Both the position numbers and the translations under genes were made by a program. Below are positions 1-64,000 of a stretch of DNA of 64,000 nucleotides, piece by piece (position 1 is the stretch's first letter; the number at the start of each line of letters is the position of its first letter). Source of the stretch: Jeotgalicoccus saudimassiliensis (GTDB lineage: Bacteria; Bacillota; Bacilli; Staphylococcales; Salinicoccaceae); the NCBI RefSeq assembly GCF_000756715.1, contig NZ_CCSE01000001.1, positions 248,001 to 312,000 on the forward strand. Direction: 5' to 3'. The notes beneath the pieces are model-generated. The model had not been told where the DNA came from and ran no database searches. It was given only the letters and a program-made list of their open reading frames with translations.

Positions 1-1
1 A

Positions 2-1414
2 ATCACTATGACGTTAATAGCAACACTTGGAGGATTACTGTTTGGATATGACACAGCTGTTATATCCGGTGCAGAACAATCCCTCCAAAAGTACATAACT
101 GCCGATTATAATTCATTCATACACGGAGTCACTGTATCGAGTGCATTAATCGGGTGTGTTATCGGGGGATTGCTGTCAGGTAAAATTGCAGGGAAACTCG
201 GAAGAAAGAGATCTCTTCAGCTTGCTGCTGTATTACTTGCAGCTTCAGCATTGCTTTCAGCATATCCTGAACTTCTGTTTTTCGAAGTCGGGGAAGCGAG
301 TCTCGGACTTTTAATCATGTTTAACATTTACCGTGTACTTGGCGGTATCGGTGTCGGACTGGCATCGGCTGTTACACCGATGTTTATCGGTGAAATGGCC
401 CCGTCAGGTATTCGCGGAAGGCTTGTATCATGGAATCAATTCGCAATCATCTTCGGTATGCTTGTAGTATACTTTGTAAACTACGGTATCGCCTTTGGAG
501 AATCGGCAACGTGGATCGAAACGATGGGCTGGAGATATATGTTCCTGACAGAGGCAGTGCCGGCACTTCTGTTCTTCGTGCTGCTGTTTGCAGTACCTGA
601 AACGCCGAGATACCTTGCACTTAACAAGCAGGATGACAAAGCGATGGCTGTGCTGAACAGAATTTATCATTCGGCAGACCATTCGAGAAAAGTACTTGCA
701 GATATTATTAAAACGCGTAACCTTGAGAAAAACGTTAAGAAAACACCACTGTTTTCATTCGGTAAAAAAGTGATTTTTGTTGGTATTATGGTGTCAATTT
801 TCCAGCAGTTTATCGGTATCAACGTAGCACTTTACTACGCACCGAGAATCTTTGAAGATCTTGGCGCAGGTGCTGATGCATCGATGGTGCAGACTGTAGT
901 AATGGGTCTTGTCAACGTAATATTCACACTTGTTGCAATCAGATATGTAGATAAAATTGGAAGAAAACCACTTCTTATTATCGGTTCTATCGGGATGGCA
1001 ATCGGTATGGGCGGGGTCAGCCTGCTTGCCGGATTTAACATCATCGGTATATCCACACTGATCTTTATCGTTATTTTCACAGCTTCATTCATGATGAGCT
1101 GGGGACCAATTACATGGGTTGTATTATCGGAAATATTCCCTAACAGAATCAGAGGCGGCGCTATGGCGATTGCAGTTGCTGTACAATGGCTTGCAAACTT
1201 TACCATTACTTCATTCTATCCGTATATGATGGAAGTCAGCGGAGCGATGACATACGGTTTCTACGGTCTGATGTGTGTTCTTTCCGGACTGTTCGTATGG
1301 AAATTCCTTCCTGAAACGAAAGGTAAAACGCTTGAGGAACTTGAGAATCTTTGGACGAAGAAAAAGGTTTCGTCGGATGAACTTGTTACAGATGCTGTAC
1401 TTGAAACTAAATAA
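2..1414 (+). CDS. Sugar/H+ symporter of the MFS sugar porter family (XylE-like), 5' end cut by window edge
   Basis: A twelve-helix major facilitator that most likely brings a monosaccharide into the cell with a proton. The sequence opens directly in the first helix (TLIATLGGLLFGYDTAVISG), where family members normally have about 10-20 residues before it. The reading frame runs open to the window edge, so the ATG at 8 is probably internal and the real start lies upstream. Sugar-porter signatures are present: GRKRS after helix 2, PETPRYL before the central loop, QQFIGINVALYYAP in helix 7, DKIGRKPL after helix 8, and PETKGKTLEEL at the end. The QQFIGIN and NQFAIIFG stretches resemble the xylose symporter XylE more than glucose transporters, but the substrate cannot be fixed from sequence. 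It ends at a bidirectional terminator shared with the leftward cluster. Confidence 0.88.
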   Translation: MTMTLIATLGGLLFGYDTAVISGAEQSLQKYITADYNSFIHGVTVSSALIGCVIGGLLSGKIAGKLGRKRSLQLAAVLLAASALLSAYPELLFFEVGEASLGLLIMFNIYRVLGGIGVGLASAVTPMFIGEMAPSGIRGRLVSWNQFAIIFGMLVVYFVNYGIAFGESATWIETMGWRYMFLTEAVPALLFFVLLFAVPETPRYLALNKQDDKAMAVLNRIYHSADHSRKVLADIIKTRNLEKNVKKTPLFSFGKKVIFVGIMVSIFQQFIGINVALYYAPRIFEDLGAGADASMVQTVVMGLVNVIFTLVAIRYVDKIGRKPLLIIGSIGMAIGMGGVSLLAGFNIIGISTLIFIVIFTASFMMSWGPITWVVLSEIFPNRIRGGAMAIAVAVQWLANFTITSFYPYMMEVSGAMTYGFYGLMCVLSGLFVWKFLPETKGKTLEELENLWTKKKVSSDELVTDAVLETK

Positions 1415-1420
1415 TATAAC

Positions 1421-1457
1421 AAAAAAATCTGTTCCCATCGCGGGAACAGATTTTTTT
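1421..1457. terminator. Bidirectional rho-independent terminator
   Basis: The arms TCTGTTCCC and GGGAACAGA enclose a short loop. They are flanked by seven A on the left and seven T on the right, so the element can stop transcription from the sugar porter (rightward) and from the EamA gene (leftward). Confidence 0.85.
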
Positions 1458-2361
1458 ATGAGGTTTCGGCTTTTCTTGTACTGATAAATACCCCGACACC
1501 GAGAATCAGTATAATACCGGCGAACTGGTACAGTCCAAGCCCGACATTCAACAGGACAACCGAAGTCAGTACCGCCGATACAGGTTCCAGCAGTCCGAGT
1601 ATACCGGCTTCTGTGGAGCTGATATATTTCATGCTTGTAATATACAGATAGAACGCGAGAGTTGTACCGAGCAGTATGGACAAGATTAAAACAATAATCT
1701 GCAAGGCAGTCCAGTCGAATGAAAAATCAAACATCCAGATCGGATGGACGAAGTTCATCAGAATACCGCCGGTCAGCATTGAACCTCCGACGAGCTGAAG
1801 CGGATGAACGACCTGCAGCAGCACGGGGGCATGAAGTGTGTAATATGCAAGTGCAACGCCGGATGCCAGTCCGAAGATCAGTGCAAGAGGTGAGACGGCA
1901 AGTGCGGTAATATTGCCATTTGTCGCAATCAGAATCACCCCGGCAATCATTGCAGCAATAATCAGAGCTTCTGCTTTCGTCCACGGTCTGTACTTTTTCA
2001 TCACCGCATACAGAATAATATAAATCGGCCCCGTACATTGAAGTACAGTCGCAATGGCCGCGTTGCCGAAGCCGATTGCAGCCATAAACGTGTATTGTAC
2101 CATCGTCATTCCGAAGATGGAGTAGATGGCGAACATCAGCACGGTATGTTTATTCCAGACAGTTCGATGTTTCCGGCGGAAAAATAAAGTGTATATAGAT
2201 AATAAGATAATACCGCTGATTGTCAGTCTGGCTGTAACGTACCAGTTTACATCGACCGGTGTCGTTGTAAAAATAAAGTCGGAGGCTGTGCCGCCGATTC
2301 CCCATAGTGAGGCGCCGATAACAACAAAAATTAATCCTTTAATATGAAGAGAATTTCTCAT
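1456..2361 (-). CDS. EamA/DMT family transporter
   Basis: A ten-helix drug/metabolite-type transporter of the inner membrane, made of two EamA repeats. The first begins at GLIFVVIGASLWGIGG. The second ends in the typical SSTEAGILGLLEPVSAVLTSVVLLNVGL segment, with the family's conserved E-P just before the last helices. Substrates vary widely in the family (amino acids, purines, unknown exports), so none is assigned. The chosen start (MRNSLHIKG) has AGGCAGGA six bases upstream. An alternative ATG at 2382 adds seven residues and overlaps the end of the upstream permease gene, which would allow translational coupling. It is the last gene of a leftward three-gene cluster with fetA-fetB. Confidence 0.85.
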   Translation of the reverse strand: MRNSLHIKGLIFVVIGASLWGIGGTASDFIFTTTPVDVNWYVTARLTISGIILLSIYTLFFRRKHRTVWNKHTVLMFAIYSIFGMTMVQYTFMAAIGFGNAAIATVLQCTGPIYIILYAVMKKYRPWTKAEALIIAAMIAGVILIATNGNITALAVSPLALIFGLASGVALAYYTLHAPVLLQVVHPLQLVGGSMLTGGILMNFVHPIWMFDFSFDWTALQIIVLILSILLGTTLAFYLYITSMKYISSTEAGILGLLEPVSAVLTSVVLLNVGLGLYQFAGIILILGVGVFISTRKAETS

Positions 2362-2374
2362 AGCAGTCCTGCCT

Positions 2375-3133
2375 TTACTCATTTTTTAACCCCGTATACT
2401 GCAGACGGCTGTTAAACAGTTTGGGATAAGATAAATAACCGATCATGACAGAAGCGACAGTCGCGCTTGTCAGCAGAAGAAACAGAATTAAGAGCTGATA
2501 TATGACCGCTTCCATCGGTGCGGCACCGCCGATGATGAGACCGCTCATCATTCCTGGCAGCTGGACCAGCCCAATTGTTTTCTGGGACTCTATCGTCGGA
2601 ATCATACTCGTCTGTATTGCTGATTTTAAGCTCCGGGCAACAGCATCTTTCGGTTCACCGCCGAACGACAGAATCAATTCAATCATTTCTTCGCTGTTTT
2701 CAAGTTCATCGGTAAATTTACTGACGAACAGGAGTGAAAGAACCATACAGTTGCCGATAATCATTCCGCTGATCGGAATAATCTGTTCAGGGACAAAGTC
2801 CAGAATACCGGTCAACAGCATTATCACCATGGAAACCACTTCAACAGCCGTCAGCGTTAAAATAATAATCCATTTAATGCCGGGAATGCGCGTCCCTTTT
2901 TGAATAACATTCTGGCTCGCAGCAGCAATCATGACGATAATCATTAATATCATATAAATACTGCTGCTGCTGTCGAATACAAGTGTCAGTATCATACCGA
3001 CAATCAGCAACTGTATGATGGAACGGACGGAAGCTATGACAATATCTTTAGTCAGACCGAGCTTCAGTACGACGGCAATGACGAGTGGAATAATAACAAA
3101 AATGCCGGAGAGCAGCAGTTCCTGAAAACCCAT
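2375..3133 (-). CDS. fetB: FetB-like ABC transporter permease (UPF0014)
   Basis: Membrane subunit of an ABC exporter of the UPF0014 family, 252 residues. It shows the family's pattern of about seven helices, a charged loop with QNVIQKGTRIPG, and a conserved SMIPTIESQKTIGLVQLPGMM segment that probably contacts the ATPase. The E. coli relatives FetA-FetB are reported to help export iron and protect against peroxide stress; transfer of that role to this gene is by family only. Its ATG shares one base with the stop codon of the ATPase gene (TGATG), so the two are translationally coupled. Confidence 0.85.
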   Translation of the reverse strand: MGFQELLLSGIFVIIPLVIAVVLKLGLTKDIVIASVRSIIQLLIVGMILTLVFDSSSSIYMILMIIVMIAAASQNVIQKGTRIPGIKWIIILTLTAVEVVSMVIMLLTGILDFVPEQIIPISGMIIGNCMVLSLLFVSKFTDELENSEEMIELILSFGGEPKDAVARSLKSAIQTSMIPTIESQKTIGLVQLPGMMSGLIIGGAAPMEAVIYQLLILFLLLTSATVASVMIGYLSYPKLFNSRLQYTGLKNE

Positions 3134-3837
3134 CAGCGTTCCCCCCTTAAAAATTGCTGTATAATTGTATTATCCGAACTGTACAGTGTGTCAATCGGGC
3201 CCTGCAGCAGCAGTTCGCCGCGGTGTAAGAACCATATATCATCACTGACGCGTTCGGCCTGTGCGAGGTCGTGTGTAATCCAGATAACCGTGAGGTTATG
3301 TTCCTGCTGCAGTTTTTGGACAAGACGTTCAATTTCCCGGACAAGTGTATAGTCGAGGCTCGATGTAATTTCATCCAGCAGCAGCACTTCCGGTTTTGAC
3401 ACAAACGTCCGGGCTAAGGCAATACGGCTTTTTTCACCGCCGGAGAGCGTACTGACTTTACGTTCGAGAAAACTCCCGTCGAGTTCGACCATACCGAGCA
3501 GTTCAATGGCACGGTCTTGTTCCAGTTCTTTGTTAAATATTTTAAGCGGCAGATTTAAATTATCGTAAACAGTACCGGAAAGCATCGGTGCACTTTGAAA
3601 TGCCATGCCGGCTTTCTTTCTGAGTTTCACGATATCGGCGTCGTTGATGTTTTCTCCGCGGTAAAATACATCGCCGGAAGCGGGAGACAGGAGACCGTTA
3701 ATATGTTTCAGGCATGTTGTTTTCCCGGCGCCGCTCGGACCGATAAATGTCGTGATTTTATTTTCACGGAAATAACCGGAAATGTTATGCAGTATATCCC
3801 GGTGACTGACATTTTTAAACTCAATAATCTCCATCAT
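3133..3837 (-). CDS. fetA: FetA-like ABC transporter ATP-binding protein
   Basis: The 234-residue ATPase partner of the UPF0014 permease that follows it. Walker A is GPSGAGKTT at about residues 34-42, the Q-loop lies around AFQSAP, the ABC signature is LSGGEKSR, Walker B is VLLLDEITSSLD, and the H-loop is VIWITHD. A ribosome site GGAGG sits about ten bases upstream of the start. It is the first gene of the leftward fetA-fetB-eamA cluster and lies 46 bp from the divergent DUF72 gene. The likely role is export of iron or another metal; the substrate is inferred from the E. coli FetAB pair only. Confidence 0.85.
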   Translation of the reverse strand: MMEIIEFKNVSHRDILHNISGYFRENKITTFIGPSGAGKTTCLKHINGLLSPASGDVFYRGENINDADIVKLRKKAGMAFQSAPMLSGTVYDNLNLPLKIFNKELEQDRAIELLGMVELDGSFLERKVSTLSGGEKSRIALARTFVSKPEVLLLDEITSSLDYTLVREIERLVQKLQQEHNLTVIWITHDLAQAERVSDDIWFLHRGELLLQGPIDTLYSSDNTIIQQFLRGER

Positions 3838-3883
3838 TCATATCCTCCAATGTAAATGTGCTAAAATGAAGTAAGGTGATTTA

Positions 3884-4732
3884 ATGATTTATATAGGACT
3901 GACAGGGTGGGGCGACCACGACTCGCTGTACACCGAACTTTCAAATAAAAAAGATAAATTAATTACATACGCTTCGCATTTTCCAATCGTTGAACTTGAT
4001 TCAACATACTATGCAGTACAGCGCCAGTCAACAATAGAAAAATGGTGCGATCAGACACCTGACACGTTTAAGTTCGCAGTCAAGGCCCATCAGTTTATGA
4101 CAGGGCACAGCGACTACAGGGAACATTATGATTCCATACGTGATGTCTTCGATGCATATAAAGAGATGCTGTTGCCTATGTATGAGAGAAACAAGCTTGC
4201 ATTTGTACTTTTGCAGTTCCCGCCGTGGCTTGACTGCACCAGTAAAAATATCCGCTATGTAAAATTTGCAACGGAGCTTTTGAAACCGTTCAAAGTGGCG
4301 GTCGAGTTCCGCAATCAGACGTGGTTCAGCGACGAATATAAAGAAGATACATTGTCGTTTCTTCACGACAGCGGCGTCATTCACAGTATTTGTGATGAAC
4401 CGCAGGCCGGTATCGGTTCGGTACCGTTCGTTAACCGGATCACCGATAATACTGCGTTTATCCGGCTGCACGGCCGTAATGTTCACGGCTGGACACAGCA
4501 GAACAGAACGTCCGAAGAGTGGCGGGATGTCCGTTATTTATATGATTATAACAGACAGGAACTCGAGTGGTTACAAAAACAGATCGGCATATTACAGCAT
4601 AAAACGAAAGATATCTATATCGTCTTTAACAATAACTCAGGGGGTCACGCGGCTGGCAATGCAAAACAGTTAATCAGCATGCTTAATATCGAATACAGCG
4701 GACTTGCGCCAAAGCAGCTGAAACTTTTCTAA
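3884..4732 (+). CDS. DUF72 (YunF/YecE-like) protein
   Basis: A 282-residue protein of the DUF72 family, which adopts a TIM-barrel-like fold and has no settled biochemical function. Visible hallmarks are the N-terminal IGLTGWGDHDSLY, the FPIVELDSTYYAV segment, FKFAVKAHQFMTGH, LLQFPPW, VAVEFRNQTW and YIVFNNNSGGHAAGNAKQL near the C-terminus. The start has AAGGTG five bases upstream. It heads a rightward trio with a TSUP exporter and a YunD-like phosphoesterase. B. subtilis has the same three families adjacent (yunD, yunE, yunF), which suggests a conserved but unknown joint role. Confidence 0.85.
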   Translation: MIYIGLTGWGDHDSLYTELSNKKDKLITYASHFPIVELDSTYYAVQRQSTIEKWCDQTPDTFKFAVKAHQFMTGHSDYREHYDSIRDVFDAYKEMLLPMYERNKLAFVLLQFPPWLDCTSKNIRYVKFATELLKPFKVAVEFRNQTWFSDEYKEDTLSFLHDSGVIHSICDEPQAGIGSVPFVNRITDNTAFIRLHGRNVHGWTQQNRTSEEWRDVRYLYDYNRQELEWLQKQIGILQHKTKDIYIVFNNNSGGHAAGNAKQLISMLNIEYSGLAPKQLKLF

Positions 4733-4745
4733 GGGGCTGAGGTTC

Positions 4746-5567
4746 ATGGAATTTATCGTGCTAATACTGATTGGTTTTCTATCTTCTGTACTGGGCTCGC
4801 TCGTCGGTATCGGCGGGGGTGTTATTGTCGTTCCCGCATTGATGTTCTTCGGGCTGACACTCGGGCTTCTGCCGGCCATCACGCCGCAGACAGCTGTCGG
4901 TACGTCGAGCATGCTGCTTATTTTTACCGGCATGAGCGCAATGATTTCCTATGCCCGGAACAAGCAGGTGGACAGGGAAAACGGCATACTGTTTCTGATT
5001 GGTCTGATGCCGGGGGCATTCGCCGGATCATACGCCAGCAGTTTGTTTACCGTGGACAGTTTTAACCTCTATTTCGGTATGTTTTTAATTTTTATCAGTA
5101 TTCTTCTTGTAGTGAGAAATAAAATTAAGCCGATGAAAGTATTCCAGAATCCAAAATATTTAAAACCTCACCGCGATAACATGGGAAATGTGTATCATTA
5201 CGGTTTCCCACCTTATCTCGGTATTGTAATTACGTTTATGGTCGGCTTTGTTACCGGCCTGTTCGGTATTGGCGGGGGTGTTCTGATGACGCCGTTAATG
5301 TTGATGGTATTCCGTATGCCGCCGACTATTGCCATCGGTACGAGCATGATGATGGTCTTTTTCTCCGGTGTGTCGTCAGCCTTCGGTCACGTGCTGCAGA
5401 ATAACGTCGTGTACATGTATATACTGATGCTCGTTCCGGCAGCTGTAATCGGAGCGAATATCGGTGTGAAAATTAACCAGCGCTTCAGTTCGGACGGCCT
5501 GGTTGTTATACTCCGCACCGTTCTGTTTATGCTGGGTGTGTATTTAATCTTACAAACAATTCTTTAA
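4746..5567 (+). CDS. TSUP family (TauE/SafE) sulfite/anion exporter, YunE-like
   Basis: A 273-residue membrane protein of the TSUP family with the usual duplicated architecture. Each half begins with a glycine-rich helix followed by a PA.TP or PPT.AIGTS motif: VGIGGGVIVVPALMFFG with TPQTAVGTSS in the first half, and FGIGGGVLMTPLMLMVF with PPTIAIGTSM in the second. Members move sulfite, sulfonates or related organic anions, usually outward; the substrate here is unknown. It starts 13 bp after the DUF72 gene and ends 11 bp before the phosphoesterase, consistent with one transcript. Confidence 0.85.
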   Translation: MEFIVLILIGFLSSVLGSLVGIGGGVIVVPALMFFGLTLGLLPAITPQTAVGTSSMLLIFTGMSAMISYARNKQVDRENGILFLIGLMPGAFAGSYASSLFTVDSFNLYFGMFLIFISILLVVRNKIKPMKVFQNPKYLKPHRDNMGNVYHYGFPPYLGIVITFMVGFVTGLFGIGGGVLMTPLMLMVFRMPPTIAIGTSMMMVFFSGVSSAFGHVLQNNVVYMYILMLVPAAVIGANIGVKINQRFSSDGLVVILRTVLFMLGVYLILQTIL

Positions 5568-5578
5568 GGAGTGCTCGT

Positions 5579-6898
5579 ATGGAAGTGAAAATTTATCACA
5601 CGAATGATATACACAGTGCATTACATAACTATATGAAGTTTACGAGCTTCATTAAAAATAAAAGACGCCAGTACATAGATAATATGTTCTATGTGGATAT
5701 CGGCGACCATGTGGACCGTTCGCATCCATATACAGAAGCGACACTCGGAAAAGGTAATATCGATTTGTTAAACGATGCAACATGTGATGTGGCAACGCTT
5801 GGCAATAACGAAGGCATTACCCTTACAAAAGAGCAGCTGAAACATTTATATGACGAAGCGGACTTTGATGTGATCTGTGCGAACCTTCGCGAAGTCGGTT
5901 CCGGGGAGCCTTATTTTAAACCGTATACGATTAAGGAAATCAACGGCGTGAATATTGGCTTTATTGCTGCGACGGTTGAATTCACCCCGTTTTACCTGGC
6001 GCTCGACTGGGAAGTGGCGGATGCTTTTGACTGGATTGAAAAATACCTGCACGAATTAAAGCCTCAGGTGGATGCGGTTGTAATGATGAGCCATCTCGGC
6101 ATGTACGATGATGAAACGCTGGCGAACAAATTTCCTGAAATCGATTTAATACTGTCATCCCATACGCATCATCATTTCGAACATGGTGACCGGGTGAACG
6201 GTGTACTGCTGGCTGCAGCAGGCAGATACGGTGAATATATCGGTGAAGTGACGCTCGAATTCGACGGCCGGTCACTCGTCGGGAAGAAAGCCGCACTGAT
6301 TGAATCCGACATTTTATCACAGGTGGAGAATGATTATTACAATAAAGGCAAGGCGATACTTAAAAATACGGTCATAAAAGAAGATGCGCTGCCGATCGAC
6401 CGGAGATTGTATTCGGCGGGGAAATTCAGTTCGCTGCTTGCCTACATTCTGAAAGATTTTACAGACAGTGATGCCGGTCTGATTCATACCGGTCTGATTG
6501 CGAGCCCGTTTGACGGCGGAGAGCTGACTGAGTATTCACTTCATAAAGTGCTGCCGCATGCAATTAACGCTGTGCAGATAGAGTTGACCGGACGCGAGAT
6601 GAAAGAGATTTTTACCCAGGCCGCCCGGCACGAGTATAAAGATGAAATTGTCCGGGGACTCGGGTTCCGCGGCGATATTTTCGGTTGTTTTGTCACGAAT
6701 AATATTCAGTATATCCAGTCGGAAAGGGAGTATTATATCGGCGGAAAACTGATCGAAGACCAGAAGAAGTATAAGCTTGGAACACTTGATATGTATACGT
6801 TCGGCAGAATATTTCCGCAGTTCAGATACTCGAAAAAAGACTATATTATGCCGGACCTTCTCCGGGACATTGTTAAAAACTATCTCGATGAACTGTAG
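5579..6898 (+). CDS. Metallophosphoesterase / 5'-nucleotidase family protein (YunD-like)
   Basis: A 439-residue cytoplasmic protein with no signal peptide, unlike secreted UshA-type 5'-nucleotidases. The N-terminal calcineurin-like domain shows metal-binding motifs HTNDIHS, DIGDHVDRS, MSHLG and LSSHTHHHFEHG. The motif that is usually GNHE reads GNNEG here, an asparagine in place of the histidine; I recall the same form in YunD-type proteins, so it may be a subfamily trait rather than damage. The C-terminal half carries the 5'-nucleotidase domain with the NAVQIELTGREMKEIF segment. The start has AAGGAG about six bases upstream. The substrate is unknown; a nucleotide or nucleotide-like phosphate ester is the family expectation. 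Confidence 0.85.
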   Translation: MEVKIYHTNDIHSALHNYMKFTSFIKNKRRQYIDNMFYVDIGDHVDRSHPYTEATLGKGNIDLLNDATCDVATLGNNEGITLTKEQLKHLYDEADFDVICANLREVGSGEPYFKPYTIKEINGVNIGFIAATVEFTPFYLALDWEVADAFDWIEKYLHELKPQVDAVVMMSHLGMYDDETLANKFPEIDLILSSHTHHHFEHGDRVNGVLLAAAGRYGEYIGEVTLEFDGRSLVGKKAALIESDILSQVENDYYNKGKAILKNTVIKEDALPIDRRLYSAGKFSSLLAYILKDFTDSDAGLIHTGLIASPFDGGELTEYSLHKVLPHAINAVQIELTGREMKEIFTQAARHEYKDEIVRGLGFRGDIFGCFVTNNIQYIQSEREYYIGGKLIEDQKKYKLGTLDMYTFGRIFPQFRYSKKDYIMPDLLRDIVKNYLDEL

Positions 6899-6917
6899 TC
6901 ATTTCCGGTATGGATAT

Positions 6918-6925
6918 GCTATAAT
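6918..6925 (+). promoter_or_regulatory. Promoter for the lysine riboswitch and NhaC gene
   Basis: TGCTATAAT is an extended -10 element (TG one base before a perfect TATAAT at 6920-6925). It sits about 25 bases before the riboswitch P1 stem. No strong -35 is visible upstream, which is acceptable for extended -10 promoters. Confidence 0.55.
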
Positions 6926-6946
6926 GAATAACAATTGAATAAATAA

Positions 6947-7104
6947 AAGTAGAGGTTGCACTTTTCAAGAGTAAAGTATTTTAGCAGGCATGCGTTTAAA
7001 AGATACTTAAAAGGGGAAAGTGCCGAAGAATGATACCGGCAGGTATATATTCTGGGGTTCAGTTTAACAGGCTGGGCACTGTCAGTAACATGATGCGCTA
7101 CATT
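6947..7104 (+). ncRNA. Lysine riboswitch (L box) aptamer
   Basis: The stretch shows the conserved pieces of the L-box aptamer in order: AGAGGTTGCA at the start, AAGAGTAAAGTATTT, GGGGAAAGTGCCGAAGAA, GCTGGGCACTGTCAGTAAC and a closing GCGCTAC that pairs with the opening GTAG region as helix P1. It lies between a promoter and a terminator in front of an NhaC-family transporter. L boxes shut off lysine uptake or synthesis when lysine is plentiful. Assignment is by eye; a covariance search would settle the boundaries. Confidence 0.85.
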
Positions 7105-7112
7105 TAATAGGT

Positions 7113-7158
7113 AAATCATAAATGCGTGCACTGTTAGCGTATTTGTGATTTTTTTTAT
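7113..7158 (+). terminator. Riboswitch-controlled terminator
   Basis: AAATCATAAATGCG pairs with CGTATTTGTGATT, followed by a run of eight T. It lies directly after the lysine aptamer, so lysine binding is expected to favour this hairpin and stop transcription before the transporter gene. Confidence 0.8.
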
Positions 7159-7182
7159 TGAAAAAAACTAGGAGGAAGAAAC

Positions 7183-8766
7183 ATGGAAGCATTTTTAAAT
7201 TGGGAATACATGCCTTTAATCCCGCCGCTGCTTACGCTGCTGCTCGTCATTATTACGAGAAAAGTGGGAATCAGTTTAGGGGCAGGAATTATTACATCGG
7301 CATTTGTCATTGCGAATGGCCGGTTCGGTGAATTTTTCACACTGATTATCGATTCATTTCTGGCAATCTTTATTGAAGACGGCGGTCTGAACACGTGGAA
7401 TGCATACATATTAATATTCTTAACACTTCTTGGGATTATGACGGCATTTATGAATATGTCAGGCGGTGCGCGTGCATTCACAAACTGGGCACTGACTAAA
7501 GTTAAATCCCGCCGCGGTGCAGGTCTCGTAACGGGACTGCTCGGGATTATCGTGTTTATCGATGACTATTTCAGTGCATTAATTGTCGGTCAGGTGGCAA
7601 AGCCGATTACTGACAAATATAATATTTCAAGAGCAAAACTCGCTTATCTTGTCGATACGACAGCATCACCGGTTGCAGTAATGGCGCCGGTATCCAGCTG
7701 GGGTGCGGGAATTATGGGTCTGACAGCACCGCTGTTAATCGGTGCCGGCATGACGCACATTTCACCATTCCAGAGTTTTATGTATATGGTACCGATGAAC
7801 TTCTATGTCATCGCAGCAGTCGTTATGATGTTTATCGTTATTATCTTTAAATTCGATATCGGTCCGATGAGAAAACAGGAAGATTTAGCGATTAACGAAG
7901 GTGTTCTGCGTGACAAAGTTCCGGAGTTTGCTGAGCAGGATGAAGACCTGCCGGTTCATGAAGGATCGGGTGCAAGTGCATTAATCGTGCCGATTGTTGC
8001 TCTCGCACTGACTGTTATAGTTGCAATGTACATTACAGGCGCAATGGAAGGCGGGGACTGGAGCGTCTTCACAGTCATGGAAAACACGCTGATTACACAT
8101 GCGCTGTTAATTGGTGGAATTGTCGGCCTTGTCCTGACGCTTGTCTACTACTTCAAACATACGAAAAATGATAATGATTTCAGCGGCAGACACATTCTGC
8201 TTGGAATCAAAACAGGTTTCCTTGCGATGTTCCCGGCGATGCTGGTATTAACATTCGCATGGATGATCGGCGGACTGATCAGTGAACTTGGTACAGGAGA
8301 ACTGCTCGGTACAATGGTTGAGAATTCAAGTCTTTCTGTTGCGCTGCTGCCGGCTGTTATTTTTATCGTTGCATGTATTATGGCAATGGCAACAGGAACG
8401 AGCTGGGGTTCATTCGGTATTCTTATTCCGGTAGCGGGTGAAATCATTATTTCACTTGGTGAAACGGAGCTGTTACTGCCGACTGTCGCAGCTGTACTTG
8501 CAGGAGCGGTATTCGGGGACCACTGTTCACCGATTTCCGATTCGACGATTCTGTCATCGACAGGTTCCGGCAGTGACCACATCGTTCACGTTATGACGCA
8601 GCTGCCGTACTCGGTAATCAGTGCATTAATCGCACTTGCCGGTTTCGTTATTCTCGGTCTGACAACGAGTGTTATGTACGGTCTGCTCGGAGTACTCGGA
8701 GGACTGTTAATCGTGTTTGTGATCGTTAAATTTATCTACCGTCCGGTCGCTAAACAGAACGCATAA
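7183..8766 (+). CDS. NhaC family transporter under lysine riboswitch control (LysW-like)
   Basis: A 527-residue NhaC-superfamily membrane protein. Visible segments include GLLGIIVFIDDYFSALIVG, DTTASPVAVMAPVSSWGAG, MATGTSWGSFGILIPV and FGDHCSPISDSTILSSTGSG, all characteristic of the family. Family members are often annotated as Na+/H+ antiporters, but the lysine riboswitch directly upstream argues that the physiological cargo is lysine. NhaC-type proteins behind L boxes have been proposed as lysine transporters (LysW) in comparative studies. The start has AGGAGG eight bases upstream. It stands alone between its own leader and the yutD promoter region. Confidence 0.85.
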   Translation: MEAFLNWEYMPLIPPLLTLLLVIITRKVGISLGAGIITSAFVIANGRFGEFFTLIIDSFLAIFIEDGGLNTWNAYILIFLTLLGIMTAFMNMSGGARAFTNWALTKVKSRRGAGLVTGLLGIIVFIDDYFSALIVGQVAKPITDKYNISRAKLAYLVDTTASPVAVMAPVSSWGAGIMGLTAPLLIGAGMTHISPFQSFMYMVPMNFYVIAAVVMMFIVIIFKFDIGPMRKQEDLAINEGVLRDKVPEFAEQDEDLPVHEGSGASALIVPIVALALTVIVAMYITGAMEGGDWSVFTVMENTLITHALLIGGIVGLVLTLVYYFKHTKNDNDFSGRHILLGIKTGFLAMFPAMLVLTFAWMIGGLISELGTGELLGTMVENSSLSVALLPAVIFIVACIMAMATGTSWGSFGILIPVAGEIIISLGETELLLPTVAAVLAGAVFGDHCSPISDSTILSSTGSGSDHIVHVMTQLPYSVISALIALAGFVILGLTTSVMYGLLGVLGGLLIVFVIVKFIYRPVAKQNA

Positions 8767-8820
8767 TGGTAATTATTGTGATATTATAGAAGTATCAGTC
8801 TGATTAAAGGGTGTGCTTCT

Positions 8821-9168
8821 GTGATTACAATTGATCATATGAACTTTGAGCTCGTGGAAAATTACCGCGATGCATTTGATGAAAAAGTGTTTATTGAAAA
8901 GTACAGTGAACTGCTGAATAAGTATGATTATATTGTCGGCGATGTCGGTTATGAAAAACTGAGGCTTGCCGGATTTTATAAAAATTCAAAACGCAAAGTT
9001 GAGCCGGATAAACGGGTTAATGCGATCGAAGAGTATTTAAATGAATACTGCAACTTCGGCTGTGCGTACTTTATCTTAAGAAAAGTTTCGAAACAGGAAT
9101 TAAAAGAACAGGCTGAAAAGTCTGTTCCGGAACCAACTGAAGAAGTTAATGAAGAGGCCGGGTCTTAG
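8821..9168 (+). CDS. yutD: YutD family protein (DUF1027)
   Basis: A small cytoplasmic protein of 115 residues matching the YutD family, with no known biochemical activity. The family core is visible as NFELVENYRDAFDEKVF, YDYIVGDVGYEKLRLAGFY and EEYLNEYCNFGCAYFILRKV. The C-terminal tail is acidic. Translation starts at GTG, with AAAGGGTG seven bases upstream. The neighbours downstream (YutE-like, YutF-like) are the same as in B. subtilis, where the genes are also adjacent. Confidence 0.85.
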   Translation: MITIDHMNFELVENYRDAFDEKVFIEKYSELLNKYDYIVGDVGYEKLRLAGFYKNSKRKVEPDKRVNAIEEYLNEYCNFGCAYFILRKVSKQELKEQAEKSVPEPTEEVNEEAGS

Positions 9169-9183
9169 GACACGGTCTTTTTT
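9157..9183 (+). terminator. Probable terminator overlapping the yutD stop codon
   Basis: GCCGGGTC and GACACGGT pair with one mismatch and are followed by six T. The hairpin includes the TAG stop codon of yutD. It may be leaky, because the next gene continues in the same direction 60 bp on. Confidence 0.5.
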
Positions 9184-9227
9184 GTTTATGATATGATAAG
9201 AGTGAATAATAATGATGGGGTGTAGAA

Positions 9228-9656
9228 ATGTATTTTGTAGATAAAAACCTTTTAAACACGCGTCTCGACTATATTGAGGGACTGGCTGAAACTATTGATA
9301 CCGGCAATGAACTCGCGCTCGAAAGAGCATGTCATATGCTCATTGAAGCGACTGTGGATGTCGGCAATATGATTATCGATGCATTTATATTAAGAGACCC
9401 GGGAAACTATCAGGATGTTATGGATATTCTCGCACAGGAAAAAGTAATCGATGCAGAAGATGCCGAAAAATTTAAAAGCACGTTCGTCTGGAGAAAAGAG
9501 CTGACAAGAAACTACCAATCAATCAAACATGAAGCAATGCGTGCGGAGTTTAAGAAAAACATCAGTGCGTATAAAAACTTTAAAGCGAGCATCGAACATT
9601 TTTATAAAAATGACCCGCAGGCGGTCACTGCATTCAGCGGAGAGTCGGATGTATAA
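9228..9656 (+). CDS. DUF86 / HepT-like protein (YutE family)
   Basis: A 142-residue helical protein of the DUF86 (HepT-like) superfamily. The sequence LALERACHMLIEATVDVGNMIIDAF is the family core. DUF86 proteins are best known as HEPN toxins paired with MNT nucleotidyltransferase antitoxins, but no nucleotidyltransferase gene lies next to this one. The YutE subfamily sits in a conserved housekeeping neighbourhood instead. The HEPN R-X4-H-X-Y motif is not intact: the region reads RKELTRNYQSI. A role as an active RNase toxin is therefore doubtful. The gene overlaps the start of the HAD phosphatase by 8 bp. Confidence 0.8.
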   Translation: MYFVDKNLLNTRLDYIEGLAETIDTGNELALERACHMLIEATVDVGNMIIDAFILRDPGNYQDVMDILAQEKVIDAEDAEKFKSTFVWRKELTRNYQSIKHEAMRAEFKKNISAYKNFKASIEHFYKNDPQAVTAFSGESDV

Positions 9657-10410
9657 AGGATATTTAATAGATCTCGACGGCACGATGTTTAACGGCGATG
9701 CTGTTATCGACGGTGCCGTCGATTTTATTGACCGGCTGAACACGGCCGGTATTCCGTACTTATTTTTAACGAATAATGCGACGAGACGTCCGTCGGAAAT
9801 TCTCGGGAAGTTTGTGAGTATGGGATTTACGACGACAGAAAATCATATTTATACGTCAGCTCAAGCGATGAAAACGTATCTCGAAGCGGAGTTTGATGCA
9901 CCGTCCGTGTATTTAATCGGCACGGACAGTTTTCGTGATACGCTGACAGAGGGCGGTACAATTACGCTGAATGATTCTGCACCGGATGCTGTTGTAATGG
10001 GGCTTGATACATCGATTACGTTTGAAAAAATTACAACTGCGTGCCGACTGATACAGACAGGTGCGCGTTTTTTGGCAACCAATCCGGATATAAAGATTAA
10101 AACGGATTTCGGTTTTTCACCGGGAAACGGTTCTTTCGTTAAACTGATCAGCGAAGTTACAGGTGTTGAGCCGCTCATTACAGGAAAGCCGAACCGTTAT
10201 ATTTTGGACGGTGCACTGAAGCGGCTGAATATGTCAGCTGACGATGTGGCGATGGTCGGGGATAATTACGACACAGATATACTGACAGGCATTAACGGCG
10301 GACTCTATACCATTCACGTCGGCACAGGCGTGCATACAAAAAGAGAAGTCATGATGAAAAATGTACCGCCGTCCCATACGGTGGATACACTTCTGGACTG
10401 GCAGTTATAA
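9649..10410 (+). CDS. HAD-IIA family phosphatase (NagD/YutF-like)
   Basis: A 253-residue haloacid dehalogenase-like phosphatase. Motif I is LIDLDGTMFNGD close to the N-terminus (nucleophile is the first Asp of DLDGT). Motif II is FLTNNATR, the motif III lysine lies in ITGKPNRYIL, and motif IV is VGDNYDTDI. The type IIA cap lies between motifs II and III. The open frame extends 40 codons further upstream, but that part overlaps the DUF86 gene and does not resemble the family. ATG at 9649 has GGAGAG a few bases before it and the protein then begins MYKGYLIDLDGT as expected. Related enzymes act on p-nitrophenyl phosphate, nucleotides or sugar phosphates; the real substrate is unknown. Confidence 0.87.
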   Translation: MYKGYLIDLDGTMFNGDAVIDGAVDFIDRLNTAGIPYLFLTNNATRRPSEILGKFVSMGFTTTENHIYTSAQAMKTYLEAEFDAPSVYLIGTDSFRDTLTEGGTITLNDSAPDAVVMGLDTSITFEKITTACRLIQTGARFLATNPDIKIKTDFGFSPGNGSFVKLISEVTGVEPLITGKPNRYILDGALKRLNMSADDVAMVGDNYDTDILTGINGGLYTIHVGTGVHTKREVMMKNVPPSHTVDTLLDWQL

Positions 10411-10419
10411 TTCACCTGA

Positions 10420-10467
10420 CGCTCGTGTTAACCGTAAATAAATTACGGTTAACACGAGCGTTTTTTT
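10420..10467 (+). terminator. Strong terminator that also contains a BirA-type operator
   Basis: An 18-bp perfect stem (CGCTCGTGTTAACCGTAA with its exact complement) closes a five-base loop and is followed by seven T, a strong terminator for the HAD phosphatase transcript. The core GTGTTAACC-N13-GGTTAACAC also matches the biotin repressor operator pattern found before bio genes in Bacillota. Confidence 0.85.
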
Positions 10468-10477
10468 CTGTTATGAT
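10427..10477 (+). promoter_or_regulatory. bioY promoter with overlapping BirA operator
   Basis: A -35 element TTAACA (10449-10454), a 17-bp spacer and a -10 element TATGAT (10472-10477) precede bioY. The -35 lies inside the right half of the inverted repeat GTGTTAACC-N13-GGTTAACAC (10425-10455). A BirA dimer bound there would cover the promoter, as at known biotin operons. Motif match is by eye. Confidence 0.65.
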
Positions 10478-10507
10478 GTAAATAATCAAACAGACTGGAG
10501 TAACAAT

Positions 10508-11038
10508 ATGAAAACCAAACACCTCGTTTTTGCCGCATTGTTTACTGCGCTTATTGCCGTCGGCGCACAGCTCAGAATATCGCTCGGGCCTATTCCTTTT
10601 ACATTGCAGGTGCCGATGGTGCTGCTTGCAGGACTGCTTCTCGGCAGAAAGCTCGGGTTGATAACAGTTACAGCATACATATTTATCGGCCTGATCGGTA
10701 TTCCTGTATTTGCCGGTGCCGGAGGACCGGGCGCCTTCGTGTCGCCGTCGTTCGGCTTTGTGCTAGGATTTATACCGGGTGTCGTAATTACAGCGATGGG
10801 CGGCAACACTCAGCCCGTGCGCATGATGACTTTTACGATTCTCGGTATGTGTGCAATATTCATATGCGGTGTCGTTTACTTTTCATTTATTATGAACGCT
10901 GTAATCGGCACGCCGATGACACTTGTGGAAATATTAATGGCAGCAGTCGTGCCGTTTTTAATTAAAGATATAATACTTGCAGTGATGACGGTAATGTTTG
11001 CAAGAACATTGACAATGAGAGGGCTTCTGCTGACGTAA
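10508..11038 (+). CDS. bioY: Biotin transporter BioY (ECF substrate-binding subunit)
   Basis: A 176-residue membrane protein of the BioY family, the biotin-specific S component of ECF transporters. The family signatures LTALIAVGAQLRISLGPIPFTLQ, the LAGLLLG segment and the GGPGAFVSPSFGFVLGFIPG loop are all visible. No EcfA/EcfT energising genes are nearby, which is usual because they are shared among S components and encoded elsewhere. The start has CTGGAG eight bases upstream. The overlapping BirA-like operator and promoter predict repression when biotin is abundant. Confidence 0.92.
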   Translation: MKTKHLVFAALFTALIAVGAQLRISLGPIPFTLQVPMVLLAGLLLGRKLGLITVTAYIFIGLIGIPVFAGAGGPGAFVSPSFGFVLGFIPGVVITAMGGNTQPVRMMTFTILGMCAIFICGVVYFSFIMNAVIGTPMTLVEILMAAVVPFLIKDIILAVMTVMFARTLTMRGLLLT

Positions 11039-11133
11039 AAATAGGACTTTCAAATGATGGATTTTTAAGTGTATTTCTATTATAATATAGTGTATACAAA
11101 GTAATGCTCATAAATTGATTGGAGTGAACTCAT

Positions 11134-11376
11134 ATGGCAGTAAGTCAGGATACTATGTACGAACAAGTTGAAGAAGTATTAGATAAATTACGTCCATTCC
11201 TTCTGCGTGACGGCGGAGACGTTGAACTCGTAGATGTTGAAGACGGTATTGTGAAGCTCAGACTTCTTGGAGCTTGCGGAACATGCCCAAGTTCAACGAT
11301 TACACTTAAAGCCGGTATCGAACGTGCACTTCTAGAAGAAGTACCAGGTTTTGTTGAGATCGAACAAGTGTTTTAA
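11134..11376 (+). CDS. NifU-like iron-sulfur cluster carrier (YutI-like)
   Basis: An 80-residue protein made of a single NifU C-terminal domain. It carries the cluster-binding Cys-X2-Cys in [16 protein letters not shown], preceded by [17 protein letters not shown]. Such proteins (Nfu) receive and deliver Fe-S clusters in the SUF system of Bacillota. It is followed by its own terminator, and the IscA-like carrier is two genes downstream, so the neighbourhood is devoted to iron-sulfur handling and redox. Confidence 0.9.
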
Positions 11377-11381
11377 ATCGC

Positions 11382-11411
11382 AACTAGAGACGTGCCGTCT
11401 CTAGTTTTTTT
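11382..11411 (+). terminator. Terminator after the NifU-like gene
   Basis: AACTAGAGACG and CGTCTCTAGTT form an 11-bp stem with a three-base loop followed by a T run. Confidence 0.85.
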
Positions 11412-11437
11412 ATTTATATAGGTGAGGAGAATGACCA

Positions 11438-11683
11438 ATGTATACAATTGTCGAGTTTTGTAACGCCAATATGCAAAAAGGAACTCACGATGTGTATGCT
11501 CAGCTGGATGGAAATCCGGGAATCGATGTCGTCGATTATGAATGCACAAACAATTGCGGTTTGTGCAGTAAAAGTTATTTTGTTCTCGTAGACGGGGAAA
11601 TCGTAGCTGCAAAAAACAGTGAGCAGCTGCTTGAGAAAACTTATAAGCGGATAGACAAAAATAATCAGGCATTAGATGAGTGA
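11438..11683 (+). CDS. yuzB: YuzB family protein (DUF1450)
   Basis: An 81-residue protein of the DUF1450 family, with predicted thioredoxin-like topology and no known activity. Conserved cysteines appear in VEFCNANM near the N-terminus and in YECTNNCGLCSKSYFVLVDGE, the family core. The gene sits between the NifU-like and IscA-like genes, the same order as in B. subtilis, which hints at a role in metal or thiol chemistry. A GAGGAG ribosome site precedes the ATG. Confidence 0.82.
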   Translation: MYTIVEFCNANMQKGTHDVYAQLDGNPGIDVVDYECTNNCGLCSKSYFVLVDGEIVAAKNSEQLLEKTYKRIDKNNQALDE

Positions 11684-11771
11684 ACTCATCGTTGGTGCTA
11701 ATGTTTTACGTGTAGTATAATTAGGATATTGAGAATTATGTAACAAAGTATTAAGAACAGGAGTGATTTAT

Positions 11772-12131
11772 ATGTCATCGGTAACACTGACTGAAAGTGC
11801 AGCATACGAAGTAAAAGATATGCTGGAAGCAAATGACATGGCAGATGGTTTCCTGCGATTTAAAATACAGGGCGGAGGCTGTACCGGTTTAACTTACGGT
11901 ATGGCTGCAGAAAGCGAAGCTACAGACAAAGATGAAGTGTTTGAATACCACGGTGTGAAAATGCTTGTAGCCAAGATGGACCTGCCTGTTGTAGACGGTA
12001 CTGTAATTGACTTTAAACAGTCGCTTATCGGCGGCGGCTTCACGATTGAAAATCCGAATGCAAGCCTGTCATGCGGCTGCGGATCATCGTTTAGAACCGA
12101 AGCAAATGCGGGTGCTCCCGGGGACTGTTAA
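11772..12131 (+). CDS. IscA/HesB family iron-sulfur assembly protein (YutM-like)
   Basis: A 119-residue A-type carrier. The three conserved cysteines are present: one in QGGGCTGLTYGM and two in SLSCGCGSSF. Between them is the FKQSLIGGGFTIENPNA stretch typical of the family. A GTG three codons upstream (11763) lies inside the AGGAGTG ribosome site, so ATG at 11772 is the more sensible start. The C-terminal extension after the Cys-Gly-Cys motif (SSFRTEANAGAPGDC) ends in another cysteine. It probably transfers Fe-S clusters to apo-enzymes; the downstream neighbour is the respiratory NADH dehydrogenase. Confidence 0.88.
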   Translation: MSSVTLTESAAYEVKDMLEANDMADGFLRFKIQGGGCTGLTYGMAAESEATDKDEVFEYHGVKMLVAKMDLPVVDGTVIDFKQSLIGGGFTIENPNASLSCGCGSSFRTEANAGAPGDC

Positions 12132-12137
12132 AATTCG

Positions 12138-12177
12138 TGGAAACGCTTGAAATATTACCATTTAGTGCTAATATAAT
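12138..12177 (+). promoter_or_regulatory. ndh promoter with a possible cre site
   Basis: TTGAAA (12148-12153), an 18-bp spacer and TATAAT (12172-12177) form a good promoter. TGGAAACGCTTGAA (12138-12151), overlapping the -35, matches the CcpA cre consensus TGWAARCGYTWNCW at all but two positions. CcpA control is possible but not strong on this evidence. Confidence 0.45.
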
Positions 12178-12246
12178 ACTTGGTATAGAAACTGGAACAA
12201 CAGTTTAACAACATATAAAACTTTTTCGCAGGAAGGGAAATAAATT

Positions 12247-13458
12247 ATGAGCTATGAAAGAAAAAAAATCCTGGTACTAGGTGCAGGTTACGCTGGCCTG
12301 TCTACAGTTGCAAAACTTCAAAAAATTATTGGAGTCCAGGAAGCGGACATCACTTTAATCAACAAAAATGAGTATCACTATGAATCAACATGGCTGCACG
12401 AAACGGCAGCAGGTTCTATGAACTGGGAAGAGGGCGTATACCCGATTGCTAAAGTTGTAGACAACATGAAAACGCGTTTCATCCCGGCTGAGGTTACGAA
12501 AATCAACCGCGATGAGCAGACTGTTGAAACGACTCAGGGTGTATTCGAATTCGATACGCTTGTAGTGGCACTTGGATTTGAAAGTGAATCATTCGGTATT
12601 AAAGGCATGGACGAGTTTGCAACGACAATCGTCAGCCCTCAGACTGCTGTTGAAACACGTGAAGAAATTGAAAAGAACTTTATCAATTATAAAACTTCAA
12701 AAGATCCTAAAGATCTTTCTATTCTTGTCGGAGGAGCAGGGTTCACAGGTGTTGAATTCCTTGGTGAGCTTGTTGAAACATTACCTGTACTATGTAAAGC
12801 ACACGGTATTGACTACAACAACGTTAAGATTACATGTGTAGAAGCAATGCCTTCAATGCTTCCGATGTTCTCTGATGAATTAACTAAACACGCAGTTGAT
12901 TTTCTTGAGGCACGCGGAGTTGAATTTATGCTCGGCACTGCAATTACTGCAGCGAACGAAAACGGATTCGTTGTTAAAGTCAACGACGAAGAGAAGCAGC
13001 TGGAAGCTTCAAGCGTAGTATGGACAGCGGGAGTACGCGGTTCACGTCTGATGGAAGAATCATTCGAAGGCGTTAAACGCGGACGCATCGTAGTTAAAGA
13101 AGATTTAACTATTGACGGCTATCCGAACATCTTCGCTATCGGAGACGTTGCAGCAGTTATGAACGGCACCGGCGAAAATGCCCGTCCGTATCCGACAACA
13201 GCTCAAATTGCGATGCAGTTAGGTGAGCACACTGCTAAGAATATTAAGCTTCAGTTAAACGGTGAAAAAACTGAAGGATTTGAATATGATGACAAGGGAA
13301 CAGTATGTTCACTTGGTGCCAATGATGGTGTCGGTGTAGTTTTAGGCCGTGAAATCAAAGGTAAATCAGCAGCATTCATGAAGAAAGTCATCGATACACG
13401 TGCGGTACTTAAAATCGGCGGCATAGTATTAGGTGCAACAAAAGGTAAATTCCTGTAA
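12247..13458 (+). CDS. ndh: Type II NADH:quinone oxidoreductase (NDH-2)
   Basis: A 403-residue flavoprotein that passes electrons from NADH to menaquinone at the inner face of the membrane without pumping protons. The FAD-binding GAGYAGL lies near the N-terminus. The quinone-site [10 protein letters not shown] and FAD-contact FAIGDVAAV motifs lie in the C-terminal third, and the NADH-binding [10 protein letters not shown] motif in the middle. The sequence closely follows the NDH-2 of S. aureus from end to end, including the [14 protein letters not shown] and [13 protein letters not shown] segments. Its ribosome site is AGGAAGGG. It has its own promoter and is followed by a terminator. Confidence 0.92.
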
Positions 13459-13477
13459 TTTAAAAAATCAGCATTAT

Positions 13478-13514
13478 GCATGGGTATATATAATGCCCAT
13501 GCTTTTATTTTTTT
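13478..13514 (+). terminator. Terminator after ndh
   Basis: GCATGGG and CCCATGC pair across an AT-rich loop and are followed by a run of T broken by a single A. Confidence 0.7.
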
Positions 13515-13527
13515 GGAGGCAACAATT

Positions 13528-13851
13528 ATGACAATGAATATCGTTCAGCTGTTTATCTCTGTACTGCTGTACTTTGTCCTGTTTTACGGAATCAGCTTCA
13601 TTCTGAATATGATTTTGAAAATGACATGGATTATGGCGTTCGTTTATCCTGTAATCGTACTGTGGATCATCGGCAGAGTCTCATTATTTGACTACATATC
13701 AAGTCCCGGTGAATCTTTCAATACATTGTGGGACAACATTATCGGAATATCGATGTTTGACATCGTGATTTTAGGCAGCGGATTTATCGGAATTATTTTA
13801 GCGGGCATGACAATACGCTACTTGAGAAAAGCAGGCTACCAAATGTTTTAG
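13528..13851 (+). CDS. YuiB family small membrane protein
   Basis: A 107-residue protein with three predicted membrane helices (about residues 5-25, 32-52 and 80-100). It resembles YuiB, whose function is unknown. The frame extends 16 codons further upstream, but that part overlaps the ndh terminator and lacks a ribosome site; ATG at 13528 has GGAGG nine bases before it. The position between ndh and pepA is the same as in B. subtilis. It ends 12 bp before pepA, suggesting cotranscription. Confidence 0.78.
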   Translation: MTMNIVQLFISVLLYFVLFYGISFILNMILKMTWIMAFVYPVIVLWIIGRVSLFDYISSPGESFNTLWDNIIGISMFDIVILGSGFIGIILAGMTIRYLRKAGYQMF

Positions 13852-13863
13852 GGGGAACGCATT

Positions 13864-15354
13864 TTGAATATTAAATTTGAAGAGAAGTATATTGCTGATG
13901 AAGCGGCAATAGTAATCGGTTTACCTGAAAATATTAAAGAACTGAAGAATTTTGACGAGCTCGATACATTATTGAACGGTTTGACTGAAGAGATTATTTC
14001 GGCAAACGTACTGTCTGACAAATACGGTAAAGTAACGACAACCGGTGTGACTATCCAGCGTCAGTACCGTAAAGTGATCGCTGTCGGTCTTGGAGACAGC
14101 AGCGAACTGACTGCGCTGAAAGTACAAAAAGCTGTCGGTAAACTGTTCCAGTTTATGGCCGGTGAAAAAGACACTGAAATACAGATTATACTGGATACTT
14201 TTTCATTTGAACCTGAAGACGTGGCGGATGCTGTCGGTATGATGTCTGCAGTAAGCAGCCACAAACTGACAGGATACGATTCATCTGATAAAAAACAGTT
14301 CCATGATGAACTGGACATCACACTTGTTACAAAAGCTGATGTGAAAAGTGCATACGAACACGGTGCATCACTTGGCAGCAGCATTACACTTGCGAGAGAT
14401 TTTGCAACAATGCCGCCGAACATGCTCTACCCGGAAAGCTTCGCAGATCAACTGGCAGTTCACTTTAAAGACCGTCCACATGTTAAAGGTGAGGTCAAAG
14501 ATTTTGATACACTGATTCAGGAAGGTTTCGGTCTTCTTGCAGCAGTCGGCAAAGCTTCTGTCAGAAAACCGAGACTCGTGACGATTGAGTATAAGCATCC
14601 TGACGCAACCGATGATGCGCCGATTGCTTTAATCGGAAAAGGAATTACGTACGACTCAGGCGGCTATTCACTTAAATCGCGCAACGGCATGCGTTCGATG
14701 AAGTACGATATGAGCGGTGCGGCAAACGTTGTCGGTATGATGGATGCAATTACTAAACTGGAACTTCCTGTTCACGCAGTGGCTGTTCTCGCCCTTGCAG
14801 AAAACATGGTCGACGGTAACGGTATGCGTCCGGATGACGTTTACAAATCACTGTCAGGAAAAACAGTTGAGGTATCGAATACTGATGCTGAGGGCCGTCT
14901 GGTACTTGCAGATGCAGTGTACTATGCAGCGACGAAATTCAGTCCTAAAATTATGATGGACTTTGCAACTCTGACGGGTGCAGTCATTCAGGCAATTGGT
15001 GAAAACCGTACCGGAGTATTTACAAACCAGGGCAGAAAGTTCATCAACAATCTGTTAATCAGCAGTAAAGTGACAGGTGAAGACATCTGGCATCTGCCAA
15101 TGTCAGAGCAGGAAGATGAAAGAGTGAAAAAATCGGATATAGCGGATCTGCTTAATGCTGACTTTAAGCCTGGCGGTGCGTCATTTGCTGCAGCATTTAT
15201 TAATCAGTTCACAGAAGGCACACCGTGGGTACACTTTGATATTGCAGGGACGAGCAACACATCACGCTCAACACCATTTGCTAAAAAGGGCTCTACAGGT
15301 GTCATGATCCGTACGATACTCGACTTAATTGAATCGGGTACACTGTATGAATAA
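13864..15354 (+). CDS. pepA: Leucyl aminopeptidase, M17 family
   Basis: A 496-residue cytosolic aminopeptidase that releases N-terminal residues from peptides and needs two metal ions. The M17 signature NTDAEGRLVLADA is intact. The catalytic lysine and metal ligands lie in LIGKGITYDSGGYSLK and MKYDMSGAANVVG, and the C-terminal WVHFDIAGTSNTS motif is present. The N-terminal 160 residues form the usual poorly conserved macro-like domain. Translation starts at TTG behind AGGGGGAACG. The thioesterase gene overlaps its end by 8 bp. Its job fits with the Opp peptide importer elsewhere in the window. Confidence 0.92.
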   Translation: MNIKFEEKYIADEAAIVIGLPENIKELKNFDELDTLLNGLTEEIISANVLSDKYGKVTTTGVTIQRQYRKVIAVGLGDSSELTALKVQKAVGKLFQFMAGEKDTEIQIILDTFSFEPEDVADAVGMMSAVSSHKLTGYDSSDKKQFHDELDITLVTKADVKSAYEHGASLGSSITLARDFATMPPNMLYPESFADQLAVHFKDRPHVKGEVKDFDTLIQEGFGLLAAVGKASVRKPRLVTIEYKHPDATDDAPIALIGKGITYDSGGYSLKSRNGMRSMKYDMSGAANVVGMMDAITKLELPVHAVAVLALAENMVDGNGMRPDDVYKSLSGKTVEVSNTDAEGRLVLADAVYYAATKFSPKIMMDFATLTGAVIQAIGENRTGVFTNQGRKFINNLLISSKVTGEDIWHLPMSEQEDERVKKSDIADLLNADFKPGGASFAAAFINQFTEGTPWVHFDIAGTSNTSRSTPFAKKGSTGVMIRTILDLIESGTLYE

Positions 15355-15721
15355 AGGTGTATTGAAGGCACTCGGTATTAAAATTACAGTTGACGAGATT
15401 GGTAAATGTGCAGTGGAAATGCCGATTACTGAAAAAGTAATGCAACCGTTTGGATACGTCCATGGCGGTGTGAACGTCCTCCTTGCAGAAACAGCAGCGA
15501 GCATGGGTGCATACAAAATGATTTCGGATGATGAAATTGCGTTTGGCATGGAAATCAACGCCAATCATTTGCGAGCAAAACAGGAAGGTGTACTGACAGC
15601 GACAGCACTTTTAAAGCACGGCGGTTCCACATCGCAGGTATGGGAAATCGAAGTGACTGACGAAGAAGATAAACTGGTCGCACTGAGCAGATGTACAGTC
15701 GCAATCAGGAAGAAAAGATAA
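15347..15721 (+). CDS. Hotdog-fold thioesterase (PaaI/YdiI-like)
   Basis: A 125-residue single-domain acyl-CoA thioesterase. The catalytic signature PFGYVHGGVNVLLAETAAS holds the conserved HGG and the glutamate that acts as base or nucleophile. The second half ends with the QVWEIEVTDEEDKLVALSRCTVAI strand pair typical of the fold. It resembles the YdiI/EntH type, some of which hydrolyse dihydroxynaphthoyl-CoA in menaquinone synthesis; the substrate here is unproven. ATG at 15347 overlaps the pepA stop by 8 bp, so translation is probably coupled. The frame opens six codons earlier with a TTG that lacks a ribosome site. Confidence 0.85.
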   Translation: MNKGVLKALGIKITVDEIGKCAVEMPITEKVMQPFGYVHGGVNVLLAETAASMGAYKMISDDEIAFGMEINANHLRAKQEGVLTATALLKHGGSTSQVWEIEVTDEEDKLVALSRCTVAIRKKR

Positions 15722-15735
15722 ATATGTATGTTGAA

Positions 15736-15767
15736 CCAGGAATCCGGTCACGGATTCCTGGTTTTTT
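15736..15767 (+). terminator. Terminator after the thioesterase gene
   Basis: CCAGGAATCCG and CGGATTCCTGG pair across a four-base loop and are followed by six T. Repeat array 1 begins right after it. Confidence 0.88.
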
Positions 15768-15784
15768 GCTTGTGTGGACATTTG

Positions 15785-16104
15785 CACCGCAATGAGCGTG
15801 CGTCATTCCCGGGCAACCGGGTTATCACCGCAATGAGCGCGCGTCACTCCCGGGCAAGTGAGTTATCACCGCAATGAGGGTGTGTCATTCCCGGGTAACC
15901 GGGTTATCACCGCAATGAGGACGCCTCATTCCCGGGTAAGTGAGTTATCACCGCAATGAGCGTGCGTCATTCCCGAACAAGCACGTTATCACCGCAATGA
16001 GCGCGCGTCATTCCCGGGCAAGTGAGTTATCACCGCAATGAGGACGCCTCATTCCCGAACAACCGGCTTATCTCCGCAATGAGCGCGCATCAATCCCGGC
16101 CAAA
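15785..16104. repeat. Tandem repeat array 1: eight units of 41 bp
   Basis: Eight direct repeats begin at 15785, 15826, 15867, 15908, 15949, 15990, 16031 and 16072, every one exactly 41 bp apart. Seven start CACCGCAATGAG; the last starts CTCCGCAATGAG and fades out. Each holds the dyad AATGA-N7-TCATT, and in units 4 and 7 the arms lengthen to AATGAGG-ACG-CCTCATT by paired changes. The linker alternates between CAACCGGGTTAT-like and CAAGTGAGTTAT-like forms. The array fills the gap between two convergent terminators (thioesterase and mnhG) and encodes no plausible protein. Confidence 0.95.
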
Positions 16105-16106
16105 AC

Positions 16107-16142
16107 CAAAAAACACTCCCCGGAATCAAACCCGGGGAGTGC
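16107..16142 (-). terminator. Terminator of the mnh operon
   Basis: Read leftward, GCACTCCCCGG and CCGGGGAGTG pair across a short loop and are followed by six T, directly after the mnhG stop codon. Confidence 0.88.
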
Positions 16143-16154
16143 ATTTACTATTAA

Positions 16155-16577
16155 TTAATCATCAAGTTCTTTGTCTTTGCTGCGTTCGATTTTCAATCTG
16201 GCTGTTTCTTCAGTATCCACTTCCGAACCAGTTTCTGCACGTTTCAATTCATTAAGAATTGTCAGTTTGTAAGGTTCAACATCCGAGTGGAAGGCACTTC
16301 TCGCAATAAAGTGCGCACCAACAGGGGCAGAGATGAAAATAAACAGTACAGCAAGTAACAGCTGTGTATCAAATTCTGCATGGTAGTATCCGAAGTAAAT
16401 GAATACTCCAATCAGTGTCAGTCCAACACCGAACGTTGAACTTTTAGATGCAGCGTGCAGCCGTGTATATGTATCCGGGAGACGGATTATTCCGACTGCA
16501 GCAACTACTGTGAAAAAGGCACCTGCGATTAAGAAAAATGTTATCAGACTAACTATTATTATCTCTGTCATTTTCAA
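16155..16577 (-). CDS. mnhG: Na+/H+ antiporter subunit MnhG
   Basis: A 140-residue subunit of the multisubunit Mnh (Mrp) Na+/H+ antiporter, with three helices in the first 85 residues. The family segments VGIIRLPDTYTRLHAASKSSTFGVGLTLIG and FISAPVGAHFIARSAFHS are clear. It has a longer charged tail than MnhF. Translation starts at TTG behind AAAGGTG, 29 bp inside the end of mnhF. It is the last gene of the operon, before a strong terminator. Confidence 0.9.
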   Translation of the reverse strand: MKMTEIIIVSLITFFLIAGAFFTVVAAVGIIRLPDTYTRLHAASKSSTFGVGLTLIGVFIYFGYYHAEFDTQLLLAVLFIFISAPVGAHFIARSAFHSDVEPYKLTILNELKRAETGSEVDTEETARLKIERSKDKELDD

Positions 16578-16848
16578 TAATCACACCTTTCTCGAGGAAT
16601 TTCGCAAAACCGATTGTTGCGACGAAACCGATCATACCGATCAGCATAATTACAACCAGCAGGTACGATGTATCAAGTGCCATTGAAAGCAGTCCGATCA
16701 TACCCATCAGTGTTACACCGAATGCATCCAGTGTAATAACTCTGTCATGCAGTGTAGGTCCTTTCAGAACTCTGTAAATCATACCCAGCATCGCAAACGC
16801 AAATGCAATAACGCTTATGATAACAATTATATTAATAAAACCTGTCAT
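16549..16848 (-). CDS. mnhF: Na+/H+ antiporter subunit MnhF
   Basis: A 99-residue, three-helix subunit. The conserved stretch YRVLKGPTLHDRVITLDAFGVTLMGMIGL marks the family, and TSYLLVVIMLIGMIGFVATIGFAKFLEKG follows. The start shares ATGA with the stop of mnhE. Its overlap with mnhG suggests tight translational coupling of the small subunits, as expected for a complex in which all seven proteins are required. Confidence 0.9.
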   Translation of the reverse strand: MTGFINIIVIISVIAFAFAMLGMIYRVLKGPTLHDRVITLDAFGVTLMGMIGLLSMALDTSYLLVVIMLIGMIGFVATIGFAKFLEKGVIIENDRDNNS

Positions 16849-17324
16849 GGTTTAGACACCTCTTTTATTACATTTTCAAAAGAAGTTTTAATGTTTTCAA
16901 TTTCTTCATCGGCGTCTTCCATATCAAGTCCGTGAATATAAATATTGGAATAGTCTTCAGAAATTGCCACAACTACCGTCCCGGGAGTTAATGTAATTAA
17001 CGTGGAAAGCAGAGCAACTTCCCATTCTTCTTCCAGGTCACTAGGATAAGCATAGAATCCCGGATGAATATCGATTTTCGGTGACATAACGATACGTACA
17101 ACTTCGAGATTCGCTTTTGTCAGTTCGATGATAAAGATAAAGAACAGCTTGATTATCCAGTAGAGACGCTTGATATAAAAGCGACCCGGCAGGAAGTTAC
17201 GGAGTACGTATACCGCAACTAAACCGATAAGATAACCTGTAACAAATGTACCTACTGTAAAATCACCATTCATAAACACCCATAGGAATGCAAGTAAGAC
17301 GTTAATCATCAGTTGAAAAGACAA
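16845..17324 (-). CDS. mnhE: Na+/H+ antiporter subunit MnhE
   Basis: A 159-residue subunit with two or three helices in the N-terminal half and a soluble C-terminal part. The family motif LLSTLITLTPGTVVVAISEDYSNIYIHGLD is intact. Translation starts at a TTG that follows the mnhD stop directly. GGGGGTGG just before serves as ribosome site, so the two genes are coupled. Confidence 0.9.
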   Translation of the reverse strand: MSFQLMINVLLAFLWVFMNGDFTVGTFVTGYLIGLVAVYVLRNFLPGRFYIKRLYWIIKLFFIFIIELTKANLEVVRIVMSPKIDIHPGFYAYPSDLEEEWEVALLSTLITLTPGTVVVAISEDYSNIYIHGLDMEDADEEIENIKTSFENVIKEVSKP

Positions 17325-18818
17325 TTATTCCACCCCCATCAAATAGTTTGAGTATGATGACGGATCAAAGAATGATTCAGCCGCCATTTCGAAAGCGGGG
17401 AATAAAAAGTCTGCTGAAAGACCAAAAATCGTTGAAACGATAACGAGACCAACAGCTGAGAACAGCAGTTTATCCGCCTTGATATTCTTGAGTTCAATCG
17501 GCTCTGCCGGTTCACCCCAGAATACTTTAATAAATATTTTCATAATACTGTATAACACGATTAAACTCGACAGAAGTACGATTACTGCAGAGATTGCATG
17601 GCCGTTGTCAAATGCGGATTCGACGATAAACAGTTTACCGAAGAACCCCGGGAACGGTGGTACACCGGCAAGTGACAGTGAAGCGACAAAGAACATCCAC
17701 CCGACAAACGGATGCTGTTTTATCAAGCCGCCGAGGTCGGCTGCATCATTTTTACCTGTACGGAAGATGATAAAGCCGATCATCATAAACAATGCTGCTT
17801 TAATAATCATGTCGTGAATCAGATAGTAAATTGCGCCGACTGTTCCCGCGTAGTCCATCATTGAGAACCCGACGATTATAACACCGACTGCAATCATGAT
17901 GTTATAAATAATAATCTGTTTCATGTCAGTGTAGGCAAGTGCTCCAATACAGCCTGCAACGATTGTTAACAGAGCCATCAGCAGAAGCAGCTGGTGTGTA
18001 AATGCAGTATCTGTCGTAAAGAACAGTGAAAATGTTCGTGCGATGGCATATACGCCGACTTTCGTCAGCAGGGCGCCAAACAGTGCAATAACCGGAATCG
18101 GTGGTGCACTGTAAGAACCGGGCATCCAGAAATACAGCGGGAACAATCCGGCCTTAGTTGCAAATACAAAGATAAATACAACGGCAACCAGCGTCATTAT
18201 TATCAGATTGCCTTCGTAGTTCGACAGCTTAATGTGAATGTCAGCCATGTTCAGCGAACCTGTAATAGAATACAGGTAGGCCAGACCCACGAGGAAGAAG
18301 TTGGAAGATACGATGTTAACAACAAGGTATTTAAATCCTTCCTGAAGCTGAACTTTACGGCTGCCGAGTGTAATCAGTACATAAGAAGCGAGAAGAAACA
18401 CTTCGAAGAATACGAACATGTTAAAAATATCTCCCGTTGTGAATGCACCGTTAATCCCTGTGATCATAAATAAAATCATCGGGTAATAGTAATATTTTTC
18501 TCTTTCATAACCAATAGATTGAAAAGAGTAAATAACTGTAAAAAACATCACGAGTGACGTAGTGAATACGAGCAGTGCGGCAATCATGTCATAGACAACA
18601 CTGATACCAAAAGGCGCCGACCAGTTACTCATATATGACACCATCGTACCGTTAACATAAACATAATAGATGTTATAGCCTGCTATACCAACCATAACCA
18701 GTCCTGTTATTGCAGATATTATTCTGTGGGGCATCGGTCGTTTTCCGACAAACAACATAATGACACCAGCCAGAAATGGAAGAATGATTGGGAGCATAGG
18801 TAATACATTAATCGCCAT
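17325..18818 (-). CDS. mnhD: Na+/H+ antiporter subunit MnhD
   Basis: A 497-residue, about fourteen-helix subunit related to the NuoL/M/N antiporter-like proteins of complex I. Key charged residues of that family lie in GDIFNMFVFFEVFLLASYVLI (helix 5 glutamate), FATKAGLFPLYFWMPGSYSAPP (helix 7 lysine) and YLIHDMIIKAALFMMIGF. Together with MnhA it is thought to form the ion-conducting modules. It overlaps mnhC by 11 bp. Confidence 0.93.
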   Translation of the reverse strand: MAINVLPMLPIILPFLAGVIMLFVGKRPMPHRIISAITGLVMVGIAGYNIYYVYVNGTMVSYMSNWSAPFGISVVYDMIAALLVFTTSLVMFFTVIYSFQSIGYEREKYYYYPMILFMITGINGAFTTGDIFNMFVFFEVFLLASYVLITLGSRKVQLQEGFKYLVVNIVSSNFFLVGLAYLYSITGSLNMADIHIKLSNYEGNLIIMTLVAVVFIFVFATKAGLFPLYFWMPGSYSAPPIPVIALFGALLTKVGVYAIARTFSLFFTTDTAFTHQLLLLMALLTIVAGCIGALAYTDMKQIIIYNIMIAVGVIIVGFSMMDYAGTVGAIYYLIHDMIIKAALFMMIGFIIFRTGKNDAADLGGLIKQHPFVGWMFFVASLSLAGVPPFPGFFGKLFIVESAFDNGHAISAVIVLLSSLIVLYSIMKIFIKVFWGEPAEPIELKNIKADKLLFSAVGLVIVSTIFGLSADFLFPAFEMAAESFFDPSSYSNYLMGVE

Positions 18819-19149
18819 GTGGAACTCCTTTCATATCTTCGGTATTATCTGTGCCGAGCTCTTTATAGTTTCTGAGCAGCAATACGAGACTGTATGCAGT
18901 CAAGGCAAATGAAATTACAATTGCTGTCAGAATTAAAGCCTGCGGCAATGGATCGGAATACGAACTTACTGAATCGTCAAGAACCGGCACGTTACCGCGT
19001 TTCAGCTGTCCCATTGTCAGAATCATTAAATGAACTCCGTGAGACAGAATGGAAAGTCCGATAATTATACGTAAAACACTCTTTGACAAAATTAAGTAAG
19101 TCGCACTGGCAATCAGTATGCCGGATAAAATTATAGTGACGAGTTCCAT
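18808..19149 (-). CDS. mnhC: Na+/H+ antiporter subunit MnhC (NuoK-like)
   Basis: A 113-residue, three-helix subunit homologous to NuoK of complex I. The family pattern RIIIGLSILSHGVHLMIL, then DPLPQALILTAIVISFALTAYSLVLLLR, is complete. The start codon shares its A with the stop of mnhB (TAATG). It is expected to sit between MnhA and MnhD in the complex. Confidence 0.92.
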   Translation of the reverse strand: MELVTIILSGILIASATYLILSKSVLRIIIGLSILSHGVHLMILTMGQLKRGNVPVLDDSVSSYSDPLPQALILTAIVISFALTAYSLVLLLRNYKELGTDNTEDMKGVPHGD

Positions 19150-19616
19150 TACTTTTCAGCACCTCCGACTAACGTAATAATCAACAGGGAAGTACCGGCT
19201 ACCGTAAGGAATACACCGATGTCAAACAGTACTGCGGTATGCAGTGCAACCTCTCCAAACACCGGCACGTTAATATAAGTGTGCTGATGAGTGAAAAACG
19301 GAACACCGAAGAAAAATAACAATGTCGGTACCACGATTGCAAAAGCAAGTCCGATACTGATCATCAGGTGAAAATTCACCGGAATCATTTTCTTTACAGT
19401 TTCATAATCATACGCCATCAGTAAAAGAATGATGGCAGAGGCAGCCAGCAGCCCGCCGACGAATCCACCGCCGGGAGTGTAGTGGCCTGCCAGAAATAAA
19501 TTAACAGAGAACAGCAGGACGATGAGAAAGATCACTTTTGAAGTGAACTGGATAAACACATCGTTCATCTGGCGCTGTACTTTACTGTAGCCAGCTCTCT
19601 TAAGCGTGCTCTTCAT
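19149..19616 (-). CDS. mnhB: Na+/H+ antiporter subunit MnhB
   Basis: A 155-residue subunit with four helices. The hallmark LFLAGHYTPGGGFVGGLLAASAIILLLMAYD is present, as is the C-terminal VAGTSLLIITLVGG. ATG at 19616 is chosen because AAAGG lies nine bases before it. Two in-frame ATG codons at 19625 and 19622 overlap that ribosome site. It overlaps the end of mnhA by 17 bp. Confidence 0.9.
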   Translation of the reverse strand: MKSTLKRAGYSKVQRQMNDVFIQFTSKVIFLIVLLFSVNLFLAGHYTPGGGFVGGLLAASAIILLLMAYDYETVKKMIPVNFHLMISIGLAFAIVVPTLLFFFGVPFFTHQHTYINVPVFGEVALHTAVLFDIGVFLTVAGTSLLIITLVGGAEK

Positions 19617-21999
19617 TATCATCATCCTTTCTGGATACTTTTGCTTTCATTAAAGCATAAATTCCGATTCCCGCAATACCGAATACCAGTGTTTCCATCA
19701 GAGTATCGTATCCACGGAAGTCAACGAGTATAACGTTTACCATGTTCCCACCGGCTGCCAGCTCGTACACATTGTCAATGTGGTACTGACTGATTGAATC
19801 AAACAGGCGGTTTGAGTAGGCAGCGAGACCGAAAAGTATTACGATGACGCCGACACCTACCGACACGATAAAGTTTATGAACTTGAATTGCATACTTTCT
19901 TCATGTTTTGAACGTTTAGGCAGATGATAGAAACATACGAGGAATAACGTCGTCGTAACAGTTTCAATTGCCAGCTGAGTCAGCGCAAGGTCCGGCGCTC
20001 TGAAGAACGCAAAGAACAGTGCCATTGAAAAGCCGATTGCACCGAGCATAATAATCGATACCATGCGTGAACGTGTCATCATAATAATTGCTAGTGACAC
20101 AAGCATAATTATAACGAGTGCCATATCCTGTAGACCGACTTCGGCAAAGTTATCAAAAACGATAGGCAGACCAGCATAGAATGTAGTGATTACTCCGATT
20201 ACTACGAAGAATCCAAAAATATAAACCATATATTCTCTCAGGAAACCGGTCATGATACCGTCTGTAGCTTTTGCAGAACCCAGTTCGCTGTAGATTAACC
20301 CCTGATCGTAGAGGTAGTTCAGCGTAAACTGTTCCTTATGATAGTCGTATATAAACATCCAGCTGTTTCTGAATAAGTACAGTGCCGCTCCGATTACTAC
20401 GACCGCAACTGTTGCCCAGAGTGCCGGGTTGTTAAACCCGTGCCAATGTGAAATTTTCGTATTTAAAGCTGTATCCGAAGCAAGAATGCTCATTGCTGCC
20501 GGGTCAATAATGCTGCCTGACAGAATGTTCGGGAACAGGCCGAAAATAATAACCAGCGATGATAAAATAATCGGTGAAGCGAGCAGCAGAGCCGGTGCTT
20601 CGTGGGGTTCCTTCGGTGTATCGTGTGTACGTTTACCAAAGAATACGCCGTGAATTAATTTGATTGAATACACAAATGTGAAAATACTTCCGGCGATAGC
20701 AAGTATCGGGAACAGGACGCTCCATTCAGCAAGCGCGCTGAAGTTTGCCTGGCTGATTTCAAACATTGCCTCAAGGAATAACTCTTTAGACAGGAATCCG
20801 TTAAACGGCGGCAGACCTGCCATCGATAAGGATGTAATTATCGTCATCGTAAAAGTAATAGGCATTAAAGTCATCAGACCGCCGAGTTTTCTAATACTGC
20901 GCGTGCCTGTTTCGTGGTCGAGAATACCCGCCACCATGAACAGCGCACCTTTAAATGTTGCATGGTTGATAATGTGGAACACTGCAGCAACGACTGCCAC
21001 TGTAAAGAGCTGCTCATTGGCACCGCTTGCAACAGCGAGCGCACCAACACCGAGAAGACTCATAATCATACCCAGCTGTGAAACAGTTGAGAATGCAAGC
21101 ACAGCTTTTAAGTCGTCTTTTTTAACTGCGTTGAATGATCCCCAGAACAATGTGACGAGTCCTGTAACGAGAATCAGCCATACCCACAGTTCGCTGAATG
21201 CGAAAACGGGTGTGAATCTTGCAACCAGGTAAAGACCTGCTTTAACCATCGTAGCTGAGTGAAGGTAAGCACTGACAGGAGTCGGGGCTTCCATAGCGTC
21301 CGGCAGCCAGATGTAGAACGGGAATTGTGCTGATTTAGTAAATGCACCGAGCAGAATTAACACAACTGCCAATGGAGCAAGCGGACTTGCCGTAATTAAA
21401 TCAACGTTAGCAATCATTTCCCTTATACTGAACGAACCTGTAATAATAGAAAGTATAATGAATCCGCCGAGCATCATAAATCCGCCGAAGAAAGTAATCA
21501 GCATGGATTTCTGTGCACCGTAAACCGATTTATCTTTCGTAAACCAGAATGCAATCAGCAGGAAACTTGAAATTGAAGTGAGCTCCCAGAAAAAATAGAG
21601 CATAAGTACGTTATCGCTCAATACCACTCCAAGCATTGCCGTCATAAAAATAAGAAGATAGACATAAAAATTACCCAGTCTTTCGTCTTTAGAAAGGTAA
21701 CCGATAGAATATAAAACTACCAGTGAGCCTATACCAGAAATCAGTATTGCGAATAGTAAGCCGAGACCATCTATGTAGACGTCAAAATTCAGCCCGATCC
21801 GGGGCATTAAATTCAATGTATGATGGAAAACTTGATTATCCGCAACAGAAGGTATTAAGCTAAATAAGTATGCAGCTATCACAGCCGGAATAGGTAAAAC
21901 AAACCAACCGAGATGTACATCTTTAACATACCTGTATATTATTGCGATTGCGACCGCAGCAATTACAGGCAGAAATATTGCTAAATGTATCAATGTCAA
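19600..21999 (-). CDS. mnhA: Na+/H+ antiporter subunit MnhA
   Basis: The largest subunit, 799 residues. It joins a NuoL-like antiporter domain (about 1-500; EELTSISSFLLIAFWFTK-type glutamate helix, FTKSAQFPFYIWLPDAMEAPTPVSAYLHSATMVKAG lysine helix) to C-terminal helices related to NuoJ and MbhE-type domains (APDLALTQLAIETVTTTLFLVCF). The complex exports Na+ in exchange for protons and supports salt and alkali tolerance. The open frame starts at an ATG at 22035, but AGAGGAGG lies seven bases before a TTG at 21999, giving MTLIHLAIFLPV as in other MnhA proteins. It is the first gene of the seven-gene leftward operon mnhABCDEFG. Confidence 0.92.
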   Translation of the reverse strand: MTLIHLAIFLPVIAAVAIAIIYRYVKDVHLGWFVLPIPAVIAAYLFSLIPSVADNQVFHHTLNLMPRIGLNFDVYIDGLGLLFAILISGIGSLVVLYSIGYLSKDERLGNFYVYLLIFMTAMLGVVLSDNVLMLYFFWELTSISSFLLIAFWFTKDKSVYGAQKSMLITFFGGFMMLGGFIILSIITGSFSIREMIANVDLITASPLAPLAVVLILLGAFTKSAQFPFYIWLPDAMEAPTPVSAYLHSATMVKAGLYLVARFTPVFAFSELWVWLILVTGLVTLFWGSFNAVKKDDLKAVLAFSTVSQLGMIMSLLGVGALAVASGANEQLFTVAVVAAVFHIINHATFKGALFMVAGILDHETGTRSIRKLGGLMTLMPITFTMTIITSLSMAGLPPFNGFLSKELFLEAMFEISQANFSALAEWSVLFPILAIAGSIFTFVYSIKLIHGVFFGKRTHDTPKEPHEAPALLLASPIILSSLVIIFGLFPNILSGSIIDPAAMSILASDTALNTKISHWHGFNNPALWATVAVVVIGAALYLFRNSWMFIYDYHKEQFTLNYLYDQGLIYSELGSAKATDGIMTGFLREYMVYIFGFFVVIGVITTFYAGLPIVFDNFAEVGLQDMALVIIMLVSLAIIMMTRSRMVSIIMLGAIGFSMALFFAFFRAPDLALTQLAIETVTTTLFLVCFYHLPKRSKHEESMQFKFINFIVSVGVGVIVILFGLAAYSNRLFDSISQYHIDNVYELAAGGNMVNVILVDFRGYDTLMETLVFGIAGIGIYALMKAKVSRKDDDNEEHA

Positions 22000-22033
22000 A
22001 GTGTATCCTCCTCTTACGTTATTATATTTAACC

Positions 22034-22039
22034 ATTATA
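22034..22039 (-). promoter_or_regulatory. Possible -10 element of the mnh operon promoter
   Basis: A leftward TATAAT lies about 35 bases upstream of the mnhA start, with an AT-rich and weak -35 region (TTTATT at 17 bp spacing). The call rests mainly on position. Confidence 0.4.
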
Positions 22040-22072
22040 CATTAATATTAATTGTAAATAAACGCATACGGT

Positions 22073-22100
22073 TTGAAATTTTTGACGATTCTCGTATAAT
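22073..22100 (+). promoter_or_regulatory. ppiB promoter
   Basis: TTGAAA (22073-22078), a 16-bp spacer and a perfect TATAAT (22095-22100) precede a leader of about 100 bases before ppiB. Confidence 0.65.
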
Positions 22101-22206
22101 GTATATATGGTAGTAAGTAGTATTAAATTTAGAATTATGTAAGTTTAAATTTCAGTATTGCTATTGCTAATTTGAAATTAATAAAATTTTTCAGGAGGCC
22201 AAATTT

Positions 22207-22797
22207 ATGGCATATTCACAGTTAACAACAGAGCTTTTAGAAGGAGAAACTAAAGCGGTAATTAAAACAAACATGGGTGACGTAACAGTTAAACTGTTAA
22301 ATAACGTTGCGCCGAAAACTGTAGAAAACTTCGTGACACATGCAAAAAATAAATACTACGACGGTTTAATTTTCCACAGAGTGATTAAAGACTTCATGAT
22401 CCAGGGCGGAGATCCGACTGGAACAGGTATGGGCGGAGAAAGTATTTGGGGACAGGCTTTTGAAGATGAATTCTCAACAGATGCATTCAACCTTTACGGT
22501 GCGCTGTCAATGGCAAACGCAGGGCCGAACACAAACGGTTCACAATTCTTTATCGTTCAGCTGAAAGATGTACCGGCTGATATGATTTCCCAGCTTGAAG
22601 GTGCAGGCTACCCTGCTGAAATTATCGAAAGCTACAAAGAAAACGGCGGAACACCTTGGCTTGACCAGAGACATACTGTTTTCGGCCACGTTATCGAAGG
22701 AATGGATATTATCGAGAAGATTGCGGATGTTGAAACAGGCAGACAGGATAAGCCGGTTGAAGATGTAATCATCGAAACGATCGAAGTAACTGAATAA
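22207..22797 (+). CDS. ppiB: Cyclophilin-type peptidyl-prolyl isomerase
   Basis: A 196-residue cytoplasmic cyclophilin that speeds cis-trans isomerisation of proline bonds. The active-site pattern is complete: [22 protein letters not shown] (catalytic Arg), [19 protein letters not shown] and [17 protein letters not shown]. It is longer than E. coli PpiB because of an insert between the QFF and HTVFG motifs, as in staphylococcal homologues. AGGAGG precedes the start. No signal peptide is seen. Confidence 0.92.
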
Positions 22798-22812
22798 CAG
22801 AGCGGCTTTCAG

Positions 22813-22850
22813 GTGCGCAGTCCGGTTAATAACTGGCTGTGCACTTTTTT
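22813..22850 (+). terminator. Terminator after ppiB
   Basis: GTGCGCAGTCCGGTT pairs imperfectly with AACTGGCTGTGCAC and is followed by six T. Confidence 0.75.
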
Positions 22851-22990
22851 ATATAGAGTGAAATATATACATATATGTGGAAGGATTTTCTGAAATAACT
22901 TTGAAAGTATCACAAATTAGTCATTATTATATTATTTATATAGTAAAACACTCTGATATACTTGTTTGTGTAAAGGTGAGTGATTTAAAA

Positions 22991-23197
22991 ATGATGCCGT
23001 TCCTTTATTTCCCGGAAGACAAAACGGAATACATTCCAGCAATTATCATGCTGCTTCTATTTATATTACTTGCGCTTATCGTGTATAAACTTATTAGAAA
23101 ATACTCACGCAATGAAGAAGAGAAGATGAGAGATTTCGAAGAGAAAGTTCTTGAAAGACTCGAGCATGAACATCAGGATCATCCCACACGGAAATAA
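22991..23197 (+). CDS. Small single-span membrane protein, unknown function
   Basis: A 68-residue protein with one hydrophobic helix (about residues 13-33, IPAIIMLLLFILLALIVYKL) and a highly charged C-terminal tail rich in Glu, Arg and His (RNEEEKMRDFEEKVLERLEH), probably helical and cytoplasmic. I do not recognise a family. The frame extends 38 codons upstream, but AAAGGTGAG lies about ten bases before ATG 22991. A GTG at 22976 is another possible start. It stands alone between ppiB and the S1-domain gene. Confidence 0.6.
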   Translation: MMPFLYFPEDKTEYIPAIIMLLLFILLALIVYKLIRKYSRNEEEKMRDFEEKVLERLEHEHQDHPTRK

Positions 23198-23281
23198 TAA
23201 ATTAAAAAATACTTATGCTGTTATTTCTGTGTGCGACCCTAGAGAACCGCAGACTTACATAACTTATATTAAAAATAAGCG

Positions 23282-23312
23282 CACATATGCCGTTCCGGTA
23301 TATGTGTTTTGC
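23282..23312 (+). terminator. Possible weak terminator
   Basis: CACATATGCCG and CGGTATATGTG pair across a short loop and are followed by TTTTGCTG, a poor T run, downstream of the small membrane protein gene. Confidence 0.5.
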
Positions 23313-23393
23313 TGTGTTTATTTTGGTTACTTCAGACAACTGTGTTAAAATGGTGATGGATTTAATAAAGAAGTAAAAATAAGTAGGGATAAC

Positions 23394-23771
23394 ATGGCAA
23401 AAAAATACCGGATCGGCCAGTTCGTCAAAGTGAAAATTACTGGTATTCAGTCGTACGGTGCTTTTGTCAAAACTCCTGATAATCGTGATGGTCTGATCCA
23501 TATATCTGAAGTGATGAACGATTACGTCCACGATGTGAATCAATATTTATCAAAAGGCCAAATAGTAAAGGCTAAAATTGTCAGCATTGATGAGAACGGC
23601 AAAATCAGTTTATCACTGAAAGAAAACGAATACTTTAAGAACGAAGAGAAAAAAAGAGACAAGCGTTCTGTATTGGAGAAGATCAAAGATAGCGAGAAAT
23701 ACGGCTTCCAGACGCTGGCCGAAAGAATGCCGGTCTGGATAGAAGAGGCAAAAGAACGTATGAAAGAATAA
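23394..23771 (+). CDS. S1 RNA-binding domain protein (YugI/CvfD, general stress protein 13-like)
   Basis: A 125-residue protein with one S1 domain filling residues 5-75 (RIGQFVKVKITGIQSYGAFV, DGLIHISEVMNDYVHDVNQYL, GQIVKAKIVSIDENGKISLSL), followed by a charged tail rich in Glu and Lys. Proteins of this type associate with ribosomes or RNA and affect stress and virulence traits in related species. The start is preceded by TAGGGA. It is monocistronic, with a terminator just downstream. Confidence 0.85.
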   Translation: MAKKYRIGQFVKVKITGIQSYGAFVKTPDNRDGLIHISEVMNDYVHDVNQYLSKGQIVKAKIVSIDENGKISLSLKENEYFKNEEKKRDKRSVLEKIKDSEKYGFQTLAERMPVWIEEAKERMKE

Positions 23772-23781
23772 TGCCAGTATA

Positions 23782-23808
23782 AAACCTGTGAATTTCACGG
23801 GTTTTTTT
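23782..23808 (+). terminator. Terminator after the S1-domain gene
   Basis: ACCTGTGAA and TTCACGGGT pair with a minimal loop and are followed by seven T. Confidence 0.75.
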
Positions 23809-23893
23809 AATTTTTCTCAATGTATATATATTCATATATAATTCATAAAGTGCTGTAAACATCAATCGTTTTAAGTATAAAACACCGTATTTT

Positions 23894-23907
23894 TGTATAC
23901 GTTTCCA
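23894..23907 (+). promoter_or_regulatory. Candidate cre site upstream of rocD
   Basis: TGTATACGTTTCCA matches the CcpA operator consensus TGWAARCGYTWNCW with one mismatch. It lies about 140 bp upstream of rocD, in the otherwise empty 23809-24044 gap. Ornithine and glutamate catabolism is carbon-repressed in staphylococci, so the position makes sense. No clear promoter was placed. Confidence 0.5.
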
Positions 23908-24044
23908 AACTTAATAAACCGCATTGTTATGCGTTCTAATAAAACTCTTGAAAATATTGATAAATGCAGTCATTATGGTTATGAATACATAATTAAAAAT
24001 GTATATTTAAATGACTTTTTAAACACACAGAGGGGGAGAAATTA

Positions 24045-25244
24045 ATGAGAACTGAAGAAATTATTAAACAGACAGAACGGCACGATACGGATATTTACAA
24101 GCCGTTGCCAATTGTAATTTCAGAAGCTGAGGGCGTATGGGTTAAAGATCCGGAAGGTAACAAATATATGGATATGCTGAGTGCATATTCTGCGGTGAAT
24201 CAGGGGCACCGTCATCCGAAAATTATCCAGGCTCTAAAAGACCAGGCGGATAAAGTGACGCTGACATCAAGATCATTCCATGTGGATTGTCTCGGCGACT
24301 GGTTTGAAAAGCTCAGCAAAATCTCAGGCAAGGAAAGAGTGCTCCCGATGAATACAGGCGCTGAAGCGGTTGAGTCTGCAGTCAAAGCGGCGAGACGCTG
24401 GGCGTATGAAGTTAAAGGGGTGCCCGACAACCAGGCGGAAGTTATTGCCATGAAGAACAACTTCCACGGCAGAACGATGATTCCAATGTCGATGTCGTCG
24501 GAACCGGAATACCGGAGAGGTTTCGGACCGCTCGGTGACGGTTTCCAAATCGTGAATTACGGCGATCCGGAAGCATTGGAAGATGCAATCAATGACAACA
24601 CGGCAGCAGTCATTCTGGAACCGATTCAAGGGGAAGCGGGCGTTAATATTCCGCCGGCAGGATATCTTAAAAAAGTAAGAGAAATCTGTGACCGCAACAA
24701 CGTTCTGTTTATTTCCGATGAAATTCAGGCAGGACTCGGCCGGGCAGGTAAAATGTTCGCAACGGACTGGGATGACGTAGTACCGGATATGTATATTTTA
24801 GGAAAAGCGCTCGGCGGAGGGGTATTCCCGGTATCAGTAGTTCTCGGTGACGATGAAGTGCTCGGTGTACTTAATGAGGGATCTCACGGTTCCACATTCG
24901 GCGGGAACCCGCTGGCAGCGAGAGTATCTGAAGCAGCACTTGATGTGCTGATCGACGAAAAGCTGGCCGACCGCTCAATTGAGCTTGGTGAATACCTGCT
25001 TAATGAACTTAAGAAAATCAAACATGAATCAATCGTGGACATTCGCGGCAAAGGGCTCTTTATCGGTTTAGAGCTGGATAAGAGTGCACGTGGATTCTGT
25101 GAGCAGCTGAAAGATGAAGGGGTGCTGTGCAAAGAAACTCACGGTACTGTTGTGAGGTTTGCACCGCCGCTTGTAGTAACTAAAGAAGAACTCGACTGGG
25201 CCCTCGATAAAGTTAAAAAAGTTTTTAGCAAAGATACTTTCTAA
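24045..25244 (+). CDS. rocD: Ornithine aminotransferase
   Basis: A 399-residue PLP enzyme of aminotransferase class III. It moves the delta-amino group of ornithine to 2-oxoglutarate, giving glutamate semialdehyde. The cofactor lysine sits in [15 protein letters not shown], the substrate/PLP segment is [12 protein letters not shown], and [20 protein letters not shown] and [13 protein letters not shown] mark the family. A strong AGGGGGAG ribosome site precedes it. Together with the glutamate dehydrogenase gene downstream it forms the end of the arginine/proline catabolic route. The same pair is adjacent in S. aureus. Confidence 0.93.
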
Positions 25245-25309
25245 AAATAATCTTTATGATACAATATGAGATGAAAAGATGAAAACAGTTACAAAAAGAG
25301 GCGGATAAA

Positions 25310-26554
25310 ATGTCAGAAGAAATTAGTTTAGTTGAATCTACACAGCGCATCATTAAAGAAGCGCTCGATAAGCTTGGTTATAATGACGATATGTACCAAT
25401 TAATCAAAGAGCCTTTACGTACACTAAAAGTACGTATCCCGGTGAAAATGGATGATGGTTCTGTCAAAGTATTTACAGGATTCCGTGCACAGCACAACGA
25501 TGCAGTGGGTCCTACTAAGGGCGGAGTCCGTTTCCACCCGAGCGTCTCGGAAGATGAAGTTGTTGCATTATCCATGTGGATGACACTTAAAGCCGGTATT
25601 GTTGACCTGCCATACGGTGGCGGTAAAGGCGGAATCATTTGTGATCCCCGCGAAATGAGCATGGATGAAGTAGAACGACTTTCACGCGGCTACGTACGTG
25701 CAATATCTCAAATCGTTGGACCGACTAAAGATATTCCTGCACCGGACGTATTCACGAACTCACAGATTATGGCATGGATGATGGATGAATACAGCGCGAT
25801 TGACCAGTTCAACTCACCTGGATTCATTACCGGTAAACCATTAGTACTCGGTGGTTCTGAAGGCCGTGACAGAGCGACAGCACTCGGCGTTGTAATCTGT
25901 CTTGAACAGGCGCTGAAGAAACGCGATCTGAAGATGGAAGACATTCGTATTGTTATTCAGGGATTCGGTAACGCAGGAAGCTTCCTGGCGAAATTCCTCT
26001 TTGACAGAGGTGCGAAAATCGTGGGTATCTCCGATGCCAACGGTGCACTTCACGATCCGGAAGGACTTGACATCGATTATCTGTTAGAGCGACGCGACAG
26101 CTTCGGTATGGTAACGAACCTGTTTGATGATGTTCTTTCAAACGACGAGTTATTCTCACTGGATTGTGACGTTATTATTCCGGCAGCAATCGAAAACCAA
26201 ATCACAGAAGCCAATGCGCCTAACATTAAAGCACAAATTCTATGTGAAGCAGCAAACGGACCAACTACAACTGAAGCGACACGCATCCTGACTGACAGAG
26301 GCGTTCTGATTGTACCGGACGTACTTGCATCAGCAGGTGGAGTAACAGTATCCTACTTCGAATGGGTACAAAACAACCAGGGTTATTACTGGAGTGAAGA
26401 TGAAGTCAACGAGAAGATGGAACAAAAACTCGTTGCAGCATTTAATGAAATTTACGACCTTCACGAAAACCGCCAAATCGATATGAGACTTGCAGCATTC
26501 ATTGTAGGTCTTAAGCGCACAGCCGAAGGTTCACGCTACCGCGGCTGGGCATAA
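25310..26554 (+). CDS. gudB: NAD-specific glutamate dehydrogenase
   Basis: A 414-residue catabolic glutamate dehydrogenase that turns glutamate into 2-oxoglutarate and ammonia. The active-site lysine region PYGGGKGGI, the upstream GPTKGGVRFHP and the Rossmann GFGNAGSFLAKFL are intact. The acidic residue after the second strand (ISDANG) fits NAD preference. GAGGCGG precedes the start. It lies 65 bp after rocD with no terminator between, so the two are likely cotranscribed. Confidence 0.93.
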   Translation: MSEEISLVESTQRIIKEALDKLGYNDDMYQLIKEPLRTLKVRIPVKMDDGSVKVFTGFRAQHNDAVGPTKGGVRFHPSVSEDEVVALSMWMTLKAGIVDLPYGGGKGGIICDPREMSMDEVERLSRGYVRAISQIVGPTKDIPAPDVFTNSQIMAWMMDEYSAIDQFNSPGFITGKPLVLGGSEGRDRATALGVVICLEQALKKRDLKMEDIRIVIQGFGNAGSFLAKFLFDRGAKIVGISDANGALHDPEGLDIDYLLERRDSFGMVTNLFDDVLSNDELFSLDCDVIIPAAIENQITEANAPNIKAQILCEAANGPTTTEATRILTDRGVLIVPDVLASAGGVTVSYFEWVQNNQGYYWSEDEVNEKMEQKLVAAFNEIYDLHENRQIDMRLAAFIVGLKRTAEGSRYRGWA

Positions 26555-26567
26555 ACTGAATAGTCTT

Positions 26568-26601
26568 AAAGACAAAACCTTTCGGGGTTTTGTCTTTTTT
26601 A
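26568..26601 (+). terminator. Terminator after gudB
   Basis: AAAGACAAAACC and GGGTTTTGTCTTT form a near-perfect stem with a four-base loop, followed by a T run. Repeat array 2 starts 30 bp downstream. Confidence 0.88.
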
Positions 26602-26631
26602 TTTTTTTTGGAGAGGCTGGTGTGGTGCTAA

Positions 26632-26826
26632 GTAACAATGAGGGCGGTTCATAGTTACTTAGGGCCGTTTACGTAACAATGAGGGCGGTTCATAGTCACT
26701 TAGGACTGTTTTCGTAACAATGAGAGCGGTTCATAGTCACTTAGGACTGTTTTCGTAACAATGAGAGCGGTTCATAGTTACTTAGGATCGTTTTCGTAAC
26801 AATGAGAGCCGTTCATAGTCACTTAG
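26632..26826. repeat. Tandem repeat array 2: five units of 41 bp
   Basis: Five direct repeats start at 26632, 26673, 26714, 26755 and 26796, each exactly 41 bp apart; the last is partial. Units open GTAACAATGAG and contain the dyad ATGA-N7-TCAT. In units 1 and 4 the outer arms GTAAC and GTTAC extend the pairing; other units read GTCAC. The linker is ACTTAGGACTGTTTTC or a close variant. The core CAATGAG-loop-TCAT resembles array 1. The array lies between the gudB terminator and the trp leader. No coding potential was seen. Confidence 0.95.
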
Positions 26827-26999
26827 TATTGCGACAAAAAAATATCTGCCGCGGCACATAAATAAATCGCGGTTCAAATCACCAGATCATCATCCCAATA
26901 CAAATAATATAAAAATTTATTACATGTCTTAAACATTGTCGTACCAGTGTCTCGAACACACTATTAAGACTTAATTTTCTGATAAATTGAAAATATCCC
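26827..26999. other. Non-coding gap before the trp leader
   Basis: AT-rich sequence of about 170 bp with no open frame worth calling and no clear hairpin. It separates repeat array 2 from the trp promoter and T-box region. Confidence 0.6.
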
Positions 27000-27028
27000 T
27001 TGCATTTATAATTTTATGTTGTTAATAT
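27000..27028 (+). promoter_or_regulatory. Possible trp operon promoter
   Basis: TTGCAT (27000-27005), 17 bp, TAATAT (27023-27028), just ahead of the first T-box. Other pairings in this AT-rich stretch are possible. Confidence 0.4.
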
Positions 27029-27040
27029 TAATATCAATTC

Positions 27041-27248
27041 GAGGGAAGAGTAGTAACATATTTCGATTTCATAGAGAGCCGGTGGTGCTGCAAACCGGTA
27101 TGTCGTATATGCGAATGGACTTCTTTCATAAAACAATTTAATTAATATAACTTTTAATGAGTGGATCGGCTTCAACCGGTCAATATAGGTGGCACCGCGG
27201 CTCTCCGTCCTTAATATATATTTATATTAAGCATGGAGAGTTTTTTTA
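27041..27248 (+). ncRNA. T-box leader 1 (tryptophan specifier)
   Basis: A complete T-box riboswitch. Stem I opens with GAGGGAAGAGTA, then comes the AGAGAGCC bulge region (27073-27080). The specifier loop GCGAATGGAC has TGG (Trp) at 27116-27118 right after GAA. The T-box sequence GGTGGCACCGCGG follows at 27188-27200. The terminator is CTCTCC...GGAGAG plus seven T at 27241. The base after TGG in the T-box is C, which pairs with a G discriminator, as tRNA-Trp has. Uncharged tRNA-Trp should prevent termination. Confidence 0.9.
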
Positions 27249-27261
27249 TTACACTAATTTA

Positions 27262-27475
27262 ATATCAGCAATTGGATATAGTAGCAGCAGTTTTACGTTT
27301 CACAGAGAGCCGGATTTGGTGGAAACCGGCAGCGTGTTCTGCAGTGAATTGGGTTCCGGTTTTAATTATTGCTCGGGTAATGCCGTTATGCATTAGAGCG
27401 AAGCGAATGCTTCAACAGAGGTGGTACCGCGGTTAACATCGTCCTCCATGACAGTTTTGTCATGGAGGATTTTTA
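27262..27475 (+). ncRNA. T-box leader 2 (specifier TTG or TGG), directly before trpD
   Basis: A second full T-box starts within about 20 bases of the first one's terminator. Stem I begins near AATTGGATATAGTA, followed by AGAGAGCCGG (27304-27313). The specifier region is GTGAATTGGGTTCC. The T-box is GGTGGTACCGCGG (27420-27432). The terminator is TCCTCCATGACA paired with TGTCATGGAGGA plus TTTTT (27442-27475). By the usual register the codon after GAA is TTG (Leu, 27349-27351); one base later gives TGG (Trp). The T-box base is T, which matches an A discriminator best. Confidence 0.85.
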
Positions 27476-27495
27476 ATTTTAAGGAGGAATATATT

Positions 27496-28539
27496 ATGAC
27501 ATTAAATATCACTACAGTAACTGAAACGGCAATGATGAAAGTACAGGAAGGCACTAATTTATCTTATAAAGAAATGCACGAATTTTTCACGGAAGTATTA
27601 AACGGCGGTGTTACGGATGACGAGCTGAGAGATTTCATCGTTGCTTTAAGCGACAAAGGTGAAACAGTCGATGAGATTACAGCGATTGCGGAAGTACTGA
27701 AGTCATATGCAAAAGATATTCCGAATGTAAACGATAAAGTGATGGACAACTGCGGGACAGGCGGCGACCGTTCACAGAGCTTTAACATCTCAACAACGTC
27801 CGCATTCGTGCTCGCAAGCTGCGGTGTGACAATTGCAAAACACGGCAACAAAAGTGTCACAAGCAAAACCGGAAGCTCTGACGTGCTGCAGGCACTGGGA
27901 GTGAATTTAGAATTTGATGCCGGCAGAGTGGCAGACGAACTTAACGAATCAAACATTACATTTTTAAGCGCTCCGCATGTACATCCTAAAATGGGTCAGA
28001 TCATGAGAGTCAGACAGACGCTGAAACGTCCGACAGTGTTTAACTTTATCGGTCCGTGCATCAGCCCGCTGAATTTGGATTACCAGTTCCTCGGTATATA
28101 CGACCGTGAAAAACTGATGACAATTACGCAGGTCTTAAAACGACTCGGCCGTGAAAATGCAGTGGTTATGAACGGAGCGGGACACATGGATGAAGCGACA
28201 TTGCTCGGTGACAACCATCTCGTATTTTTACGCGGCGGTGAGATAGAAGAAGTCGTCCTTGATCCGACGGACTACGGCTTAACACTGTGTGACAAAACAG
28301 ATATCGCAGGCGGCGACGGCAATGAAAATAAAGAGATACTTGAAGCGGTACTGAAAGGCACAGCGACGAGAGCACAACTAGAAACAGTGCTGCTGAACGC
28401 AGGTATCGGACTGTTTGTAGCAGACAAAGCGAATTCAATCGGTGCGGGCATCCAGCTCGCAAGAGAAGCAGTGGAAACAGGAAAAGCATATGCGAAACTG
28501 CAGGAAGTAATCCGTAATAATAAGGAGGCGGGACAATGA
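27496..28539 (+). CDS. trpD: Anthranilate phosphoribosyltransferase
   Basis: A 347-residue enzyme that joins anthranilate and PRPP in the second step of the tryptophan branch. The PRPP-binding DNCGTGGDRSQSFNISTTSAFV, the KHGNKSVTSKTGSSDVLQALG loop and HPKMGQIMRVRQTLKRPTVFNFIGP are complete. ATG 27496 has AAGGAGG eight bases before it; the frame continues upstream into the T-box and is not coding there. It is the first gene of the operon: trpE and trpG, which normally come before it, are not in the window. Confidence 0.94.
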   Translation: MTLNITTVTETAMMKVQEGTNLSYKEMHEFFTEVLNGGVTDDELRDFIVALSDKGETVDEITAIAEVLKSYAKDIPNVNDKVMDNCGTGGDRSQSFNISTTSAFVLASCGVTIAKHGNKSVTSKTGSSDVLQALGVNLEFDAGRVADELNESNITFLSAPHVHPKMGQIMRVRQTLKRPTVFNFIGPCISPLNLDYQFLGIYDREKLMTITQVLKRLGRENAVVMNGAGHMDEATLLGDNHLVFLRGGEIEEVVLDPTDYGLTLCDKTDIAGGDGNENKEILEAVLKGTATRAQLETVLLNAGIGLFVADKANSIGAGIQLAREAVETGKAYAKLQEVIRNNKEAGQ

Positions 28540-29312
28540 CAATACTTGATGACATCGTTGAAGTAAAAAAACAGGAACTGCTGGATTATCCGACGGAAAT
28601 TAAATTAATTACAAGAGAAAAACCGCTGGATTTTAAAGGCGGACTTGACGCTGACAACGGCATCGCTCTGATTAGTGAAGTGAAACGGGCTTCACCGTCA
28701 CAGGGCGACATCAATAACATCATGGATCCGCTGGAACAGGCTGATGCATACGTGAGAGGCGGTGCGGATGCCATCAGTGTATTGACGGACAAACAGTTCT
28801 TTAAAGGCAGTTTTGACGATATGGAACGCGTTGCAAAAACGGTTGATGTTCCGGTACTGAACAAAGATTTTATAATCGACAGACGGCAGATTGACTGTGC
28901 ATACAATCACGGAGCTGATATCGTGCTGCTGATCGTCACGATTCTCGATGACGGGACGCTCGCTGATTTATACAGCTATGCATCATCACTTGACTTAAAT
29001 ATTATCGTTGAAGTTCACGATGAAGAAGAGCTGAAACGTGCATTAAAGATTGCACCGGCAATTATCGGGATTAACAACAGAGATTTAAAAACGTTCACGG
29101 TCGATATCGGCAATACAGAACAGCTCCTTGCAAAATACGGCACGGATGACATTCACTTCATTGCCGAAAGCGGGATTCATACAGCGGAAGACGCACAGCG
29201 CATGCAACTCGCGGGCGCGTCGGGCATGCTGGTCGGAGAATCGCTGATGCGGTCTGACAGCATCGAAGATAAAATTCAGGAACTGAAAGCAGGTAAAGTA
29301 CATGAAAGTTAA
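28536..29312 (+). CDS. trpC: Indole-3-glycerol-phosphate synthase
   Basis: A 258-residue TIM-barrel enzyme making indoleglycerol phosphate from carboxyphenylaminodeoxyribulose phosphate. Catalytic segments SEVKRASPSQGDI (Glu, Lys), PVLNKDFIID (Lys), EVHDEEEL, IGINNRDLKTF and FIAESGI are intact. Its start shares ATGA with the trpD stop. It is not fused to trpF, unlike in enterobacteria. Confidence 0.94.
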   Translation: MTILDDIVEVKKQELLDYPTEIKLITREKPLDFKGGLDADNGIALISEVKRASPSQGDINNIMDPLEQADAYVRGGADAISVLTDKQFFKGSFDDMERVAKTVDVPVLNKDFIIDRRQIDCAYNHGADIVLLIVTILDDGTLADLYSYASSLDLNIIVEVHDEEELKRALKIAPAIIGINNRDLKTFTVDIGNTEQLLAKYGTDDIHFIAESGIHTAEDAQRMQLAGASGMLVGESLMRSDSIEDKIQELKAGKVHES

Positions 29313-29919
29313 AATCTGCGGTATTAAAACAGTTGAAGAAGCACAGCTCGTTGCGAAAGAACGGCCGGATTTTATCGGTGTAGTACTCGCACCGAGTAAA
29401 CGCCGGGTTAAGCTTCAGACAGTCAGGGAGATTACTGACAGTCTGAAAGGCACGGGAATCAAAGTAGTCGGTGTATATGTCAATCCGACGAAGGAAGAAG
29501 CAGATGCCGGATTAAATGAAGGCGGGCTCGATTATATACAGTTTCATGGAGATGAATCAAAAGAATTTGTAGAACAGTATAAAGGACATGCGATTAAGGC
29601 ATTCCCGTCGAATTCGGAACTGTCCTACAGTGAACGCTTTGACTTTAAGGCGGATTATATACTGATCGACAGTCCGAGGGAGGAATATTACGGCGGCAGC
29701 GGCGTCACATTCAACTGGTCGGAACTGCCGCTTGAAACGATAGACCGTTCCAGACTTGCACTTGCGGGCGGATTAAACCCGGACAATATCGCTGAAGCGG
29801 CCGAACAGGTAAAACCTGCTTTAATCGATGTTTCCAGCGGTGTTGAAACCGGCGGGGAAAAAGATCCGGACAAAGTCAGAGCATTTATTAAAAATATAAG
29901 AGGTGGACACAATGACTGA
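29302..29919 (+). CDS. trpF: Phosphoribosylanthranilate isomerase
   Basis: A 205-residue TIM-barrel isomerase acting between trpD and trpC. The catalytic cysteine lies in [11 protein letters not shown] at the N-terminus, followed by [13 protein letters not shown]. The general-acid aspartate lies in ILIDS near the middle. [11 protein letters not shown] and [14 protein letters not shown] bind the phosphate. It overlaps trpC by 11 bp and trpB by 8 bp. Confidence 0.93.
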
Positions 29920-31120
29920 AACTTATAAATTTCCGGGAACGGACGGTAAATTCGGTGAATTTGGCGGTACGTACGTTGCGGAATCATTAATTAATACATT
30001 GGAAGAATTAAAAGAGGCATATAAAGCGGCGCAGCAGAATCCCGAATTCCAAAGAGAATTCGATTATTTAATGAAAGAATATGTCGGACGCGAAAATCCC
30101 CTGTTTTATGCAGAACGTTTAACTGAAAAACTTGGCGGTGCAAAAATTTATTTAAAACGCGAGGATTTAAACCATACCGGTGCACATAAAATTAACAATG
30201 CCATCGGTCAGGGACTGTTAACAAAATACATGGGGAAAACAAAGATTATTGCTGAAACCGGTGCAGGACAGCACGGTGTCGCAACAGCAACTATCGCAGC
30301 ATTACTGGGGCTGGAATGTAAAATTTTTATGGGTGCAAAAGATGCGGCGCGTCAGGAACTGAATGTTTTCCGTATGGAACTTCTCGGAGCGGAAGTGGTA
30401 AAAGTCGAACAGGGGACTGCAACGCTTAAAGATGCGGTCAATGAAACGATGAGATATTGGGTGCAGCATATGGAAGATACCCATTACGTGCTCGGATCAG
30501 TGCTCGGACCCCATCCCTTCCCGCAAATTGTCCGCGACTTCCAGAGTGTTATTTCAAAAGAGGCGAGAGCGCAGATTTTAGAAAAAGAAGGGCGTCTGCC
30601 GGATAAAGTTGTGGCATGTATCGGCGGCGGGAGCAACGCCATGGGTATGTTTTATAACTTTATCGAAGATAAAGAAGTGGAGCTGATCGGTGTTGAGGCA
30701 GCAGGAGACGGCATCGACAGCGGTAAAGTAGCTGCTGCGATTAACCGCGGCTCTGTCGGTATTGCGCATGGTGCGAAGATGCACATGCTGCAGGATGAAA
30801 ACGGACAGCTGCAGGGAACGCATTCAATTTCCGCAGGGCTTGATTATCCGGGAATCGGACCGGAGCACAGCTTCCTGTTTAAGACAAAACGGGCGGATTA
30901 CGAATATGCAACTGACGAAGAGGCACTGACAGCATTTCAGGAGCTCTCTAAAACAGAAGGTATTATCCCGGCTCTTGAAAGTTCACATGCGATTGCCCAT
31001 GTGATGAAAATTGCACCGGAACTTCCAAAAGACGACATTATTATCGTTTGTCTGTCCGGACGCGGGGATAAGGATGTAGAAATGGTGAAAGCGGAACTGG
31101 AGGCGAGAAAAAATGACTAA
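29912..31120 (+). CDS. trpB: Tryptophan synthase beta subunit
   Basis: A 402-residue PLP enzyme that condenses indole and serine. The cofactor lysine is about residue 93 in [15 protein letters not shown]. The PLP phosphate loop is [10 protein letters not shown], and AETGAGQHG carries the catalytic glutamate. ATG 29912 follows AGAGGTGG at five bases; a GTG at 29903 lies inside that ribosome site. It is the TrpB1 type that partners with the alpha subunit encoded next. Confidence 0.94.
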
Positions 31121-31901
31121 AGCCCATATTAATGACATGTTCAATAAGCTGAATGAAACGGACGATAAGGCATTTATCGCGTATATGATGGCCGGGGACG
31201 GCGGCCTGGATAAACTGCCGGAGCAGATTAAAACATTGGAAAAAGCAGGTGTTGATCTCATTGAAATCGGCATCCCATTCAGTGACCCTGCTGCTGACGG
31301 TCCCGTCATTCAGGAAGCAGGAATCCGTGCGCTGAAAGAAAATGTAAGCCTCCGAGACATTCTGGATAAGCTGACTGAAATTAAAGACGACATCAATGTA
31401 CCTTATGTACTCATGACATACTACAACCCTGTATTCAGCTATGGTCTTGAAGCATTCGCACAAGACGCACAGGCTGCCAATGTCAGCGGACTGATCGTAC
31501 CGGATGTGCCGCTCGATGAAGAGCCGGAATTAAAAAATGCACTGACAGACACGGAACTTGCGATTATCCGTCTTGCGACACTGACAACGACAGATGAACG
31601 TCTGGAACAGCTCGTTGATGAGGCGGAAGGATTTATTTATGCGGTCACCGTGAACGGTGTGACAGGAAAACAGGCAGGCTACAGTGAAGAAGTATATGAT
31701 AACCTCGCACGTATTAAAGAGAAGAGCGCTGTACCGGTCTGTGCCGGTTTCGGTATTACGTCCAGTGAAGCGGCAGAGGCACTCGGTGAACATTGCGACG
31801 GCGTAATCGTCGGATCGGCCATTGTCGAAATGCTCAATCGGAACGAGGAGGAAAACATTAAAAACCTGATTCCAAAAAAGCATGCTGCGCGTGCTAAATA
31901 A
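31113..31901 (+). CDS. trpA: Tryptophan synthase alpha subunit
   Basis: A 262-residue TIM-barrel that cleaves indoleglycerol phosphate and hands indole to TrpB. The catalytic glutamate and aspartate lie in [19 protein letters not shown] and [11 protein letters not shown]. The loop-6 region [15 protein letters not shown] shows an unusual Asn-Gly where many homologues have Ser-Arg-x-Gly. The GFGITSSE and [10 protein letters not shown] motifs bind phosphate. It overlaps trpB by 8 bp and ends the operon. Confidence 0.93.
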
Positions 31902-31953
31902 CGATAAATCGTCACCGGTCGTGTTATAATAAATAAAAATAATCTGATATTCT

Positions 31954-31996
31954 ATACTAAAAGACTATATTATTAATATAGTCTTTTAGTATTTTC
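31954..31996 (+). terminator. Terminator after the trp operon (long perfect palindrome)
   Basis: ATACTAAAAGACTATATTA and its exact complement meet around one central base, a 19-bp arm inverted repeat at 31954-31992 followed by TTTTC. It ends the trp transcript 18 bp before the next start codon. Confidence 0.75.
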
Positions 31997-32013
31997 TTAA
32001 CGAGGGGAAACAC

Positions 32014-32613
32014 TTGAACGAATTAATCGAACTATTGACGACTGAACAGGGAATTGAAGAGCTATTTCAAAGGTTTGAAGAGCTGGGTTTTATCGTTGGA
32101 TTTCTGCTTGTGCTTATCGAGGCGTTCCTGCCGTTTTTACCGCTTGTCGTAATTGTGATTTTAAACATTAACTCATACGGCATTATCGTCGGATTTCTCG
32201 TCAGTTATACAGCGAGTGTCGCAGGCAGTTATCTGGTATTTCTGACAGTCAGAAATATTTTCAGAACACCGGCTCAGGCTTACATAGATAAGCATGAAAA
32301 GCTGCAGGTCATGCTCCGTTTTATCGATAAACGCGGATTTTCATTTTTGTTTGTACTGCTGTCGCTGCCGTTCACACCATCGTCGGTTGTCAACGTCATC
32401 ACAGCTTTATCTAATATAAGAAGACATGTATACTTGTATATATTATTAGCGTCAAAATTTATTATGATTTTATCGATGACACTGGTCGGTTATGACATAA
32501 CTTCATTCTTTAACTCACCGGTAAAACTTATCATCTCATTGGTATTTTTAACAGTATTGTACTTACTTTCCAAGTGGTATCAGAAATATCTGGAAAGCAA
32601 AATGAAAAAATAA
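32014..32613 (+). CDS. TVP38/TMEM64 family membrane protein (DedA-like)
   Basis: A 199-residue membrane protein with about five helices. The core FIVGFLLVLIEAFLPFLPLVVIVILN and the later FSFLFVLLSLPFTPSSVVNVITALSN loop are typical of the VTT/SNARE-associated domain; related proteins move lipids across membranes. Translation starts at TTG with GAGGGG six bases before. Staphylococcus has a similar gene just upstream of its signal peptidase genes, so position supports the call. The specific cargo is unknown. Confidence 0.82.
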   Translation: MNELIELLTTEQGIEELFQRFEELGFIVGFLLVLIEAFLPFLPLVVIVILNINSYGIIVGFLVSYTASVAGSYLVFLTVRNIFRTPAQAYIDKHEKLQVMLRFIDKRGFSFLFVLLSLPFTPSSVVNVITALSNIRRHVYLYILLASKFIMILSMTLVGYDITSFFNSPVKLIISLVFLTVLYLLSKWYQKYLESKMKK

Positions 32614-32625
32614 GAGGTGTCATAA

Positions 32626-33156
32626 TTGGCAAAAGAAATACGTGAATGGGCAGTAGCCATATTTATTGCGATCGTTGTCATTGCTGTAATCAGAATGTTT
32701 CTGTTCGTCACATTCGCAGTGGACGGGCTCAGTATGGATCCGACACTTGAAGACGGCGACAGAGTAGTAGTGAATAAATTTATATATGATATAGGCGAAG
32801 TGGAACAGGACGATGTAGTCGTGTTTGAATCCGGTCAGGATTCGGCGTATGTTAAACGTATTATCGGCGTGCCGGGAGATACTGTGGAAATGAAGGACAA
32901 AACTGTTTACTTAAACGGCGAGCCGCTGCAGGAAGATTACGTTACACACCGCGGTGAATCGTATATGGATAACTTCACATTAAGCGATCTTGGTGTTGAA
33001 GGAGAGGTTATTCCGGAAGGACACTACCTCGTTCTCGGGGACAATCGTCCAATCAGCCGTGACTCGCGGGACTTCGGTTTAATAACAGAGGCATCAATTA
33101 TCGGCGAAGTCCAGCTCAGGTTCTGGCCGCTGAACGAAATCGCAATTGATTTTTAA
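32626..33156 (+). CDS. spsB: Type I signal peptidase
   Basis: A 176-residue membrane-anchored serine protease that removes signal peptides from exported proteins. One N-terminal helix (about 9-29) precedes the catalytic domain. The catalytic serine is S36 in VDGLSMDPTL, and the general base is K77 in YVKRIIGVPGDTV. Both have the same residue numbers as I recall for S. aureus SpsB. Box E is LGDNRPISRDSRDFG. Translation starts at TTG behind AGAGGTG. The inactive paralogue SpsA found next to SpsB in Staphylococcus is absent here. Confidence 0.93.
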   Translation: MAKEIREWAVAIFIAIVVIAVIRMFLFVTFAVDGLSMDPTLEDGDRVVVNKFIYDIGEVEQDDVVVFESGQDSAYVKRIIGVPGDTVEMKDKTVYLNGEPLQEDYVTHRGESYMDNFTLSDLGVEGEVIPEGHYLVLGDNRPISRDSRDFGLITEASIIGEVQLRFWPLNEIAIDF

Positions 33157-33171
33157 TTATAAATATTACTA

Positions 33172-33204
33172 AAAGGAGATATTAGTGAATCTAATATCTC
33201 CTTT
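33172..33204 (+). terminator. Hairpin between spsB and addB
   Basis: AAAGGAGATATTAG and CTAATATCTCCTTT form a perfect 14-bp stem with a five-base loop. The following sequence is ATTC rather than a T run, so it may be a weak terminator, an mRNA processing site or a stabilising hairpin. Confidence 0.5.
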
Positions 33205-33227
33205 ATTCAAGTAAGGAGGCAGACAGA

Positions 33228-36200
33228 GTGGGTATTACTGTATGGACCGGTACGAGCGGTACCGGTAAAACGAGCAGAATGTTTAGTGAAATAGAAGAGT
33301 TAACGAAAGATTCACCACTTGGATCCAATATATATATTGTCACACCGACTCAGAATACGCTGAGTTACGAGCAGCTGATTACACAGCCGAAAGACGGCGT
33401 TGTGACCGGCAGCATGCGGACGAGTGTGTTCAGTTTCACACGTCTGATGTGGCACGTGTACAACGAACTGGGTCAGCCGGATAAAGAGTCGCTGTCTGAA
33501 GCGGGTCACGTAATGTTCATGCATAAGCTGATGAACGATATGAAGGAAAACCTGAATTACTACCACACTTCCGGCGGATACATAAAATTTTCGGAAAAGG
33601 TGCTCGACCAGATTACTGAGTTCAGAGCATACAGTGTCAGTCCGGAACATCTGGCAGAGCTCGAGTTTGAACGCGGCAGAACGACGGAAAAATATGAAGA
33701 CTTAAATAAAATATACTCGATGTGGAGCGAACAGATCGACGGGTATAATATAGAAGATTTAAATATGATTCACAGCTTTATCGATACTATAAACCGTGCG
33801 GAGAATATACGGACGCTCGAAGGTGCGACGATTTATATCGACGGTTTCCATAACTTTACTGAAAGCGAGTTTGAGTTAATTTATGCACTGGAAAGTAAAG
33901 CAGCACAAATTAATCTGCTGTTAACCCACAGCAAGTCGGACGACAGTGAACAGTCGGCACGGGATATTATGCTGTTTCGAAAAACAGAAGCGGTCATCAC
34001 GCGTCTGCAGGAAATGTTCGGTGAGCACTACGTTGAATTCCGTCATTTCGATGATGAGTTTCTGCGTGCGAAGAGTACCGGTCTGACACAGCTTGAGAAA
34101 TATATAACGACAGGTAAGAAGATGACGAACTTCGACGGGATTACAATAACAGAATCACCATCCGTACAGGAGGAAGTCATTGAAGTTGCCCGGAACATCG
34201 AAACGCTCGTCAGGGAAAAAGGCGCGAAGTATTCGGATATCGGTATTTTATATCGTGATGCCGGCTACGAGGAACATATTAAAACGACATTTAAACGATT
34301 TAACATTTCCTATCATATGGATGCAGAACACTTTATGCACTGTAACCCGTTTACCCAGCTTATTATTGCACTGCTCGAATGCTACAAAAGCAGATTCCAG
34401 AGTTCGGCATTCCTGAACGTGCTGAAGACCGGATATTTAAACACCGGCCATGACGACCGGCTGCTCGCTCATCTTGAAAATATTATTATCGAACGGGGTC
34501 TGACAGGCAGCGAACTGTTTGACGATGAACGCTTTGCGATTGAATACAGACTGGATGCTGAAGGTCTGATTGACCGTATTGATAATACCGAATCCCTTAA
34601 AGAAATGATCGACTATAAAAATGCGAAACTCGGTCAGCTGCAATCATTCTTTAACGCATTGAACGACGGCGAAACAGTCAGGGATTACGTCAGTGCGATT
34701 TACAGCTTTATTACAGATAACGGGATACTGATCAGACTGGAAGACGAAATTCATGAACTGGAAGAAACCGATGTCCGTCTCCGGAACGAGACGGAGCAGT
34801 CCTTTAATTTGTTTATCCGGCTGCTGGATGACAGCTACACGGTATTTAAAGACGTGAAAACACCATTCTCACTGTTCTATGAAACGTTTATCGAAGGATT
34901 GAAATCGGCAACATTCAATACGAGACCGGCAACGATTGATCAGGTCATTATCGGTCTGATGGACCTTGCGAAAGTAGAGAACAAAAAATATATATTTATA
35001 CTGGGAATGAACTATAACGTAATGCCTCAGGAATCACGCAGCACGTCAATTGTTACAGACGAAGAAAAACTCGTCCTTAGTGCGCGGGGCATTACACTGT
35101 CACCGAGTGCCCGGACGCTTGCGCAGGATGAGCGGTTTGTCTTTTATCTCGGTGTAACACGCCCGACAGACGAACTTTTCATCAGCTGGTCGTCGACACT
35201 GCAAAATAAAGAAGCAACAAAAATCAGTCCGTTCGTCGCGGAATTTTTACCGGACGAAGATGAAAACGTGCTGAACTATACGTACAGAAAGACAGCGCAT
35301 TACGATGTGAACAATTCGATACGCCTGATTTCGAGTATCCGCAGCATGGAGGCACTGGAACACTTTAAACTGCGCCAGCTGATGTCGACTGACAAAGCAT
35401 ATCTCGAAGATTTAAGCACTGTACCGCAGTACAGACATTTTCTTTCCGTGTATCAGCTGTTGAAAGCAGGGGACAGACAGACGGTCATTAAACGACTGAC
35501 CCGCAATCTGACATACGATAACAAAGCGCAGAAATTGACAAATGAAACTGCAGAAGCACTATACGGTCCGGAAATGAAAGCCAGCGTGTCCCGTTTTCAG
35601 TCGTATTTCAACTGCAGCTTTCAGCATTTTTCAAACTACGGCTTAAAATTGAATGTCCGTCAGAACTACACGGTAAGACCGCTTGAAATTGGTAACCTGT
35701 ATCACAATGCACTTGAAAAAGTCGCAGTGGATCTCGGTATGACGTTAAACCACGCGGACGACAAGATTAAGAATGCCGTTAAAAATGCAGTGGAGACTGT
35801 ACTCAGAACGATCAGCTACGGTATATTCGAACGTTCGGAGTATTATTTATCGCTGAAAGAAAAAGCGGTGCAGGCAATTACAACGACACTTCTTTTTATG
35901 AAAGATATCGAGCTTCTCGGCAACTATAAGATGACGCTCATTGAAGCGGTTTTCGGGGAAAAATCCGATGATCTTGGGGAACTGGCTCTCGAAAGTCCAA
36001 ACGGAAAAAAAGTTATTCTGCGCGGTAAAATTGACAGAGTCGATACGTTCCATAAAGACGGCAAAGTATACGTCAATATTATCGACTATAAATCGAGCGC
36101 CAGAGATTTAAGAAAATCCGATGTGCTGAACGGCGTGGAACTGCAGATAATTACGTATATGTACGTTCTGATGAATAAAGCTGAAACGCTGATTGGCGGT

Positions 36201-36707
36201 GAAGTTGTACCGAACTCGATGCTGTTTTACCACGTCAATGAACCGAAAGTGAAAGCGGAAGACGCTGAAACGGCGTACAAAGAACGTCAGAATGCATTGA
36301 AACCGAAAGGGCTTTTCGTTGCGGACAGAACGACGTCAAACATCGATGGAAACAGAGGGCTTGAGAATTTAATTACAGAGACTGAAAATATTAATGAATA
36401 CTTCCCTTTGAAAGAGAAAAAAGACGGTACGTTTGATAATCATTCGAAAAAACGTGTATTGTCTGAAGACATGTTTCAACATTATTCAGCGTACGTAATG
36501 GAGAAATTTAAAACGGCAACGGATGAAATATATGAAGGCAGCACGCTTGCCAATCCAATCGAAACGAACGGCGGACTGCCGTGTCAGTTCTGCGACTTTA
36601 AAGCAGCATGCCATATCGATAAATTAATAAATGCAGAAGACTACCGGACGAACAGAATTACTGATGATGACATAGAAGCATTTGAAAGTGAGGTGCAGAA
36701 TGGTTAA
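33228..36707 (+). CDS. addB: ATP-dependent helicase/nuclease subunit B (AddB/RexB)
   Basis: A 1159-residue subunit of the AddAB enzyme that resects double-strand DNA ends and loads RecA at Chi sites. The N-terminal Walker A is WTGTSGTGKTSRM (residues 5-17). The C-terminal RecB-like nuclease shows IIDYKSSARDL. The four cysteines of the Fe-S cluster fit one in SYFNCSFQHFSNYG and three in GGLPCQFCDFKAACH near the end. Translation starts at GTG behind AAGGAGG. It overlaps addA by 8 bp. Confidence 0.93.
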   Translation: MGITVWTGTSGTGKTSRMFSEIEELTKDSPLGSNIYIVTPTQNTLSYEQLITQPKDGVVTGSMRTSVFSFTRLMWHVYNELGQPDKESLSEAGHVMFMHKLMNDMKENLNYYHTSGGYIKFSEKVLDQITEFRAYSVSPEHLAELEFERGRTTEKYEDLNKIYSMWSEQIDGYNIEDLNMIHSFIDTINRAENIRTLEGATIYIDGFHNFTESEFELIYALESKAAQINLLLTHSKSDDSEQSARDIMLFRKTEAVITRLQEMFGEHYVEFRHFDDEFLRAKSTGLTQLEKYITTGKKMTNFDGITITESPSVQEEVIEVARNIETLVREKGAKYSDIGILYRDAGYEEHIKTTFKRFNISYHMDAEHFMHCNPFTQLIIALLECYKSRFQSSAFLNVLKTGYLNTGHDDRLLAHLENIIIERGLTGSELFDDERFAIEYRLDAEGLIDRIDNTESLKEMIDYKNAKLGQLQSFFNALNDGETVRDYVSAIYSFITDNGILIRLEDEIHELEETDVRLRNETEQSFNLFIRLLDDSYTVFKDVKTPFSLFYETFIEGLKSATFNTRPATIDQVIIGLMDLAKVENKKYIFILGMNYNVMPQESRSTSIVTDEEKLVLSARGITLSPSARTLAQDERFVFYLGVTRPTDELFISWSSTLQNKEATKISPFVAEFLPDEDENVLNYTYRKTAHYDVNNSIRLISSIRSMEALEHFKLRQLMSTDKAYLEDLSTVPQYRHFLSVYQLLKAGDRQTVIKRLTRNLTYDNKAQKLTNETAEALYGPEMKASVSRFQSYFNCSFQHFSNYGLKLNVRQNYTVRPLEIGNLYHNALEKVAVDLGMTLNHADDKIKNAVKNAVETVLRTISYGIFERSEYYLSLKEKAVQAITTTLLFMKDIELLGNYKMTLIEAVFGEKSDDLGELALESPNGKKVILRGKIDRVDTFHKDGKVYVNIIDYKSSARDLRKSDVLNGVELQIITYMYVLMNKAETLIGGEVVPNSMLFYHVNEPKVKAEDAETAYKERQNALKPKGLFVADRTTSNIDGNRGLENLITETENINEYFPLKEKKDGTFDNHSKKRVLSEDMFQHYSAYVMEKFKTATDEIYEGSTLANPIETNGGLPCQFCDFKAACHIDKLINAEDYRTNRITDDDIEAFESEVQNG

Positions 36708-39700
36708 ATTTACCGAAGCACAGAGTATGGCAATCAATACGAAAGGTTCGGATATTTTAGTGTCCGCCGCGGCCGGTTCCGGGAAAACCGCGGTACTGGT
36801 TGAACGTATTAAACAGAATATTATCGACGGCAACTATTCCATCGATGAAGTGTTCGTATCGACATTTACGAACAAAAGTGCCAAAGACATGAAGGACAAA
36901 ATCGAACGGGCACTCCGTCAGACGTACAATGAGACACCTGATCCACGGCTGAACGATGAGATTATTAAACTGAACGATGCACATATATCAACGCTGCACA
37001 GTTTCTGTTTATATTTAATCCAGACGCACTATAACGCTGTCGGGCTGCCGCCGGATATGCGTACACTCGGTCAGGTCGAAACAGAAATCCGGCTGCAGAA
37101 TATTATTACCGCCGTACTTGAGGAGTTTTATATTGCAGCTGATGAAGACTTCCTGAAACTCGACCAGTTCGTAACGAGCAACAAAGACAACAGCGCACTG
37201 CACAAACTCGTGACACAGCTTTACCATGTCGCCATTGCGACGAAGGAACCGATGAATTTTCTTAACGGCATGACAGATCAGTATATTACGGACCAAAAGC
37301 TTGAAGAGATACTCGGAAGTTACAGGGCGGTTATTGGACGCAGGCTGAGAAAGCTCGATCAGGACCTTTATATTCTTAAGACGGAATACGATAATGCCGA
37401 ACGCGATGAGGAATTAAAAGAAAAAGCAATTGACGATGCATATGAAAAACTGGCGGTAATGCATAAATATGTGACTGGGGCACTCGAATCATTCAGTACA
37501 GAAGGCAGTTTTAAACTGCCGGCTGCCAAACTGGTAACAGGAGCGAATGCATTTATTAAAAGTGCAACGGCATACGGTAATGATTTAAATGACCGTTATA
37601 ACAAACCGGCCAATACACTGTATCAGGAACTCAGTAAAGTGACGCAGTATACTCATGAGGACGTTAAAGCGGAACTCGCACCGTTAAACGGCATGAACAA
37701 CCAGCTGATTAATATCGCAAAAGAAGTTATTGAGGCATACAGAAAAGACAAACAGTCGGCCAATGAGATGGACTTTAACGACTATGAGCATTATGCACTC
37801 GATATTCTTACGGCGAATGACAATGAAATCGCGGAACGTTACAAAGAACAGTTTAAGGAAATAATGATCGATGAGTATCAGGATATTAACAGGGTGCAGG
37901 AAGCGATTATCCAGCTGCTGAAATCAGGAGATGAACACGACGGTAACCTGTTTATGGTAGGGGATGTCAAACAGTCCATTTACCGTTTCAGACAGGCGGC
38001 ACCGGACTTATTTATCGATAAAAGCGAACGCTTCAATCATGCGGACAGCGGCAGGCTGATTCAGCTGAACAGAAACTTCCGTTCGCGCAGTGAGATACTC
38101 GATGCAACAAATTTAATATTTGAAAATATTATGGATAAAAATCTCGGTGAAATTGAATATACCGACGAAGAAAAATTAATTAAAGGCATTGAAGCAGCAG
38201 AGCCGGAATCTCCGGTAGAAGTGCTGCCGGTCATTTATGATAAAAATTTAAAGTCTGCCGATGCAGATGAGCTGGAAATTAAACAGATTGTTAAACTTGT
38301 GCAGGAATTGTATAAAAAAGGTGCGTCGTATCAGGATATCGTTATTTTAAACCGCAACCGTTTTGCACCGGATATAATGCGTCATGAATTCCAAAAGGCA
38401 GATATTCCAATCAGTATCGATGTTAATAAAGGCTATTTTGAAACGTTTGAGATTTTAACGATGCGGAGCATTTTATCGCTGATTGACAACCCGCTGCAGG
38501 ATGATCATCTTGCAGGTGTCATGAGACTGCCGATGTTCGGCTTCAGCGAAGAGGAAATAGCGGAAATCCGTATTTCATCCGATGAAAAATATCTCTATGA
38601 AGCGCTGACGGAATACAGCGGCAAGGAACAGATAATGAGGAAAATCGAAGAATTCACCGGCACATTTAAAGAACTGAAACTTCATGCGAAATACTTAAGT
38701 GTGCCGGAACTCATTGCTGAGATTTTCTTTGAGCTGAACATACTGGAGTTCTTCAGCGGCCTGCCCGGCGGTTCTGCAAGACGCGCCAACTTAAACGGAC
38801 TGATCGACAGGGCGTTGGAGTTCCAGTCGATGAACAATACGAGTCTGTATCAGTTTATCAGTTATATTGATTTTCTGATTTCAGAAGGTAAGGATTTCGG
38901 TGAGGAAGGCCCGCTTGAAAACACGGATGACGCGGTGCGTGTGATGACGGTGCACAGTTCAAAAGGGCTCGAGTTTAAGCACGTTATTTACGCAGATCTG
39001 AAGCAGAATTTTACACTGACGAAAGTAACCCGTGTGTACGTCCATCCGAAGCTCGGTATCGTATTCAACAACTTTAATGATGAATTAAACTATCATTACG
39101 ACAGCATTCACGGCTTTACTGCCAACGACTTTCTGACCATCGAACAGCTGAGCGAGGAACTCCGTCTGATTTACGTTGCACTCACGAGGGCAGAGGAGAA
39201 ACTTTACCTGCCGCTTATGTTTAAAGGCGAAGAGGAATACAAGTATGATTTCAGCAGAATGGAAAAGCCGTCATTTGAAACACGTGCGGAACTGAAGTCG
39301 GCAATGGATTTCCTTGCGCCTGTCCTCATGCAGTCGAGTGCACCTTTTATCGAAGTGAAGGAAGCGGAAATCACGGATGGTGAAGAGAACGAACGTACTG
39401 AATACGCCGGACTGTCAGATATCGATGCGCTGAATGCTGATATTATACCGGAAGTCCGGGAGCGTCTCTTTTACAATTATCCGAATCAGGATGATGCCGA
39501 AGTGACGACGAAGGAATCGGTCACATCGATTAAACGCCGGAACGAAACAATTCCGGACGGTGCAGAGTATATCAGTCATACAAGTGAAGTGAAGCTGCGT
39601 GAGCCGAACTTCCTCGGCGATTCACTGGAAGCACCTGTTTTCGGGACAATTATGCACGAGATGATGATGCATATTATGCACCAGTGGCAGACGCTGAGCG

Positions 39701-40155
39701 TAATGGATGAAGCCGCGAGAACCGCTTATATCGATACGCTGATCGATAACTACAGCGCTAATTATGAACTGCTGAGCAGTGTTCACATTAAGAAGATGAA
39801 AGAAAATGCAGCACGGTTTTTCAATGATGAAATGATGAATGGCCTGTTAAATACACAAAAAGGCATTCATACAGAGCTGCCGTTTATAATGAGTCAGGAA
39901 GCAATCGGTTACGCCGAGCATCCGGAGCAGATAGTGCAGGGGATTATCGACTGTCTGCTGGAATATGACGACCGTTATATTATTATTGACTATAAAACTG
40001 ACCGTGTAAAAGGAACGGACTTAACCGCTTCAGACCTTGCCGGACGCTACAGCACGCAGATGGATATCTACACGAAATCGGCGCAGGTATCGCTTGGAAA
40101 ACCTGTGACAGCCGTACTTTACTTTTTTGATTATGGGGCGATTCCAGTTGAATGA
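36700..40155 (+). CDS. addA: ATP-dependent helicase/nuclease subunit A (AddA/RexA)
   Basis: An 1151-residue UvrD-type helicase fused to a RecB-family nuclease. The Q-motif FTEAQ and Walker A SAAAGSGKT (residues 22-30) lie at the N-terminus. Helicase motif II is MIDEYQD, motif IV is LNRNFRSR, motif V is VMTVHSSKGLEF and motif VI is VALTRAEEKL. The nuclease motif YIIIDYKTD is near the C-terminus. ATG 36700 has GAGGTG four bases upstream; the frame reaches six codons further back without a ribosome site. Confidence 0.94.
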   Translation: MVKFTEAQSMAINTKGSDILVSAAAGSGKTAVLVERIKQNIIDGNYSIDEVFVSTFTNKSAKDMKDKIERALRQTYNETPDPRLNDEIIKLNDAHISTLHSFCLYLIQTHYNAVGLPPDMRTLGQVETEIRLQNIITAVLEEFYIAADEDFLKLDQFVTSNKDNSALHKLVTQLYHVAIATKEPMNFLNGMTDQYITDQKLEEILGSYRAVIGRRLRKLDQDLYILKTEYDNAERDEELKEKAIDDAYEKLAVMHKYVTGALESFSTEGSFKLPAAKLVTGANAFIKSATAYGNDLNDRYNKPANTLYQELSKVTQYTHEDVKAELAPLNGMNNQLINIAKEVIEAYRKDKQSANEMDFNDYEHYALDILTANDNEIAERYKEQFKEIMIDEYQDINRVQEAIIQLLKSGDEHDGNLFMVGDVKQSIYRFRQAAPDLFIDKSERFNHADSGRLIQLNRNFRSRSEILDATNLIFENIMDKNLGEIEYTDEEKLIKGIEAAEPESPVEVLPVIYDKNLKSADADELEIKQIVKLVQELYKKGASYQDIVILNRNRFAPDIMRHEFQKADIPISIDVNKGYFETFEILTMRSILSLIDNPLQDDHLAGVMRLPMFGFSEEEIAEIRISSDEKYLYEALTEYSGKEQIMRKIEEFTGTFKELKLHAKYLSVPELIAEIFFELNILEFFSGLPGGSARRANLNGLIDRALEFQSMNNTSLYQFISYIDFLISEGKDFGEEGPLENTDDAVRVMTVHSSKGLEFKHVIYADLKQNFTLTKVTRVYVHPKLGIVFNNFNDELNYHYDSIHGFTANDFLTIEQLSEELRLIYVALTRAEEKLYLPLMFKGEEEYKYDFSRMEKPSFETRAELKSAMDFLAPVLMQSSAPFIEVKEAEITDGEENERTEYAGLSDIDALNADIIPEVRERLFYNYPNQDDAEVTTKESVTSIKRRNETIPDGAEYISHTSEVKLREPNFLGDSLEAPVFGTIMHEMMMHIMHQWQTLSVMDEAARTAYIDTLIDNYSANYELLSSVHIKKMKENAARFFNDEMMNGLLNTQKGIHTELPFIMSQEAIGYAEHPEQIVQGIIDCLLEYDDRYIIIDYKTDRVKGTDLTASDLAGRYSTQMDIYTKSAQVSLGKPVTAVLYFFDYGAIPVE

Positions 40156-41254
40156 TTCAAACAGACATATTTATTTTATCGGCGGTACAGCGCTGAGTTT
40201 ACTATTTTTATACAGCGGCCTGTTTTACATGATGCCGCTGCACGAAATCAATCCGTTCGAATATTTTTTCGGACGAGACCTGAATGTTTATAATATCGTG
40301 GATATTATTACAGGCGGCTCGATATTGCCGCTCATCAGCATTATTACGGGCTATATAATCAGCCAGTACAGTTACAAAGGCAAAAAGCATATTGCCAAAG
40401 TACTGGCATTTATGATGCTTATCCTGCTTTTAAATACAGTGCTGATCTTCGGCTTTGATAAAATGCCCTATGTGATTTTAACAGCATTTATCGGTTTGTT
40501 CTTTGTCGGGCGTCACTGGATTATTTCACTTGCTGCATCGCTGGCACTGTTTGCACTGCATTTAATGTTCAACGTTGTACTGGAAATAATATCCGGGCTG
40601 AATTCCAACATTCAGCATATGTATTCGGGCATTCAGCGTGTGAATGAATTTATCAGCACATACAGAAGCAGCGATTATTTATCCATGGTGAATATGAACG
40701 TGGATATACTTTCAGGAGCCGGTGCAGAATCGCTGTACAGTGCACTCTTTATCATTTTGCCGTCAATTCTGCTCGGTGTGGCCCTGAAAGAGCTGGACTT
40801 TACAACTTTCATTAAGGACAGCCCGTTTCTCAGTGCCGGTATTATAATGGCGCTTCTTGCAGGCGGTATTGCGACGAAACTGCTGCAGGTACTTTCACTG
40901 GGAACAATTACAGGAGAAACGCTCGGTGAAGGATTCGGCGGACCGGTTACAGCAATCGGGTACTTTATGATTCTGGCATATATTGCAGACAGTCTGCCAA
41001 AGCCGGTATTCGAAGTATTTTATAACCTCGGTAAATATGGATTAACTTCATATATAATATTCAATATTCTTATGATGTTTATCTTCTACGGTTTCGGTCT
41101 CGCATTGTATGGACAAATATCAGTACAGATGCTTATATTAATCGTTGCAGCACTTTATGTACTGCTTATGATTCTTATGAATCTTGCGGCAAAATTTAAT
41201 ATTCCGTTACTGGAACAGACTTTTCAGACAAATAAGAAAATGAGACGGGAATAA
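40148..41254 (+). CDS. Polytopic membrane protein, DUF418-like C-terminus
   Basis: A membrane protein of about 368 residues with nine or ten helices. The C-terminal part (NLGKYGLTSYIIFNILMMFIFYGFGLALYG) resembles the DUF418/YeiB family, whose function is unknown. The start is uncertain: TTG 40148 (MNDSNRHIYFIGG) follows GGGGCGA and overlaps the end of addA by 8 bp, while ATG 40133 and TTG 40127 are possible. It has no known link to recombination; proximity to addA may only reflect shared transcription. Confidence 0.65.
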   Translation: MNDSNRHIYFIGGTALSLLFLYSGLFYMMPLHEINPFEYFFGRDLNVYNIVDIITGGSILPLISIITGYIISQYSYKGKKHIAKVLAFMMLILLLNTVLIFGFDKMPYVILTAFIGLFFVGRHWIISLAASLALFALHLMFNVVLEIISGLNSNIQHMYSGIQRVNEFISTYRSSDYLSMVNMNVDILSGAGAESLYSALFIILPSILLGVALKELDFTTFIKDSPFLSAGIIMALLAGGIATKLLQVLSLGTITGETLGEGFGGPVTAIGYFMILAYIADSLPKPVFEVFYNLGKYGLTSYIIFNILMMFIFYGFGLALYGQISVQMLILIVAALYVLLMILMNLAAKFNIPLLEQTFQTNKKMRRE

Positions 41255-41304
41255 TTAAATAATGTTTGTTATACTGTATGAAAGAAAACAAAGGAGATTG
41301 TCCA

Positions 41305-42195
41305 ATGAAATTTTTAACTTTTGAGTATCAAGACAAGAATTATTATGGTGTCAAAGTAAAACGTGAAGACAGTGCGTGGATTATTCCGCGTTTATTCCAG
41401 GATTTCAGCGATGTTAAAGATTATCCGAGAACATTGCTTGAAGGTATTACTGAGTACCACACATTGGATTTTCAGGAACTTGTCAGAAAGCTCGTTGAAA
41501 GTGCAGAAGCATCTGACAATGCTGAACAGTATAAAGCACCATTTGAAGAAATTAATATACTTGCACCGGTGAAACCGCCGAATAATACTATCGGTTTCGG
41601 ACGCAATTTCAAAGCTCACGCAGAAGAGATGAACAATGAAGTTGAACTGTATGTATTCACAAAAGCGAATTCAAGCCTAGTCGGTGATGAGGATACAATT
41701 TCTGATTTCAGCGAACTGACTGAACAGCTGGACTATGAAGGGGAGCTCGGTGTTGTTATCGGGAAAGAAGCAAAAAACATAGACAGCTCAATGGCATTTG
41801 ATCACATTTACGGTTATACAATCGTTAATGATATATCAGCAAGAGAACTGCAGAAGTCACACAAACAGGCATTCTTATCGAAGAGCCTTGCAACTCCAAT
41901 GGGACCTTATATCGTAACTAAAGATGAGATTCCAAATCCGCAAAACACGACAATCGTTACTAAAGTGAACGATGAAATCCGTCAGGACGGCAGCACGTCA
42001 CTGATGGTAAGAAAAATTGATGAAATGATAGCGGAGCTTTCCAGATATGTAACTCTGGAACCGGGTGATGTCATTGCAACAGGTACACCAGCAGGTGTCG
42101 GTGCAGGCATGGATCCCGCAGGATTCCTGAAATCAGGAGATACGGTACGTATTTCTATAGACGGAATTGGCACTTTAACGACACACATTGAGTAA
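41305..42195 (+). CDS. Fumarylacetoacetate hydrolase family protein
   Basis: A 296-residue FAH-domain enzyme. The domain fills residues about 85-290 and shows metal-ligand and catalytic segments: [47 protein letters not shown], and [25 protein letters not shown]. Members hydrolyse or decarboxylate diketoacids, for example acylpyruvates and oxaloacetate; substrate unknown here. ATG 41305 follows AAAGGAG at eight bases. A FAH gene lies near rexAB in Staphylococcus too. Confidence 0.88.
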
Positions 42196-42249
42196 AGATT
42201 CCATGATATAATACTACAGTAATCATTAATGTAGAGGGGGAATCAGACT

Positions 42250-42636
42250 GTGTTACATTTACACTTAACAGCTATTATTGTCGCAGTTATTTTATTTATC
42301 GCTGTTTACGGTATGTACAAGAAGAACAATACCCGCGATAACAAAGCTGCGTTCATAACGCATATGGTATTAAGAGTGTTCTATCTGATTGTACTGTTCA
42401 GCGGACTTATGGTTTATGTCGGCAACATGGAGGGAATCAGCAACTCCGGCGGTCACATGACATACGGCATTAAAGTTCTGCTTGGTATTCTTACTATCGG
42501 ATTCATGGAAATGGCGATTGTAAGACTTAAGAAAAACTCTGCAAAAGCAACTGTACTTATGGTCATTTGTCTTGCAGTAATTATCGCAACAGTTATTATG
42601 GGTGCTACGCTGCCGCTTGGCATGCTCAGCTTCTAA
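42250..42636 (+). CDS. YisL family membrane protein (DUF1516)
   Basis: A 128-residue protein with four predicted helices and almost no soluble part. The conserved LHLTAIIVAVILFIAVYGMYKKN beginning and FYLIVLFSGLMVYV, GGHMTYGIKVLLGILTIGFMEMA segments match the DUF1516/YisL family, of unknown function. Translation starts at GTG behind AGAGGGGG. A terminator follows. Confidence 0.82.
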   Translation: MLHLHLTAIIVAVILFIAVYGMYKKNNTRDNKAAFITHMVLRVFYLIVLFSGLMVYVGNMEGISNSGGHMTYGIKVLLGILTIGFMEMAIVRLKKNSAKATVLMVICLAVIIATVIMGATLPLGMLSF

Positions 42637-42652
42637 ACTGTATACTGAATGG

Positions 42653-42690
42653 CAAAGCCGGTCTGTTATATATTAACGGGCCGGCTTTTT
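42653..42690 (+). terminator. Terminator after the YisL-like gene
   Basis: AAAGCCGG and CCGGCTTT close an extended stem containing CTGTT and AACGG, followed by TTTTTATATTT. Confidence 0.8.
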
Positions 42691-42797
42691 ATATTTCGTG
42701 TTAAAATAAAATTTATGAACAATTAGTGAAACGAAGAACTAATGATGTGAAGTTTAGTATACTGATTATTATACGAAGTAAAAGGTAGGATAAAATT

Positions 42798-44237
42798 ATG
42801 AAGAAAATGCTAGCGTTTATGAGCACGGTTCTGGCAGTGCTGTTTATGAGCACGGGTCCTGTATCAGCTGAAGAAAATACATATGACAGAATTTATATGA
42901 TTACTGTCGACCGCTTTTTAAATAATAATACGTCAAATGATATCGGCGTAACTGCAGACGGTGATCCGTACTACCCGTTCGGCGGGGACTTTGACGGGGT
43001 TAAACCGTATCTTGAATACATTAAGGATATGGGATTCAACACGGTTATGCTGTCACCTGTAACAGAACGCGCTGAAGATGACTATCTCGGATACGACGTC
43101 ACAGACTACGGTGCAATCTCTGAAGCATACGGCAGCCCGGAAGACTTCAACAATCTTATCGGTGAAGCACATGAACTGGATATGAAAGTAATCGTTGATA
43201 TGCCCGCAGTGGCAACAGATGATTATACAGCACTTGAATCACCTGTATTCAACGACGTGCAGGCGGACTACTACGAGGATATCGGTAGAGAGATTATCGA
43301 TTTGAACGATGCGGATAACCAGGAAACATACCGGGCGATGGTCCAGAACTTTATCGATACTTACGATGTTGACGGTATCAGCATGTTTGTGAACCAGGAC
43401 GGTTTAAATGCAGAGGAATTCATGCCTGAAGGCATTGAAACCTACGGAATTTTATCGACTGGGGAACTGACGTCCGAAGGATTTGATACGACAGCATCAG
43501 AACAATTCAGAGCTGAACTTGCAGAAACATACGGTGGAATTAACCAGGATATTCCTGAATTCCCGGAAGATCAACAATTGATTATGGCCGATCACTGGTT
43601 CTCTGAGCGCTTCACTCATCACGCGGCAGAACAGAACATGTTCCCGGGTACGAGAGTCCAGCAGCTGGTGAATTATTTATACGCATACCGTGGACCAATT
43701 GCTATGACATATGGTACAGAAGTTGCGTTTAACGGTTCAGAATATCCGGAAGTACACCCGCAGATGGACTTCCGAAGCGATAAAGAAGTCATCGAATTCA
43801 TGGAGAATATCGCAGTCGTTTACCGCAACCATGAAATTATGCAGTCTCCCGAATCAGAAACTGAAACGATATTAAACGAAGCGGGACAGTACCTCGTTAA
43901 GTACTACACGGACGACGTGGACTACCTGCTCAATATTAACAACACGACAGAAACACAATCCAATACACTTAAACAGACAGCAGAAGAAGAAGGCAAAGTA
44001 CTGAGCGGAATGCTTATCGGAGATATGATCCGCCCGCACGAGGGCGAATTCATCGCAGTACTCGACAGAGAAGAAACAGAACTGTATTCAATCATCGATG
44101 AGGCAGGATTCAACAACGGTTATCTTTACGCAGCAGTACTCATCTTTGGTATCTTCGCAGTATTCGTCTGGGTTGCCGCAAGCCGCAGTAAAAAAGCGAG
44201 ACTGCAAAGAGAACAAAACGAACAAAATAATAAGTAA
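42798..44237 (+). CDS. Membrane-anchored alpha-amylase-like protein, probably catalytically inactive
   Basis: A 479-residue exported protein. A signal peptide (1-24, cut after VSA), a GH13-like barrel (about 28-330), and a C-terminal helix with a basic tail (YLYAAVLIFGIFAVFVWVAA then SRSKKARLQR) place it outside the cell and anchored in the membrane. The barrel begins YDRIYMITVDRFLNN and keeps the YGTEVAFNG loop. The catalytic regions are broken: region I reads VDMPAVATDD with no Asn-His, region II reads GISMFVNQD without the Arg and nucleophile Asp, and no F-x-x-N-H-D region IV is seen. A binding or structural role is more likely than starch hydrolysis. The gene is next to cdr, as I recall in Staphylococcus. 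Confidence 0.8.
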   Translation: MKKMLAFMSTVLAVLFMSTGPVSAEENTYDRIYMITVDRFLNNNTSNDIGVTADGDPYYPFGGDFDGVKPYLEYIKDMGFNTVMLSPVTERAEDDYLGYDVTDYGAISEAYGSPEDFNNLIGEAHELDMKVIVDMPAVATDDYTALESPVFNDVQADYYEDIGREIIDLNDADNQETYRAMVQNFIDTYDVDGISMFVNQDGLNAEEFMPEGIETYGILSTGELTSEGFDTTASEQFRAELAETYGGINQDIPEFPEDQQLIMADHWFSERFTHHAAEQNMFPGTRVQQLVNYLYAYRGPIAMTYGTEVAFNGSEYPEVHPQMDFRSDKEVIEFMENIAVVYRNHEIMQSPESETETILNEAGQYLVKYYTDDVDYLLNINNTTETQSNTLKQTAEEEGKVLSGMLIGDMIRPHEGEFIAVLDREETELYSIIDEAGFNNGYLYAAVLIFGIFAVFVWVAASRSKKARLQREQNEQNNK

Positions 44238-44252
44238 TTTATAGATTGTGAG

Positions 44253-44285
44253 CGCACTCCCCGGATTGGGAGTGCGTTTTTTTGT
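44253..44285 (+). terminator. Terminator after the amylase-like gene
   Basis: CGCACTCCC and GGGAGTGCG pair across a six-base loop and are followed by seven T. Repeat array 3 starts about 50 bp beyond. Confidence 0.88.
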
Positions 44286-44331
44286 CTGCGGAAGACTGGT
44301 GTGAGTGTGCTAGGGGTGAGGAGCGTTGCCG

Positions 44332-44937
44332 GATGACAACGGCAGTTCCCCGTTGTGAATCGAGCAGTCTCGGATGACAACGGCAGTTCCCCGTTGTGAA
44401 TCGAGCAGTCTCGGATGACAACGGCAGTTCCCCGTTGTGAATCGAGCGTTGCGGGATGACAACGGCAGTTCCCCGTTGTGAATCGAGCAGTCCCGAATGA
44501 CAACGGCGGTTTCCCGTTGTGAATCGAGCGGTCTCGGATGACAACGGCGGTTTCCCGTTGTGAATCGAGCAGTCCCGAATGACAACGGCGGTTTCCCGTT
44601 GTGAATCGAGCAGTCTCGGATGACAACGGCGGTTCCCCGTTGTGAATCGAGCGTTGCCGGATGACAACGGCAGTTCCCCGTTGTGAATCGAGCGTTGCGG
44701 GATGACAACGGCAGTTCCCCGTTGTGAATCGAGCGTTGCGGGATGACAACGGCGGTTCCCCGTTGTGAATCGAGCGTTGCCGGATGACAACGGCAGTTCC
44801 CCGTTGTGAATCGAGCAGTCCCGAATGACAACGGCGGTTTCCCGTTGTGAATCGAGCGGTCCCGGATGACAACACCAATCCACCGTTGTGAATCGAGCAG
44901 TCCCGGATGACAACACCAATCCCCCGTTGTGAATCAA
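44332..44937. repeat. Tandem repeat array 3: fifteen units of 41 bp
   Basis: Fifteen direct repeats start at 44332 and then every 41 bp to 44906. Each begins GATGACAAC (or AATGACAAC) and carries ACAACGG-N7-CCGTTGT, then GAATCGAGC and a variable end. Loops are CAGTTCC, CGGTTCC or CGGTTTC. Ends are CAGTCTCG, GTTGCGG, GTTGCCG, CAGTCCCG, GGTCTCG or GGTCCCG, mixed in different combinations. The last two units carry ACCAATCC-type loops and fade. It lies between two convergent terminators (amylase-like and cdr). Because 41 is not a multiple of three, all three leftward frames stay open, giving false ORFs up to 292 codons. Confidence 0.97.
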
Positions 44938-44983
44938 CCCGTCCCAACCAACAAACAACAACCAACAACCGCCTACTCCACAC

Positions 44984-45019
44984 CAAAAAAACCGAATCCA
45001 TCAAAAATGGATTCGGTTC
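44984..45019 (-). terminator. Terminator after cdr
   Basis: Read leftward, AACCGAATCCA and TGGATTCGGTT pair across a short loop and are followed by a run of T. Confidence 0.88.
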
Positions 45020-45033
45020 CCTAAATATAAACT

Positions 45034-46371
45034 CTACAGTTTCTGAGCTTTCTCTATCGCTTTGTATCCAACCATATTGATAACGTCTTTCGGACTGGAG
45101 AAGGGTGGCGCGTAACCGACTTCAATGTTGATCAGATCATAAACAGTGCCGCCTAAACGCGTGTGTGCGGATAAGACGTCGATGCGTTTATCCACGCCGG
45201 CAGTACCGACGACTGCTGCTCGCAGTATAATTCCGGTTTCAACCGAAACGTACACGCGCACGTGTATCGGTGCTGCGTCTTTCATATACCCGGATTTATT
45301 TTTCTGTTTCTGATCGACAACGAAGTGGGGGACGTCTGCCGCTTCTTTTTCTGATAAACCTAATGTTGCAATATGATAGTCGAAGAACTTAACGATGTTG
45401 GTACCGAGAAATCCTTCATGCGTAATGGTTTTATCGCCTGAAATCTGATTTGCAATTATGTGTGCGAGTCTGTGTGCAGGCCATGCGAGTGCAGCCTGCA
45501 TCAGCATGGCAGGCATATGCTGATAGTGAGTGATTGTCGCATCCCCAAGTGCATATATATTACTGATGTTCGTCTGGCAGTTCTTATTAATCGGAATTTG
45601 ACCGTTATGAAGTGCAACCCCGGAACCGTTTAAAAATCCGGTGTTTGGCTGGATACCGACACCTGTTATAATCAGCTCCGCATTAATAGTTTCACCGTTT
45701 GACAGTACGGCCTGTTTGCCGTCGACATAATCGATTTCCGTATTCAGCTTCAGCGTGACACCGTGTTCGGTCATCGCTTCGTAGAGCACACCGTTCATAT
45801 CAGCTTCGATGTTTTTGTAAATTCGTTCATCGTGCTGGAGTACAGTAACGTGAATGCCTCTTTCAGTCAGATTTTCTGTCACTTCAAGTCCGATATAACC
45901 TGAACCGACGAGTACGGACTCTTTGACGTTATTTTTTTCGATGTATGACATGATGTGGTCAAGGTCCGCCAGCCGGTGGAGTGAAAATGCCTGTTCGGCA
46001 TCTTTTACCGCCTCAAGCTGTTTCGGTGAACCGCCCGGTGACAGAATCAGCCAGTCATATGTGTCGGTAAATTCTTTGCCGCTGTTTTTATTAAACACAG
46101 TCACAGTATTTTCTTCTGAATTAACTGACCGGACTTCATGTCCCGTCTTCACAAAGATGTTTTTCTCCATGAATTTTCCAGGTGTCATATTCATAAGGCT
46201 GTCCCGGTTTTCAATGTCTCCGCCGATGTAGTACGGCATACCGCATGACCCGTAGCTGATGTCATCATATCGCTCGTAAATAACGATTTCGATATCCGGG
46301 TTCAAACGGCGGAGCTGGGATGCTGCAGTGGCACCGCCTGCAACACCGCCAACTACTATTGCTTTAGCCAT
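45034..46371 (-). CDS. cdr: Coenzyme A disulfide reductase
   Basis: A 445-residue FAD enzyme that uses NADPH to reduce CoA disulfide, keeping CoA as the main thiol in bacteria that lack glutathione. The FAD motif is VVGGVAGGATAASQLRR at the N-terminus. The single redox cysteine is C43 in SYGSCGMPYYIGG, the position I recall for S. aureus CoADR. The second nucleotide motif is VGSGYIGLEVTENL, and IYALGDATI binds FAD. A pair of tyrosines near the C-terminus (KNKSGYMKDAAP region and INIEVGYAPPF) fits the family. It starts two bases after the degV stop. Confidence 0.92.
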   Translation of the reverse strand: MAKAIVVGGVAGGATAASQLRRLNPDIEIVIYERYDDISYGSCGMPYYIGGDIENRDSLMNMTPGKFMEKNIFVKTGHEVRSVNSEENTVTVFNKNSGKEFTDTYDWLILSPGGSPKQLEAVKDAEQAFSLHRLADLDHIMSYIEKNNVKESVLVGSGYIGLEVTENLTERGIHVTVLQHDERIYKNIEADMNGVLYEAMTEHGVTLKLNTEIDYVDGKQAVLSNGETINAELIITGVGIQPNTGFLNGSGVALHNGQIPINKNCQTNISNIYALGDATITHYQHMPAMLMQAALAWPAHRLAHIIANQISGDKTITHEGFLGTNIVKFFDYHIATLGLSEKEAADVPHFVVDQKQKNKSGYMKDAAPIHVRVYVSVETGIILRAAVVGTAGVDKRIDVLSAHTRLGGTVYDLINIEVGYAPPFSSPKDVINMVGYKAIEKAQKL

Positions 46372-46372
46372 C

Positions 46373-47215
46373 TTACTGGCCGTCTTTAAAGTAGAACAGA
46401 CCGATAGTGCCGTCTCCGGTATGCGAACTGATTGTCGGTCCGATACTTGAGATGTTTATCGTTTCAAGGTCAGTTTTTTCAAGCAGCTGTTTCTTCAGAT
46501 CATTTGCAGCTTTTTCAGCGTCGGCGTGAACGATATGTCCCGTTGCTCGTGCGCCTTCTTCGTTTGAAATTTCAACCATGCGCTTAAATACTTTTTTAAG
46601 TCCGCGGTGTTTTTCCAGCGGAATTAATTTTCCGCCTTCAAGATGAAGGAGCGGTTTAATATTTAACAGACCGCCGACGAATGCAGAACCTTTCGATAAA
46701 CGTCCGCCTTCTGCAAGGTAGTCGAGATCATCTACTGTAAACAGATGTCTGATATTGCTTATATCTTTTTGAATTTTAGCAGTGACAGTATCTTTATCGT
46801 CGCCGTCAGCGATGTAGCCTGCAGCTCTTTCGATAATTAAACCGATTCCGTAACTCGCACCTTCTGTGTCGAACAGTGTGATGTCCGCATCGGGCTGCTC
46901 TTCAAGAATCATGTCTTTCGCGATTGAAGCACTCTGGTATGTACCTGATAAAGCGCTTGAAAAACCGATGTAAATAATACTTTCGTTTTTGTCTGTATAT
47001 TCTTTGAACATGGAAGCAAATGCTTCCGGATTTGGCTGACTTGTCATCGGACGTTTGCCGTCTTTTATTGCCTGAATGACTTCTTCACTCGTAATTTCAA
47101 ACTGGTCTTTGTAGCTCTTGTCTCCGATTTGGATTGTCAGCGGCTGTACGTCAGCACCAAGTTCACGTGCTCTTTCGAGCGACAGGTCTGAACAGCTGTC
47201 GATTATAAGTTTCAT
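46373..47215 (-). CDS. DegV family fatty-acid-binding protein
   Basis: A 280-residue DegV-type protein. Such proteins (FakB) hold a fatty acid for phosphorylation by FakA. The N-terminal IIDSCSDLSLERARELG, the central MTSQPNPEAFASMFKEY and SIIYIGFSSALSGTYQSASIA (lipid-contact serine), and LDYLAEGGRLSKGSAFVGGLLNIKPLLHL mark the family. GGAGG precedes the start. FakA is not encoded nearby. It is probably cotranscribed with cdr downstream and the Cof phosphatase upstream. Confidence 0.9.
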   Translation of the reverse strand: MKLIIDSCSDLSLERARELGADVQPLTIQIGDKSYKDQFEITSEEVIQAIKDGKRPMTSQPNPEAFASMFKEYTDKNESIIYIGFSSALSGTYQSASIAKDMILEEQPDADITLFDTEGASYGIGLIIERAAGYIADGDDKDTVTAKIQKDISNIRHLFTVDDLDYLAEGGRLSKGSAFVGGLLNIKPLLHLEGGKLIPLEKHRGLKKVFKRMVEISNEEGARATGHIVHADAEKAANDLKKQLLEKTDLETINISSIGPTISSHTGDGTIGLFYFKDGQ

Positions 47216-47229
47216 TTATAAAGTCCTCC

Positions 47230-48051
47230 TTATGGTTTTAGACGCAGGTCAAAGAATTCATTTAAGAAGTGACCGATACCGTCATTATTATTATTTGATT
47301 TTGTTACGTAGTTGGAAATATTCTTAATATCATCAATCCCGTTTTTCATTGCAACACCGTGTTCAACGTACTGAAGCATTTCAGTATCGTTGTCTTCGTC
47401 ACCAAAAGCGATAGTGCGGCTTTGCGGAATGTTTAAATATTCTCTGGCATAGTCGACACCGACTGCTTTGTTTATCCCTTTTTTAATAATTTCAAGTACA
47501 GGATAAGGTGCACCCCAGCGGCGCTGCTCAATAACTTCGGCAAACAGGTCATCGAGTGTCTTTCTAATGTTCGGCATTTCGGATTCCTCAGCCTGAACGA
47601 GAATACTCGTCACATCTTCAGTGACTGTTTCATACAGATTACCGACGCTTATTTCAGGGTTACCCATCTTAAATGCATCAAAGAGCACGCTGTCGTGGTA
47701 GTGAATATATATATTATCTTTTATTTCAGCAACGATATTTTTAATATTAAGCTCCGGTACAATTTTGGCGATTTCCCTGGTTACTTCAAGATCCAGTGTT
47801 TCATGCTTCATCTGGAAGTTGAAATCTGTCGGATGATGGACAAATGCACCGTTAAAGTTAACGACAGGCGTCGTCATTTTTAATTCTTTATAATATGGAA
47901 CACTTGCCCGGTAGGGACGCCCGGTGGAGATCATCAGTTCGTGCCCCTGTTGTTTAAGTGTTGTGAGCACTTCTTTCGTATACGGAGTGATTGTCTTTTC
48001 ATCCGTTAAAAGAGTACCGTCTAAATCTAAACAAATTAAATGCTTGTCCAT
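47230..48051 (-). CDS. Cof-type HAD-IIB phosphatase
   Basis: A 273-residue HAD hydrolase. Motif I is LICLDLDGTLLTDEKTITP at the N-terminus, motif II is MISTGRPYRAS, the motif III lysine lies in EIIKKGINKAVGVDYA, and motif IV is AFGDEDNDTEML. The large IIB cap lies between residues about 85 and 190. Relatives dephosphorylate sugar phosphates or flavin precursors; substrate unknown. ATG 48051 follows AAAAGGGAG at six bases; the frame extends 18 codons upstream without a ribosome site. Confidence 0.88.
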   Translation of the reverse strand: MDKHLICLDLDGTLLTDEKTITPYTKEVLTTLKQQGHELMISTGRPYRASVPYYKELKMTTPVVNFNGAFVHHPTDFNFQMKHETLDLEVTREIAKIVPELNIKNIVAEIKDNIYIHYHDSVLFDAFKMGNPEISVGNLYETVTEDVTSILVQAEESEMPNIRKTLDDLFAEVIEQRRWGAPYPVLEIIKKGINKAVGVDYAREYLNIPQSRTIAFGDEDNDTEMLQYVEHGVAMKNGIDDIKNISNYVTKSNNNNDGIGHFLNEFFDLRLKP

Positions 48052-48173
48052 ATAAATCTCCCTTTTATTTGTGTTAATTAAAATGTTTCTTCTTAATAAT
48101 AGCATTTATATTTATTGAATGTATAATTTTTGTTATAGTTATGATACATACACTACAGTAAGGAGTGATTAGT

Positions 48174-48482
48174 TTGGATAAAGCAATGGAAGAAAGCATG
48201 TACGGTGCGTTAGAGAACGTTATTGACCCCGAACTTGGTATAGATATAGTGAACCTTGGTTTAGTTTACGGTGTAAACCTCGACGACGAAGGTAATGCTG
48301 GTGTGGAAATGACATTAACTTCGATGGGGTGCCCGATGGGACCTCAGATTATGGGACAGGTGGAACACTGCCTGCTGGAACTGCCCGAAGTTAAAGATGT
48401 ACAAATCGCAATCGTCTGGAACCCGCCATGGGATAAAGACAAGATGACACGTTATGCGAAAATCGCACTTGGGGTCAGCTAA
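48174..48482 (+). CDS. MIP18/DUF59 family iron-sulfur maturation protein (SufT/YitW-like)
   Basis: A 102-residue protein of the MIP18 family, which helps mature Fe-S proteins; SufT does so in S. aureus. The core ALENVIDPELGIDIVNLGLVYG and TLTSMGCPMGPQI, with its conserved cysteine, are intact, and WNPPWDKDKMT closes the domain. A GTG at 48165 falls inside the AGGAGTG ribosome site, so TTG 48174 is preferred. It is monocistronic with a strong terminator. Confidence 0.88.
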   Translation: MDKAMEESMYGALENVIDPELGIDIVNLGLVYGVNLDDEGNAGVEMTLTSMGCPMGPQIMGQVEHCLLELPEVKDVQIAIVWNPPWDKDKMTRYAKIALGVS

Positions 48483-48498
48483 TTTAACTTAACAGCAC

Positions 48499-48535
48499 AA
48501 AAAAGCCGCGAAGAATTTTCTTCGCGGCTTTTTTC
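48499..48535. terminator. Bidirectional terminator between the MIP18 gene and uppP
   Basis: AAAAAAGCCGCGAAGAA pairs with TTCTTCGCGGCTTTTTT around a minimal loop. Runs of A and T flank both sides, so it can serve both convergent genes. Confidence 0.92.
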
Positions 48536-49359
48536 TATGCCCAGATGAACTGGTAAAGTATTGAAAATGTTCCAAGTGCAAAACAGTAGTATACGAAAAT
48601 AATCAGGTTACCGCGCTCCATAACATTTTGCAGCCATTTAACTGCAAAGTACGTTGCGATTACCGAAACGATAAACGCCAGCAGATAGGCAAGCCATAAC
48701 GTATTCATGTTCGGATCATTAACGATGTCCCCAACGGACAGCATTGCAGTTCCGAGAGATACCGGAATATATAACAGGAAAGCGAAACGCAGTGCATTTT
48801 TCTGACTCAGGCCGACAGCGATTGCTCCGACAATTGATGCACCGCTTCGGCTGATACCGGGTGTTAATGCCATACACTGGGCTATACCGACAATAATTGA
48901 ATCTTTTACAGTCAGGTCACCATCCTGTTTAACTCCGCGTTTATTTTTAATGAATAATAAGGCAACACCTGTAACAAGAAGCATTAAGCCGACAAACCCG
49001 ACAGAAATATTATCCCCGATGACATCTTTTAATAACAAACCCGCAACACCGACAGGAATAGTAGCGATAATAAGACAGATTATATATTTGAAATCGGTCA
49101 CTGCGTCGTTATCTCTGGCACCGTTAAAAACAAATCTCCATAAGTTTTTAATGATACTGATAATATCTTTTCTGTAAACTGTAAGAATTGCAAGGAGTGA
49201 AGCTGTGTTTAAAAATATTTCAAACGACAATCCTGAAGCTTCAATTCCAAACAGCTCGCGTGCAATAACGAGATGGCCGCTGGATGAAACCGGAATCGGC
49301 TCGGTAATTCCCTGAAGCAATCCTAAAAATACATATTTAATAATAGTAATGATATCCAA
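48535..49359 (-). CDS. uppP: Undecaprenyl-diphosphatase
   Basis: A 274-residue integral membrane phosphatase (BacA/UppP) that recycles undecaprenyl diphosphate to the monophosphate carrier used for peptidoglycan and teichoic acid. The catalytic segments QGITEPIPVSSSGHLVIA (Glu-rich motif) and LTPGISRSGASIVGAIAVGL (Arg/Ser motif) are intact, with about eight helices. Translation starts at TTG behind AAGGAGG. Confidence 0.93.
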   Translation of the reverse strand: MDIITIIKYVFLGLLQGITEPIPVSSSGHLVIARELFGIEASGLSFEIFLNTASLLAILTVYRKDIISIIKNLWRFVFNGARDNDAVTDFKYIICLIIATIPVGVAGLLLKDVIGDNISVGFVGLMLLVTGVALLFIKNKRGVKQDGDLTVKDSIIVGIAQCMALTPGISRSGASIVGAIAVGLSQKNALRFAFLLYIPVSLGTAMLSVGDIVNDPNMNTLWLAYLLAFIVSVIATYFAVKWLQNVMERGNLIIFVYYCFALGTFSILYQFIWA

Positions 49360-49429
49360 CTTTATAAATCCTCCTTAAAAGACCCATCAATAAATATATG
49401 ATAAATTGCACAATATTGCTATTAATTAC

Positions 49430-49482
49430 TTGATTTAAAGATGGAAAAGCGTATAATTAAATTAAGGTCAAAAAAGGTCAAA
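49430..49482 (+). promoter_or_regulatory. clpB promoter with a perfect CtsR operator
   Basis: TTGATT (49430-49435), 16 bp, TATAAT (49452-49457). Just downstream, GGTCAAA-AAA-GGTCAAA (49466-49482) is an exact match to the CtsR heptamer direct repeat. CtsR bound there would block transcription until heat or protein stress inactivates it. No HrcA (CIRCE) element is seen. Confidence 0.9.
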
Positions 49483-49523
49483 CTAATTTGAACCTTAATT
49501 TTACTTAACCGAGGTGAAGTAAA

Positions 49524-52112
49524 TTGGATATTAACAAGATGACAGTGAAAGTGCAAAACATAATTGAACGTGCGCAGCAGTATTCACAGGAACTGAAACT
49601 GCAGTCGATCGAACCCGAAGCGGTCATAAAAGCGATGCTGACGGCAGATGAAAGTATGAGTGCTGATATACTGACCCGCGCAAAAATTAATACAGACAAT
49701 ATTATTGAAGCTTACGATGAAAAATTAAGTAAATACAATTCGGTAACCGGAGACAGCGTTGAATACGGCGTATATATGTCGGACGGCTTTTCGAAGCTGT
49801 ATAACAAAGCTGAAAAGAAAATGGCGGAAATGGAAGACTCATTTATCTCCCAGGAGCATATGCTTCTTGCAGCGCTTGAAGAAGACAATATATTAAAAGA
49901 GGCCGTCGTCAATAAAGCGGACATTATTAAAGAAATCATAAAGAAAATCAGAGGGGGAAACCATGTGACAACACAAAATCCTGAAAACCAGTATGAAGTG
50001 CTGGAAAAATACGGCCGTGATCTGGTCGAAGAAGTCAGAAACGGCAATGTAGACCCTGTAATCGGTCGCGATGAGGAAATCCGCGACACAATCCGTATAC
50101 TGAGCCGTAAACGTAAAAACAATCCGGTGCTGATCGGTGAACCCGGTGTCGGTAAAACAGCAATCGTTGAAGGACTGGCACAGCGTATCGTGCGTAAAGA
50201 CGTGCCGGACAGCCTGCTCGACAAAACAGTATTCGAGCTCGATTTAACATCGCTCGTTGCAGGTGCTAAATACCGCGGTGAATTTGAAGAAAGACTGAAA
50301 GCAGTTTTAAAAGAAGTGAAGGAATCAGACGGCAGAATTATTCTCTTTATCGATGAAATTCATATGCTGGTCGGTGCCGGTAAAACAGACGGTGCAATGG
50401 ATGCCGGCAATATGCTGAAACCGATGCTGGCACGAGGCGAGCTGCACTGCATCGGCGCAACGACGACAAATGAATACCGGGAATATATTGAAAAGGATTC
50501 GGCGCTCGAAAGACGTTTCCAGAAAGTACAGGTGCCGGAGCCGGATGTCGAAGATACGATTTCCATTTTGCGCGGACTTAAAGAACGCTACGAAGTACAC
50601 CACGGTGTACGCATTACCGACCGTGCACTCGTCGCTGCAGCGGAATTATCGGACCGTTATATTACGGATCGTTTCCTGCCGGACAAAGCAATTGACTTAA
50701 TGGATCAGGCAAGTGCGACAATCCGTACTGAAATGGGTTCAAACCCGACAGAACTCGATCAGATTAACCGCCGTGTTATGCAGCTTGAAATTGAGGAGCA
50801 GGCATTAAAAGGCGAAAAGGATACAGTATCTGCAAATCGTCTGGCTGAACTGCAAACAGAGCTCGGCGATATAAAAGAAGAACAGAAAACATTGCAGAAC
50901 AAAGTTGAAAAAGAAAAAGAACAGATTCAAAAAGTGAATGACAAGCGTGCCGAAGTCGACAAAGTGCGTCAGGAGCTTGAAGAAGCTGAAAACAATTACG
51001 AACTTGAACGTGCAGCGGAACTCCGCCACGGTAAACTGCCTCAGCTTGAAAAAGAACTTGCGGAATTTGAAGCTGAAATGGAAACCGCATCGGACGAAGG
51101 ACGTATAATAAGAGAAGTTGTGACCGAGGAGGAAATCGGCTTTATCGTCAGCCAGTGGACCGGTATTCCGGTAACGAAGCTCGTTGAAACCGAAAAAGAT
51201 AAACTGCTTAAACTTTCTGATATACTTCACGAGCGTGTCGTTGGCCAGGATGAAGCGGTGGATCTTGTCGCTGATGCTGTAATCAGAGCACGTGCAGGAA
51301 TTAAGGATCCTGACAGACCAATCGGAAGCTTCCTGTTTTTAGGACCGACGGGTGTCGGTAAGACGGAGCTCGCGAAAGCACTTGCCGCAACGATGTTTGA
51401 TTCGGAGAAACATATAATCCGCATCGATATGAGTGAATATATGGAAAAACATTCTGTCTCAAGGCTGATTGGTGCACCGCCGGGATACGTCGGTCATGAA
51501 GAGGGCGGACAGCTGACTGAAGCGGTACGCCGTCAGCCGTATTCAGTCATCCTGATGGATGAAGTGGAAAAAGCGCATTCCGACGTATTCAATATTCTGT
51601 TACAGCTTCTCGATGAAGGCCGGCTGACTGACTCAAAAGGGCGGAGTGTTAACTTTAAAAACACAATCGTTATTATGACTTCGAATATCGGCTCCCAGCA
51701 TCTCCTGGACACGGTCGTTGTCGATGGTGAACTGAGCGATGAAACGAAAGATATTGTTATGGGTGAAGTTCATCAGTACTTTAAACCTGAAATTATTAAC
51801 CGTATGGACGATATTGTCATGTTCAGTCCGTTAACCAAGAAAAATATGGGTGCGATTGTCGATCGTCTGCTCGTTGACCTAAACAGACGTCTCGATAATC
51901 AGCACATGTCACTTGAAGTAACGGACAGCGTGAAAAACTGGGTGGCTGAAAGTGCATATGAGCCGCAGTTTGGTGCCCGTCCGCTGAAACGTTTTATTCA
52001 GAAACATATCGAAACACCGCTTGCGAGAAAACTGATTGCGTCAGATTTGACTGAAGGACTGCATATTAAAGCAGATTATGTGGATGATGAACTGGTATTC
52101 GATATTAAATAA
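49524..52112 (+). CDS. clpB: Disaggregase ClpB
   Basis: An 862-residue AAA+ chaperone that pulls proteins out of aggregates with DnaK. In order: N-domain (1-145), first ATPase with [13 protein letters not shown] and [14 protein letters not shown], the coiled-coil middle domain (about 405-525, rich in Glu/Lys/Gln), second ATPase with [15 protein letters not shown] and [11 protein letters not shown], and the C-terminal domain with [11 protein letters not shown]. Translation starts at TTG behind GAGGTG. The gene is single and regulated by CtsR. Confidence 0.95.
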
Positions 52113-52118
52113 TAAAAT

Positions 52119-52155
52119 AAAGAGCGTCTGAAATGAAAATTTCAGACGCTCTTTT
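52119..52155. terminator. Bidirectional terminator between clpB and glpD
   Basis: AAAGAGCGTCTGAAA and TTTCAGACGCTCTTT form a 15-bp stem with flanking A and T, shared by two convergent genes. Confidence 0.92.
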
Positions 52156-52159
52156 GCTG

Positions 52160-53812
52160 TTATCTCCTCGTATCTTCGATTGCAGCATCGAGTTCTTTGC
52201 TGTATTTGTTTTTTACTTCATCACCGAATCCAAGCGTATCCTGCAGCAGCTGTTCAACACCGCTCCGGTACATGAGCACATCGTCGATTTCGAAGTACAG
52301 CTTGCCGGAACGGCGGACGAAAAAGTCTGTCGGTTTAATTACCATTTCATGCAGTATACCGTATATAACTTCTGCATAAAGCGGCTTTGAAAGACCGTAT
52401 TTTTCATGGTTGTTATTCGTAATGCCCGCATACTGATAAACAGCTTCGGCATTACTGCCGTATTTCATGGCGAGCACATGACCTTCATCCAGTGAAAGGC
52501 CGTAGCTCGGTGCTTTGCGGCTGATATTGTCGACGTAGTTCTGATAGCCGACACTGCCTCCGACTTTTCCGCCGGAGACCGGCTCGTTTTTAGTGGATAC
52601 TTTCTTCAAATGCATTTTATGATGTTTTTTCAGATATTCCGAAACTTCATCGGTAATTTCCTCTGCCATATGACGGTAGCCTGTCAGTTTGCCGCCGGCA
52701 ATAGTAATCAGGCCGCTCGTACTGTGCCATATTTCGTCTTTACGGGAAATGTCGGAAGCATTTTTGCTGCCGGACTGTATGAGCGGACGGATGCCTGCCC
52801 ATGAAGATTCAATTTTAGAAACATCCAGATTTAAATCAGGAAACATAAAATTAACGGCATCGATCAGATATGTTTTATCTTCGGCATCAGCAGTTGGATT
52901 TTCCTTCTGTTCACCGTAAAAAGTATCCGTTGTGCCGACGTATGTTTTTCCTGCACGGGGAATTGCAAAAATCATCCGGCCGTCTTCTTTCGTGTCGAAG
53001 TACACCGCCTGGGTTAACGGGAAGTCCTCCTGCTTAAAGACAATATGAACACCTTTAGTATGAACCAGATGCTTTTTAGTCTGTTTGCCTGCCTGGTCAT
53101 TTGCACGGACTTCATCGACCCACGGTCCTGAGGCATTGACGACAGCTTTACTTTTAATTTCATACGTTTCATTTTTGAGAACATCGGTCGCGGTAATACC
53201 CGTTACAGTCCCGTTGTCGTACAGGAACCCTTCAGCTTTGACATAGTTGACTGCATCTGCACCGTATGAAGCAGCTTTTTTCATAACTTCGATAGTCAGC
53301 CGTGAATCGTCAGTTTTATATTCCACGTAATGGCCGCCGCCGCGGAGCCCGTCGGTTTTAATGTTTGGGACGCGTTCAATGACTTCTTTTTTAGAAAGCA
53401 TATTGCGGCGCTCATTTTTATCGACCTGTGCGAGAGCGTCGTAAACTTTTAACCCGAGACTTGTAGTAAACTCACCGAATGTCCCGCCTTTATGAAACGG
53501 CAGCAGCATCCATTCCGGTGTAGTAACGTGCGGACCGTTTTCATAAACAATAGCACGTTCGCGCCCGGTTTCACGGACGACGTTTACCTGCATTTGTTTT
53601 AAGTAGCGGAGACCGCCGTGAATTAACTTTGTACTGCGGCTGCTCGTACCGGCAGAAAAATCCTGCATTTCGACAAGTGCAACATTGAGCCCGCGCATCG
53701 ATGCATCGAGAGCAATACCGGCACCTGTAATACCGCCGCCGATAATAAGCAGATCGTATTCAAATTTTGACATATGCTCGAGCTGGTGTTTTCTAGTGAG
53801 AGCGTTTAACAT
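52160..53812 (-). CDS. glpD: Aerobic glycerol-3-phosphate dehydrogenase
   Basis: A 550-residue membrane-associated flavoprotein that oxidises glycerol 3-phosphate to dihydroxyacetone phosphate and feeds electrons to menaquinone. The FAD motif is DLLIIGGGITGAGIALDASMRGL (residues 19-41), followed by TSSRSTKLIHGGLRYLK. VNASGPWVDEV and WAGIRPLIQ are also family segments. AGGAGGAG precedes the start. It lies 26 bp after glpK in the same direction. Confidence 0.93.
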   Translation of the reverse strand: MLNALTRKHQLEHMSKFEYDLLIIGGGITGAGIALDASMRGLNVALVEMQDFSAGTSSRSTKLIHGGLRYLKQMQVNVVRETGRERAIVYENGPHVTTPEWMLLPFHKGGTFGEFTTSLGLKVYDALAQVDKNERRNMLSKKEVIERVPNIKTDGLRGGGHYVEYKTDDSRLTIEVMKKAASYGADAVNYVKAEGFLYDNGTVTGITATDVLKNETYEIKSKAVVNASGPWVDEVRANDQAGKQTKKHLVHTKGVHIVFKQEDFPLTQAVYFDTKEDGRMIFAIPRAGKTYVGTTDTFYGEQKENPTADAEDKTYLIDAVNFMFPDLNLDVSKIESSWAGIRPLIQSGSKNASDISRKDEIWHSTSGLITIAGGKLTGYRHMAEEITDEVSEYLKKHHKMHLKKVSTKNEPVSGGKVGGSVGYQNYVDNISRKAPSYGLSLDEGHVLAMKYGSNAEAVYQYAGITNNNHEKYGLSKPLYAEVIYGILHEMVIKPTDFFVRRSGKLYFEIDDVLMYRSGVEQLLQDTLGFGDEVKNKYSKELDAAIEDTRR

Positions 53813-53838
53813 AATTCTCCTCCTGTATATAAACCTGA

Positions 53839-55341
<1,503 letters not shown>

Positions 55342-55411
55342 TTATAACCTCCACAAAGGTGAAATTAAATAATAAATGACTATACCCGTTTTACGGTAAG
55401 TTAAATAAAAT

Positions 55412-55444
55412 AAAAAAACCGGATTTCATAATGAAATCCAGTTT
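55412..55444 (-). terminator. Terminator after yjzD, before glpK
   Basis: Read leftward, AAACTGGATTTCA and TGAAATCCGGTTT pair across a three-base loop and are followed by seven T. It separates the small membrane gene from glpKD, so glpKD needs its own promoter in the 70 bp that follow; none was clear. Confidence 0.82.
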
Positions 55445-55643
55445 AGTGTTCGTCGCCCGCATGCGTGTGGTCAGCTGACATTTTAGTCAATCCGTCAAGA
55501 ATGAAGATTGCTAATGTAATTGCAACAGCTAAAACAACACCGATCCAGAAATTAATCGGACCGCCTCCAGCAAGACTGTTTAGTATGAAGTTAACCATTT
55601 GAGTGAGCAGGAATGCCCAGAAAAATGTAACGAGATATCTCAT
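55443..55643 (-). CDS. YjzD family small membrane protein (DUF2929)
   Basis: A 66-residue protein with two helices (about 3-24 and 31-50) and a His/Asp/Glu-rich tail (SADHTHAGDEH). The beginning MRYLVTFFWAFLLTQMVNFIL is the DUF2929/YjzD family hallmark. Function unknown; the family often lies near fabH, and here fabH is about 6 kb away across the opp operon. GGAGGC precedes the start. Confidence 0.82.
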   Translation of the reverse strand: MRYLVTFFWAFLLTQMVNFILNSLAGGGPINFWIGVVLAVAITLAIFILDGLTKMSADHTHAGDEH

Positions 55644-55952
55644 GAGTGAGAAGCCTCCGATTTAACGTATTTTTATATATTCATTTTACATTAAAAAGTG
55701 TTCAAAGTATAGTACGAAAAAAATAATTACTGAAAACGCTTGCATTATTGAAAACGGTCTCATAAAATAAGAGTGCAAGTGATTATGCATAACTGCATAT
55801 TCATAAATAATATACAGAAGAGTTTGTAATTTTTAGACAATTCGTATTGCCTTTTTGACTGTGTCTTTATACAATAGAAAAACAAACGTTAGATTTTACA
55901 TAATTTGAAAAAGAGGAAAAGTTTTGACAAAGGGAAAGTTAAGGTGATTTAA
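55644..55952. promoter_or_regulatory. Divergent regulatory gap between yjzD and oppD, with a perfect cre site and the opp promoter
   Basis: Within this 309-bp gap, TGAAAACGCTTGCA (55731-55744) matches the cre consensus TGWAARCGYTWNCW at every position. TTGCCT (55847-55852), 17 bp, TACAAT (55870-55875) is a likely opp promoter, about 80 bp before oppD. The cre lies over 100 bp upstream of that promoter. Read leftward it overlaps a possible yjzD -35 region (TTTTCA, then TATACT), so either side could be the target of CcpA. Confidence 0.6.
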
Positions 55953-56999
55953 GTGGGAGAAGAGCTACTGAGCGTTAAAAATCTGACGACATCCTTTAAA
56001 ATCGACGGGAATTATTATCCCGCGGTTGACGGTGTATCACTCGATATTAAACCGAACGAAGTGGTGGCACTCGTAGGGGAGTCGGGTTCAGGTAAAAGTG
56101 CAACGGCGTTTTCATTAATGAAACTGCACCGTAAAGCACGTATCGAGGGGCAGGTTAATTTTGAAGGAAGGGACCTCCTTAAATATAATGAAAAAAAGAT
56201 GAATAATATTCGGGGCGGGGAAATGGCGATGATTTTCCAGGATCCGATGACTGCGTTGAATCCGCTGATGAAAATAAAGCATCAGATTATGGAAACGCTG
56301 AAAATACATAAGACGAAAGCTAAAAGTGAAAGGGAAAGCTATGCGATTGAACTTCTGTCGAGAGTAGGTATTCCAAACCCGGAACGTGTCGGTGAAGCGT
56401 TCCCTCATGAGTTGTCAGGAGGAATGAGACAGCGTGTTGTTATCGCGATTGCGATTGCCAACAGACCGCGTCTGTTAATCGCAGATGAACCGACAACGGC
56501 ACTGGATGTAACAATCCAGGCACAGATTCTTGATTTAATCAGAGAACTGCAGGAAGACCTGAACTCGGGTGTACTTCTCATTACACACGACCTCGGAGTC
56601 GTAGCTGAAATGGCTGACCGTGTTGCAGTTATGTACGCAGGACAGATTGTGGAAATTGCTCCGGTAAGAGAACTGTTCAAAAATCCGAAGCACCCGTACA
56701 CAAGATCATTGCTGAACTCTCTGCCGAACGAAGATCAGCACGGCAGTAAACTTCATGTTATCGAAGGGGTAGTGCCTGCACTGAATAAAATGGAACGTGA
56801 ATCATGCCGATTCGCTCCGCGTATTCCGTGGATTCCGGCTGAAGCTCATGAGCATAATCCGGAACTTCGCGAAATTTCCCCGGGGCACCACGTCCGCTGT
56901 ACGTGCTACAAAGATTTCTACTTAAAATCAGATTCTGATACAGGAATACAAGTAGAACAGGCACAAATGGAAAACGCCGAAGAAGAGGTGACGGAATGA
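55953..56999 (+). CDS. oppD: Oligopeptide ABC transporter ATP-binding protein OppD
   Basis: A 348-residue ATPase of the peptide importer. Walker A is [11 protein letters not shown], the signature is [14 protein letters not shown], Walker B is [14 protein letters not shown] and the switch is LLITHD. The C-terminal oligopeptide/dipeptide region includes [15 protein letters not shown] and a cluster of cysteines ([18 protein letters not shown]) in the place where the family carries an Fe-S-like motif. An acidic tail ([10 protein letters not shown]) follows. Translation starts at GTG behind AAGGTG. It is the first gene of oppDFBCA. Confidence 0.92.
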
Positions 57000-57928
57000 G
57001 CAATTTACTCGAAGTCAAAGATTTAAAAGTGTATTACCCGATCAAAGGGGGATTCTTCAATACAGTTAAAGACCATGTTAAAGCAGTAGACGGTGTGTCA
57101 CTGAACATACCTCAGGGGACTACTTACGGTCTTGTAGGGGAATCGGGATCAGGTAAAACAACTACCGGTAAAGCAGTTATCGGTCTGAACCATATAACAG
57201 AGGGAGAAATACTTTTCGACGGCAAGCCGATTAGCGGCAGCGGAAAGTCGGTTGAAAACAGCCAGGAAATACAAATGATTTTTCAGGATCCATATTCATC
57301 ACTGAACGTGCGTAAACGAGTTTTTGATATCGTCAGCGAGCCGATCAGAAACTACCATAAGCGTACGAAAGATGAACTGATTGCCGAAGTTTTAGGTCTG
57401 CTTCAGAAAGTCGGCCTTCCACCGGGTTCTCTTTACAAATATCCGCATGAATTTTCGGGCGGTCAGAGACAGAGAATTGGTGTAGCAAGAGCGATTGCCC
57501 TGAATCCAAAACTGATTATTGCAGATGAGCCAGTATCGGCACTGGACGTATCGGTTCAGGCGCAGGTGCTTAACTTTATGCAGGAGATTCAAGAAGAAAT
57601 GGATTTAACGATGCTGTTTATCGCACATGACCTCGGTGTAGTCCGTCACATGTGCCAGCATATCGGAATTATGTATCAGGGCCGCCTCGTCGAAGAGGGG
57701 ACAGCGGAAGAAATTTTTAATAATCCGCAGCATCTCTACACGAAACGTCTGATTGCGGCAATTCCAGATACAAATGTTGATAAAATTGATGAAAATCTTC
57801 ACATCCGCCAGTCGGTTAAAGAAGAGTACGATCAGCATTTTCACGAATATTTAGATGAAGACGGCAGAGCATTGCCGCTGATTAACATATCGGCGACACA
57901 TAAAGCAGCATTGCCGGCAAAGGGGTGA
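56996..57928 (+). CDS. oppF: Oligopeptide ABC transporter ATP-binding protein OppF
   Basis: A 310-residue ATPase that pairs with OppD. Walker A is GESGSGKTTTGKA, the signature is FSGGQRQRIGVARA, Walker B is LIIADEPVSALDVS and the switch is LFIAHD. NPQHLYTKRLIAAIP marks the oligopeptide subfamily. It shares ATGA with oppD and ends 8 bp before oppB. Confidence 0.92.
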   Translation: MSNLLEVKDLKVYYPIKGGFFNTVKDHVKAVDGVSLNIPQGTTYGLVGESGSGKTTTGKAVIGLNHITEGEILFDGKPISGSGKSVENSQEIQMIFQDPYSSLNVRKRVFDIVSEPIRNYHKRTKDELIAEVLGLLQKVGLPPGSLYKYPHEFSGGQRQRIGVARAIALNPKLIIADEPVSALDVSVQAQVLNFMQEIQEEMDLTMLFIAHDLGVVRHMCQHIGIMYQGRLVEEGTAEEIFNNPQHLYTKRLIAAIPDTNVDKIDENLHIRQSVKEEYDQHFHEYLDEDGRALPLINISATHKAALPAKG

Positions 57929-57936
57929 AGAGCTGA

Positions 57937-58899
57937 ATGTTAAAATTTACTATTAGACGTCTGATTATATCGTTTCCGCAAATTATTTTACTGAGTATTT
58001 TAATATTCTTCCTGGGTTCTTTAATGCCGGGGGATGCACTGAGCGGTCTGATTGACCCGACGGTGCCTATTGAACAGATTGAACGTCTGCGCGAACAGAT
58101 GGGATTAAATAATCCATGGTATATCCAGTACAGAGACTGGATGTTCTCAATGCTCCAGGGAGACTTCGGTCACTCGTTCTTTAAACAGCAGCCGGTACTC
58201 GATGTAATCGGGGACAGAATGCTGAATACTGTATGGCTGTCATTATTCTCGGCAGTATTAATTTACTTAATCGGTATTCCACTTGGCCTTGTGTCAGGAC
58301 GCTGGAATGACTCACCGCTCGACAGCATTATTACAGGATACACATACTTAGGTTTCGCAACACCGACTTTCATCTTTGGTTTAGTTGTTCTTTTACTGTT
58401 CGGTTATACACTTGGCTGGCTGCCTACCGGTGGATCTGTCGGGGCAGGTATAACTCCGGGAACACTGGAATATGTCATCAGTAAGATACAGCACCTTGTC
58501 CTGCCGAGCTTCTCGATTGCCTTAATCGGACTGGTAGGAACAGTTCAGTACTTACGAAGCGGTATTATCGAAACAAAACAAAAAGACTTCATTACTTTAG
58601 CGCGTGCTAAAGGGGTGTCGGAAGGTAAAGTATATACAAAACACGTTTTCAGAAACTCAATTTTACCAATTGCAGCATTTTTCGGTTATGAAATTACTGC
58701 ATTACTTGCCGGCTCACTGTTTATTGAACAGATATACGGTTATCCGGGAATGGGACGACTGTTCCTTGAATCAATTTCAATCCGTGACTTCTCGGTAGCG
58801 AACGTACTTATTCTCATGTACGGCATGCTCGCGATAATCGGTACGTTACTGTCGGATATTATTTTAAGTATTGTGGATCCTCGTATCCGCATTAAGTAA
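57937..58899 (+). CDS. oppB: Oligopeptide ABC transporter permease OppB
   Basis: A 320-residue permease with six helices. The N-terminal helix is followed by the extracytoplasmic loop with LREQMGLNNPWYIQYRDWM. The ATPase-contacting EAA-type loop is DFITLARAKGVSEGKVYTKHVFRNSILP. FIEQIYGYPGMGRLFLESI is also typical of the family. GGTGAAGAG precedes the start. Confidence 0.92.
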   Translation: MLKFTIRRLIISFPQIILLSILIFFLGSLMPGDALSGLIDPTVPIEQIERLREQMGLNNPWYIQYRDWMFSMLQGDFGHSFFKQQPVLDVIGDRMLNTVWLSLFSAVLIYLIGIPLGLVSGRWNDSPLDSIITGYTYLGFATPTFIFGLVVLLLFGYTLGWLPTGGSVGAGITPGTLEYVISKIQHLVLPSFSIALIGLVGTVQYLRSGIIETKQKDFITLARAKGVSEGKVYTKHVFRNSILPIAAFFGYEITALLAGSLFIEQIYGYPGMGRLFLESISIRDFSVANVLILMYGMLAIIGTLLSDIILSIVDPRIRIK

Positions 58900-58912
58900 G
58901 GAGGGGTGTATA

Positions 58913-60001
58913 TTGGCTAACGAAAGAGAAGAAAAAAGCAGAATCAATGACAACGAAAATAATACGTATAAGTATAATGAAACATCGGAAAATAAAGAAC
59001 ACACCCCGCCTGAAAAGGGCGACGGGTTTTCACTGAAAGACAATGACAAGAGTGAATCAAAAGAACTGGACATGAGCGTTAAAGCGGATTTACCGCACGG
59101 CGCGACAGGGCACGGTGCGCTGGATATGAAAAATCTTCCGCGCTCGAAGCCGGGCTGGAAAATTATATTTGAAGAACTGATCAGCGACAAACTGGCACTG
59201 TTCTCACTTATACTTTTAATTATTATTACATCTTATGTATTTGGACTGACTATGTTCCTTAACCAGGCGGCAATCGTTAAAGTCGATTTATTCTCGATTA
59301 ACCAGCCGCCGAACGATGATTTCAGACTCGGTACCGACTACGGCGGCCGTGATATATTCGGTCAGCTGATTATCGGAACGAGAAACTCGCTTGCTATCGG
59401 TTTCCTCGTTACAGCAATCAGTGTCGGTTTCGGTGTTGTTTACGGGATTGTGTCAGGATATTTCGGCGGACATATTGATAACGCGATGATGCGTATTGTT
59501 GACTTCTTTATGGTACTTCCATTCCTGATGATTGTTGTAGTATTCGTAACAATCGTTCCGTCATACGACATCTGGACATTCTCACTGATTATGGCAGCAT
59601 TCCTGTGGACAGGGACTGCAAGACTGATTCGTTCAGTGGCAATGCAGGAGAAAGAACTTGATTACATTAATGCATCTAAGACACTCGGCAGTTCGCATAT
59701 TAAAATAATCTTTAAGCAGCTGATGCCGAACCTTGTCGGACTGATAATCGTTAACGCTACACTGTCACTTGCAGCGAACATCGGAATTGAGTCCGGACTG
59801 TCGTTCATCGGTTTCGGTTTCCCTGAGAGTACTCCTTCACTGGGTACGCTGATGGCATACGCTATTCAGACTCAGACACTGCAAAACAGATGGTGGATCT
59901 GGGCACCTGCTGCGATACTGATTTTAGTATTAATGCTGTGTGTAAGAAACATCGGGGAAGCATTCAGACGTGCAGGGGATGCCCGTCAGAGAAATGCATA
60001 A
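58913..60001 (+). CDS. oppC: Oligopeptide ABC transporter permease OppC with a long hydrophilic N-terminus
   Basis: A 362-residue permease. The first helix begins near residue 95 (LALFSLILLIIITSYVFGLTMF), preceded by a very polar Glu/Lys/Asn/Asp-rich stretch longer than in most OppC proteins. The core has DYGGRDIFGQLIIGTRNSL, the EAA-type loop EKELDYINASKTLGSSHIKIIFKQLMPN and the IESGLSFIGFGFPESTPSLG segment. TTG 58913 follows AAGGAGGGG; the frame extends 14 codons upstream over the end of oppB. Confidence 0.9.
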   Translation: MANEREEKSRINDNENNTYKYNETSENKEHTPPEKGDGFSLKDNDKSESKELDMSVKADLPHGATGHGALDMKNLPRSKPGWKIIFEELISDKLALFSLILLIIITSYVFGLTMFLNQAAIVKVDLFSINQPPNDDFRLGTDYGGRDIFGQLIIGTRNSLAIGFLVTAISVGFGVVYGIVSGYFGGHIDNAMMRIVDFFMVLPFLMIVVVFVTIVPSYDIWTFSLIMAAFLWTGTARLIRSVAMQEKELDYINASKTLGSSHIKIIFKQLMPNLVGLIIVNATLSLAANIGIESGLSFIGFGFPESTPSLGTLMAYAIQTQTLQNRWWIWAPAAILILVLMLCVRNIGEAFRRAGDARQRNA

Positions 60002-60031
60002 AATTGATAACACAATTTTCTAAAAATTTAA

Positions 60032-60059
60032 TTGAAATAATGCATAACTATGCTATTAT
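60032..60059 (+). promoter_or_regulatory. Internal promoter before oppA
   Basis: TTGAAA (60032-60037), a 16-bp spacer and TATTAT (60054-60059) with the TG of an extended -10 just before. It would allow extra transcription of the binding protein. Downstream, AAAGTTC (60113-60119) and GAACTTT (60128-60134) can form a small hairpin in the leader. Confidence 0.6.
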
Positions 60060-60174
60060 GAATATTAAGAAAACTTTACAAACATATTTTGGAAGAAGTT
60101 CAATTTGGTACTAAAGTTCGGTTAGCTGAACTTTGTATATATATCAAGCAGTAAAAAACAAAGGAGGAAATAAA

Positions 60175-62016
60175 ATGACTAAAATTTCTTGGTCGAGGTT
60201 TTTATTCCTCATGACGCTGGCATTAGTATTAGCGCTGGCAGCATGTGGGGGAGATTCTTCAGAAGAAGATACATCTTCGGATGATGCTTCATCAGAAGAG
60301 TCTGGTGACGAAGAGTCGGCAGATGAAGGTGATTCTGCTTCAGGCGATGTCTACAACTACGAAGACTTCGCTAAAACAGTATCTAATACAGGAGAACCAT
60401 CAGGTGAAGGAACTTTAAACATTGGTTATTCATCAGATACTCCATTTGAAGGTACGCTGAACTGGGCATTCTATCAAGGGGCTCCGGATGCAGATATGAT
60501 GGCTCACTTTGATGAGGCAGTTCTTGCAATGGATGCAGATTTCCAGTATACAAATGAAGGTGCTGTACAGTACGAAATGAACGAAGAAGACAACACAGTT
60601 ACGTTCACAGTACGCGACGGCGTTAAATGGCACGATGGCGAGCCATTAAAGATCCAGGATTACGTTTCTTCATATGAAATCATTGGACACCCGGATTACG
60701 ACGGTGTGCGTGGTTCAACTGACGGCTTTACATTAATCGAAGGTTACGAAGAGTATAGAAACGGCGAAGCTGATTCTATCTCAGGTATCGAAATCGTCGA
60801 CGAAAAAACAGCTGTATTTACTTATACTGAACTTGCTCCATCATTAACAGCGGGCGGGTTCTGGTCATATGCATTCCCGACTCACCACTATGAGGGAATG
60901 GAAGTTTCAGAAATGGCAGCAGCTCCGCAAACTCGCGAAAACCCGATCGGTATCGGGCCGTACAAAGTTGATTCAATCGTTTCTGGTGAATCAATCACTA
61001 TGTCTAAATTCGAAGACTACTGGCGCGGTGAGCCGGGTCTTTCAGAAGTTACAGTACGCGTAATCGCTCCATCTTCAATTGCAAGTGCAGTTGAATCAGG
61101 AGATGTCGATATCGCTAAGAGCTTCCCGACTGACCAGTATCCGGATGTTGCAGATATGGAAGGTGTGGAATGGTTAGCTAACATCGATGGTGCATACACT
61201 TATATCGGTTTCAAACTTGGTTCATGGGATGCTGAAGCAGGTAAAGTAGACTACAAACCGGAAGAAATGAAGATGGGTGACGTTGAACTTCGCCGTGCTA
61301 TGTGGCACGCAATTGACAACGATGCTATCGGAGAGCGTTTCTACAACGGACTTCGCTGGAAAGCAACTTCATTAATTACTCCTTACCATGCTAACTGGCA
61401 TGAGGAAGTAGATGTTCCGGCTTACGATCCTGAAGAAGCAAACCGTATTCTTGACGAAGCTGGATACGAAGACGTTGACGGCGACGGCATGAGAGAAGAC
61501 AAAGAAGGCGAACCGTTATCAATTAACTTCGCATCTATGTCAGGTGGAGACATTGCTGAACCATTAGCAAACTACTACATCCAGTCTTGGAGAGATATCG
61601 GCTTAAACGTTGAATTAACTAATGGTCGTCTGATCGAGTTTAACACGTTCTACGACATGGTTGAAAACGACGATCCTGAAATCGATATTTACCAGGGTGC
61701 ATGGGGTGTTGGTTCTGACGTAGACCCATCAGGTCTTTACGGCGAGGATGCTCCATTTAACTACACTCGTTACGCATCTGAAGAAAACACTGACTTATTA
61801 ACTAAAGGTAACTCACAGGAAGCACTTGATGTTGAGTACAGAAAAGATATCTACAACCAGTGGTCTGAACTTATGGCTGAAGAAATCCCTGTAATTCCAA
61901 CTCTATACCGTGCATTCGTTACACCTGTAAACGAACGAGTAATCAACTACTCTGAAGATTACGAGTGGAATGAAGATCTGTTATGGTACCGCGTTGGTGT
62001 TGAAGACGCAGAATAA
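60175..62016 (+). CDS. oppA: Oligopeptide-binding lipoprotein OppA
   Basis: A 613-residue lipoprotein that captures peptides outside the membrane for OppBCDF. The signal ends in LALAAC, with lipidation on about C24. Then comes a Ser/Asp/Glu-only linker of about 45 residues. The SBP family 5 domain includes VTFTVRDGVKWHDGEPL, ENPIGIGPYKVD and LRRAMWHAIDNDAI. The protein is strikingly acidic, as in salt-tolerant relatives. ATG 60175 follows AAGGAGG; the frame runs 14 codons further upstream without a ribosome site. A terminator follows. Confidence 0.93.
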   Translation: MTKISWSRFLFLMTLALVLALAACGGDSSEEDTSSDDASSEESGDEESADEGDSASGDVYNYEDFAKTVSNTGEPSGEGTLNIGYSSDTPFEGTLNWAFYQGAPDADMMAHFDEAVLAMDADFQYTNEGAVQYEMNEEDNTVTFTVRDGVKWHDGEPLKIQDYVSSYEIIGHPDYDGVRGSTDGFTLIEGYEEYRNGEADSISGIEIVDEKTAVFTYTELAPSLTAGGFWSYAFPTHHYEGMEVSEMAAAPQTRENPIGIGPYKVDSIVSGESITMSKFEDYWRGEPGLSEVTVRVIAPSSIASAVESGDVDIAKSFPTDQYPDVADMEGVEWLANIDGAYTYIGFKLGSWDAEAGKVDYKPEEMKMGDVELRRAMWHAIDNDAIGERFYNGLRWKATSLITPYHANWHEEVDVPAYDPEEANRILDEAGYEDVDGDGMREDKEGEPLSINFASMSGGDIAEPLANYYIQSWRDIGLNVELTNGRLIEFNTFYDMVENDDPEIDIYQGAWGVGSDVDPSGLYGEDAPFNYTRYASEENTDLLTKGNSQEALDVEYRKDIYNQWSELMAEEIPVIPTLYRAFVTPVNERVINYSEDYEWNEDLLWYRVGVEDAE

Positions 62017-62031
62017 TAGTCTTAACAGACA

Positions 62032-62065
62032 GGAACCGGAGACAATTTGTCTCCGGTTCTTTTTA
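62032..62065 (+). terminator. Terminator after oppA
   Basis: GAACCGGAGACA and TGTCTCCGGTTC pair across a short loop and are followed by five T. Confidence 0.9.
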
Positions 62066-62120
62066 TGTTTATCGATTCAGGGCTTTGTTTTTAATTGAAC
62101 AAAACATCGAATTATGATAA

Positions 62121-62141
62121 ATTAGTACCTAGTAATATAAT
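62121..62141 (+). promoter_or_regulatory. FapR-type operator and -10 element of fabH
   Basis: ATTAGTACCTAGTAATATAA resembles the FapR operator (core TTAGTACCTAGT) found before fatty-acid genes in Bacillota. TATAAT (62136-62141) within its right part could be the -10; the -35 is unclear. FapR is released by malonyl-CoA, so fabH-fabF would rise when the precursor accumulates. Confidence 0.72.
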
Positions 62142-62163
62142 GAGACTATAAGGTGTGATAAGC

Positions 62164-63120
62164 ATGACAAATGTAGGGATTCTCGGCATTGGTTCATATG
62201 CACCAGAAAAAGTATTTACGAATTTTGACTTCGAAAAAATTCTCGATACTTCTGATGAATGGATTAGAGAAATGACAGGTATAGAGGAACGACGTTTCGC
62301 TGAGGATATGGAAACGAGCGATATGGCGTTTTACGCAGCAGAAGAAGCGATCAAAAACTCAGGTGTGGCGAAAGAGGATATTGATTTCGTCATTGTCGCT
62401 ACATCAACCGGAGAACACAAATTTCCGTCTGTGGCGAATATGATACAGGACCGTCTTGGTCTGAACAACATCCCGTCGGTGGATCAGCTGGCAGCATGTT
62501 CAGGATTTATTTACGGCCTGGCAACTGCAGAAATGTTCGTTAAATCAGGCAACTACAAAAATATACTTGTAGTCGGTGTAGATAAGCTGACAGAGATTAC
62601 AGACTTCAAAGACCGTTCGACAGCAGTGCTGTTTGGTGACGGGGCAGGCGCTGTAGTTGTCGGTGAAGTTGAGGAAGGCTTCGGTATTAAATCATTTGAA
62701 CTCGGCAGTAAAGGTTCCGGCGGCAAATATTTATACGGTGACAGAGAAGAAGGTTACATTCGTATGAACGGCCGTGAAGTATTCAAATTTGCAGTCAGAC
62801 AAATGGGTGAATCAAGTGTTGCAGTGACAGAAAAGGCAGGACTTGCCAAAGAAGACATCGATATGTTGATTCCACATCAGGCAAATATTAGAATAATGAA
62901 TGCGGCGAGAGAACGTATGGGGCTTCCATATGATAAAATGAGTGTAACTGTCAATAAATATGGAAACACTTCGGCGGCATCAATTCCGCTCAGTATAGAT
63001 TATGAAGTGAAAAGAAACCGCATTAAACCGGGAGACAATATTGTTCTCGTCGGATTTGGCGGCGGTTTAACATGGGGCGCAGTTTGTTTAACTTGGGGTA
63101 CTAAGAAGGAGGACTCTTAA
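62164..63120 (+). CDS. fabH: Beta-ketoacyl-ACP synthase III
   Basis: A 318-residue condensing enzyme that starts fatty-acid synthesis from acyl-CoA and malonyl-ACP. The catalytic triad is C112 in [12 protein letters not shown], the histidine in [11 protein letters not shown] and the asparagine in [13 protein letters not shown]. In branched-chain Bacillota the primer is usually an isobutyryl- or methylbutyryl-CoA. ATG 62164 follows AAGGTG; a GTG three codons earlier overlaps that site. The stop shares a base with the fabF start (TAATG). Confidence 0.94.
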
Positions 63121-64000
63121 TGACTAGAAGGAGAGTTGTAATTACCGGTGCAGGGGCAGTGACACCGATTGGTAATACAGCAAAGGAAACGTGGCAGAAT
63201 GCATTAGCGGGTAAAAATGGTATTGCAGAAATTACAAACATCGATACGGAACAGTTTAATGTTCATATCGGAGGAGAAGTAAAAAACTTAAATATAGAAG
63301 ACTTTATCGATAAAAAAGAAGCACGCAGAATGGATAAATTTACACAGTTTGCCGTTATTGCTGCAGATGAAGCGGTCAGAGATTCAGGGCTTGAAATTAA
63401 CGACAGCAATGCTGATCGTGTCGGCGTATGGATCGGTTCGGGAATCGGCGGTATCCAGTCGCTTGAAGACGGGTTTATCGCGCTGACAACTAAAGGGCCC
63501 AGACGTGTAAGTCCATTCTTCGTTCCGATGATGATTCCGGACATGGCGAGCGGCCAGGTATCAATCCGTGAAGGTGCAAAAGGACCAAACGGTGCGACGG
63601 TAACAGCATGTGCGACGGGGACAAACTCAATCGGTGATGCATTCAAAATTATCGAACGCGGTCAGGCGGATGCAATGATTACAGGCGGAAGCGAAGCACC
63701 GATTACGAATATGGGTGTTGCAGGATTCCAGGCAAACAGAGCATTATCAAGCTCGAATGACCCGAATTATGCATCGCGTCCATTCTCTGCAGACAGAGAC
63801 GGGTTCGTTATGGCAGAAGGCGCAGGCGTACTTGTGATTGAAGAACTTGAACATGCAAAAGCACGCGGTGCACAGATTTACGCTGAGATTGTAGGGTACG
63901 GCTCGACAGGAGACGCACATCACATTACAGCCCCGGCACCAAACGGTGAAGGCGGCGCACGTGCAATGTCGGAGGCACTGAAAGACGCAGGAATTAACCC
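63120..64000 (+). CDS. fabF: Beta-ketoacyl-ACP synthase II, 3' end beyond window
   Basis: The first 293 codons of the elongating condensing enzyme. [17 protein letters not shown] opens the protein. The active-site cysteine is C164 in [14 protein letters not shown], and [10 protein letters not shown] and [17 protein letters not shown] follow. The first catalytic histidine would be the second His of [13 protein letters not shown] or lie just beyond; the last is outside the window. AAGGAGG lies inside the end of fabH, and the two genes are translationally coupled. Confidence 0.93.

What the first reader, a model, noticed from the sequence alone, without database searches (positions are those of the whole stretch)
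15785..44937. Three unrelated-looking intergenic arrays share one 41-bp period and one hairpin design
Arrays at 15785-16104 (8 units), 26632-26826 (5) and 44332-44937 (15) repeat at exactly 41 bp with no drift, although the sequences differ. Every unit has an inverted repeat with a loop of about 7 nt: AATGA-N7-TCATT, ATGA-N7-TCAT (extended by GTAAC/GTTAC in two units), and ACAACGG-N7-CCGTTGT. Arrays 1 and 2 also share the CAATGAG core. All three start within about 15-50 bp after a gene terminator and fill non-coding gaps, two of them convergent. Forty-one bp is close to four helical turns, so the dyads would face the same side of the DNA. I infer one family of elements under a shared constraint: protein-binding or topology elements similar in spirit to REP/BIME, or insulators. 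I do not recognise a named family; they are not the staphylococcal STAR type as I recall it.
Basis: partly seen in the sequence, partly recalled or inferred. Interest (0 to 1): 0.75.

Follow-up and report, generated by a model that had tools for sequence, protein, structure and literature searches.

The report
Fixed-period 41-bp palindrome arrays
This bacterium's chromosome carries dozens of tandem DNA arrays with different sequences but the same 41-base step and a similar paired-arm design, mostly in gaps where two genes run toward each other, which points to a shared and still unknown protein-binding or amplification machinery.

Summary
All three arrays step at exactly 41 bp. In 862 kb (39%) of this Jeotgalicoccus genome, TRF (score 90 or more) finds 42 arrays: 36 of period 41, two of 42, one of 51, three of other kinds. 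The 41-bp arrays fall into several sequence families. In 28 of 48 arrays (own plus relatives) the best inverted repeat has a 7-bp centre. Within arrays the arms vary about five-fold less than centre and spacer. Of 33 placeable arrays, 24 lie in convergent gaps, 9 in co-directional gaps, none in divergent gaps or called genes. Orthologous gaps in other species hold unrelated 41-bp arrays, single units, or nothing. ATGA-N7-TCAT stepping at 41 bp occurs in 9 of 9 Jeotgalicoccus genomes, one genome of another genus, and once among 147 others of the order. This is a new variant of the constant-size, variable-sequence bacterial satellites of Subirana and Messeguer (mainly 20-21 and 51-53 nt in Bacillus). 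Preferred reading: regularly spaced sites for an unidentified dimeric DNA-binding protein at convergent gene ends. A selfish satellite is the main rival. RAYT/REP membership is not supported.

The parts
15785..16103 (.). Array 1, family A, 41-bp period, 8 dyads AATGA-N7-TCATT (2 of them imperfect), convergent gap between a thioesterase-like gene and an MnhG-like antiporter gene
15734..15767 (+). Intrinsic-terminator hairpin and T run of the left gene, reading toward array 1
   Evidence: sequence; terminator scan
16108..16142 (-). Intrinsic-terminator hairpin of the right gene, reading toward array 1
   Evidence: sequence
26632..26826 (.). Array 2, family D, 41-bp period, 5 dyads in a 27-bp core GTAACAATGA-N7-TCATAGTNAC with a 14-bp spacer, downstream of glutamate dehydrogenase (co-directional gap, 77 bp after its stop, 669 bp before the next called gene)
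26569..26609 (+). Terminator hairpin and T run of the glutamate dehydrogenase gene, before array 2
   Evidence: sequence
44329..44935 (.). Array 3, family B, 41-bp period, 15 dyads ACAACGG-N7-CCGTTGT (the last 2 with a broken left arm), convergent gap between an alpha-amylase-family gene and a pyridine-nucleotide disulphide oxidoreductase gene
44253..44283 (+). Terminator hairpin and T run of the alpha-amylase-family gene, before array 3
   Evidence: sequence
44985..45018 (-). Terminator hairpin of the oxidoreductase gene, after array 3
   Evidence: sequence

Best explanation
These are chromosomal satellite arrays of a fixed 41-bp step. Each unit is a binding site for a dimeric DNA-binding protein: two inverted half-sites of about 5-12 bp around a 7-bp non-recognised centre, with a spacer whose length is kept but whose sequence is free. 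SHOWN: fixed step; a 7-bp-centred dyad as the commonest design; arm conservation against centre and spacer variation within arrays; placement between gene ends; orthologous gaps holding unrelated sequences; single-unit states in relatives; one core shared across two genera. INFERRED: a protein (one, or several paralogues with different specificities) binds the dyads and needs the 41-bp step for contacts between neighbours along the DNA; the bound array acts as a boundary between convergent transcription units; arrays grow and shrink by whole units through unequal exchange or slippage; copies spread between loci by a process not identified here. The function at convergent ends (blocking read-through, or handling supercoiling) is the least certain step.
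For: Period: 36 of the 39 arrays counted as non-coding in 862 kb are exactly 41 bp, two are 42, one is 51; 257 of 267 unit steps in the 38 arrays measured are 41. Dyad: the best inverted repeat has a 7-bp centre in 28 of 48 arrays. Constraint: mean within-array minority frequency 0.029 in arms, 0.042 in flanks, 0.163 in the centre, 0.136 in the spacer, over 31 arrays (Wilcoxon arm vs centre 9e-9, arm vs spacer 1e-6). Sequence rather than pairing is kept: of 54 altered arm cells among 1317, 1 is a compensatory double change, and G-T is hardly commoner than A-C (19 vs 16). Location: of 33 arrays with both neighbours called, 24 convergent (in 23 gaps), 9 co-directional, 0 divergent; by gap, 23 of 53 convergent, 9 of 235 co-directional and 0 of 89 divergent gaps of 60 bp or more hold one (Fisher 2e-15; 3e-14 if gaps of any length count). 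Terminators: 39 of 96 array sides (31 of 48 arrays) have one pointing in within 160 bp, against 15 of 400 random positions. Spacer length kept while sequence is free: at the glutamate dehydrogenase locus the family D core matches that of J. coquinae at 26 of 27 positions and the 14-bp spacer at 4 of 14. Array-bound cores in the sample: family B 106 inside arrays and 0 outside; C 48 and 2 (a dimer in a convergent gap); D 13 and 0. ATGA-N7-TCAT at 41 bp (exact) occurs in 9 of 9 Jeotgalicoccus genomes and in one of another genus, and as 1 pair in 1 of the remaining 147.
Against: No protein was identified and no binding was tested. Sequence families differ, so one sequence-specific protein cannot read them all. 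Convergent placement could be mere tolerance, since such gaps hold no promoters. No significant helical A/T periodicity was found. Only 14 of 48 single-array dyads reach p below 0.05 against shuffles, and 20 of 48 arrays have another best centre length; some of those share the same dyad centre, others do not. The short core AATGA-N7-TCATT also occurs 8 times outside arrays: 5 in coding sequence, 2 as a dimer and 1 single in convergent gaps. 17 of 48 arrays had no terminator by the scan, and its control was random positions, not gene ends. Many orthologous gaps lack arrays, so an array is dispensable at a given locus. Other genera and some arrays here use other steps (40, 42, 51, 52).
Confidence: 0.45

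Rival explanations
1. Selfish or neutral satellites: an amplification machinery with a built-in ruler (a recombinase, a replication-slippage process or a nuclease acting on the dyad) copies 41-bp units, and arrays survive only where they do no harm, between convergent genes.
For: High turnover: orthologous gaps are empty, single-unit or filled with an unrelated family. The family B pattern has 225 forward matches here but 0-31 in the other 8 Jeotgalicoccus genomes. Higher-order periods of 82, 123, 125 and 166 point to whole-unit exchange. Placement avoids promoters.
Against: A ruler alone does not explain why arms vary about 5 times less than centres within one array, unless the machinery itself needs the arm sequence. 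No transposase of the Y1 type was found in this genome.
Confidence: 0.32
2. The arrays act as RNA: read-through transcripts fold into strings of hairpins that serve as 3' ends, decay barriers, small RNAs or sponges.
For: 52-nt satellites of Bacillus coagulans are reported to be transcribed (passages of PMC8625621). Some arrays fold better than shuffled units: mean z -1.07 over 92 strand tests, 24% below -1.64.
Against: That mean is modest and partly expected from any dyad. Compensatory changes are almost absent and G-T is hardly favoured over A-C (not oriented by transcript strand). An RNA needs no exact 41-bp step. Many arrays lie behind terminators. No Rfam family matches the window's arrays.
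Confidence: 0.13
3. Recombinase core sites: inverted arms of 10-13 bp around a 6-8 bp crossover region, as in sites of tyrosine recombinases (comparison recalled).
For: Anatomy of arms plus a variable 7-bp centre; higher-order periods suggest change by whole units.
Against: Sites in tandem would be expected to collapse; no recombinase link was looked for; a 41-bp circle is too short to be a plausible product (inference).
Confidence: 0.05
4. REP/BIME elements mobilised by a RAYT transposase.
For: Palindromic units behind 3' gene ends.
Against: No Y1_Tnp match in this genome or in 7 of the 8 relatives; units are head-to-tail; no lone units of families B, C or D were found outside arrays in the sampled 862 kb.
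Confidence: 0.02

Closest known systems
Constant-size, variable-sequence bacterial tandem repeats (Subirana and Messeguer; PMC8161180, parts 1-4 of 5 of the text read; their 2020 J. Bacteriol. paper not held)
   Same: Many non-coding arrays per genome; several unrelated sequence families with one repeat length; short characteristic sequences, often with their reverse in the same repeat; partial conservation between relatives; arrays of about 2 to 17 units here.
   Different: Step of 41, while that paper's main classes in Bacillus are 20-21 and 51-53 nt with 'a few' of 40-41. Words beginning terminat-, intergenic, hairpin, Staphylo- and Jeotgalicoccus do not occur in its main text. Added here: 7-bp-centred dyad, arm/centre constraint, convergent-gap placement, single-unit states and replacement at orthologous gaps.
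REP/BIME elements of enterobacteria (recalled)
   Same: Short palindromic units at 3' ends of genes, often between convergent genes.
   Different: Head-to-tail with a fixed step, no RAYT in this genome, many sequence families, no lone B, C or D units in the sample.
Iteron and centromere arrays of plasmids (recalled)
   Same: Tandem protein-binding sites at a step near whole helical turns.
   Different: Dispersed over dozens of chromosomal gaps, not tied to one replicon function; protein binding here is only inferred.
CRISPR arrays
   Same: Repeat plus fixed-length spacer look.
   Different: Spacers are repeated within an array, not unique, and dozens of arrays occur.

Membership tests
Constant-size, variable-sequence bacterial satellites | Many tandem arrays per genome with one repeat length | tested here: met
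   36 of 39 arrays counted as non-coding are at 41 bp in 862 kb
Constant-size, variable-sequence bacterial satellites | Several sequence families with the same length in one genome | tested here: met
   families A, B, C, D and further ones in this genome
Constant-size, variable-sequence bacterial satellites | Non-coding | tested here: met
   0 of 33 placeable arrays inside called genes; 6 of 39 not placeable at stretch ends (home-made gene calls that skip ORFs covered by arrays for more than 30%)
Constant-size, variable-sequence bacterial satellites | Short characteristic sequences, often with their reverse in the same repeat | tested here: met
   dyads; described in PMC8161180
Constant-size, variable-sequence bacterial satellites | Reported main sizes 20-21 or 51-53 nt | tested here: not met
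   size is 41; the paper notes a few of 40-41 in Bacillus, so this is filed as a variant, not as a plain member
REP/BIME | Associated RAYT (Y1) transposase | tested here: not met
   0 matches in this genome; 1 of 9 genus genomes positive
REP/BIME | Extragenic palindromic units at 3' ends | tested here: met
REP/BIME | Binding of gyrase, integration host factor or polymerase I (recalled) | not testable with these tools
   needs ChIP or binding assays
CRISPR array | Unique spacers between repeats | tested here: not met
   the whole 41-bp unit is repeated; TRF match between units 74-97% over the own 41-bp arrays
Staphylococcal STAR element | STAR consensus sequence | not tested
   consensus only recalled, no scan run
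Tyrosine-recombinase core sites | Recombinase-dependent exchange at the 6-8 bp centre | not testable with these tools
   only the anatomy resembles

The most novel reading that the evidence does not exclude
A dedicated chromosomal punctuation system of Jeotgalicoccus and its relatives: an unknown dimeric protein (or set of paralogues) coats 41-bp-stepped dyad arrays placed between convergent terminators and forms regular protein-DNA filaments that insulate neighbouring transcription units or manage supercoiling. The step is set by the protein, and the sequence families turn over as paralogue specificities shift.
Probability: 0.25. Interest if true: 0.88.

Novelty: new variant of a known kind. 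Interest (0 to 1): 0.64.

Why it matters
Constant-size satellites were reported as enigmatic, with a proposed but untested role in the nucleoid or as RNA (PMC8161180). These arrays give them a testable anatomy: a 7-bp-centred dyad whose arms are constrained, a spacer whose length alone is kept, and an address behind terminators, mostly between convergent genes. A core found in two genera supplies a bait with which the binding protein, if there is one, can be fished out. If a protein is found, it could explain a class of bacterial repeats and possibly reveal a new chromosome-organising or insulating factor.

Tried and rejected
Chance: rejected; the backward-read control patterns match 0 times in every genome searched. 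Coding origin: a 292-aa ORF crosses array 3 on the - strand (44126-45004) but has no Pfam match; the other ORFs crossing the arrays were not scanned. RAYT mobilisation: Y1_Tnp absent. Known RNA family: at gathering scores only a lysine riboswitch elsewhere in the window. RNA folding: modest (the shuffle is a simple segment-swap scheme that may mix short units poorly). Helical bending signal: A/T power at 10.25 bp in 16 sequence families is 1.13 against 1.00 expected, p 0.26; 13 arrays of other genera and G008 1.37, p 0.09; six 51-52-bp arrays show 2.62 at the fifth harmonic, not tested. A second dyad half a step away was seen but is weak and partly forced by symmetry. Array ends tend to fall near dyad edges, but the unit finder biases this, so I do not use it. 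A dispersed transcription-factor site: not favoured, since B, C and D cores are confined to arrays in the sample; the shorter A core has 8 places outside. Between-array identity of arms is partly circular, because families were sorted by their arms; I rely on the within-array contrast. Literature searches: 0 papers; 1; 0; 1; 1, unrelated, listing only; 2, listings only; 12 listed, three looked into: PMC8161180 text parts 1-4 of 5, passages of PMC8625621 and of PMC6749651; 0; 1, listing only; 0. In these held open-access papers I saw no report of 41-bp arrays in Jeotgalicoccus; subscription papers and supplementary tables were not searched.
Full report
Observation. The three arrays are present as stated: 15785-16103, 26632-26826 and 44329-44935, each of period 41 with no indels (sequences). 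Nothing else in the window scores 50 or more in TRF. A few units have a broken arm (two in array 1, two in array 3).

Where it is. The window lies at 248001-312000 of a 2,191,063-base single contig. Its glutamate dehydrogenase is 96-97% identical to those of Jeotgalicoccus psychrophilus, J. coquinae and J. aerolatus, so the genome is taken as a Jeotgalicoccus.

Genome-wide. I examined 862 kb, 39% of the genome: the window plus 40 stretches of 20 kb. Seven stretches were chosen because family A was known to lie there, and the window is itself selected. TRF at score 90 or more gave 42 arrays after merging overlapping rows: 36 of period 41, two of 42, one of 51, and three of another kind (periods 202, 45 and 30). 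Below, 'the 39' are those of period 41, 42 or 51. Pattern searches of the whole genome found the broadened family B core repeated at exactly 41 bp (up to 3 mismatches) 225 times forward and 231 reverse, largely the same places, and ATGA-N7-TCAT at 41 bp 176 times with up to one mismatch, with 0 for the backward-read controls.

Anatomy. The best inverted repeat in the unit has a 7-bp centre in 28 of 48 arrays (39 own, 9 from relatives). These fall into few families, so they are not 28 independent cases; 14 of 48 reach p below 0.05 against shuffles of the unit. Families: A AATGA-N7-TCATT; B ACAACGG-N7-CCGTTGT; C CTATGA-N7-TCATAG; D GTAACAATGA-N7-TCATAGTNAC; K (C)ATGA-N7-TCAT(G) in relatives; smaller ones include a 42-bp family of two arrays with 11-bp imperfect arms around a 7-bp centre. 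Others differ: two related 41-bp arrays at contig 1078780 and 1839287 have 9-bp centres, two short arrays of 2.7-2.8 copies have 2 and 6, and a few more have none that stands out. Units were extracted from 38 of 44 arrays of period 41 (305 units); 6 were dropped because no 7-bp-centred dyad scored 4. Of 267 steps, 257 are 41, nine are 42 (all family A) and one is 38. Five of the 38 arrays fitted no named family and two had fewer than 4 units; in the other 31, arms vary least (0.029), then flanks (0.042), spacer (0.136) and centre (0.163). Slippage and unequal exchange act on the whole unit, so this contrast suggests that the arm sequence is selected or required by the machinery. Arm changes are almost never compensatory (1 of 54) and G-T is hardly commoner than A-C (19 vs 16), which favours recognition of double-stranded sequence over RNA pairing; this count was not oriented by transcript strand. 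Between arrays of one family, arms are 87-100% identical, centres 30-44%, spacers 50-62%, but families were sorted by their arms, so the arm figure is partly circular.

Place. With home-made gene calls, 33 of the 39 own arrays could be placed (6 at stretch ends): 24 convergent, 9 co-directional, 0 divergent, 0 inside called genes. By gap, 23 of 53 convergent, 9 of 235 co-directional and 0 of 89 divergent gaps of 60 bp or more hold one (Fisher 2e-15); counting gaps of any length it is 23 of 90, 9 of 442 and 0 of 91 (Fisher 3e-14). The caller discards ORFs covered by an array for more than 30%, so an array filling a real gene could be missed in principle. A terminator points in within 160 bp on 39 of 96 array sides (31 of 48 arrays), median 39 bp, against 15 of 400 random positions; the control was not restricted to gene ends. 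The 39 arrays are 53.5% G+C against 34.0% in the rest of the intergenic DNA. Convergent gaps with an array (23) keep 161 bp besides it at the median; those without (67) are 55 bp.

Comparison between species. At four loci (the three arrays and one just right of the window at contig 312419), gaps were located by BLAST and read by eye in up to five relatives. Array 1 locus: family A here, family K in G007 and G006, no array but some 60 bp between two terminators in G002, a single terminator in G001 (G005 not printed). Array 2 locus: family D here and in G002 with different spacers (core 26 of 27, spacer 4 of 14), another 41-bp sequence in G007, a single unit of that sequence in G006, a third unrelated 41-bp array in G001, none in G005. 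Array 3 locus: arrays in 2 of 9 genomes, this one and G008 with an unrelated 42-bp unit; G007 has a single copy resembling the G008 unit. Fourth locus: family A here, about two units in G006, one in G007, none recognisable in G002, an unrelated 41-bp array in G001 (G005 not printed). TRF on the 80-kb orthologous regions of these five genomes gave 9 arrays, 8 of period 41 and one of 51. Among 80 named glutamate dehydrogenase loci, 7 have an array (TRF 100 or more) starting within 500 bp of the gene end: three Jeotgalicoccus and Macrococcoides caseolyticum at 41 bp, Staphylococcus massiliensis at 40, Lysinibacillus at 42/21 and Lederbergia at 51; elsewhere in these loci arrays of many other periods occur, some likely coding. 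So the same gap is repeatedly occupied by unrelated sequences with similar step, and single units exist from which arrays could grow.

Wider distribution. Twenty stretches from ten genomes of the same family gave six arrays outside multiple-of-three repeats; all six are of period 41, in four genomes, with units unlike the Jeotgalicoccus families by eye (two genomes share one); the other six genomes showed none in the 20 to 80 kb sampled, and no gene calls were made there. ATGA-N7-TCAT at 41 bp, exact, occurs in 9 of 9 Jeotgalicoccus genomes (1 to 170 pairs), 52 times in one genome of another genus, and as 1 pair in 1 of the other 147 genomes of the order. The family B pattern (up to 3 mismatches) occurs in 6 of 9 Jeotgalicoccus genomes, 225 forward matches here and 4 to 31 in five others, and in none of 24 other genomes of the family. 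Families are thus shared at low level and expand in particular species.

Known kind. Subirana and Messeguer (PMC8161180; text parts 1-4 of 5 read) describe Bacillus tandem repeats of constant size (20-21, 51-53 nt) and variable sequence, with several families per species and short words, often with their reverse, in each repeat; they propose nucleoid binding or small RNAs. A figure legend mentions a few of 40-41 nt. Passages of PMC8625621 report that the 52-nt repeats of B. coagulans are transcribed. The arrays here are the same kind of thing with a 41-bp step and with features that I did not see stated there.

Mechanism. Most likely the dyads bind a dimeric protein and the step fixes the geometry between neighbouring dimers. 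Being between terminators of convergent genes suits a boundary role, but placement alone could be tolerance. The main rival is a selfish satellite with a ruler-like amplification machinery. Both need a factor that reads the arms. No Y1/RAYT transposase was found in this genome, RNA folding is only modestly better than shuffles, and a general helical composition signal was not found.

Noticed in passing
window 6942-7108 +: Lysine riboswitch (Rfam RF00168, 89.7 bits), the only Rfam match at gathering score in the window.
   Followed up: no
contig C1, whole: dnaA lies near 1,607 kb and GC skew switches near 0.9 and 1.6 Mb in the sampled stretches, which would make replichores of about 1.47 and 0.72 Mb, unusually unequal; an inversion or misassembly is possible.
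   Followed up: partly
contig C1 0.9-1.3 Mb: Arrays fill 12 of 20 convergent gaps here against 4 of 40 in stretches elsewhere that were not chosen for arrays, 11 of 64 with the chosen ones (Fisher 8e-5 and 4e-4); the region was picked after seeing the data.
   Followed up: partly
contig C1 21512-21802 and L197 17478-17751 (G005): 51-bp arrays with imperfect dyads of 12-13 bp arms, in the same genus as the 41-bp arrays.
   Followed up: partly
window 44126-45004 -: A 292-aa open frame runs through array 3; no Pfam match. Automatic annotation may call such frames genes.
   Followed up: partly
   Followed up: no
G004 (same genus): Has eight matches to the Y1 transposase family, three of them at contig starts, and only one ATGA-N7-TCAT pair, the fewest in the genus.
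   Followed up: no
contig C1 186411-186996: Long 45-bp repeat, probably coding since the period is a multiple of three.
   Followed up: no
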